IMG/VR virus record: IMGVR_UViG_3300027971_000101 | Span: 1-39,596 of that record | Source: a virus | Reading direction: 5' to 3' (one strand) | DNA length: 39,596 bases | In this document: piece by piece, positions 1 through 39,596 of the stretch | How the letters are laid out: each line of letters opens with the position of its first letter | Position numbering within the stretch: the stretch's first letter is position 1 | The notes under the pieces: generated by a model | What the model saw: only the letters and a program-made list of their open reading frames with translations | The model's database searches: none | Told to the model about the DNA's origin: nothing | Position numbers and translations under genes: made by a program

Positions 1-780
1 TTTTATTATTTTTTCCATGGCTGGGCTGTGCTAGATTGGTATCGAGGTTATGATCGAACTTTCCTAATAACCCCATGGCAACAGAGACAGATTAAAAAAA
101 CATTTTTTAGTGCAAATCGAATCATTGGCGGACTTAGACAACATCGAGTATTGATGTTGTATCATTTTGAAAAACTAGGCCTTATGCATAACTGGATAAG
201 TGCTAGTGCAATATGTCCAGCTGAACATATAGAGATCAAAGAAATTGCCAATTATTACATCAATCAATATCCTGACATTGTTGATACTGTTAGTAAGATA
301 GATCTACCCAGGCTATTCCCTGGTGAGGATACGCCGCGAATGAGTAGTTGTTGGTTAGATCAATTTGAACTATGCGCTGAAAGTTTGGTATATCATGTGA
401 CAGAAACTGTGTATACTGAACGCAGATTACAGCTTACAGAAAAAACATTCAAACCCATAGCACTGGGTATGCCATTTGTACTCACAGCCACAGTAGGCAG
501 TTTAGAATACCTGCGCAGTTATGGGTTTAAAACATTTGGAGATTTTTGGGATGAAAGTTATGATCTTGAACACAACGATTTTGTTCGAGCTGAGAAAGTA
601 GCTGCTGTATTGAAAAAATTAGATGATTTGTCTGCCTCTGCAAAACAAGAATTATTCGAAGCCTGTTGGCCAATCATTGAACACAATTGGAACTGGTTCT
701 ATCAAGGTAACTTTGAATCTGTATTGTGGCAAGAACTGTCTGACATGTTGGATTCAATCAAACTACATTTGACCCCATGA
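1..780 (+). CDS. TEK/DESYD-family protein, putative glycosyltransferase (5'-truncated)
   Basis: The reading frame is open from the first base of the window, so the gene is cut at its 5' end. A GTG at 28 is in frame, but complete relatives in this window are 298-392 residues, so it is probably not the true start. Seen motifs, in order: VTET, LTEKTFKPIALGMPF, YGFKTFGDFWDESYD and a C-terminal IEHN followed by aromatics. The same order occurs in four other proteins here (777-1955, 1926-3005, 6887-7783, 12056-13171). The acidic/TEK arrangement recalls nucleotide-sugar-binding C-terminal halves of glycosyltransferases such as GT10, but that is inference; the family function is not established. It overlaps the next gene by ATGA, suggesting translational coupling. 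Confidence 0.75.
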   Translation, partial: FYYFFHGWAVLDWYRGYDRTFLITPWQQRQIKKTFFSANRIIGGLRQHRVLMLYHFEKLGLMHNWISASAICPAEHIEIKEIANYYINQYPDIVDTVSKIDLPRLFPGEDTPRMSSCWLDQFELCAESLVYHVTETVYTERRLQLTEKTFKPIALGMPFVLTATVGSLEYLRSYGFKTFGDFWDESYDLEHNDFVRAEKVAAVLKKLDDLSASAKQELFEACWPIIEHNWNWFYQGNFESVLWQELSDMLDSIKLHLTP

Positions 781-1955
781 TTTATATAGCAGTTGACCAT
801 ATACACCCAGTATCACGCAGACCTATGCCCAATGGGATACCTGTGCATCAGCACGACCAGTTGGATTACATGGATGGTCGACGTTTAGATTTTCCTCGAA
901 TTATTTACTATCTGCGCGATTGTAAAATACCTGCTCGTGTAATCAGTACAGCTGATGCACCCATTGGTGCATGGTATCCAATGGTGTTAGGATGGTTTGA
1001 CTTTTCTCAAGATTATTTTGGTATGATCAGCAATGCTGCGTTTAAGCGTATAAAGAAAAAAGAAATGAAACTGATATTCACATATCATGAAGGTGATCAT
1101 CCTGGCTCTATCCGCAACCGCCTGGATCAGCTGTGTCAGCAATACAGCATTGATCCTGAATCAGTATGGTTGATTTCTGGTAATTCTTCAGCTGACCAAT
1201 ATCACAATACTGTGTACTGGCCCGAATTAGAATTCATGTACTGGCGCACTGTTGATCGTGAGTCAGGGGCAAAATATCATTCAAACACAAGATCACGTGC
1301 ATACACTGGACTGTGTAGAATTGACAAACTTTGGCGTAAAGTATTCATGAGTGATCTGTGGAGTCAAGGATTACACAATCGTGGATACTTTAGTTACAAT
1401 CAACATCTGTTGGGGAGTGAAGATGACTACTTTGGATGTGCATTAAACAACAATTATCTTGCTGCAAGTCAATCAAGAGTAGATGATTTTATTGCAGCAG
1501 GTCCGTTCTGTGTGGACAATCTTGACACTGTTGCCCATAACCAATACAATCTCAACCTAACAGAAATGTACTCAGATAGTTATTTTAACATTGTGTTAGA
1601 GACCATGATTGACGTAGATGCGTCCGGTGGGCAGTTTGTTACAGAAAAAACATGCAAACCCATATTCAACAACCAATTCTTTGTGGCAGTTAGTTCAGTG
1701 GATCATCAACGACACTTGCGTGAGTTGGGTTATCAGACATTTGGACGTTGTATAGATGAAAGTTATGATTCAATTGCCAACAATCAAGATCGATTTAACG
1801 CTGTATTAGAATTAACTAAAAAGCTAGCTGGGTCCAATTTAGACCAATTGCATAAATTATATACGGATCTTGCTCCTGAGATACAACATAATTCTCAGGT
1901 GTTTATAAATGGCATGTCAAATCGACTAAGAGCAGTTGTTCAACGAATTAATTAA
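777..1955 (+). CDS. TEK/DESYD-family protein, putative glycosyltransferase
   Basis: 392 residues; the ATG at 777 overlaps the preceding stop by ATGA. It is the longest member of the five-copy family in this window. Visible: an R-rich mid-region with KLWRKVFM and YFSYN (residues about 180-210), a VLET motif near 273, FVTEKTCKPI (TEK at 289-291), LGYQTFGRCIDESYD, and a C-terminal IQHN. The first 170 residues hold no motif I recognise. I infer a sugar-transfer role from the TEK-type motif and from neighbouring GT-A and carbamoyltransferase genes; a non-enzymatic role is possible. Its 3' end overlaps the convergent gene on the other strand by 30 bp. Confidence 0.75.
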   Translation: MIYIAVDHIHPVSRRPMPNGIPVHQHDQLDYMDGRRLDFPRIIYYLRDCKIPARVISTADAPIGAWYPMVLGWFDFSQDYFGMISNAAFKRIKKKEMKLIFTYHEGDHPGSIRNRLDQLCQQYSIDPESVWLISGNSSADQYHNTVYWPELEFMYWRTVDRESGAKYHSNTRSRAYTGLCRIDKLWRKVFMSDLWSQGLHNRGYFSYNQHLLGSEDDYFGCALNNNYLAASQSRVDDFIAAGPFCVDNLDTVAHNQYNLNLTEMYSDSYFNIVLETMIDVDASGGQFVTEKTCKPIFNNQFFVAVSSVDHQRHLRELGYQTFGRCIDESYDSIANNQDRFNAVLELTKKLAGSNLDQLHKLYTDLAPEIQHNSQVFINGMSNRLRAVVQRIN

Positions 1956-3005
1956 TCTGCCAACTTGATCAACTATGGTATGCATTTCGGTTTGATATAA
2001 TTTTGGTAATGTATCCCAAAAATGCAAACGATTGTGCTGTATCACTGGAACTAAATGATTTTTAATATTTTCCAACGTATGTACATCAAATTGACAGATT
2101 CTTATCACTTCTCTGAGTAAATTTTCAAATCTCTCGTGCGGGTGATCAATGAGATCGTAACTTTCATCAAAAACATCACCAAATGTTTTAAATCCTATAT
2201 CTTGCAATATTGATAATGCGCCCGACGAACTGAATACTAAAAATGGATGCCCATATGCCAGTGGTTTCATAATTTTTTCGCTTAGAAAAGCATTTCCATT
2301 TTCATCTATATAAGTCTCAGTAACAAACGACGCAAATGAATTTTGATAAAAATACTCTTGACCAGCAGACCAATAATTTTGATAAAAACTGTCTTGTTCA
2401 GTTGACGACCACCTGTTATGATTAACAAATTGATCATTCTCTAATGTGATAGGGATCAGTTGGTATAATTTTTCTAAATCTAAATTGCTATTGTACCAAG
2501 TCTGCCCAATAATGTCATTGGTCCGATCGTACACAGTTTTTTGACCTACTCCAAATGCGTCTCGACAATGATAACTAAAATAAAAATGGTCTAATAAGTT
2601 AAATTTGATCAAAAATTGCATCAGTGCTTGTCTATTCCATTGTGCTCTGTTATTCAATGACAAGAATGTTTTTATTGGTGTCTTGTTAGGAATGATTAAG
2701 CTGTTAACAATTTGTTGTGAATAATACGCATACGCATATTTTACATTGATAATTTTGCAGTTGAATTTTTGTTCAAACGATTGGGGGTATTTTCTATGCG
2801 TAATTACAATAGTAAAACTACCCCCAGCTTTAAATTTAGCTAATAGTTCTTCTAGTTCGTGAAATCTACACACTTCGCCGAAGCAAGTATAAATTACAAT
2901 TGGTTGATTTTTATATCCGTAAACATGCCCGGCATACTTATTACAAAGTAATACATCTGCACTAGCTAAAGATTCCAATTCTGGGTATGTATCGCTTTGC
3001 ATCAT
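1926..3005 (-). CDS. TEK/DESYD-family protein, putative glycosyltransferase
   Basis: 359 residues, last gene of the long minus-strand run. The start (ATG at 3005) overlaps the carbamoyltransferase stop by ATGA. Motifs: SLNNR (116-120), FVTET (237-241), LSEKIMKPLAYGHPF (SEK at 242-244, serine replacing the usual threonine), GFKTF (271-275), DESYD (280-284), and IQHN near the C-terminus. The N-terminal 110 residues look like an alpha/beta domain. Lysine, asparagine and isoleucine are frequent and the DNA looks AT-richer than the radical SAM genes, which would fit separate acquisition. Function is inferred only from the shared motifs and from the carbamoyltransferase neighbour. Confidence 0.75.
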   Translation of the reverse strand: MMQSDTYPELESLASADVLLCNKYAGHVYGYKNQPIVIYTCFGEVCRFHELEELLAKFKAGGSFTIVITHRKYPQSFEQKFNCKIINVKYAYAYYSQQIVNSLIIPNKTPIKTFLSLNNRAQWNRQALMQFLIKFNLLDHFYFSYHCRDAFGVGQKTVYDRTNDIIGQTWYNSNLDLEKLYQLIPITLENDQFVNHNRWSSTEQDSFYQNYWSAGQEYFYQNSFASFVTETYIDENGNAFLSEKIMKPLAYGHPFLVFSSSGALSILQDIGFKTFGDVFDESYDLIDHPHERFENLLREVIRICQFDVHTLENIKNHLVPVIQHNRLHFWDTLPKLYQTEMHTIVDQVGRLINSLNNCS

Positions 3006-4483
3006 GACAGTACGGTAACTCCATACAACCGCTGAAATCTATCAGCATCTACTCGATCATTTATCATTGGTTCTCCCCGTATGTTTAAGCTGGTGTTTAA
3101 TAACATAGGACAGCCAGTCATGAAATGCCATTTTTCTAATAGCAATCGAATTCCTGATCCATCTGCAGGAACTGTCTGTACACGACTAGTGCCGTCATGA
3201 TGAACAATAGCAGGAAATAATTCTGGATGCTTACAAGTTGCTACCACTTGCATATATCTACTGTTATCCCAGTGTCTGGGCATATCAAAATGCTCATGAA
3301 CATACTCTTCAAGAATAACTGGCGCAAAGGGTCTGAATTTTTGTCTGCGTTTGATTTCATTTACTTTACCTTTGATTGAAAAGCCACGAGGATCTGCTAA
3401 CAAACTGCGATTGCCTAATGCTCTTGGCCCAAATTCTGCTTTACCACTAGCCACACCCACAATCTTATTAGTGAGCAAATGATCCAATATGGCATTAACA
3501 GGATAGTTTCCAGAGATGTTATGCCCCAGGAAACTATCAACCCAATGAACTTTGTAACCATATCCCAAACTGGCTGCACCAAGACTATTACCAGCATCAC
3601 CAGGATTAGGCATAATCCATATGTGTTCATAAAAATCTCCTAACATACTATTAGCTACACAGTTTAACGCTACTCCGCCTCCATACACTAAATTTAGGCT
3701 ACGCCCTAACATCCGGGCACGACTAATGATATTACGTATCATTTGTTCTACTAGTAATTGTGCGCTACACGCAATATCCATTGGGTCAGCATCGGGCAAG
3801 AAATTATCATCAACTCCAACATGCAAATTTTGCACAAACTTGGTATAATCAGTTGGATTCAGTAGTTCAGCCTGCATCTCACGCAGATACTTAGGTTGGC
3901 CATATGCTGCCATACCCATGAGAATGTATTCTTCGTCTAGCGGCTGGAGTCCCACACGTTGAGTCATAGCTGAATAAAACAATCCAATGCTATGTGGATA
4001 TTGTTGACTCCACAGCTTCTTGTACTCGGCACGTCCGGTATCATCATTGTATGCTGCATCCCATATGGTAACTGTGTCAAACTCACCAATGGCATCTATC
4101 ACTACTACTGTGGCATCATTGTATGGACTGGTCTGGAATCCTGCTGCTGCGTGGCATAAGTGATGGCCGTGTGTGTGTATTCGTGGTCGATCCAGATCAT
4201 TGTAGATATTGCCTAGTAATCGATTCCAAGTTGGCCATTGAAATCCTTCTCCGCTGCGTAGCTGTCTAAATGCTTTTATCCAGGGACGTTCATAATAGTG
4301 ATATTCAACTTGATCCAAATCAACATGTGCTAACGCATCTAAAACTAATTCGAGACATATATCTCTATCGTGTTTTTTTTTGCTATAGCGTTCGCTATGT
4401 GCAGCAAACAAAATATTGCCAGAAGAATTCACCACACTGATAGCAGCGTCATGAAATCCAGCCGATATTCCTATGTAGTTCAT
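3002..4483 (-). CDS. Carbamoyltransferase, NodU/CmcH/TobZ type
   Basis: 493 residues. This family transfers a carbamoyl group from carbamoyl phosphate, via carbamoyl-AMP, to a hydroxyl, usually on a sugar or an antibiotic. Seen: N-terminal Kae1-like domain beginning MNYIGISAGFHDAA, a metal-type HxxxH at H107/H111 (GHHLCHAA), YGGGVALNC (267-275), NPGDAGNSLGAA, then GPRALGNRS (352-360), RPFAP (384-388) and NTSLNIRGEP (463-472), which mark the C-terminal carbamoyltransferase domain. All expected motifs are present, so the enzyme looks active. It ends about 20 residues after the last motif, shorter than typical members of 550-600 residues. It lies in an ATGA-linked chain: a 33-aa microgene upstream and a TEK-family gene downstream. 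Likely substrate: a sugar hydroxyl made by this gene cluster (inference). Confidence 0.93.
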   Translation of the reverse strand: MNYIGISAGFHDAAISVVNSSGNILFAAHSERYSKKKHDRDICLELVLDALAHVDLDQVEYHYYERPWIKAFRQLRSGEGFQWPTWNRLLGNIYNDLDRPRIHTHGHHLCHAAAGFQTSPYNDATVVVIDAIGEFDTVTIWDAAYNDDTGRAEYKKLWSQQYPHSIGLFYSAMTQRVGLQPLDEEYILMGMAAYGQPKYLREMQAELLNPTDYTKFVQNLHVGVDDNFLPDADPMDIACSAQLLVEQMIRNIISRARMLGRSLNLVYGGGVALNCVANSMLGDFYEHIWIMPNPGDAGNSLGAASLGYGYKVHWVDSFLGHNISGNYPVNAILDHLLTNKIVGVASGKAEFGPRALGNRSLLADPRGFSIKGKVNEIKRRQKFRPFAPVILEEYVHEHFDMPRHWDNSRYMQVVATCKHPELFPAIVHHDGTSRVQTVPADGSGIRLLLEKWHFMTGCPMLLNTSLNIRGEPMINDRVDADRFQRLYGVTVLS

Positions 4484-4581
4484 TTATAGATAAATGGATC
4501 TCTTTTGCGTAATTCTTTTAATTTTTTACGATAGCGAATCTCAAGGGCAATCTTTGCCCATAAACGTTTAATCCAGTTCAT
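4480..4581 (-). CDS. 33-aa basic microprotein embedded by double ATGA overlap
   Basis: A 34-codon frame starting ATG at 4581 and ending TGA at 4480. It overlaps the stop of the upstream 346-aa gene by ATGA and the start of the carbamoyltransferase by ATGA, so it fills the gap with no spare base. This is strong evidence that it is translated. The product begins MNWIKRLW, is rich in Lys/Arg (12 of 33, net charge about +9), is predicted to be an amphipathic helix, and ends RDPFIYK. Function unknown. It could be a small partner of the neighbouring enzymes; a ribosomal peptide substrate is conceivable because radical SAM genes are near, but it lacks an obvious leader/core layout. Confidence 0.75.
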   Translation of the reverse strand: MNWIKRLWAKIALEIRYRKKLKELRKRDPFIYK

Positions 4582-5618
4582 TTTAATTTCCTTATTTGTT
4601 GTTGTTCATAGTCTGGATCGGTCCAGTTATACTCATATGTAGCTTCTGATTCGCTGGTTCGTATTTTATATACATCTAAATGTGCTGCTAGCTGTGCCCA
4701 TATCTGCCTGTAATCCGTAGTTCCAAAACTGCGTAGTAGATCCACCTGAGCTATCTTAGGATGGCCAATGGTCAATGATTTATCTTCAGGATCAAATTGA
4801 TTTTTTACTAACCATTCACGAAATTCGTTGAGTATTTTAGTTTGCCAAGGAAATGTGCCTGGATCATTGGCCCATTCAATATCAAAATCTCCAGCAGCTT
4901 CAGTCTGTGCTCGCATTGTGCTTGTGACCAATTCTCCTACTCGACTGTTGTAACCTTCATCATTGAATACTTCCCAATGGTGTTTGCCTACTGCTTTATT
5001 TACTCCTACATACACGCCGCCTAATTGACGATTAATTGTTTCAATTCCAAACAACTCATAATCCTCAGTATCTAACGTAAATCGTGGAGCCTTAAGCCAA
5101 CACATTAGCTGCGAAGGTCTACGCCATTCAGGTGCGTCCGTCAGCTTACGCATACTCAATACTAAACTTTCAAGTTCATGACATAACAAATTTAACTGAC
5201 GTATATGCCATCGTGTGGTATTATCGGCGGCTGTATAGTAAGGACTCATCACACCTGACACTCCTTGCAGATCTTCAAAGTATCTATGTAATAGATTCAG
5301 GTGAGCATGGTCAGTTCCTCCATCCTCTACTACTGTATTGGCTGGACTATACGAATCCTGTATAGTATATCCCAACTCTGCTGCATTTACAGCATGAATA
5401 CTGCGATTAATTTGCGTACACAGATATTCTAATGTCCGAGCACTTTCAGTCCACCCAATCCAACAGTAGTTTTTTTCTAAGTGATAGTCGGACTTGAGAA
5501 GATGATTCAATGATGCCAACCACTTATGTGCAATACTATTGTTGTACACATCAATATACACAGTCAATATGTGGTTATTGTTGCCGCGTAAATCCATCTC
5601 AATTGAATTGTTAAGCAT
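4578..5618 (-). CDS. Conserved-looking hypothetical protein (346 aa)
   Basis: The start at 5618 overlaps the upstream radical SAM gene by 8 bases (ATGCTTAA). No catalytic motif is recognised. Visible segments: an N-terminal strand-rich part (ILTVYIDVYNN), a charged DDH-poor middle with HLNLLHRYFEDLQ (about 106-118), then LGGVYVGVNKAVGKHHWEV (about 200-218), DFDIEWANDPG (about 244-254) and a C-terminal IGHPKIAQVDLL. From memory this resembles an uncharacterised protein family of marine phages and bacteria that sits beside radical SAM and sugar genes, but I cannot confirm it here. Conserved His, Asp and Trp in the C-terminal half could form an active site. It is coupled to the 33-aa microgene by ATGA. 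Confidence 0.8.
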   Translation of the reverse strand: MLNNSIEMDLRGNNNHILTVYIDVYNNSIAHKWLASLNHLLKSDYHLEKNYCWIGWTESARTLEYLCTQINRSIHAVNAAELGYTIQDSYSPANTVVEDGGTDHAHLNLLHRYFEDLQGVSGVMSPYYTAADNTTRWHIRQLNLLCHELESLVLSMRKLTDAPEWRRPSQLMCWLKAPRFTLDTEDYELFGIETINRQLGGVYVGVNKAVGKHHWEVFNDEGYNSRVGELVTSTMRAQTEAAGDFDIEWANDPGTFPWQTKILNEFREWLVKNQFDPEDKSLTIGHPKIAQVDLLRSFGTTDYRQIWAQLAAHLDVYKIRTSESEATYEYNWTDPDYEQQQIRKLK

Positions 5619-6900
5619 TGTCCATCCACCATTTTAATACTTCGGGTCTTGATGCTAGGATATCTGTCATTGTTATTCGTTGAGTACGTATTTGTTCTAA
5701 TTGTAGCACACGGGCACGGCCTCGAGCAAGACCTTGTTTGTATTCACTGGGCCATTGTTCTTCAAATGTGGGTCGATTCTTTAATTGAATCAGCACTGCC
5801 TGCATGGCTCCGTGAGTTTCCAAGATCAACTCATCCAACCATGGATCCAGTAGATATCTGGGCAACGCCAATGGGCTCATTACAATATCTGGACTAAACG
5901 AGAAGATAACTTTAGCAAGTATATCTACATTGAATTGTTTAGCAAGTTTTGTAATGTTGACAATTTCAAACATTCCAGGCAAAGTGAGAGTAAAATCAAT
6001 TCTGACTTGACGTGGGTGACGTCTTATTGCAACTGCGTTATGAAAGTTTTCAAGCCATCGGTCATAATCAAGACCTGTTCTAATGTATTCTCCAATTGTG
6101 CCTGTGCCGTCCAGACTTGCACATATCTGCCAATTTCCAAGTCTAGAAAGAATGTCACGATAGAGATTGATCCCACGGTATTCCACCCTGGACAAGTTGG
6201 TATTATATCTAGCATATACCTGTGGCCCGTCCTTTAATTCTATAATACGTTGCATATATCGCCAATGCTGTTCGTACATCAATGGCTCACCACCAACCCA
6301 GTACACTTCTTCTACTCTGTGCTGTTCCACAGCATCACTGAACTCGCGTTCAATTTGACTGTCTTGAAACTTGGAAATTTGTTCTCTAACGTCAGGCTTC
6401 ATCCAGTTGTTTTTGGGATCAGCCCAGTTGACCATGCTGTGAGTTTTTTGTTCCGTTTCCCAACTACTGCTCAACATATCTCCGCAAGTTCTACATTTAA
6501 AATTGCAAAGATTGCTAAATCTATAATCCCAACTCACTGGTAGCACATCACAAGTACCATCCAGGTGTGTGGCCAACATTAAGTTATCATATTTGTGCTT
6601 AAATAAATGCCAAAAGTATGTGCGATATACATCTGTGTTTAGCAACCGATCATTGCATACTTCGCATTCAGGCAGTGTTTCACCGGCTAACATGCGTCTA
6701 CGTACGGATCGCATGTGGTCATTATTCCAGTGTTGTTCCAATGTGATAGGTATATATGTGCCAGTACCAGACTTAGTATCTATATATTGTGCAAAGTTTT
6801 GAGCTGGCTCTCGACTGGCACAACACATACGTCTTTCCGTTTGTGGCGAGAGATATGTATGCACCCACGGTGCTAGACATAAGGTATCAGGTGCTTGCAT
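5611..6900 (-). CDS. Radical SAM protein, N-terminal twitch type (1 of 5)
   Basis: 429 residues. The radical SAM cluster motif is C132-x3-C136-x2-C139 (CNFKCRTC), with GGEP at 203-206 and a later CASLDGTG strand, typical of the SAM-binding TIM barrel. An N-terminal cysteine-rich part precedes the barrel: C8 in CLAPW, C26-C27 (MCC) and C79-x2-C82, matching an N-terminal twitch/SPASM-like domain that binds an auxiliary Fe-S cluster. The reaction is unknown; such enzymes use a 5'-deoxyadenosyl radical for C-C, C-S, epimerisation or similar chemistry, often on peptides or sugars. It overlaps the downstream 346-aa gene by 8 bases and the upstream TEK-family gene by 14 bases. Confidence 0.9.
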   Translation of the reverse strand: MQAPDTLCLAPWVHTYLSPQTERRMCCASREPAQNFAQYIDTKSGTGTYIPITLEQHWNNDHMRSVRRRMLAGETLPECEVCNDRLLNTDVYRTYFWHLFKHKYDNLMLATHLDGTCDVLPVSWDYRFSNLCNFKCRTCGDMLSSSWETEQKTHSMVNWADPKNNWMKPDVREQISKFQDSQIEREFSDAVEQHRVEEVYWVGGEPLMYEQHWRYMQRIIELKDGPQVYARYNTNLSRVEYRGINLYRDILSRLGNWQICASLDGTGTIGEYIRTGLDYDRWLENFHNAVAIRRHPRQVRIDFTLTLPGMFEIVNITKLAKQFNVDILAKVIFSFSPDIVMSPLALPRYLLDPWLDELILETHGAMQAVLIQLKNRPTFEEQWPSEYKQGLARGRARVLQLEQIRTQRITMTDILASRPEVLKWWMDNA

Positions 6901-7783
6901 ATTCTAACAAAGGTTCAATAATATCTGTGACTATAAGAGATTCTACCAATACTTGATTAAAGAAGTGATCATGATTATGTTGTAATCGGCGTTGAGTTTC
7001 TGAGTCGTATTGCATTGGGACAAAATTATTAATATTTTTTACAACTGCATCCAGCCTCTGATCAAAATCAACAATATCATCGTAGGATTCGTCAAAGATA
7101 TTATCATATGTTTCAAAGCCCATTTGCTTGAGTCTTTTCAATGAGTGGTGTTGTCCTATCAGCAAAAAAGGATGATAATATGCCAAGGCCTTCAAAGTTT
7201 TTTCTGTTACCCAAATGCATTCATCGTATTGAAAAGTTTCTACTACTGTGCTAAAATATGTGTTATCATACCAGTCTGGATTAAGAAATCGATAATATCG
7301 ATTATCAGTTGGATCTATGTCATTTGGAAGTTTTTTATCCCGATAACTCCAAATAAAATTATCAAGCACAGAGTTGAGTTTGCTAACAATTTGATCTCTT
7401 GTGTCGTTGACTCTGCTAATTGGCATAAATGACAATTTAGAATATTGTTTATGAGGAGTGTATTGATTATACCCCCAATCACGCCACCACAAACTTTCCT
7501 CGTACCAACGATAGTTCCGATGCTCCAACCAATAGTAATCAGTTCTTGAGTTTGGTACTTCCCACAAGTTATCAATCACTACCTTATACCCCTGGTCCCT
7601 TAATCTTCTACAGTAATCATCATCTACATGTTGCCACCAGACCATGAATAATGTATTTGACTTATGGTAGATAATGTCTGGATCATAATATACTATATCA
7701 AAATATTTACTCCATAATGATTGTAAAAAGTTTGCCTTAAAACTAGTAGACTCAGTGGGTCTTAAAATAATTTTAGTTTTCAT
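6887..7783 (-). CDS. TEK/DESYD-family protein, putative glycosyltransferase
   Basis: 298 residues, the shortest complete member. Motifs: YFSTVVET (about 177-184), WVTEKTLKALAYYHPF (TEK at 193-195, with Ala in place of Pro after KxLK), MGFETYDNIFDESYD (GFETY at 222-226, DESYD at 231-235), and LQHNHDHFFN near the end. The N-terminal half (WWQHVDDDYCRRL, then a Trp/Tyr-rich stretch) is not alignable by eye to the other members except around FMPISRVND. It lies between two radical SAM genes and overlaps both (14 and 11 bases). Coding DNA looks AT-rich. Function inferred from motifs and context only. Confidence 0.75.
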   Translation of the reverse strand: MKTKIILRPTESTSFKANFLQSLWSKYFDIVYYDPDIIYHKSNTLFMVWWQHVDDDYCRRLRDQGYKVVIDNLWEVPNSRTDYYWLEHRNYRWYEESLWWRDWGYNQYTPHKQYSKLSFMPISRVNDTRDQIVSKLNSVLDNFIWSYRDKKLPNDIDPTDNRYYRFLNPDWYDNTYFSTVVETFQYDECIWVTEKTLKALAYYHPFLLIGQHHSLKRLKQMGFETYDNIFDESYDDIVDFDQRLDAVVKNINNFVPMQYDSETQRRLQHNHDHFFNQVLVESLIVTDIIEPLLEYAST

Positions 7784-8981
7784 ATTTAAGTATTTCTGCT
7801 AATTCGGGCGCTAAGTTAGCCAGGTTTTGATTTCTACGGTGATCCAATAGTTGAATCTGTGATCTTGTTTCTTTGCCATCCATCGATTCCCCGTTGTTCA
7901 TGAAATTAATAATTCGTTCAAAATCTAATTGATATACTTCTGGAGTATCGCACATGCTGAGATAACTGGCGAGTTCTTGTTTCACATCTGCAGGTAGCCT
8001 TGATATTGAAAAATACCAAGCATCATGCATTATATTCCAATATACAAAATCAAAAGATTGCTCAGTTATCCATTGTGCCACTTGGTCAAGGTATCTCACA
8101 TTGAATACATTTACTGTGGTGCAGCATTGTAATTGTAGATTAGGCAGTTGTTCACGCAAGAATCTAAATCGACTTAAATTTTGTTCTACGTCTCGCCATA
8201 TTGCATTACTTCTTTGATATTCAAAACGCGGACCAATGTCATCAATGCTGAATGCTACTTCTACAGTTTTAAAGTGTTTCCATAGATCAGGTCCGCGATC
8301 AGGAAACAATGTACCATTGGTGTTGTAATGTATCTCAACTTGATCAGCTATGCCACGGTCTATTAGTCCTTGCAACATATCAAAGTGTTGATCAATCATA
8401 AACGGTTCACCACCAGTGAATTCTATATGTCTTATATCTGTCAGTACTAAATCAATCTGCTGCCAGAAATGACTATTTTCTCTAGGCCATGCACCTGCTT
8501 TGATCATCTTATAAGCATGACTGGATTTTTGTTCTGCTCTGGGCATGAATGAAATCTCTTCTCCGGCAAATTGCGAACTTGACCAAGATCCGCAGATCCT
8601 ACATTTGAGATTGCAGATATTGCCTAGTTTGAGATCTAAAAACATTAAAGATTTTGAGTCATGACTCCAGTCATCATCTAAGAGTGTGTGTTTAACACGA
8701 TCTAATGTGTGCATGCGTTTAGATTTACGTCCTGACTCTTCTTCGTTCCAACACTTGCGACAAGTTTTGGGCTGTTGTCCTGACAGGAACTCTGTTCGCA
8801 ACTGACGCATGTGATTGCTATTTTGTATATCAGCAAAGTCGGCAGTGTCCAATTTAAACTTGTTTCCATTGTTGTCTAAAATTTCATCGTCGGCCAGGCA
8901 GCACGGTCTTACGGTGCCAATGGGACTGGCTTCTATACTAATCCACGGTAATACACAGAATTTATTGTGGGGTAAGTTCAT
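7773..8981 (-). CDS. Radical SAM protein, N-terminal twitch type (2 of 5)
   Basis: 402 residues, ATG at 8981. Cluster motif C123-x3-C127-x2-C130 (CNLKCRIC) inside LGNICNLKC; FTGGEPF follows at about residues 191-197. Auxiliary cysteines precede the barrel: C9 (FCVLPW), C27-C28 (PCC) and C74-x2-C77 (CRKC). The layout matches the genes at 5611-6900 and 9025-10731, so these form one subfamily (CxxPW plus CC). A GAGTT-type gap of 43 bases separates it from the upstream radical SAM gene, with no convincing promoter. The target is unknown. It overlaps the downstream TEK-family gene by 11 bases. Confidence 0.9.
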   Translation of the reverse strand: MNLPHNKFCVLPWISIEASPIGTVRPCCLADDEILDNNGNKFKLDTADFADIQNSNHMRQLRTEFLSGQQPKTCRKCWNEEESGRKSKRMHTLDRVKHTLLDDDWSHDSKSLMFLDLKLGNICNLKCRICGSWSSSQFAGEEISFMPRAEQKSSHAYKMIKAGAWPRENSHFWQQIDLVLTDIRHIEFTGGEPFMIDQHFDMLQGLIDRGIADQVEIHYNTNGTLFPDRGPDLWKHFKTVEVAFSIDDIGPRFEYQRSNAIWRDVEQNLSRFRFLREQLPNLQLQCCTTVNVFNVRYLDQVAQWITEQSFDFVYWNIMHDAWYFSISRLPADVKQELASYLSMCDTPEVYQLDFERIINFMNNGESMDGKETRSQIQLLDHRRNQNLANLAPELAEILKYEN

Positions 8982-9024
8982 AATTTGTTTCAGTTATAGA
9001 TGTAAATTTTTTCCATGTCTTGAT

Positions 9025-10731
9025 CTATAATAAACTTTGGAGTTCGGGTATGATATCTAACAACTTTTCTGAACGTATACTATCTAGTTCATGAGTCTTA
9101 CGCCAGAAAGTATCAATGAGATTAGTGTTGTCTGTGGCCATCATGAAATTAATGGCTGACTCAAATCCTGACGAAGCTCGATTTAGTTTATCTTTTGTGA
9201 TTAACCATTCTAAGTGTTCTTGATATTTCACCCGCAGACGTTGCTTGTACTTGATAGGAGCAATGTCAATTCGATAATGTTCTGGATCTTGCAAGATGTT
9301 TACATTGAGGTCTTGAGGTTTTATGAATCCTCTTTTGACCCAGTCTTGATGGAAATCAGGAAGATGCCATGCATTCATTATGCTAAGAGTGGGAGAGATA
9401 TAGAAGTCCACTTGTGGACACACTTGCAACATCTTGATCCTATTTTGCTCAACTTGATTCCAATCTGTACCTTTGCGTATGTATTCAGCATATCTTCCTG
9501 AACCATCAAGGCTGGCACCTACTGATACGCTATCGAATAGTTTCCAATATTCAAAAACACTTTTACCTTTGAGATCTGTATGTGTGAAGTTTGTGTTGTA
9601 AATTAATTTAACCTCAAATCGTTCTCGACGAACAAGTTCGTCCAGGATTTGATAATGTTCTTCCATTAACAAAGGCTCGCCACCGGCAAAGTATATCTGT
9701 TCTACATAATCAATGTGCGGCAACAACTGCTCCCATACATCAGTTTCTGTACGCCCAGCATAATTCAATACCTGATTTTGTTTTTTCCATTCACCGCCAG
9801 CCAGTTTGGATTGATCTTGATACCATTGGCTAGAGAAAATATGTCCACAACTACGACATTTGAGATTGCAAAGGTTTGAAAAACGGATATCCCAATATAC
9901 CATCTCAAATCTATCTAATGTTCCGTTATCTTTTGTTTCTGTAATTCGACTAATTAGATGTCCATGATGTTTATTTGCCGACTTCCTCCCTGAGAAGAAT
10001 CCAGAAATTTCTTGTTCATAGCATTTAGTACAGGCAGTGCTGCTTTTCTCTGACAGCATGTTTACTCTAAGCTGCTTCATTGGAGTGTCATTCCATATTT
10101 CTAACATGGTATTGGTTCTTAGATTGCCTATCTGACCTACAGCATTGCTCATGCAGCATGGAAATGCTTGACCGGTAGGCCAGGCATGCAAATGAATCCA
10201 CGGGTACATGCAAAATTTTTCACTGTCTGCTAACAAAAACTTCTCACGTTCACTTAGTTGATTTAGATTGATCTTGAGTGGATTAGAGGATCCATATTGA
10301 TATATTTCTTTTTTCTCGGAAGGATGGTGTTTGACAATCTCAGGAACATTGGTTCCTTCATCAATATACATACCGGTGATAGGAATAGCATCCGAACTAA
10401 TTTTGGTCACAAACTCAAGTTCTTTATTCAAATTAGGATTGTTAGATAATATGATAATGAAAAAGTTGCTAACATCCACTTTGTTGGCAATTATTTGCAG
10501 ATTTTTTAAGATAAGCCCTACACTGTTATTTTTAACATATACATCGCCACTTTTTTGGATAAACAAGATGCGTTGATTATTGGTGTATTCATCTCTGTGT
10601 ATTTTTTTGAATTCTGAATCTAACCAAATTTGAGCACACTCATAAGTCATGCTGTGCCAATGATCAAGTTCAATCACAGCAAGTATATCATGCTGTTTTT
10701 TTAATTGATCAATTTGTTCTTGAAATGTCAT
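9025..10731 (-). CDS. Radical SAM protein with extra N-terminal domain (3 of 5)
   Basis: I place the start at the ATG at 10731, which overlaps the upstream stop by ATGA; an in-frame TTG at 10746 would add five residues but is less likely. 568 residues. Residues 1 to about 165 form an additional domain absent from its paralogues (strand/helix-rich: ILAVIELDHWHSM, RILFIQKSGDVYV, NFFIIILSNN), with no motif I recognise. Then follow C174 (CMYPW), C192-C193, C234-x2-C237 and the radical SAM motif C288-x3-C292-x2-C295 (CNLKCRSC), then FAGGEPL. The N-terminal domain may bind the substrate or a partner. Reaction unknown. Confidence 0.88.
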   Translation of the reverse strand: MTFQEQIDQLKKQHDILAVIELDHWHSMTYECAQIWLDSEFKKIHRDEYTNNQRILFIQKSGDVYVKNNSVGLILKNLQIIANKVDVSNFFIIILSNNPNLNKELEFVTKISSDAIPITGMYIDEGTNVPEIVKHHPSEKKEIYQYGSSNPLKINLNQLSEREKFLLADSEKFCMYPWIHLHAWPTGQAFPCCMSNAVGQIGNLRTNTMLEIWNDTPMKQLRVNMLSEKSSTACTKCYEQEISGFFSGRKSANKHHGHLISRITETKDNGTLDRFEMVYWDIRFSNLCNLKCRSCGHIFSSQWYQDQSKLAGGEWKKQNQVLNYAGRTETDVWEQLLPHIDYVEQIYFAGGEPLLMEEHYQILDELVRRERFEVKLIYNTNFTHTDLKGKSVFEYWKLFDSVSVGASLDGSGRYAEYIRKGTDWNQVEQNRIKMLQVCPQVDFYISPTLSIMNAWHLPDFHQDWVKRGFIKPQDLNVNILQDPEHYRIDIAPIKYKQRLRVKYQEHLEWLITKDKLNRASSGFESAINFMMATDNTNLIDTFWRKTHELDSIRSEKLLDIIPELQSLL

Positions 10732-12059
10732 AATGAGTTGTACCAAGTTTTTAATGCCGGAAATATCATGCCAAGATCTTTGCCGCGACGTTGATCATAT
10801 TGTGTATAAAATTGCTTAAAATCGTTGTGTAATTTGGGCATTTCAAATGATTCACTATGTGGAGTTTTTACCACATCAAGATAATCAATCAGTCTTTGTA
10901 ACTGGTTAATTTCATGTTCGTGCAAGAATTCACTGTGCTGATTGGCAACCAACCATGCCTGTAATCTGTGTGCATACAGCATACGTAAATCGTCGGGCAA
11001 TACCAATGGTGATTGAAAACTAGGAAAGCGCAGTATGTTCAATGTCCAACTCAATGCATCACGACCATATTCAGTTTTCCATTGCAACATGCATTCTAAA
11101 AATTGATCTAACGTATCCAGGCACAATGCATTGATTGTGTTCATCACATGTATACCTCGAAATTTTCCGCTGTCTAACAGTCGTTCTACATTGTTGGCCC
11201 AGTCATCCCAGACCAATCCATCTCTGATGTATTCGGCTTGTGACCCAATACTTTCATTAGAAGTATAGATATCTACCTCAAGACCTTGTATACTGGTCAT
11301 TAGCCGATCAAGATCTACTGCTGTGCCCAAGTTTGAGTTGATAGCCAATCGTGTGTGACTGCGCCCTGGATTGTTTTTAAACCAGTCAATTAATTTCCAG
11401 GTATCACCACTCATCAGTGGCTCGCCTCCGGTTATTCGAAGTTCCTGTAGTGTTTGATGAAGATCTGTTTCCCACCATTTAAAAAATGCTTCAACATAGG
11501 GATTAGATTCACCAAACTTATACAGTTGACTAGATTCATGTATATGAGTAAAGTGATTACGGCCATCACTAACCAATCCTGTGTATGCTCCATGCTTTCG
11601 TATATCATTAACCCAGGTGCTACTGAAAGCAGGATTGCAGTAACTACAAGCAAACTGGCAAGTGCGGTCAAATGCAATTTCAAGTGTGCGTAAATTGACA
11701 TCTTGATCAACTGGGGTGTTAAAGGCTTCATTTAATAACTCTATAGGGTAAATTTTACTCTTGTACACACGATCACTGATGGCGTCACGTCCAATGTCTT
11801 CAATCTTCCAGCAATATTCACAGCCCGACGGCCGATCACCATGCTGCATCTGATCACGTTCAAATTTCTTTTTTGTGGTGTTATGTAATGCTGACGGATT
11901 GTGTTTGATATCATTTACGTTTATAGCATGCGCCGGGGGATGATGACAACTGGTAGTCATGCCACTGCCTAACCAAATGGTAGCATTGTACCATTTGGCT
12001 GCACAAAAACTTTCACTTAGATTGTCTAGTACAGTGCGTTTAAAATCTAAATCGGTCAC
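10728..12059 (-). CDS. Radical SAM protein, variant N-terminal cysteine motif (4 of 5)
   Basis: 443 residues; the start overlaps the upstream gene stop by four bases and its stop overlaps the next start by ATGA. Cluster motif C134-x3-C138-x2-C141 (CQFACSYC), then RITGGEPLM. The N-terminal region differs from subfamily one: C19 in FCAAKW, then C38 in SCHHPPAH, and C80-x2-C83 (CEYC). It shares this with the gene at 13161-14525, so the five enzymes split into two types. The CC pair of the other type is replaced by a single Cys followed by His-His/Tyr-His, which may change the auxiliary cluster ligation. Substrate unknown. Confidence 0.9.
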   Translation of the reverse strand: MTDLDFKRTVLDNLSESFCAAKWYNATIWLGSGMTTSCHHPPAHAINVNDIKHNPSALHNTTKKKFERDQMQHGDRPSGCEYCWKIEDIGRDAISDRVYKSKIYPIELLNEAFNTPVDQDVNLRTLEIAFDRTCQFACSYCNPAFSSTWVNDIRKHGAYTGLVSDGRNHFTHIHESSQLYKFGESNPYVEAFFKWWETDLHQTLQELRITGGEPLMSGDTWKLIDWFKNNPGRSHTRLAINSNLGTAVDLDRLMTSIQGLEVDIYTSNESIGSQAEYIRDGLVWDDWANNVERLLDSGKFRGIHVMNTINALCLDTLDQFLECMLQWKTEYGRDALSWTLNILRFPSFQSPLVLPDDLRMLYAHRLQAWLVANQHSEFLHEHEINQLQRLIDYLDVVKTPHSESFEMPKLHNDFKQFYTQYDQRRGKDLGMIFPALKTWYNSL

Positions 12060-13171
12060 AGATTATTTTGTATAAAGTTGAAAAAACGGTACGGAAATTC
12101 ATCACGTATCTGTGGGCCTATATCAGCCATATGTTGTTGATTATACTTACTTATTGACTGGGCTGCGACCAGAAATTGATTCAGGTCGCTTGCACATAGA
12201 TCTTCAACTACTTGTGCCGTTCGATCTAACCGATCTTGATTGTTGTCTATTAGATCAAATGATTCGTCGATGAGAGTGTGATAGGTTTTGAATCCCATGT
12301 TATGCAGATCTCTGTAGAATCCACGATTGGCCACAACCACAAACGGGTGACCCATGGCAATGGGTTTATAAATCTTTTCAGTCCGAAAACTGTAAGGATA
12401 ATCAAATACAGTTTCAGTTACCAAACTAAAATAGGTATCAATGTACGATTCGGCGCGGATGTATACATCGCCCCACTGGTTGTTGAACAGCTCATGTTTA
12501 ATAAACAATTGTTGATATTGATCTTTAAGACCGTCAAGATATTGTTCTACTTCATATTCAACTGGCAATAGCTGTATCTCGGATGGGCTGTTACATAGAT
12601 CAGTTTGATATGTATGGTGGTATACCGGAGTTGTATCTAGATTGGTCCAAAGTGCATGTTTCAACAAATGTGCATCACGCATCTTTTCTATCATGTATTT
12701 TCTGTGAGGGCGAGTGCGTCCATTTAGAAACAAGAATTTGTAAGGTTTGTTTGGTGTGTTGTATATTTCATCTACACGAGCACCTTGGTCAATATTTTGT
12801 TCGTAGCCCAAGACTCGATTGAGATAGCAATCATACATCATACAATTAAGTTCGGGTTCCATATCGCCGCCGCCTAACAACAGTAATTTTTTTTGCACAA
12901 CTAATTCTAGTAGTCCCAGTCGTTGACATTGAAGTTTAAGCACAATCGATCCTTCACTTGGGTTGGCCAACACAGGCAAAAAAAATCCTGTAGTGGCCAA
13001 TTCTTTTATCCTTATATAATGTTGATTTACTGTTTGTCTGGCAAAGATTGTGATTGAATTGGCCTGTGGCTCATGCTGATCAAAATCCCAAAATGTATCA
13101 TCTACTAGATGTTTGATTTCGGGATAGATTTCACAGGCAGTGTCGCAAATGATTCTTCTATTACCTAGCAT
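12056..13171 (-). CDS. TEK/DESYD-family protein, putative glycosyltransferase
   Basis: 371 residues, between the two variant radical SAM genes (overlaps of 4 and 11 bases). Motifs: FLNGRTRPHR (about 148-157), FSLVTET (about 258-264 overlapping the motif block), FRTEKIYKPIAMGHPF (TEK at 264-266), MGFKTYHTLIDESFD (DESFD at 302-306). The LNGRxRxHR segment is more explicit here than in the other copies and recalls a basic, phosphate-binding stretch. The first 140 residues hold no recognised motif. The usual HN near the C-terminus is YN here. Likely glycosyltransferase-related by motif analogy; unproven. Confidence 0.77.
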   Translation of the reverse strand: MLGNRRIICDTACEIYPEIKHLVDDTFWDFDQHEPQANSITIFARQTVNQHYIRIKELATTGFFLPVLANPSEGSIVLKLQCQRLGLLELVVQKKLLLLGGGDMEPELNCMMYDCYLNRVLGYEQNIDQGARVDEIYNTPNKPYKFLFLNGRTRPHRKYMIEKMRDAHLLKHALWTNLDTTPVYHHTYQTDLCNSPSEIQLLPVEYEVEQYLDGLKDQYQQLFIKHELFNNQWGDVYIRAESYIDTYFSLVTETVFDYPYSFRTEKIYKPIAMGHPFVVVANRGFYRDLHNMGFKTYHTLIDESFDLIDNNQDRLDRTAQVVEDLCASDLNQFLVAAQSISKYNQQHMADIGPQIRDEFPYRFFNFIQNNL

Positions 13172-14525
13172 GTAAACTACACTGTCTCCACCAAGTGATC
13201 ATTTCAGGAAAGGTGTTTTCAAAGTCTGTACCTCTACGGCGGTCGTGTTCGGTAAAAAATCTATAGAAATCTGCCTGTGCAGTAGGTTGTGGCTGTGCCG
13301 ATCTCATCCAGGCTATGTCACGTTCTAGACGTTGAACTTCATAGTCTTTGAACCCGTGAAACGGATTATCAGCAGTTGTAAGATTTGCTAACATGAAGTC
13401 CCTGGCCTGTTCTAGTTTTGCAGCATAACTTTCTGGCAGGGTCTGTAGACTTTGCCAAGCAGGTTGGCGTAGTACAGGCGTGTCAAACCATACACGTTGA
13501 TATGTTTTACTGTGTGTGCAACGCAGAGCCAGTATCCATTTCATCAGTGGCAAAAATCCTGTTACACTTAGATTGTTCATTGTGATAATAAATGTAAGAC
13601 TGTTGCGATACGGAATGTCTGTGAGATATGTTTCTACATTGCGTTGCAATCTTTCAAAATTCAATCCATGACGTATGTATTCAGCTTGTGGTCCTATGCC
13701 TGAATCAACACTCACATACTGCATAAAGTGTTCAATGTTGGTATTGCATAGTCGTTGAACATGGTCAAAGTATTTTTGTGATAGTTCAGGCTCTACAGAG
13801 AAATTTGATGTGACTGCTAAATGCAAATCACTCTTGGGATGTTCCAACACATAGTCAAACACTCGATAGGTATTTCGATCCATCAAAGGCTCACCACCGG
13901 TCATGCGAAAGTGTTTGAGTTCTGGATACAGGGTGGGCCACCATGCCCAGAATGCTTCTACATAAGGGTTGTGATCACGGGCAGGGATAGGCCTGCGATG
14001 GCCGCTAAAATGCTCAGCAGCGTTATGAGGAACCAAAGTAGGAAAGGCGCCGTGGCGTTCAACTTCTTGTTGCCAGCTAGAGCTGAACTGCGGGCTGCAA
14101 TAGCTGCATTTAAGATTGCAGGCATTGTTGAAATTGACTTCCACATACGACGGTACAACATCTTCTTCTCCGGTTGAGTTTTTTATCTGTTCAAAATCTA
14201 CTGCTGCCCAAGGTTCGCCAGACCTATAATGACGATCGCTCAGCTTGCCAAGATCTTCCATGTTCCAACAATAACTACATTCACTAGGACGTTGTTGTTG
14301 CAGCATTATCTTACGCTGTGCTTTTTTGTGCTGGGTATTATGCAAAGCCGCAGGATTAATCTTTATTGCATCAGGATCTATTGGGTGCAATGGCGGATGA
14401 TAGCATGAGTTATTTAACCCTGTGGTCAGATGTAAGCTGACCTGTTTCCATTTGGCCAAACATAATGCCGGGCCAAGATCAGCATGCATCTGTTCAGCAG
14501 ACGATAGAAAATTGCTTTTGCTCAC
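13161..14525 (-). CDS. Radical SAM protein, variant N-terminal cysteine motif (5 of 5)
   Basis: I choose the GTG at 14525 as the start: it lies 5 bases after the upstream stop at 14531, gives an N-terminus of the same length as the paralogue at 10728-12059, and avoids a 64-base overlap; an ATG at 14489 is the alternative. 454 residues. C22 (CLAKW), C41 (SCYHPPLH), C83-x2-C86 (CSYC), then C126-x3-C130-x2-C133 (CNLKCSYC) and MTGGEPLM. It is the closest paralogue of the gene at 10728-12059, sharing NPAALHNT-like and YCWxxED segments. First radical SAM gene after the GT-A-like cluster. Confidence 0.88.
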   Translation of the reverse strand: MSKSNFLSSAEQMHADLGPALCLAKWKQVSLHLTTGLNNSCYHPPLHPIDPDAIKINPAALHNTQHKKAQRKIMLQQQRPSECSYCWNMEDLGKLSDRHYRSGEPWAAVDFEQIKNSTGEEDVVPSYVEVNFNNACNLKCSYCSPQFSSSWQQEVERHGAFPTLVPHNAAEHFSGHRRPIPARDHNPYVEAFWAWWPTLYPELKHFRMTGGEPLMDRNTYRVFDYVLEHPKSDLHLAVTSNFSVEPELSQKYFDHVQRLCNTNIEHFMQYVSVDSGIGPQAEYIRHGLNFERLQRNVETYLTDIPYRNSLTFIITMNNLSVTGFLPLMKWILALRCTHSKTYQRVWFDTPVLRQPAWQSLQTLPESYAAKLEQARDFMLANLTTADNPFHGFKDYEVQRLERDIAWMRSAQPQPTAQADFYRFFTEHDRRRGTDFENTFPEMITWWRQCSLHAR

Positions 14526-14530
14526 AAGAA

Positions 14531-15463
14531 TTACCAACCTTCTTGCTGACGTATTACATCTATTTCTCTTACCATTACACCACGGTTGTGCCAATTGCTG
14601 CGATAATGATGTTTGAAAAATGCACTTGCTTCTACTGTGAGCATGTGCATGGGCAGATCCAATTGCGTATGCAATTCGTTGGCAATGTTGTTGCTCACAT
14701 GTTCAGGTTGTTCATCTTTTACAGTATTCCATAGTTCTGCTAATGCATCAAAATTTTGTACCTGCAAATAATCCCAATTTGTGAGCATGGTCATATATGT
14801 GCCTTGTCGGGCGCCAGCCATGGCCCAGTATCCGTAGTCTGTATCTGCTCCCACATTGTGCCAAATAGTAAGATGGTCAAGATTGCGTTGATGCACCCTG
14901 GCTTGAAATTCAGTCACACTAGGCCGGCGACCACGATCTAAACACATCTTTACACCTTCTCTAAATCCTGCACGCCAAGCCTGGAATGCTGATCCATTGG
15001 GGTATGTGGTAGAATAGCAGTCATGCATGGACCAGTACAGTGGATCAAAACAAAACTCTACTTGTGTTTCTGTACGACCGTCGGTGTTTTCATGTGTGTG
15101 CATGGCTTGCACATAGGCTCTGGTCCAGGAACTCAATCCACCATTGCCATACATGAGTCCATTCACATGGTTACGTGCTCTCCATCTAAACACAGCATGT
15201 TCATGATCTTCAGTGGGGAATGACAGTGTTTGATTGAAGAATTTTGGATCAGGAAGATTGTCTCCATCAATCAAGATGAAACGTTCTGTGGTGCTGGCAT
15301 CTGCTGCTGCTTTATGGGCAGCATCACTTCCTTTGACCCCATCTACTCGTGTGGCCCAGGGCACCATATTCCTAATTTTGACCCAGTGTTCTTCCTTTTG
15401 TGATTCATCATATGTTAGATAAACGCAATCCAAATCTGCAATATCAATTTGTGTCAACGACAT
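14531..15463 (-). CDS. GT-A-like glycosyltransferase, DGD motif
   Basis: Start taken at the ATG at 15463 (GGAAG about 10 bases upstream); an ATG at 15508 would overlap the previous gene by 65 bases. 310 residues. IDGDN at 65-69 is a DxD-type metal/nucleotide-sugar site following a hydrophobic strand (RFILIDGDN), as in GT-A glycosyltransferases. Further visible: a His/Trp-rich middle (FCFDPLYWSMHDCYS) and a C-terminal region with HxxW pairs. Predicted to transfer a sugar in the cytoplasm using a UDP/GDP donor. Ends in TAA 5 bases before the radical SAM gene start. Confidence 0.75.
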   Translation of the reverse strand: MSLTQIDIADLDCVYLTYDESQKEEHWVKIRNMVPWATRVDGVKGSDAAHKAAADASTTERFILIDGDNLPDPKFFNQTLSFPTEDHEHAVFRWRARNHVNGLMYGNGGLSSWTRAYVQAMHTHENTDGRTETQVEFCFDPLYWSMHDCYSTTYPNGSAFQAWRAGFREGVKMCLDRGRRPSVTEFQARVHQRNLDHLTIWHNVGADTDYGYWAMAGARQGTYMTMLTNWDYLQVQNFDALAELWNTVKDEQPEHVSNNIANELHTQLDLPMHMLTVEASAFFKHHYRSNWHNRGVMVREIDVIRQQEGW

Positions 15464-15788
15464 TTTGTTTTTTCTTCCAATATTGGCCAGGTTGCTGTGC
15501 GACCACAACAGTCACATCATTTGTGTGGCAAAGTGTACCAGACTTGCTGGGTATAAGTTTAGTTATTCTGGTTTGTCGCTGGCGTACTAACTTTCCATCA
15601 ATAACCTTGACTGAGTGGTCTTGTGATGCAAACTGTTCAGGAGTAATATCAATATGCTTACCAGGTAAATCTTCATGGCTATAAAACAATGGCTCGCCAA
15701 CATCATTGTGGTAGAGTCTATAATACACAGGTTTGGGTTCGGGCCACTGAATGTCTTTCCAAAAGCCCAAAAATTCTTCTTCAGTCAT
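15444..15788 (-). CDS. Small hypothetical protein (114 aa)
   Basis: Start at 15788 overlaps the upstream stop by 8 bases; its stop lies 20 bases inside the next gene. Visible: an acidic N-terminus (MTEEEFLGFW), PVYYRLYHNDVGEPLFYSHEDLPG, and a strand-rich end with SKSGTLCHTNDVTVVV. One Cys and one His fall in the GTLCHTNDV segment. It has the look of a small beta-rich phage protein. No function can be assigned. It sits inside the three GT-A-like genes, so a structural or accessory role to that set is plausible. Confidence 0.75.
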   Translation of the reverse strand: MTEEEFLGFWKDIQWPEPKPVYYRLYHNDVGEPLFYSHEDLPGKHIDITPEQFASQDHSVKVIDGKLVRQRQTRITKLIPSKSGTLCHTNDVTVVVAQQPGQYWKKKQNVVDTN

Positions 15789-16554
15789 TGCGCCAATCCT
15801 TCAGATGGTAATGCACTGCACCCCACTGTGCTACAGTGTTGATTCTTAATGGATTAGATTCCCATACTAATTCTTTTGTCCAATCGTGTGTTTGAGTTGG
15901 AATCATATAGCGTTTCATGTGTACCATACGTGGATATGTTGCAAAGGGCATGGTCACACGCTCTGGGCTCATGATCTGTGCTGCCATGGCATATACCAAA
16001 TCAGTTGATGCAGTTTCATCGGGGAATTTTAACAGAGTTTTGTAGCTGGTCCAATGTTCAAAAATCTTTCGAACCAATCGAAAAAACTCTTGTGCAGTTT
16101 GACTCACCCTCCAGTATGTTATGGCATTGTAAACGTCTGGCAAGTGGTTGGTATCAAATACTTTTCTGTAAAATCTGCTGTCGGCTGGTTGATCATAAAA
16201 GTTTCTGGCGCCGGTGGATATCACAACATCTCGATGTTCAAACATAGTCCACCAATGATCTATAGCACTGGCAATGACCATATCTGCTTCCAGTTTGATA
16301 GTTTGCCTGAACGGACTTGCACCAAACACTTGCCAATCATTGGCATAAGGATTGTCACTAAGTGGAAATGCAAAAGTTTTATGATAGTTGAATAGGTCAC
16401 AATCGTATTCTTCAGCATTGGTCAACAAACAAATTTCAGCATCAGGATGGAAATGCCGAATAGACCCAGCCAGCTGATTGGCACAGGCAACATAGTCTAC
16501 TGTATCAGAGTTTTGTGCAGTAATAACATATCCGCGTTCAGACTGAATTGGCAA
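15781..16554 (-). CDS. GT-A-like glycosyltransferase (EAD motif)
   Basis: 257 residues with a TTG start at 16554; no ATG lies close, and AGGAG at 16560-16564 is ideally spaced 6 bases upstream, supporting this start. The strand YVITAQNSDTVDYVACANQLAGSI and the KLEADMVIAS segment (EAD at 89-91, a DxD variant) match the nucleotide-sugar-binding core of GT-A enzymes, such as family 8-type transferases. The stop codon is 8 bases inside the next gene. It resembles the following GT-A-like gene in length and motif position, so the two may be paralogues. Donor and acceptor are unknown. Confidence 0.75.
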   Translation of the reverse strand: MPIQSERGYVITAQNSDTVDYVACANQLAGSIRHFHPDAEICLLTNAEEYDCDLFNYHKTFAFPLSDNPYANDWQVFGASPFRQTIKLEADMVIASAIDHWWTMFEHRDVVISTGARNFYDQPADSRFYRKVFDTNHLPDVYNAITYWRVSQTAQEFFRLVRKIFEHWTSYKTLLKFPDETASTDLVYAMAAQIMSPERVTMPFATYPRMVHMKRYMIPTQTHDWTKELVWESNPLRINTVAQWGAVHYHLKDWRND

Positions 16555-17341
16555 TGATATCTCCTAGATGTTTCTTACCCATGGCATGAAAGTCCATGCT
16601 GTGCCAATCTATCTTTTTTGGTTGACCTTGATCTTGATACTTGATTTCAAAATGATCTGTGTCAATCTGAGAGAGCACATGCTCGGGCAGCACACTGGCC
16701 AAACTCCAAGGTATGTCGTGTACTTTTAATGTGTGTCCGCTTACTATGCCCAAAGCAATGCTGAGTGCATAATCATTGCGATAATTGGGACCTTGCATGT
16801 GATATAAATCTCGGTAGTGTGTCCAGTTTTGTTTGACCATGTTCATACAATCAAAGATGTATTGTGCAGTATTGCCTTTACGGAACATCATCACTGTGGC
16901 CCACCACATGGGAAATTTATTTTGCCCAAAATAGTTTAGCCCTTCAAACTGATTGATGGCAGTAACATCCCAGGCCAGGCGATGACACGCAAAGTCTTGC
17001 GGCATATCAAGCACATTTCTTAATTCATTACTACAAACCACATAGTCGGCATCTAGCACTAGGGTTTGATCCCAAGGAGTTAGACTGTATGCATCCGTTC
17101 GTCCAGTATTGTACCATGTGATAGTTTCTTTGTAATCATCAAAATATCGTGTGCCGCCGCTGGCAGGATCTGCGTGTATAACTTGATCAAACTTGATCAG
17201 TTGAGCATGATCGGTACAGTTTGTAACTACTGCTACCGGGATGTTGAGATGTCGCCGGATACGATCAGCATTCCATGCAGCCATTTTCACATAGTCGGTT
17301 TGTTCATTGTTGAATGCAAAGATTACAGCACCAGTGGTCAT
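16538..17341 (-). CDS. GT-A-like glycosyltransferase, DAD motif
   Basis: Start at the ATG at 17341, which overlaps the upstream stop by ATGA; a longer reading to 17398 is unlikely. 267 residues. N-terminal strand GAVIFAFNNEQTDYVKMA, then LTPWDQTLVLDADYVV with a DxD site at 97-99 (DAD) and the usual hydrophobic strand before it. WW and HYRDLYHMQGPNYRNDYAL in the second half fit an acceptor-binding region. Predicted sugar transferase; likely a paralogue of the gene at 15781-16554, as both share an N-terminal pattern and DxD spacing. Confidence 0.78.
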   Translation of the reverse strand: MTTGAVIFAFNNEQTDYVKMAAWNADRIRRHLNIPVAVVTNCTDHAQLIKFDQVIHADPASGGTRYFDDYKETITWYNTGRTDAYSLTPWDQTLVLDADYVVCSNELRNVLDMPQDFACHRLAWDVTAINQFEGLNYFGQNKFPMWWATVMMFRKGNTAQYIFDCMNMVKQNWTHYRDLYHMQGPNYRNDYALSIALGIVSGHTLKVHDIPWSLASVLPEHVLSQIDTDHFEIKYQDQGQPKKIDWHSMDFHAMGKKHLGDIIANSV

Positions 17342-17643
17342 CGTTTTTTGTTTAATTCTTCGTGCTCTACCAACCAAGCATTCATTTGTTCTTGCCATCG
17401 TTGCATGGCCAAGCCTCGCAGTTGTTCAGGATTGATCTGAACTGGAGTTTCATACAGGTCTAATATTACTGCATCACCAGGAGGTACTGTGGCCAGTAGT
17501 ACCACAAGTTCTGGTCCAGCACGCCACATACCGCCCGCATGGGCAAATAGCATCCGTGCCTCGTATTTTTCTTTCAATACGCGGCGGGCAGCCGCATGAT
17601 CAAATCGGGCTCGTGCATGAGCAAGTAAATTGTCAGTGTTCAT
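17338..17643 (-). CDS. Small conserved-looking phage protein (101 aa)
   Basis: Start taken at the ATG at 17643; upstream in-frame codons would run through the terminator hairpin and into the previous gene. Product: MNTDNLLAHARARFDHAAARR, then KEKYEARMLFAHAGGMWRAG and a C-terminal RWQEQMNAWLVEHEEL. Helix-rich at both ends with a short strand core. I recall similar small proteins near tail genes of T4-like marine phages, from memory only. First gene after the terminator; its stop overlaps the first GT-A-like gene by ATGA, so it leads the accessory operon. GC content looks higher than in the genes around 1.9-3 kb. Confidence 0.8.
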   Translation of the reverse strand: MNTDNLLAHARARFDHAAARRVLKEKYEARMLFAHAGGMWRAGPELVVLLATVPPGDAVILDLYETPVQINPEQLRGLAMQRWQEQMNAWLVEHEELNKKR

Positions 17644-17649
17644 TAATGT

Positions 17650-17678
17650 ATTATAAATGAAAAAAGGGCAAAAGTCTA
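17650..17678 (-). promoter_or_regulatory. Candidate sigma70-like promoter for the accessory operon
   Basis: Reading the minus strand: TAGACT (17678-17673, 4 of 6 matches to the -35 consensus), 17 bases, then TATAAT (17655-17650, perfect -10). The predicted start site falls close to the ATG at 17643, so the transcript would be nearly leaderless. The -35 element overlaps the terminator stem-loop. This is seen by eye only and could be chance in AT-rich DNA, but it is the only strong -10 in the spacer between the two operons. Confidence 0.4.
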
Positions 17679-17689
17679 CCTTTTGCCCT
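17660..17689 (-). terminator. Rho-independent terminator after the fibre gene
   Basis: On the minus strand an AGGGCAAAAG / CTTTTGCCCT stem (10 perfect pairs, 17689-17680 with 17674-17665) encloses the five-base loop GTAGA and is followed at once by six T. It lies about 20 bases after the stop of the 329-aa gene and before the 101-aa gene, so it should end the structural operon's transcript. Confidence 0.88.
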
Positions 17690-17705
17690 GGTCGAAATTG
17701 GTCTA

Positions 17706-18695
17706 TTACACCACTGATGCAGCAACAGTTGGTGTGCCCCAGCTGTTGGCCAATCCCTGTACAGTCGATGGTGGGAAATAGGTACACAATGTGGTTGGTG
17801 CTGTTGCAGCACCAATTGAAGTAGCACCAAGTGCAGGTGCTGTTCCACCCGAAATATTAGTGGTTGTCCCCGCTCCGCTCACTGTTGGTTGTGTCCAGGT
17901 AGTAACCAATGTTAACACTGTAGAAGAAGTTGCTGTTGCAGTTGTTCCAATAGTTTCACCAGTATATGGAGCGTTGGTGTTGTTCAGTAAAAATATTGTT
18001 GCCGGTGTAACAGTCAACTGATACCACCCAGTGGTTGTGGCCAACGTAGTTTGTGTTCCGCCTGTACCACCAATACGTGTGGTCCCGGTATAGCTAACCC
18101 CTGCGATGGTCTGAGCTGCACTGTTGACTCGACCAGTGATGTAAAGTGATCCAGGATAACCTGCAAACGTATTCCAATCAGGATCAAGATCAGTTCCTGT
18201 GCTTGATTTACCAAATTGTAGTCGAACACGGCCACCGGCATTCCAGAAATATCTGGCTTGATCAGCACTGGGGAATGTCACAGTATGTGTGAATACAATA
18301 GTCCACGCACCCTGAGTGCCATTGCTGGTAGCACCAGTCTTGCTTGTGGTCCCACTGGCATATCCAACTTCGGCACCGGAACTGGCTGCATTACCACGAT
18401 TGGTGGTACAGCTAGTGATATCTGTAGCCACGCTGGCCAAAATAGCAATAACATCACCCGTAACTGGTGCAGTTCTTGATGTTAATGTGGTGCTGGTTTG
18501 AGCACCCGATGTGGCCAGATTGTTTACTAGTGTTGCCCAGTTGGTAGCAGTTACAACTGCGCCCACACTCACAGCACTAATTGCAGTTTGGCCCCACCCA
18601 CTGTCTGTTGATCCTGTGCCCCAGATTGCATTGAGATTGGTCTGAAACGTGTTATAATCTGCTGCTTGGATTAATCCGCCTGATGAATACGTCAT
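17706..18695 (-). CDS. Phage fibre/tail structural protein (329 aa)
   Basis: ATG at 18695 with AGGA about 8 bases upstream. Rich in Thr, Ser, Ala and Gly, without signal peptide or membrane segment: the composition of a virion fibre protein. The N-terminus MTYSSGGLIQAADYNTF with NAIWGTG looks like a conserved particle-attachment end. WNAGGRVRLQFG and a Thr-rich beta C-terminal half follow. Likely a tail fibre or fibre-associated protein placed at the end of the structural operon. No catalytic motif is seen. The terminator lies just downstream. Confidence 0.8.
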   Translation of the reverse strand: MTYSSGGLIQAADYNTFQTNLNAIWGTGSTDSGWGQTAISAVSVGAVVTATNWATLVNNLATSGAQTSTTLTSRTAPVTGDVIAILASVATDITSCTTNRGNAASSGAEVGYASGTTSKTGATSNGTQGAWTIVFTHTVTFPSADQARYFWNAGGRVRLQFGKSSTGTDLDPDWNTFAGYPGSLYITGRVNSAAQTIAGVSYTGTTRIGGTGGTQTTLATTTGWYQLTVTPATIFLLNNTNAPYTGETIGTTATATSSTVLTLVTTWTQPTVSGAGTTTNISGGTAPALGATSIGAATAPTTLCTYFPPSTVQGLANSWGTPTVAASVV

Positions 18696-18707
18696 TTCAA
18701 TTTCCTA

Positions 18708-20411
18708 TTATTTGATTGTCACAATAGCTTCTACAGTACCTGCGCCTGCAGTGGTCTTGCTGCTCAATGCACGGCCAATCACATTGAATGCAGTTGCTTC
18801 TCCAGGTTGTGCAGCACGGGCTACACCGTCACCCGCAGAAATCAATCTGTCGCCTTTGTTTACTATGCCTGTTACTATCACAGGTACACGACCTGTCATG
18901 GCCACTGGTGGATGTGAGTCATTGTCACCAGCACCACCATTCATCATGAATGCAGGGCGTGTGGAAATAACACCAAACACTTTGTCGCTGGCATCAATTT
19001 TTACTCTGGTAATTTCAGCAGATCCGCCTAATTCAACCACAGTGCCCGGTTCATAAATTTCATCAGCAGCAAAACGTTCTGCAACGTCAGCATACAATGC
19101 TGTGGTAGCTTGTGCAAACACAGTGTTGAAATAGCTTGAGCTAGATCCAATGTTACCCACACCATTGCCCGCACTATTCACAATGGCAGTGGCTGCACTA
19201 CCTGAGTTCACAGTAATGGTACCAGCAGTATTTAAATTACCACCAATTACATTTCCACCGGCAGATAATAGTCCAGCAGTATTTAAATTACCACCAATTA
19301 CATTTCCACCGGCAGATAATAGTCCAGCAGTATTTAAATTACCACCAATTACATTTCCAGTTATAGATAATAGTCCAGTGATATATTCGCCTGTGGTTGC
19401 AAACACAGCCACATTACTGCTTCCGCCCACACCAATAGAAACATTTCCACCTGAACTTACTATTGTGACATTTGATGTGCCATTGCTGAGGTTGGACACT
19501 GTGGTTGACAGACTAGGAATACTAACTACTCCAGTGCTGCCGTTGATCGAAATAGCACTGTTAGGTGTACCACCAACGTTTGCACCTATTACCAAGTTGC
19601 CATTAGAAGTTTGATTACGAAGGGTCACGTCCGAACCACTGACTGTGACGCGGAAATCAGAATTTTCACCAACTGACAACCCAGTGTCGTTCAGGATGCC
19701 TAGGGTGCCTGTCATGGTTTGGTTGCTAGTTGTGGCCACAAACCCTGACGATGCTATACCGTTAAGGTAAGTGGAATTGTTGGCTGTGCCTTGGAACAAC
19801 TGTGCCACGCCAGAAATGGTGCCGGCCATTGTAAGTCCAGGCTGTACTAGTTTGCTACCGGTCCAGCCGCCGCCTGCTGGTGCCACAGCAGGAGTGTATG
19901 CAGCATCTTTACTAAAAATACCCACCACTGCATTGGCAACATACATTTCCACAGCCACATGACTTACTGCATTGGTATCTGTAATGGTTGTGACAATTGC
20001 TCCACTTACCCCAGTATTTCCAGTATAAGCTGGACCTACCAATATCCAAGCAGTACCAGTATAAACATTAAGTTGAGAATTCACACTGTCATACCACAAA
20101 TCCCCAGCTACATTTGAAGTAGATGGAGCAGTTGAGCTAGAAGTGGCCCCTGAGATAACTTTAAAAGTAGCACCAGTGTATACCTTCATGGTATCTGTGG
20201 TTTGATCATACCATAGTTGACCTTCCAATGGTGCTGTGGGTGCTGTGGTGTTTGCTCCGTTTTGTAGTAAACGGATAATATCATCGTTGATGAACTGTCC
20301 GTAACCGGCATAATTTTTACCCACCAGCACCATACTGGAATCAGTATTAATGGTACCGTCGGGTATGGTTGCGAACACAGAACCATTGGTAAGAGTGATT
20401 GTATATGACAT
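18708..20411 (-). CDS. Tail fibre-like protein with repeats (567 aa)
   Basis: ATG at 20411 with GGAGC 8 bases upstream. Two GxLWYDxxxxxxxVYTG modules (about residues 63-82 and 101-122) form the N-terminal half. A 17-residue repeat (GNVIGGNLNTAGLLSAG type, from 19222 to 19374) follows in three copies. The C-terminus holds YADVAERFAADEIYEPGTVVELGG, a phage tail-fibre end module often placed near a chaperone-like or self-cleaving tail, though I see no peptidase triad. Predicted trimeric fibre that contacts the host. It lies directly upstream of the 329-aa fibre-like gene with 12 bases between. Confidence 0.87.
   Translation of the reverse strand: MSYTITLTNGSVFATIPDGTINTDSSMVLVGKNYAGYGQFINDDIIRLLQNGANTTAPTAPLEGQLWYDQTTDTMKVYTGATFKVISGATSSSTAPSTSNVAGDLWYDSVNSQLNVYTGTAWILVGPAYTGNTGVSGAIVTTITDTNAVSHVAVEMYVANAVVGIFSKDAAYTPAVAPAGGGWTGSKLVQPGLTMAGTISGVAQLFQGTANNSTYLNGIASSGFVATTSNQTMTGTLGILNDTGLSVGENSDFRVTVSGSDVTLRNQTSNGNLVIGANVGGTPNSAISINGSTGVVSIPSLSTTVSNLSNGTSNVTIVSSGGNVSIGVGGSSNVAVFATTGEYITGLLSITGNVIGGNLNTAGLLSAGGNVIGGNLNTAGLLSAGGNVIGGNLNTAGTITVNSGSAATAIVNSAGNGVGNIGSSSSYFNTVFAQATTALYADVAERFAADEIYEPGTVVELGGSAEITRVKIDASDKVFGVISTRPAFMMNGGAGDNDSHPPVAMTGRVPVIVTGIVNKGDRLISAGDGVARAAQPGEATAFNVIGRALSSKTTAGAGTVEAIVTIK
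19222..19374 (-). repeat. 51-bp tandem repeat, three copies
   Basis: Units 19222-19272 and 19273-19323 are identical; 19324-19374 matches except for a short change near its end. Each unit is 17 codons, so the reading frame is kept and the fibre gains or loses a whole repeat. The identity of the first two copies points to recent slippage or recombination. Confidence 0.95.
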
Positions 20412-20430
20412 ATTGCTTGCTCCGAATCTT

Positions 20431-20449
20431 ATAGGTATTTATTACCTAT
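20431..20449 (-). promoter_or_regulatory. AATAAATA late-promoter-like octamer within a 7-bp hairpin
   Basis: Minus strand: ATAGGTA, loop ATAAA, TACCTAT (7-bp perfect inverted repeat). The octamer AATAAATA (20443-20436) lies across the loop, about 24 bases before the fibre ATG at 20411. It agrees with 7 of 8 positions of the T4 late consensus TATAAATA. No U tract follows, so terminator function is unlikely. A promoter role is inferred from the match and position. Confidence 0.5.
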
Positions 20450-20463
20450 TAATCTACACATAT

Positions 20464-21075
20464 TTATGCTGTGCTTAGGTTAGTCAAAGTCTGAATTCGC
20501 ACAGTATAATCAATCTGTATCTGGCGGTTCAAACTCTTTTGTACTGGATGAAAAATTACATGTGTTAATAATCGTAGATTTGTTGTATCTCCGTTGACAG
20601 CTTTGAGTCCCAGCTCATCAAACACATATTCACCATTGAAATTGGTACTATTATCAAATGCTTGTTGTCCCGGCGGTTCGCCGTAGTCTAACAAGCAACT
20701 CACAAGAATATCTGTATACACTTGCCCTGACGTATGCAATACTGTCAAGTTATTGTTAATTATATCAGTGTCGGCTGCTGAATTGTCATTTACTACTTTG
20801 ACAAAGGTCTCATTGTACAGATCTGCATTGGTGCCAGTGGTATTTGGTGGCAAGTAAGTGATCACTCCAGTGGGATCAACCGAACTACCACCATTGCCAA
20901 ATGCCATGGCATAAATCCACCCGCCGCCCTGGGCAAGAGTTCTATAGCTGAGTGTTTGTGCCAGTGCAATACTCATGTTTTCATAGTGTATTGCGTTTTT
21001 TTTGTCTACAAAAACTTCACCAGATTTTGGATCAAAAATCTTTACAAAGCCTTGTATCTGTACAGGTATCATCAT
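20464..21075 (-). CDS. Phage structural protein with GFVKI N-terminal module (203 aa)
   Basis: ATG at 21075, overlapping the 48-aa microgene stop by ATGA. The N-terminus QGFVKIFDPKSGEVFVDKKNAIHYENMS is the most distinct part, followed by GWIYAMAFGNGGSSVDPTG, then DILVSCLLDYGEPPGQQAF and a C-terminal VIFHPVQKSLNRQIQIDYTV. I recall this layout as a virion protein in T4-like marine phages (from memory), but the exact position in the particle is not known to me. No transmembrane segment. Likely a baseplate or fibre connector given its place between the giant protein and the fibre gene. Confidence 0.8.
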   Translation of the reverse strand: MMIPVQIQGFVKIFDPKSGEVFVDKKNAIHYENMSIALAQTLSYRTLAQGGGWIYAMAFGNGGSSVDPTGVITYLPPNTTGTNADLYNETFVKVVNDNSAADTDIINNNLTVLHTSGQVYTDILVSCLLDYGEPPGQQAFDNSTNFNGEYVFDELGLKAVNGDTTNLRLLTHVIFHPVQKSLNRQIQIDYTVRIQTLTNLSTA

Positions 21076-21218
21076 GCTCGTGTCTCCACAAATACTTGTT
21101 TGGTTTGAGGGTCTGAGATTTTTAAAAATCCCAAAATTGCAATGGCGCCGCGCTCATCTGGACGAGCAACGGGTTTTGGGGCGGGTGTTTGTGGACGAAT
21201 CTGCTGATTTTGCTGCAT
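21072..21218 (-). CDS. 48-aa microprotein with truncated GFVKI-like module
   Basis: Frame ATG 21218 to TGA 21072, with the stop overlapping the next start by ATGA. The Pro/Gln-rich start (MQQNQQIRPQTPAPKP) is followed by RGAIAILGFLKISDPQTK and QVFVETRA. The latter is alignable with the N-terminus of the next protein (GFVKIFDPKSGEVFVDKKNA). It may be a short partner, an old duplication remnant or a separately translated first module. It fills most of the 155 bases between the giant gene and the 203-aa gene. Confidence 0.7.
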   Translation of the reverse strand: MQQNQQIRPQTPAPKPVARPDERGAIAILGFLKISDPQTKQVFVETRA

Positions 21219-21230
21219 AATTTATTTACC

Positions 21231-24200
21231 TTAATATTCATCTCTGAAGAATCTTGCGGCCAAGGTTTGGGTTACCTGCAAGGCTTCACCATTGGAAGGT
21301 TCACCGTCGGCTGGTTGATACCATCCAAATCCTTGTCGTACCTGGATAGAAACTTCATATCCGTCTGTGGGTGCTGTGTCAAATGTTATTGTGGCAGGTG
21401 CTACAGAATCCACAGTGTATCCAGTATAAACACGGATCCCAGCCACATATACCAAAATAGCTTGTTCAGCAAAATTCAAGGTAGAATCTACTGTGAATGC
21501 ACTGAGGTCAATGTTTGGTGCTGTGAATGTTTCTGTGCTGCCATCAGCTAACGTATTGGTGTACACCACACGGTCTTGATATTCAACAGGAGCAAGGTTA
21601 TCTCTACCTATGTTATACACAATAGAATCTACTGCATGATTGGTTGCGGCTGTACCTGCTGTGCCACGCAGTAAACTACTCACAGTATTGGTATTCAAAT
21701 CACGCACACGATACATGATCCGTTCACCATTGATGGTTATTGCACCCCAGATGTTGTTTGCTAGATTAGGTTGAGGCAATGCACCTGCATCAGCCACATA
21801 AATTATATCCTGATCAATAAACAATGGTTGAACCAATGTGGTAGTGGTGTTGGGAGTTATTCTATAGGTAGCTTGCACATCGCGCATGTCTTGGAAAATA
21901 CGTAGCTCAAGTCCAGTTACTGGATTAGTTTCAAGAATAACAATAATATCATTCACATCGGGCGCAGTGTCAAAAGTGACCCCTGCATTCGCACTGTCTC
22001 CATAATCAACAGTATACTGATCAGGGGAGATTACAACATTGTTGATAGTAACTTCAACTTCTTCAGAATAGGTTGGAGCCGCGTATGGTCCAGTGGTACT
22101 ACCATCACCTGTGTACACAGTGGTCTGTCGTGTGTAAACTCGGAAGTCCATGGTATCAAATTCTGATCCAGGCACTAGTTCTTGTGGAGCATGGCTTTCG
22201 TATGGTCCAACAAACTCACCACCTACCACATTGATATCTGTGGGGCGAATACCCAAGTAAGGATCCAGGAATCTGCTTTCGTAAATGGTATCCAGGATTC
22301 CTGGATCGTAAGTGGGACGACCTTCTGGACCAAAGGCAATGTTATCAAATGGATTTATGTCAAAATTCCCTACATCAAATCCAGTATTCTGTGAAAAAGT
22401 AGGAGCACTGACTTGCACACCTGGGTAAGTTATGCCATCGATCAATAACCCTAGATCTAACCCTGGCTCATTCACTGTGGGAACATACAATCCCATGGTA
22501 CGATTTATACCGCTCAAGGTTGCGGCATTCACCAGTAACCAGTATGTAGGATCAAATGTAGCAGATTCTACTGCTGGAGATCTTGCTGTGATACTAGTGG
22601 ATGACAAAGACTGAGCAGGTGATACTGTGTATGTTCCAATGCCGCCGGTTCCTGACAAGAGGCCAGTGATTTTGGTGTCAGTGATTACTCCAGTTCCGGT
22701 AAGTATCATACCTGTTACCAGTGCCGGACTACCATTTGGTATACTGGTCACTGACATTACTGAACTTGATATAGATGCTGTAATCACAATCGGTGGGCTA
22801 TCGGCAGTCCATACTCTGTTATCGTAACGAACTTGTGTGCCATTGATGTATGCTACATTTGGTTGCCAATCTAGAATGGTTGATACATATTGGTATCTAT
22901 CATATTTCATTGTGATGTTGAAACTGCGGACCAAGTTGTAGTATTGTGTAACACCGTAATTGGCTGCGGTTGGGTTTTGATTTTTTCCAACTCCCGGGCC
23001 GGCCATTGTGGCCACCAACTGCCCGCCAGTGCCGTTGCCACCACTCAAGGTTATCAGTGCGGTTGTGGTATATCCCACTCCGGGATTATCTATTGTTACT
23101 CCACTTATATTTCCAGCACTGTTTACAATCACAGTAAGGGCTGCTGGTGTGACACAATCACCAGTGATGGTTGCAATAGGAGGAACAGTATATCCTGTTC
23201 CTGCATCGGCAATTGCTACCCCTACTACAGACAAGGTATAATTTTGATACCAGAAACTCCAAGGCTGCGACTGCCATAATAAATTGTCAGATGCAACATC
23301 ACTGTCATCGCTCGGTGTGCCGGTGCCTACTGCTGTGCTCACAGTGTAAGGAGTCAGTATTGGACTCACAAATTGATTGGGAATTACATCAGTATCGTAA
23401 AATGCCGGAACATCAAAGTCAGTTAGTGTACCTTGATAGTCATCTATTCCATTATAGATTAGATTGAATTCACGTATCTGCACATGATATGGTTTGACTT
23501 CGTTGATGTAATCTAACACAAAGTCTTGATTGTCTCGACGATACGTTTGGAAAGCTACTAGTTCGCGAATTGTGTGATCCACATCAATCAACGAGGTCTT
23601 TGATAACCAGTTGGGTGCTTCGAACTCACTGAGTGCAAAATTAAACATCAAGATCAATGCACGATTGCGTTCAATCAACAGCTCATCAACTAAAAGTTCT
23701 TGATTGATTGCTTGAATGATTCTTCGAGTTTCGATCACAGGCTCTTGATCAAAGTATTGTGCATCGAACACTTCTACATCAAATCCAAAACGTCCCAGTT
23801 GATAATCCCATAATTCTGCAGAGATTTTTATAGTACCATCTTGTAATCCCACACGTTGCCAAGTGTTTGTGGCCACACGTAGATATATTTCCCACTTGTT
23901 TTGTGAATTGGCAGTGACCCGCACACTAGATCCCACCGGCGCTTGATACACACTCAACTTACTGAGATCACTGTACAATGCCACCGTGGCAATAACCAGT
24001 TTGCTGGGATTATATCCAGGTAGATACCAATTGATATAGTTCCAATATCTGCGAGTGTCGTAATTTTGAACTCTGATCAGAGCCAATGTAGCAAACGTTT
24101 TTGATGCTGTGACTTGATAGATTGTCCATAAGCCATTTTGCCTAGAATCACTTGCTACCAAATATAGATATCCCACTGGTACTATGGCAAGATTTTGATA

Positions 24201-27200
24201 GCTGAGTTCTTCAATGTCGGCTACTCGTTTATTCCAAGCACCAGTGTTTGCTGGTGGCTCAGGTTCTCTGCTGTTTAACAACACAAAACTTCGAATCTCT
24301 GTGATAGGATACTGTGCTAGCACTGAATTAACTCTACCAAAATAATTCTTCAATGCCAAAAACCTATCCTCAAACATGCTTTGTCGTGGGCGGAACTGCA
24401 CCCCATAACGATTGGCAATGCTGAGATTGGTATCAGGTACTACTGCACCATTGGAGTTAATTCCAGAAAGACTATCTATGAATTTTAGATATAGGTTGTC
24501 AGGTAAAAATCCATCAGCACGATCTTGAGGAATCAAACTGTATTGTGTGTGAACATTGTCACTGGTTAATTCTTGATCAAACTCAATGCTGAGTATGGTA
24601 TCTTGGGCCGAGATGTCATTTGTTGCGTTATAAATGCCGGTTGCGCTGGCATTAAGGAACGCCACATACGGAATACCCGAACTGCGTGGATCTGCAATGT
24701 AAGTGGCAATCCCTGTGGTGCTAAGAGTTTTTCCAACTGCGGTGTTGATGGTAGTGATACCTTTCACCCAGAAATAATAGGTTGTGGCAAAAACTCCAAT
24801 GGAATTTATTCCATTTGTTACATTGTAACTGAACACATCTTTTGGAGTACCAGGGCCGGTATAATTGGCCGGGGGTACATCACTGTTGATCCACTGGTAT
24901 ATCTCAACTGTTGATCCTGGGAATATTTGTGCCCAACGACGAGCTGCATAGGTAATGTTGTTTTGATTAGGATCAATGAATCGTACACTGTCAGTGTTCC
25001 ACCAAATCTCACCCACGTGTGGTTCAGCCCAGATTCTTCCAAAATTGTTAACAGGTCCTACATTATACGCAGCAGGATCCACAGCACCAGTATAGTTTAT
25101 GTTTTCCGCAGCGGCACCTAGTATCTTGCCTTGCAGTGGATCAATAAAATCAAAGAATGTAGTTTTTGCACCAGTTTTTGCACTGTAACTATACACAGAA
25201 TTGACCAATGCAATGTCAACCACTGGCAGTTGTTCATGTATTACTACCCAGGCAGGAGTAAGAGTGTCGTTGTTGAACACTGCCACACGGCCATAATTTA
25301 GATCGCTTAATGTGCTATCATCAATGTCACTGCCAGGACTACCCACTAACAATTTGCCATTGGTGTAATTAACTGCTGTGCCAAACTGATCTAGTTCTCT
25401 TACTCGTTGATCATAGATTTGTTGTCCAAATACAAACTTGCCTGGATCAGTCACTGAGTCTGCTGAACTACGCAAATAATCATATGTGTATACTACCCCG
25501 CTTTGGTATAAAGGACCATTAAACGTGGTAGTGCGGCCGTCAAAGTATGTGGTACCCTGATCAAATGTGTTAGGACGATATAAGTTTCCGTTTGGTGCGC
25601 CAACTGTCAGTGTCAATGCTGACGTATCAACATTCAACGAAGCACCAAATGCCGCACCTATTGAAGGTGCCGGACTGGTAATAGTTTGAGTGTAAGCATA
25701 GGTATTGAATCCCAAGCGTTGGAACATATTTCCAATCAATCCCGGCAACACAGTAAGTCTATTGGCTGTTTCTGCAGCCAACACATTCTTCACACTCAGC
25801 GTGAGTAATCCAAATGTTGCTGTTCCAAGTAAACCAGTTCTGGCAATTACATTGGCAATGCCAGAAGAGTTAATGTTGTTGACCAAGCTGGCTACCCAAC
25901 TACTTTGTTGCCAATAACTGGTATCAGTAATTGCTACTCCCACAGGTACAAGACGAGTAGATCGATATATGCCCAAACTGTTTTGAACTATACTATCAAT
26001 GGGCCAAGACACTGTGTTTACCCATTCAGTTGGTTCGCTCATGATCACTTCTTGATCATTGATTCTGATACTTTGTCCTGGTTGCAGTCTTGGATTTGGA
26101 TTTCGACTGGTAGTGGTACCGTATAAACGACTTTGATTTACATTGCGTTGTACGGATCCTGCCTGTGCTAATATAGAACTATCTTGAGGAGCACCGGTGT
26201 ACAAGCTGCAACTGTATCGGCATATATCCACAGCAGCACCAAAGTTTGCGCTCAAACTTGGTGTATTGGCTGGGATGATCTGTAATAGATTAAATGTGTT
26301 TGGTTGTATCTGCAATACATCTCCCACTGCCAACGGTGCCGTCACGGTGACTGTTGCTCCACTTACAGAGAACGTGCCACCTATGTTGTCTTCAGTGTTG
26401 AGCAAGAATGTGTTGTTCAATGCCACAAACGTAGGACTAACTAATACACCACCATCCACTGTGTAAGATGTCTGTGCTGAGTTGGTGATCACAAAGTTTT
26501 GTGCAGAACGATCATATACATAAACTGCACCAGCATTCAATAGATCATTGGTCTGTGCGTTTGGTGTGCCAATCAGAATTTGACGACCATCAATTGTGCA
26601 ACTTACACTTTGACCAAATCTACTGTCATCGGGCAATCTAGCAGTGATGCTGGTTGATGCAGTGGTTTGGCCAGGAGTGACCAAATAAGTACCCACTCCA
26701 CCAACACCGCTGACCATGGCAGTGATGCGTGTTCCTTGTGCAACATCAGTGCCACTCAGTATCATACCAACTGTCAATGCCGGTGATCCAATTGGCACGC
26801 TGGTCACTGTCATGGTGCTGTTAGATATATCAGCTGTGAACTGTATGGTAAATTCTAGTGTATCAACAAACGTGTAATAACTGATTGCTGTCACTGTTAT
26901 GGTTGATGCATCAGCAGGTGCAGTGAAAAATATTAAATCTCTTCCGGTGGTACTGTTGTCTGAATTGAACTCAAAATCAATATTTGGTCTTTGCCATACG
27001 CCATTTACCAAAACACCAAAACTATAAATGTTGACCGCAGTATATAGATAGTCATTCAATGAGAACAATTGAGTTGTTCCGTCACCTGTGTAATTTACTG
27101 ATGTTCTACGATTGATTTTTAATATCAAATTGTCCGGCGGTGCGGAATTAAACACCACATTGGTTGATGTTAATGAATAATCTATCCCTTCAGTCAACAG

Positions 27201-30200
27201 CTGATTGTTCAGTACAACTGTGAGCTGATTGGGGTATTGTGAATCAATCACAACAAAATTGCTATAGTTGTAATTAACAGAACTGCCGTCAGTTACATAG
27301 GTCGCTGTTTGCAGTTGAACTTCTACTAATCCATAAGCAAAAACTTTGTTGATCCCCGGCGCCCCAACATACATCCAATGTTCGTCTTGACTTATTACTA
27401 CACTGTATCCAAACTCAGCTGGATATGCTAGATCCATTGGATCAGGAACTGTGAGCACAACTGAGTTTGAAAAGGTATCTGTTTCGGGTACTAGATAAAC
27501 TGTGGATACATATCCGCGATTATTGTTACTGGCCGGTGCACCCACTGCTTGCCAAGTTTGATTACCAATGCTTACAGCATGACCGTACCCTACTGTATCC
27601 ACAGCATTGATTCCAAGACTGGAATTTTCTCCAAACGGGTTGAATACTGTTCGTACATAAGTGTATACTGCACCCTGACCTACATTGTATGCCGGATTGC
27701 CAACCAATGCATATAGATTATTTTTGTTTTGTGCTATACTGTACCCAAATTGACTATTAGTTTCAGAAACAGTGGCTGTTATTTCAGCGCCGGATGTGAA
27801 AACTAATTGTTTTTCCAATACTTGCCAGAGTCCCAATCCATTAGAATCAACCCATACTTTGTTGCCCGGAATCAAACTGTTGGCATATGGTAAAGTAATC
27901 ACATCGCTGGCTTGACTAACCCGTTGTGTTTGCAGCACAAATCCAATACCGTCGCCTGTGGCTGTGATCTGACTGGCATTAACAAAGCTAAACACAGCAA
28001 CCAGTTGATTGATACTTGGTATGCGCAATACTGTGTATACTCCGTCAACTTCGTCTGAGAAGAATCGGATTATAAACAGTCGGCCTTCGGTGGTAATACT
28101 GTGTGACTGAGTGAATGTAAACACACTGGTGCCATCAAGATTTGTAGTAACTGAATCTAAGTATCCTGGCAGTTGACTGGTTCTAAAAATTCCCCAGTTG
28201 TAGTTGTTGATCTTGGCCGCCCAGATTGTGGTACCTAAATTTATAGAATCAATGTTGGCGCTTAGTTCAGAGGTATTTGATATATCAAACACTGTGATAT
28301 CAACATCATCAAAGTTTACATAACCTGCACTGGGTAATGCTGAATTTTCTATCGGTTGGATGCTGGTGGTTAATATATTAGGACTAGTTATTTTGTAACT
28401 GGATTTCCATATGTTGTTCAACAACACTGTTTGTTCAGCCAAACTGGATTCGTTAGGCAGGATAACTTGAATAGTGCTAGGGTTAGCAGTAAGCAATGCC
28501 TCATTGAGTTGCAGTTCGTAAAAACTTCGATTGGCATTGGCACCATATACTCCACGCAATATTGCCCAGTTTTCATAAATCTGATATTGTGTTGGGCCAT
28601 GCCCTATATCAGCAAAAGAAAATATGTCAGTGGCACGTAATGTACCTTTGGTACCTAAGAATTGTTGATACAAGCTGACTTGACTGGTGCTATCCAATTC
28701 CAAATTTACCATGTATTGTCGCGGCTTCCACCCAATCAATGCATAAGAGAACAGGTCCTGACTGAGTTCAAGATTGGCAGTATAGATATTATAGCTGTTG
28801 GCCAACTGATTGCTCTTGTTGGGCAAGTTAGGCAATAATCCTTGTTGTATCAGAGTATAGTTAGAAACTCTCCAGCGATTGATATCAAATGCTGCTGTTG
28901 GTTGTACTATGTCAATTGCACTGTAATAAGTATTTTTCCATTTTACAATCTCGCCGCGAGCATATTTCTTCAATGGGTTCCACTCTTCCACGTTGTCTTG
29001 ATTTAATATAAAACCTTGAGCATTCAGTTGCCCGTTCCATTCAGTGGTGGTCCATCCTACCAATCTCACACGACTTTGTCTTGCACTGGTAATAGGATCG
29101 TAGATCAAATCAGCAAAGATACTGACATTATCCAACACAATCATATTCTCATAACTGGTAAACTTGATGTTGAGGAAGTTTATAGTTTCTGTAGTCAAAC
29201 TAGAAATAGTGAAAGTATTATCCAGCCGGTCAATTACTAAATCTCTGGCATTGAATGGAGTACGGTCAGCATTCAATACCATGTTTTCTGCAGTCTGTAC
29301 TGCAATGCTGTCCACAATAGCACCTGCACGTTCAACAATTAACTTGGTAGCACCGGGGTTCAAATTAATAATACTGCCAGTGTCCCATCCTTGATTACTC
29401 CAGTACAAGAACTCGCTGACCATTTGATTCCAGTCCAACACATAACCATTCTCCAATGTGTTAAATACCAGGCCTTGGCTTTGTAGCAATGCACCATAAC
29501 TCAACAAAAAGTCGGCCAATAATGTTTGATTAGTAAACACATAGCCATAAGGTATCTGTATTACATTGTTGGTATAAGTCACTGGCACCCGAACTGTGCT
29601 GCTGCCTGCTGATATGGTAGCTAGATTACCATTGATCTTGCTTTGTAAAATATTAAAATACGGGTGCGACATATTGTACCCATACACTGCCCATCCATTA
29701 GTAGTGCTTTGTACAATCACACTGGAATAGGTGAGTTGTGCAAAAGGTACATTTTTATAGAATAGCAAATTATAACTAGCATCTGGTAGTAACAAGCTGG
29801 AGTTCGAGCTGTTGGGACTAGATTTTTCTGTGTAGATCTCAAGTAAATTTTTACCTGTGAACGATGCCATTCTATAGCACAATCTCACATCAAGATTTTT
29901 AAGATCAGCAGTGAGTGCAGTAGTTGAGTTGATTCCGCTTACACGATTAAAATCCACAATCCAATTGATATAACTGGCCTTGCTGACACCATTGCCGTAT
30001 ACTTCAACCCCATTGGCATCCAGTCGGTAACGATTGTTGTATAGATATTGATCGTAGTCTGTATTGAATCTATAAAGATCTCTGTCAGCAAACAATGAGA
30101 AGAACTCGGCTGGTCGAGTCAACGACAATAATCTCATTATAGCAAACGGATATGCGCTTGAGGTACGCCAGGCATTTTCAACTGGGCCATCATCTCCTGC

Positions 30201-33200
30201 TACCCAACTCTTACGGAAATCATTGCGGTTAAAATTACCTACCACAACTTGTTGTGGACTTAACAATGTGCCTTCACTATCTACTGGTATCACTTGTAAT
30301 AGTTCAGGACGCACATACTCAGGTCGCACATATGGTGCCACTGGATCTCTCACTAGGCCGGCTGCTAGATCTCCCCACAGCACCAAGTTGCCACTGGTAT
30401 ACGGAGCAGCACCGTACTGTGTTTCCCACCAAATTGGCCGCTCACTGAATCCCAACAATTCCCAAGGCCGTGTGGCTGGATAGATAGTATCATAAAAGTA
30501 ATTGTATATGCCGCGCCAGGCGCCGATAAACAGTGGATTTCTGGTGAGTTTGTTTGATGCTGTGCTGTAATTCCATGTGAACTCGTTGGTTGCAATGTAA
30601 TCTTGTGTTTTGTAATCTAGCTTGTTCCAGCCCACCCAGGTCAAGAAGTCCTGGTTCAGGATATTTTGAATTTCTGTTAGACTGTAATCTGTGGTGCGGA
30701 ATTCACCCGGGATAACTTCAGCAGAAGTCAGCGGAACAGGATTGCCATCCAGTTTCAGATTGTTGTAAATTCTTGTTTCAAATTCCAACAACAATGCATC
30801 ACGGAAATCACTGAATGCTCTGGTAATAGATCCATCATGCCCACGTATCACAAAGGTGGGTGTTACATAAGTTTCATCTAAAAATATCTCAGGTACATAC
30901 GCTGGGTACAATCCCATTTTGGTAGGAGTGTTGGGAACATAACTACCAAACGTGGCTTCGTATTCTTGAATGGTTACCACATCACCCACTGCCACTGGTA
31001 TTAGAATAGTAATAACAGGTGCATCAGCACTGACAACGTATTCTATATTTTTTGTCAGCAATCGATCATTGAGGTATACCAACAATGCTTGATAATTTGC
31101 TGAAGTGTAATTGTATACTTGTGTAAGATCAAATACCTGTCCAGTGATAGGTGTGACCGTGGTCTGTAACTGTGTGTATACAGTACCAGTAGGCAACATG
31201 TCAGACCAGTAGAACGGATTTGAACTTGTACGCCCTATGTTGATTTCAGAAAATACTGCATCAAGAATAGCCGGCACAGTCATATCAGTGTAGTCACCTT
31301 GGGCTGCTGTGTTCAAGAACTGTGCTTTGAATTTTTCGTATTCTCTTGAGTTGTATTCCAACGAAGCAAAAATATCATAATCAGGTTTGCGTAAGAAATA
31401 CCCAGCCAATGTCATTGGAGAGCTTTGTTGTAAAATGCTCAGGCCGTACGGTACAATGTTACCAAGATCTCTGGTGTTGTTGGCACCATTCACTGCTCCA
31501 GTCAAATTCACTAGATTTTGTGCAATGGTGTCATAATGTGTTCGGACAGTACCCAATGTAAAGTATGGGTTATTGCCATTCAATGGATTGTTTTCTAAGT
31601 TGATTGGAACTTGATAGAACCCAACAGCACTTACTTGATCACTGAGTACCAACACTTCAACTATATCACCGAGCAATATTTCTGTTGTGGGATAAAATCT
31701 AATAATTGTGGTGTTGTCTGTTGTGGTAACTGTGTACTTGCCTGGATCCAGGAATAAGATACTGTAATTTTGAGAGATACTGGTAGCGTACACCTTGACA
31801 CTGGGCACTGCTCCTGTTGGTAAGGCTGCTACATCCAACACCAATGGAGTGGTTGCTGTGATAATTTCTGACAGCACAGTTTGTTCCGGGGTGATAGTAT
31901 ATGTCCCCACTCCGCCTGTGCCAGTAAGTAATCCTGTAATTTGTGTGCCTGGTGTCACTCCTTTTCCAGCAAGGCTTTGCCCTATCAACAGTGATCCATT
32001 GGCTGGGCCTTGACTCACTGTCATTGTTGTGCCCGAGATAGAAGCTGTTATAGGTGTGGTAGTGTATGTAAAACTAAATTGTTGATAAACTTGACTCTTG
32101 GTCACTGCTGGTTGCCAGCCAAGTTCGTTCACATACACAGTGCGATTTTCATATTGGCGAACATGACCTATGCTGATATTTTCAGTTTGCTGTACATTAT
32201 CTTTGACATAGATAAATGTATCCACATACAAATTATTATCAAATACAATATCACCTATGTTGTTCAAACTGAGATAACGTAATGGGAATCCCAACACTGT
32301 GTCTGCTACTGTGCCTGGGCCAACGGCATAGCTGAACAATGGACTACCGCCCACTATGGTACCAAGATTGTTTTTGGTAGTTGAGAAAGTTGAGCTTGGA
32401 TATACAGCACGATCGCCTAGACTGTAGCCTTTTTGATTGTATACATCAAACATGGGATTTTGATTAACGGCTGTTTTACGTTGCGCTTGAATCCACTGTA
32501 CACCGTCGTAGTAGAAACTAGCACCTTGAAGTGTGTTACCATTTAAACAAACCACACATTGATCTATCAGAGCCTGTGCGTCATCTGCAGGCACAAGATC
32601 AATAACCGGTTGTGGGTAATGCAATGTACTGTCATGCAATTCATCAGATGCAGGACTGATAAAGTTCACCACATAAATTTTATCACGCACTTGTGGGTCC
32701 GTATCTCGTGCAAAAATAACTCTGTCACCTTGTTGTAGCTCGTACGCCGGAACCCCCTGCTCGAAGACATAGTATTGGGTTTGTCCATTGACCTCTGATA
32801 ATGCGTCAGTTTGATAGAGATCAATTATGTTTATTGGCTGTTTGGCTTTGGTACCCATGTTGTACAAACGTGTTCCGCCACGGAACTCCACGATGGGTCT
32901 TTTTGCACGGAAGTTGTTGTTTAATACCGCAGTTGTGTTATTGTAGGTAGCGGCTGCTGTTATCACGTCAATATGGAACCAACGATTTGATCTGGTCCAG
33001 GCATTGAGATCAGGGCTATCCAGTGCTATGGTAATATAGTCAGGATCCAGTGGTTGATTAAGTGTTCCGTCCCAGTTGCTGGAATCCCAAGGAACAAAAT
33101 CCCAAGGTATGCTGGCAGTACGTACACTTTCTGGTGTGACATAATCACTCACTAACAAAAGTTGTATTGCAGTGCCTACCCCGGCCACAAAGTAGGTCTG

Positions 33201-34505
33201 GCCCTGATAGCTGGTGGGAACAACATTACCTTCAAATGTGATCTGTAAGTTGTTGGTAAACACTACTCCGTTGGGAGAAGTATAAGTTTTCTTGCCAAGA
33301 ATTTCAGTATCCACATTGATAGTTTCAGACAGAGTCTGATCTACCAATCTAATTTGCCCAAAAATATCTGGATTGGTACCATCTTGATACCATAACAGAT
33401 CTTGAGTTGCAGTCAACAATGGTATTTGTTCAAAATATCCTGATGCGTTGAGATACCATTGTGTTGTGCTGTATTCAGTACCAAACATGATAGTAAACTT
33501 GTTTAGACTTGATACTGATAATACTGGTAATAATTGTATAGTTTGCCCTGCCCCAGTGGTCACATATTGTATTTGATATATGTCAGTGGGAGCTGTGGTA
33601 TTGTCAAATACAACAGTGCGATTCTGAAGATTAGTTATACCATCTATGCCAGTTGGATAGTTGGCAAAAAATGTTGATACTAGAACATTGTTAATTTGAT
33701 TGTAATCAATGTTGGTGATCAGATCAACTTGGCCAGCGGTGGGAGTAGTTGGAACCAGTGCGAGATTGTAATAGAATTGTTGTGCATTTTTATAAGGTAC
33801 ACTAAAAGTAACAGTGCCCGATACAGTTCCGTTGTTGGTTACTCCCAGCACAGTTCTGGAACTGATGTTGGGTGCATATGGCAATCTTCCATTCACACCA
33901 GGATCTGACTGTATCCAAAAAGCATTAGGTGATTGATTGACTGCAAACTCATAGGTGCCGCCACGCACCAGTGTGAGTACAGGATTCTCTCCGCCAATGC
34001 CAGAGAATTCATAACTGCTATTTGTTCTAGTGACATCAAATGTGGCTGTGGTTGGAATAGCAGTAGCACTTACTCCCACCTCCTGAGGACCACCAGGCAA
34101 CCAATAATATTGACTGTAATTTGTAAACTTATCAAAGTTAATAAAAGGATCCCAAGTGTAATAATCACTGGTATACAATCTTGAAGAATTATTAGTGAAA
34201 CCGCCCTGGCGACCAATGGCATCAGTGATACCAGGATATGTCACGGCATCAGAAATGGTATTGGTATCAGGCACCAGGCTGATCACCCCTGGCTCTAGTT
34301 GATAGTTTGATCGTGTGGCAGTGGGTTCAATTACATAGTAATCGTTGGGATTTACTCCAGGGCCCACATGCCGACCAATAAATCCTTGTGTTTTTTTGAA
34401 CTGGGGTTCCTGGACCAGTTGATCCAATGTGGCTGATAAAAACTGCTTGTTAGTGCTGGTCTGGAATATTGGTGGTAGAAAATCTACCGACTTTGTTGTG
34501 GCCAT
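21231..34505 (-). CDS. Giant tail/baseplate structural protein (4424 aa), at the gp7 position
   Basis: Single open frame; start ATG at 34505 shares one base with the gp6-like stop (TAATG). N-terminus: [40 protein letters not shown]: the conserved particle-attachment end. Then beta-rich modules: three copies of a 65-residue TASIS...GTYTVSP module (about residues 819-884, 2556-2623, 3907-3974); three CBM5/12-like segments (about 1837-1880, 2824-2867, 3875-3906 with 3975-3992); seven FG-GAP-like segments between 2251 and 3080 (FGYS..VGNP, GHAVS..VGAP, FGYSV..VGAP, FGQS..IGTP, FGAAV..TGAP, FGASL..VGAP, FGTAV..VGSP), consistent with a beta-propeller; a conserved [12 protein letters not shown] block; C-terminal TGDGST-type fibre modules. 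Likely both baseplate scaffold and surface-binding arm. T4 gp7 is about 1030 residues, so this is hugely expanded. Confidence 0.85.
22583..22787 (-). repeat. 65-residue protein module, copy C (inside CBM-like segment)
   Basis: Encodes the third copy of the module in the giant protein (starts ITASISSS, ends SSTSITA). It lies between the two halves of a CBM5/12-like segment, as if inserted. Related copies: 26638-26840 and 31855-32050. Boundaries are by eye. Confidence 0.8.
26638..26840 (-). repeat. 65-residue protein module, copy B
   Basis: Second copy in the giant protein (starts FTADISNS, with [13 protein letters not shown], ends TSITA). It comes directly before the fourth FG-GAP-like segment. 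Boundaries are by eye from translated similarity to copies A and C. Confidence 0.8.
31855..32050 (-). repeat. 65-residue protein module, copy A
   Basis: First copy in the giant protein (starts TASISGTT, with [15 protein letters not shown], ends SEIITA). Most diverged at its end relative to copies B and C. The three copies are spread over more than 9 kb, so this is a dispersed, not a tandem, repeat. Confidence 0.8.
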
Positions 34506-37500
34506 TAAATTACTCCACTGCCTGGTGCAGTTCTCAAGTTAGTGGAAGTCAATGAAGTGATAACTTCTACCGAGCTTACTCCGGCACCATTAACAAATAT
34601 CTCGTTGGGTGCTGAATTTATTTCGTATAAATCTCCAAAATATTTCAATGGATCCAATGGTACCAACACCACGGAACTAACAATGCCACCCATATTGCTG
34701 TGTACATAAGCTGCTAGTTCAGAGAAATAAAATGTATCTCCAAAATTCCATTTGTCAATGCTGAAATATTCATTTAGGTTAGCCACCACTAGTGTTTTGA
34801 TTTCACTATCGCTGGCAGTTGAATTGGCAGCACGTATTACTTTGATAGTGCCACGTAAATTTTCAGCAGCCTTGGGACCAAACAATGGTTTAAAGCTGAC
34901 TGAATTTATTACTATGTTGTCTGATATCATTTTGTAGGCACCAAGTCCTTGATATGACGTACTGAGTTCGTTGATTGTGGGCACATCAGGTTTGATTACA
35001 GTATTTGTAGTATCTCTAATCCAGTTTTGATATGCTGTATAATAGGCCTGTGTGACCACATACAAATCAATGATGTTGGTGGTTCCTGGGTCAATGCGAT
35101 CAGTCAGTGGAGCATTATGCCTGTATTGGAAATACATGCCTGAACGTCCTACTCTGGCCAACCATTCTGCTGTGACATCAACTAGACTTTTTGTCCCATT
35201 GGTGCTCAATGCCAATTGATAAAATGCACCAATTTGTCCAGCCAAGGGTCCCACTGTTATCACTTGTGAATATGCATAAAACATCTGTCCTGTAACATAT
35301 TCAGCTTTGACTGCCTCAATGTCGTCCATCATGGCATAGTCACTGTTTACCACACCTTGTGCTATTAACAAGTAGCGTTGTAGATTATCAAAATCCACAG
35401 TCTTTTGGAAAAATACATATTTTGTATTTGAATTAACATCTGGTGCCACGATCTCATTGAAGAAATCTGGATCATCAGTTACTCCATCATTGTTGCGATC
35501 TTCATAGCTCACAATCACTTGAAAATCGTCAACCAGGCCGTCAGACTCCACCGGCTGGCCAGTTATCTTGAGATAGATGTCGCCAGGTTGTGGACTGTTT
35601 GAATCAGGTAAACTGTTGATTTTTAATACATTAATGAAATCGTTAATCACTGTTCCAAGTCTTGGATCATAGATGCGGTTATTGTTTTCAAAGAAGAATC
35701 TAGTTTGTAGTACCGATCCCCAGTTGTAAACCAAGGCACGACTGGTTATGTTGTAGTTTACTCCATCTGTTACAGCTTGTATCATCCATGAGGCATCTTG
35801 ATTGGTGCCCGATGTGTTGCCTGCATATTCCAAACTAAACGTTGCATCAACAGCCAAGTTGTTAGATGTGATGAGATACCATGTGTATGGTGTACCAGTA
35901 ATTGACCCAGTGTTGTCATATCCTAGACCAAAATTTCTATACAACAAGATCTGTTGAGTAATTGCAGTGACCAAGCTAGTGGGGAAAACTGTAATCAACA
36001 AGGGGATTACAATTTCTGGTATAGCACCAGTAGGCACAAATACATTCAGCGCCACCGGTCCAATTCCGTCAGCAAAGTTTCCTTGTCCTTGATTGGTGCC
36101 ATCGGCATAAATGCTTAACGGGCTGGCCCAGAAATATAAACGTTCGTCGGCCAGGGTGGGTATGCCTAGTTTAAGACGATTGGTTGAATCAAAGAAATAG
36201 CCCGCAGGTGCTGCAAATTTGATCAAACTACCCACTGTGATAAATTTTGCATTGTTACTGGTAAAAGGACCCACTGGTGCTGGTCCGAACTGATTTTCAA
36301 AATATCCAGTGGTCTCATTGGCCAATGTGGTACTTTGATGCCATGTTAGATTCAACACAGCCAAACTGGGTCTGAGAAAATTAGCATAATAAAATTGCAC
36401 AAATGCATTGGTTGACAACAAAGGCTGCATCTGATTGGTAATCACATTGGCTATGTCGTTGTTTGTGAGCCAAGTGAATAAAAATGTAGGCAGCAGATTT
36501 TCTTCCCATATGGCACCGTCGGATGCAAAAATATTTGTTGAACTGTATTTGCCAGTGTTGTCCACCAGATCAAGATATCGACTAGTACCAATACTGGCAC
36601 GATTTAATGCATAGCTTTTGATAATTGAATTGTATTCAGTAAACGGGAAGTTGGTGTAATCTTCACCATTGACCATTCGATTCTGTGTGTAGTATCTGGC
36701 AGGAGCACGTTGTTTGATTTCGTCCAGGGTTTCTCTAGCCTGAGCATTACTCACTGGTGTTGTGATACCACAAGTGAATGTGATAGTTTCTAACTGCCCC
36801 GATCTGCTGATGTAGCTGATAGGTAACACAACACTTTGCATCTCTTCAGGATTGATAATGTACTGCAATCCGTTTGAGGCACGAACATACGCACGGAATA
36901 GGCCTGTGGGAATAGCTGAAAATACACCATCGCCAAAGGTCAATGTAATCTGGTCATTGGCCCTGGACGTGACTGAAAATAAACTGCGTTGATCAGGGGC
37001 CAACTGTTCTGCTGCTGCTGCATATACTGATTGTACATACTGCCATTGTTTTGTGACTGTGCCAGTATTGTCCAGCTGAAATAACCAACGATCTTCATTG
37101 TTCACGCCTTCGATATTGATATTCACTGTGCGGTTAGGAATACGTTCAGCTAGGTTAAAATCTTGATTCTGCAACACACCTTGTTTGAAATAAAAAAAGT
37201 ATCCTGTGTTGGCTGCTGCATATCCCAATGAGTCATTGCGAAACAACATGTTAAAAATGCCATTGGGCTGTGGTGCTGGTTCAAAGATAAATGGTGATGT
37301 TTTTGGTGTACCTGCTGATGTGGCATTCACTGCTTCAAACGGCATATTCACACCGTCCACTGTGGCTGTGTAGGGCAACACTGGCAAAAATCCAGGTACC
37401 AAGTTGATTGAATATTCAGATGTGTCCACGCCCACAATGGTTTCGCGATTGCCCGGGCGACCTACTCTTTGTGTATCTACCAAGGCAGAATTCACAATAG

Positions 37501-37972
37501 CAGTGAATTGCTCTAGCCAATTGAAGTTGGTGGGATCATTCCAGTTGATTGTGACATTGGCTAGATTTATACCATTGAAATCTGTAACGTTTTCAGTGGT
37601 CTGAACAGAAAATACTTTGAGATATCCACTGGCAGCAGTGTTTCGTTTAGGGGTATAGCTTACCAAGTTGGCTAGACGAACAACACTATCTCTACGTTCA
37701 GCTGTGTCTATGTAATTTTCTCTGGTGTTGAGATCATTACGAAAACTCATGGCCTGACCCATGAATGCTATTACATCTAACAGTGCAATAAATTCCGAAC
37801 TTTCAATGTAATCATTGAACGTTTCTGGATAGTACTGGCGTAGATAATCTACAAAACTTTTGCGTAATGCTTCAAAGTCGTAACTTTGGAAATCCGCTTC
37901 TCTGTAGGTTTGGTAGATGCGTTTCCAATCTTCTACTCCGAATATAACTGTTTGTCTAGTAGTGGTTGCCAT
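34505..37972 (-). CDS. 6: Baseplate wedge protein, T4 gp6-like
   Basis: 1155 residues, longer than T4 gp6 (about 660). The N-terminus is diagnostic: [62 protein letters not shown] and [11 protein letters not shown] match the gp6/baseplate J-like family. It forms the inner baseplate ring with gp25-like and the next protein. The middle (about 400-900) holds extra beta-rich sequence, and the C-terminus has [21 protein letters not shown] and a predicted dimer region. ATG at 37972; candidate late promoter AATAAATA 20 bases upstream. It overlaps the giant gene by one base. Confidence 0.93.
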
Positions 37973-37992
37973 GATCGTCCGTTGTTATTTGT

Positions 37993-38000
37993 TATTTATT
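37993..38000 (-). promoter_or_regulatory. AATAAATA late-promoter-like octamer before gp6-like gene
   Basis: Minus-strand AATAAATA lies 20 bases upstream of the gp6-like ATG at 37972, with ACGGACGATC as the nearest ribosome-binding context. It is the same octamer found before the 567-aa fibre gene. It agrees with T4-type late promoters at 7 of 8 positions. The 48-base spacer is very AT-rich, so chance cannot be excluded. Confidence 0.5.
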
Positions 38001-38020
38001 AAATATATAAACGGCTATGT

Positions 38021-38395
38021 TTATACAAAAGTAGCTCTACGTTGTTGCTGATCAAAGAACACACTCAGCAATTGAGAATCTGTATTAGGAACAAACTGCA
38101 CTTCGATCTCAATCAACACACCGTTATCTCGTGGAAATAAATTTATATCAGCAATGTATATTCTAGGATCGCCGCCGGCCACACGTTGCACTTCTCGCAA
38201 GATAGCAGCCATAGTGGTTTGATCTTGATTTTCAAACAAGAAATCCCACAATATAGTACCATAGGCAGGGCGGCCGGGCAATTGGCCTTGCAAAATATTA
38301 AATGCATTTAGGAGATCGCGCTTGATTAACTCTTGGTCTACCAAGGTAAACTTCTTGTATTGATTTTGTGTGTTGAATCCAATGAATGTAGGCAT
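38021..38395 (-). CDS. 25: Baseplate wedge protein, T4 gp25-like
   Basis: 124 residues, close to T4 gp25 (132). Typical gp25/GPW layout: an N-terminal DQELIKRDLLNAF helix, PGRPAYGTILWDFLFEN, then REVQRVAGGDPRIYIADI (the DPRI site equals the EPR-type turn) and a strand-rich C-terminus with VEVQFVPN. It joins gp6-like in the inner baseplate ring. GATAAATA lies 5 bases before its ATG (38408-38401), a late-promoter-like octamer, but this is too close to the start to be convincing. Its stop is 48 bases before the gp6-like ATG. Confidence 0.93.
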   Translation of the reverse strand: MPTFIGFNTQNQYKKFTLVDQELIKRDLLNAFNILQGQLPGRPAYGTILWDFLFENQDQTTMAAILREVQRVAGGDPRIYIADINLFPRDNGVLIEIEVQFVPNTDSQLLSVFFDQQQRRATFV

Positions 38396-38428
38396 GTTTA
38401 TATTTATCCACAGGATTACGGAGCAAAT

Positions 38429-39544
38429 TTACGCAGCAGGTACAAAATTAGGAACAGGTATTTTACTATTGCCAATGATGGCCGACACTGCTTGATTTAC
38501 AGTTTGTCTATTCACTGTGTTTATAACAGCAGTGGGTGTGACAGTGCCTGCTTCAAGTGGGTTACCACCGCCGGCTAAAAAAGAACTATCAAGCGAAAAT
38601 ACCTGGGCAAATTGTGCAGATTGAGCAAATCCATCTATAACTGATGACACATCCGGTACTGCTCCCAACCCACCAATGCCACCACCTGACAACAAGCCGC
38701 CTACTCCACTGCTGGATAACAAGCTGTTGACGTTGCTGCCCAATCCACTGGTTAATGCACCGGTGATACCAGATGCTCCGGTTGCACTAGATAACCATTT
38801 GGTTGCAGTTTCTGAACCAAATTTGGTAGCTACATTCACTAACGGACCTAGTTGTGTTGCTGATTCTAATCCGGTGATAGTACCTAGTTGTTTAAGTTGA
38901 GCAAAGTTTGTGTTCATTAATCCTTGCTGAACTGACGTTTGCAAACTGCTGCTACTCAGCACTGAAGCTAGATCTGTGGCTCCCGATTTGCCAGTCCAGC
39001 TGGTAGGGCTGGATAGTATGCTGGTAAATTTAGATGGATCCAGGTTGATCTGCTCAGCAAGTCCTGGTTTAATTAATCCTGCTGATTGCAGTTGATCAGC
39101 ATTTAATCCAAATTGCCCCAGCCCTTTGGTATTGGTAATTACATCTGCGGCTTGATTCACTGATGCAGCAGTCTGGGCCACTAGCCCTTGTATCTGTGCG
39201 GAGCCAATGGATCCAATGGCTTGTGATGTTGTTTTGGTATCAACAAAGTTGCTGACAGTGATAGCGTTAGGCACTGGTAATCCAGTCAAATTTGGCAAAT
39301 TGATATAATTGCCTATTTGTTTTGTTAGCTTGATTGCTTGAGGACCCAGCTGTGCCAGTGCAGAACTTAGCCCACCGGCAGCTTGTGTAACTGCATTCAC
39401 AAGACCGCCCACTGGTAATCCTGTAAGCCCACCTGTGGAAATTTGTTGATCAAATACTGCTTTTGCTTGTGCAAACGTAGCAGTGGATGGTCCTTGAATT
39501 TCATAAACTTCTCCATTGGGTCCAGTAAATGTAAAATTGCTCAT
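38429..39544 (-). CDS. Probable virion structural protein (371 aa)
   Basis: ATG at 39544, overlapping the preceding frame's stop by ATGA. The N-terminus FTFTGPNGEVYEIQGPSTAT followed by FAQAKAVFDQQ is a short alpha/beta module (about 35 residues) seen at the start of phage virion proteins. The rest is low-complexity, rich in Gly, Ser, Ala, Leu and Gln, with repeated hydrophobic patches, fitting a rod-like or internal particle protein. No catalytic motif. Position just before gp25-like suggests a baseplate or hub component. Assignment is weak. Confidence 0.65.
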   Translation of the reverse strand: MSNFTFTGPNGEVYEIQGPSTATFAQAKAVFDQQISTGGLTGLPVGGLVNAVTQAAGGLSSALAQLGPQAIKLTKQIGNYINLPNLTGLPVPNAITVSNFVDTKTTSQAIGSIGSAQIQGLVAQTAASVNQAADVITNTKGLGQFGLNADQLQSAGLIKPGLAEQINLDPSKFTSILSSPTSWTGKSGATDLASVLSSSSLQTSVQQGLMNTNFAQLKQLGTITGLESATQLGPLVNVATKFGSETATKWLSSATGASGITGALTSGLGSNVNSLLSSSGVGGLLSGGGIGGLGAVPDVSSVIDGFAQSAQFAQVFSLDSSFLAGGGNPLEAGTVTPTAVINTVNRQTVNQAVSAIIGNSKIPVPNFVPAA

Positions 39545-39596
39545 GATTTTCTTACTATGCTGTAATTAGTTGCAACTGGTTTTGCTGCTGGCGGTG
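39541..39596 (-). CDS. 3' end of an upstream gene (partial)
   Basis: Eighteen codons ending in TGA that overlap the next ATG by ATGA (frame reads PPAAKPVATNYSIVRKS). The Pro/Ala/Lys stretch looks like a linker or flexible tail. This frame is preferred over the two others because the ATGA overlap is the packing used throughout this region. Function cannot be told from so short a piece. Confidence 0.5.
   Translation of the reverse strand, partial: PPAAKPVATNYSIVRKS

Follow-up and report, generated by a model that had tools for sequence, protein, structure and literature searches.

A conserved operon of radical SAM, glycosyltransferase-like and carbamoyltransferase genes in uncultured large phages, most likely for building a decorated sugar chain

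The window, the whole stretch of 39,596 nucleotides that was analysed (IMG/VR record IMGVR_UViG_3300027971_000101, positions 1 to 39,596), contains a minus-strand enzyme operon of 16 genes that is conserved in contigs of uncultured large phages (Table 1). Two further genes, TEKa and TEKb, are on the plus strand and convergent to the rest. A first-pass annotation had counted fourteen putative enzymes with almost no spacing: five radical SAM (rSAM), five TEK/DESYD, three GT-A-like proteins and one carbamoyltransferase. Both the count and the tight packing, with overlaps at most junctions, stand, but the gene list omitted U346, U114 and a 33-aa open reading frame.

The enzyme genes were also said to begin directly after the fibre operon. 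The two are adjacent, but a conserved terminator and promoter divide them. Similar cassettes are located elsewhere in phage genomes; together with this separation, their placement makes fibre adjacency weaker evidence than claimed. The T4-type late-promoter motif TATAAATA is absent from the window, and no tRNA or Rfam matches were found in it.

Table 1. Genes and signals of the enzyme operon and its surroundings (positions in the window).
Feature	Position	Strand	Remarks
TEKa, TEK/DESYD family, GT-B-like (predicted)	1..780	+	5' end cut by window edge; relatives full-length, about 375 aa
TEKb, TEK/DESYD family	777..1955	+	91% identical in L006
TEKc, TEK/DESYD family, last gene of minus-strand operon	1926..3005	-	rare in relatives
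CARB, putative NodU/TobZ-type O-carbamoyltransferase	3002..4483	-	Pfam domains and motif
33-aa micropeptide MNWIKRLWAKIALEIRYRKKLKELRKRDPFIYK	4480..4581	-	4-nt overlap with U346 stop and with CARB start
U346, uncharacterised protein	4578..5618	-	highly conserved
SAM1, N_Twi_rSAM radical SAM enzyme	5611..6900	-	NF033640 profile and clade
TEKd, TEK/DESYD family	6887..7783	-	optional in relatives
SAM2, N_Twi_rSAM	7773..8981	-	NF033640 profile and clade
SAM3, N_Twi_rSAM	9025..10746	-	N-terminal extension of about 170 aa; NF033640 profile and clade
SAM4, N_Twi_rSAM	10728..12059	-	NF033640 profile and clade
TEKe, TEK/DESYD family	12056..13171	-	structure predicted
SAM5, N_Twi_rSAM	13161..14594	-	start uncertain; NF033640 profile and clade
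GTA1, GT-A-like	14531..15463	-	DGD motif
U114, small protein	15444..15788	-	position in order kept
GTA2, GT-A-like	15781..16554	-	EAD motif
GTA3, GT-A-like	16538..17341	-	DAD motif
U149, small protein, first gene of enzyme operon	17338..17643	-	start moved to ATG at 17643
Promoter-like GTAGAC and TATAAT boxes	17650..17679	-	TATAAT 6 nt before U149 ATG; position conserved in relatives
Terminator-like hairpin	17665..17689	-	10 pairs and T-run; closes fibre operon
FIB329, fibre-region protein	17706..18695	-	syntenic upstream neighbour
FIB567, tail-fibre-like protein	18708..20411	-	

The order GTA3-GTA2-U114-GTA1-SAM5-TEKe-SAM4-SAM3-SAM2-(TEKd)-SAM1-U346-CARB recurs in over 100 IMG/VR contigs, the largest of 374 kb, and its conservation over so many contigs places the operon beyond chance. 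The observation as a whole is confirmed. Around SAM4 (79 loci), GTA3 is present in 74 and FIB329 in 69. The expected co-occurrence thus holds for the core module, whose relatives keep a fixed order rather than being randomly scattered; it does not extend to additional rSAM copies, which are scattered. Four module proteins are without a match in 50,697 GenBank phage records, and the literature searched contains no paper describing the module.

SAM1 to SAM5 all score 275–396 bits against the NCBIfam profile N_Twi_rSAM (NF033640), for which the curated cut-off is 170 bits, and retain the radical SAM CX3CX2C motif and the N-terminal SPASM/twitch cysteines; CX3CX2C is kept in all 1007 of 1007 full-length rSAM open reading frames. 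They form separate, supported and ancient orthologous clades, with dN/dS values of 0.04–0.15 indicating purifying selection. Together with the conserved gene order, these clades and ratios support the earlier proposal of a multi-step pathway. Large contigs have 7–21 N_Twi_rSAM copies, many lying singly amid replication genes, so not every copy serves this operon; what sets the present set apart from the family at large is that five fixed orthologues occur within one operon. We know of no substrate or function for N_Twi_rSAM, while peptides are common targets of SPASM/twitch enzymes.

The five TEK/DESYD proteins are one family, sharing 17 invariant positions and 22–25% identity to TEKb, and have no meaningful match to a known glycosyltransferase (GT) family among Pfam and PDB sequences. 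A resemblance of TEKb to TAL effectors in the PDB sequence search was judged spurious: it came from one short stretch aligned to repeat proteins, and a search with the profile of the family gave no hit. The predicted model of TEKe (pLDDT 95.9) gave, in Foldseek, leading PDB matches that are nearly all GT-B transferases, WaaG, PglA and POGLUT being examples, with weak scores (best E 0.005, TM about 0.4). We thus consider the fold of the family to be probably GT-B-like, although, unlike those transferases, TEK proteins have no Pfam or PDB sequence counterpart. The idea that each TEK gene pairs with one rSAM gene is not supported in distant loci, where the two are adjacent no more often than by chance (17 versus 14.1; 112 of 500 shuffles). 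For GTA1 to GTA3, the GT-A-like label given earlier is partly borne out by DxD/ExD-type metal-site motifs, but the fold assignment is weak: none has a significant family or structure match, and matches to GT2 and glycogenin are sub-threshold only.

In relatives, the neighbouring genes encode nucleotide-sugar enzymes: DegT aminotransferases (in 18 of 18 large contigs), NAD epimerases, an amidinotransferase family (93 loci; StrB1 match 5.6e-65) and FkbM; epimerase, FkbM, SGNH-like and other genes are interspersed. The sugar-supply genes, the amidinotransferase gene included, are not in this window. Where a glycan or a modified peptide had been proposed as the product, the GT-B-like TEK fold and these nucleotide-sugar genes favour the glycan.

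The many sugar genes of relatives would also fit a pathway that alters O-antigen or capsule units on the surface of the infected host, blocking other phages for example, instead of the virion. The operon's own promoter, the carbamoyltransferase that cultured cyanophage S-CAM1 has within a heptose gene cluster, and a PagP gene near the cluster of Vibrio phage K566 point the same way. We regard this as rather unlikely: the Wzx flippase and WbaP initiating transferase families are missing from the 18 large contigs, on which ground host glycan export was rejected, although host enzymes could supply both functions, and no module protein has a clear membrane helix.

CARB matches PF16861 (4e-45) and PF02543 (2.5e-34), with Carbam_trans_N and Carbam_trans_C both over cut-off, which makes the claimed carbamoyltransferase genuine. 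Its relatives are NovN, GdmN and TobZ. It shares both domains and the motif EFGPRALGNRS with the NodU/TobZ/NovN O-carbamoyltransferases and Nol-like phrog_1601, but differs in its coupling to a partner gene of 33 aa, and its identity to the listed cyanophage copies is about 29%. The partner gene, overlooked earlier, is translationally coupled between U346 and CARB. It was found in 78 of 80 U346 loci, with a pN/pS of 0.066 in its C-terminal half, both figures coming from a search pattern that itself fixed the last few residues. Its C-terminal KRDPFIYK motif marks the CARB-type clade in many other phages. The cyanophage and pelagiphage records that were examined showed no peptide of this kind, and tblastn of the peptide against GenBank phages is uninformative, since low-complexity filtering may mask it. 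U346 has no PDB fold match, and its viral matches are uncharacterised phage proteins only, one of them in Agrobacterium phage Atu_ph07; in other phages the peptide is preceded by a protein that was considered as a distant U346 but turned out to be a primase.

The near-constant presence of the micropeptide and its 4-nt coupling to U346 and CARB, together with the resemblance of N_Twi_rSAM proteins to peptide-modifying SPASM enzymes, raise the prospect of a RiPP-like system, with the micropeptide as scaffold or carrier on or with which rSAM, GT and CARB proteins would make either a modified glycopeptide or a small molecule. We judge this unlikely. Many loci in which neither rSAM nor TEK was seen have the peptide together with CARB, which ties it to CARB and not to the rSAM proteins, and its conserved C-terminus and variable N-terminus are the reverse of an ordinary RiPP precursor; no conserved leader with a variable core was found in it.

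Other phages have the peptide–CARB pair between primase and helicase genes, and a phage-type carbamoyltransferase acts on 5-hydroxymethylcytosine (PMC8670742), so CARB might carbamoylate a modified base to which GT and rSAM steps add more. Such DNA hypermodification appears very improbable. The 5hmC system is accompanied by a thymidylate-synthase homologue, which in modified contigs mostly has Asp177, while the carbamoyltransferases of unmodified contigs adjoin glycosyltransferases (PMC8670742). Of 18 large contigs of relatives, possibly incomplete, 14 carry ThyX alone and the remaining 4 a single ThyA-family gene of the Asn-motif type, so no dCMP hydroxymethylase is seen; the genome to which the window belongs is itself a fragment. 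We regard carbamoylation of DNA in the manner known for 5hmC as disfavoured.

Most likely, the operon serves the virus by assembling an unusual sugar chain and modifying it chemically. In the specific form of a glycan-assembly and tailoring pathway, to which we give about an even chance, GT-B-like TEK and GT-A-like GTA proteins would transfer nucleotide-activated sugars, SAM1 to SAM5 would each perform a different radical step on sugar residues (epimerisation, dehydrogenation or deoxygenation, for example), and CARB would O-carbamoylate the product, with the coupled micropeptide possibly a docking or carrier partner. Nucleotide sugars may come partly from the DegT, epimerase and amidinotransferase genes adjoining relatives' modules, which are outside or absent from the window, and all steps would be cytosolic. 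The operon's own promoter and the primase–helicase location of peptide–CARB pairs weaken the earlier suggestion that the product is placed on the virion; the acceptor would nevertheless most likely be one of the phage's own proteins, for example the neighbouring tail fibre. We infer the action of rSAM enzymes on sugars, the step order, the roles of micropeptide and U346, and the acceptor. A more elaborate version, a new biosynthetic system of huge phages, strikes us as decidedly unlikely. In it, ribosomally made carrier micropeptides that end in KRDPFIYK and are paired with a carbamoyltransferase would be the docking or attachment point for a hypermodified glycan, made there by the five rSAM enzymes and the new GT-B-like family and then transferred to the virion.

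If the sugar-chain reading is correct, this would be one of the most elaborate viral sugar-chemistry operons, with radical enzymes as standard equipment in uncultured large phages. It would give the large N_Twi_rSAM family a function, make TEK a new glycosyltransferase-like family and U346 a new protein family, and pose a testable question on the micropeptide partner of the CARB-type clade.

Parts of the arrangement recur in other phages. S-CAM1 and pelagiphage Mosig EXVC030M both have a carbamoyltransferase beside nucleotide-sugar genes, in S-CAM1 near a tail fiber-like gene and in Mosig next to an aminotransferase and a MoaA-like gene, the latter not matching the N_Twi_rSAM profile. K566 groups several N_Twi_rSAM genes together with GT8 and GT4-like genes, an independent pairing in which TEK, U346 and the micropeptide were not found. 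Mycobacteriophages encode glycosylation of virion proteins (Freeman 2023, as cited in PMC12619734); these are other phages, and the citing text is silent on rSAM and carbamoyl chemistry.

A StrB1-like amidinotransferase, a TobZ-like CARB and twitch rSAM proteins had prompted the idea of a 2-deoxystreptamine aminoglycoside pathway; this was rejected, as DOI synthase (DHQ synthase family) is present in none of the 18 large contigs and the amidinotransferase is outside the window. In a Bdellovibrionia contig, a TEK pair adjoins GT9, GT2 and a UDP-glucose/GDP-mannose dehydrogenase gene.

The window, 39,596 bp long, is a virus record assigned to IMG/VR-type collections. All fourteen enzymes counted by the first-pass annotation were recovered: five radical SAM proteins (SAM1-SAM5), five members of the TEK/DESYD family (TEKa-TEKe), three GT-A-like proteins (GTA1-GTA3) and a NodU/TobZ-type O-carbamoyltransferase (CARB). 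Twelve are encoded on the minus strand, together with the further operon proteins U346, U114 and U149 and a 33-residue micropeptide, and the ends of neighbouring genes on this strand mostly overlap. TEKa, truncated by the window edge, and TEKb are on the plus strand, convergent to the remaining enzymes. Elsewhere in the window, a single open reading frame of 4424 codons presumably encodes a giant virion protein.

Positions of features in the window and in related loci
Feature	Position	Strand	Remark
Fourteen enzymes	1-17,341		
Micropeptide gene	4480-4581	minus	between U346 and CARB
Terminator-like hairpin and promoter-like site	17641-17689	minus	conserved layout in relatives
4424-codon open reading frame	21231-34505	minus	
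Repeat protein	L105:14911-17505		adjoins TEKa
N_Twi_rSAM gene	L276:12463-15958		between primase and helicase

The five radical SAM proteins score 275-396 bits against the N_Twi_rSAM profile NF033640, all over its cut-off of 170 bits. On an 81-sequence tree, SAM1 and SAM2 each form one fully supported clade, and SAM3, SAM4 and SAM5 each have a core set that groups in a well-supported clade; a few long-branch extra copies are the exceptions, and the five labels require five changes, the minimum being four. The CX3CX2C motif is kept in 1007 of 1007 full-length radical SAM homologues of the loci, and comparison with the nearest relative gave dN/dS values of 0.04-0.15 wherever a gene allowed the calculation. 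Judged from their sequences, the five genes are not redundant.

Related stretches in IMG/VR number 157 for U346 and at least 599 for SAM4. Among 80 U346-centred and 79 SAM4-centred loci, whose contigs are often near-identical or common to both sets, so that the counts are not independent events, the former contain SAM1 (80/80), SAM3 (77/80), SAM2 (76/80), SAM4 and CARB (75/80 each), SAM5 (70/80) and the micropeptide (78/80), and the latter GTA3 (74/79), U149 (73/79) and the fibre-region protein FIB329 (69/79). U346, SAM4, TEKb and GTA3 have no match in GenBank phages (tblastn, 1e-5); SAM3 matches three GenBank phage records at 1e-3. PBPT01000016.1 (335 kb, binned as Candidatus Neomarinimicrobiota), which may be a huge phage, carries a divergent GTA3-GTA2-GTA1-SAM-TEK module adjoining a fibre-like gene. 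The large protein adjoining TEKa in one relative (438-1330 residues among relatives) has tandem PDPxxPPYIYVFGNQW-type repeats and a GTA1-like C-terminal part.

Pfam and PDB sequence searches with the TEK proteins gave no meaningful match. The predicted structure of TEKe is very confident (pLDDT 95.9), and its leading PDB matches, with weak scores, are nearly all GT-B glycosyltransferases; on a Bdellovibrionia contig, GT9, GT2 and UDP-glucose/GDP-mannose dehydrogenase genes adjoin two TEK genes. We infer that TEK is a divergent GT-B family. Inside or beside the module in relatives are genes for DegT aminotransferases, NAD epimerases, SGNH hydrolase-like proteins, an FkbM methyltransferase, a GFO/IDH/MocA oxidoreductase and UDP-glucose dehydrogenase. 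DegT occurs in 18/18 large related contigs, and an amidinotransferase family, closest to the inosamine-phosphate amidinotransferase StrB1 (5.6e-65), in 93 loci. Neither is within the window, which stops inside TEKa; the DegT genes of relatives lie just past that point.

The best-supported reading, to which we give an even chance, is a cytosolic glycan-assembly and tailoring pathway. GT-B-like and GT-A-like enzymes would carry out the transfers, the radical SAM enzymes would perform radical tailoring, presumably on sugars, CARB would O-carbamoylate, and the acceptor may be a phage protein. Modification of the host surface by the operon is unlikely; the Wzx and WbaP families are absent from the large relatives, which disfavours a self-contained surface-export system. 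Hypermodification of DNA is very unlikely: the known DNA carbamoyltransferase has 5hmC as its substrate and is accompanied by a homologue of thymidylate synthase, mostly with Asp177 (PMC8670742), whereas the 18 large relatives, possibly incomplete contigs, carry either ThyX (14/18) or ThyA with an Asn motif (4/18), never both (0/18).

The unannotated micropeptide, MNWIKRLWAKIALEIRYRKKLKELRKRDPFIYK, is highly conserved, and its gene overlaps those of U346 and CARB, each by ATGA. Codon analysis of 97 distinct copies gave a pN/pS of 0.066 for the C-terminal half; the search pattern prescribed the last few residues, and positions 16-26, left free, are conserved too. Scanning viral contigs for KRDPFIYK-stop, independently of the module, yielded 80 loci with the micropeptide; 69 have a CARB homologue (some short or truncated at contig ends), directly the next gene in 60. 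In one group the pair is flanked by primase and DnaB-like helicase genes. Since the pair recurs in these loci, in many of which radical SAM or TEK genes were not found, the micropeptide is, on this genomic evidence, a partner of this carbamoyltransferase clade. That it serves as the scaffold of the pathway is unlikely.

A terminator-like hairpin (z -4.0) follows FIB329, and after it comes a promoter-like GTAGAC...TATAAT. Given this conserved arrangement ahead of U149, the first gene of the enzyme operon, the enzyme and fibre genes are probably on separate transcripts. The -10 box lies six bases before the U149 ATG, which suggests a nearly leaderless transcript; among the 36 relatives whose start could be identified, 25 have an exact TATAAT within the last 25 bases. 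The position beside fibre genes is not decisive, because these phages also have N_Twi_rSAM genes among core replication genes. The large contigs (192-374 kb) have 7-21 N_Twi_rSAM genes each, many as single insertions among apparent gp32, UvsX, UvsW, primase/helicase and terminase genes. One such copy (L276) occupies the slot held in other phages by the micropeptide-CARB pair, and this slot looks like an insertion hot spot.
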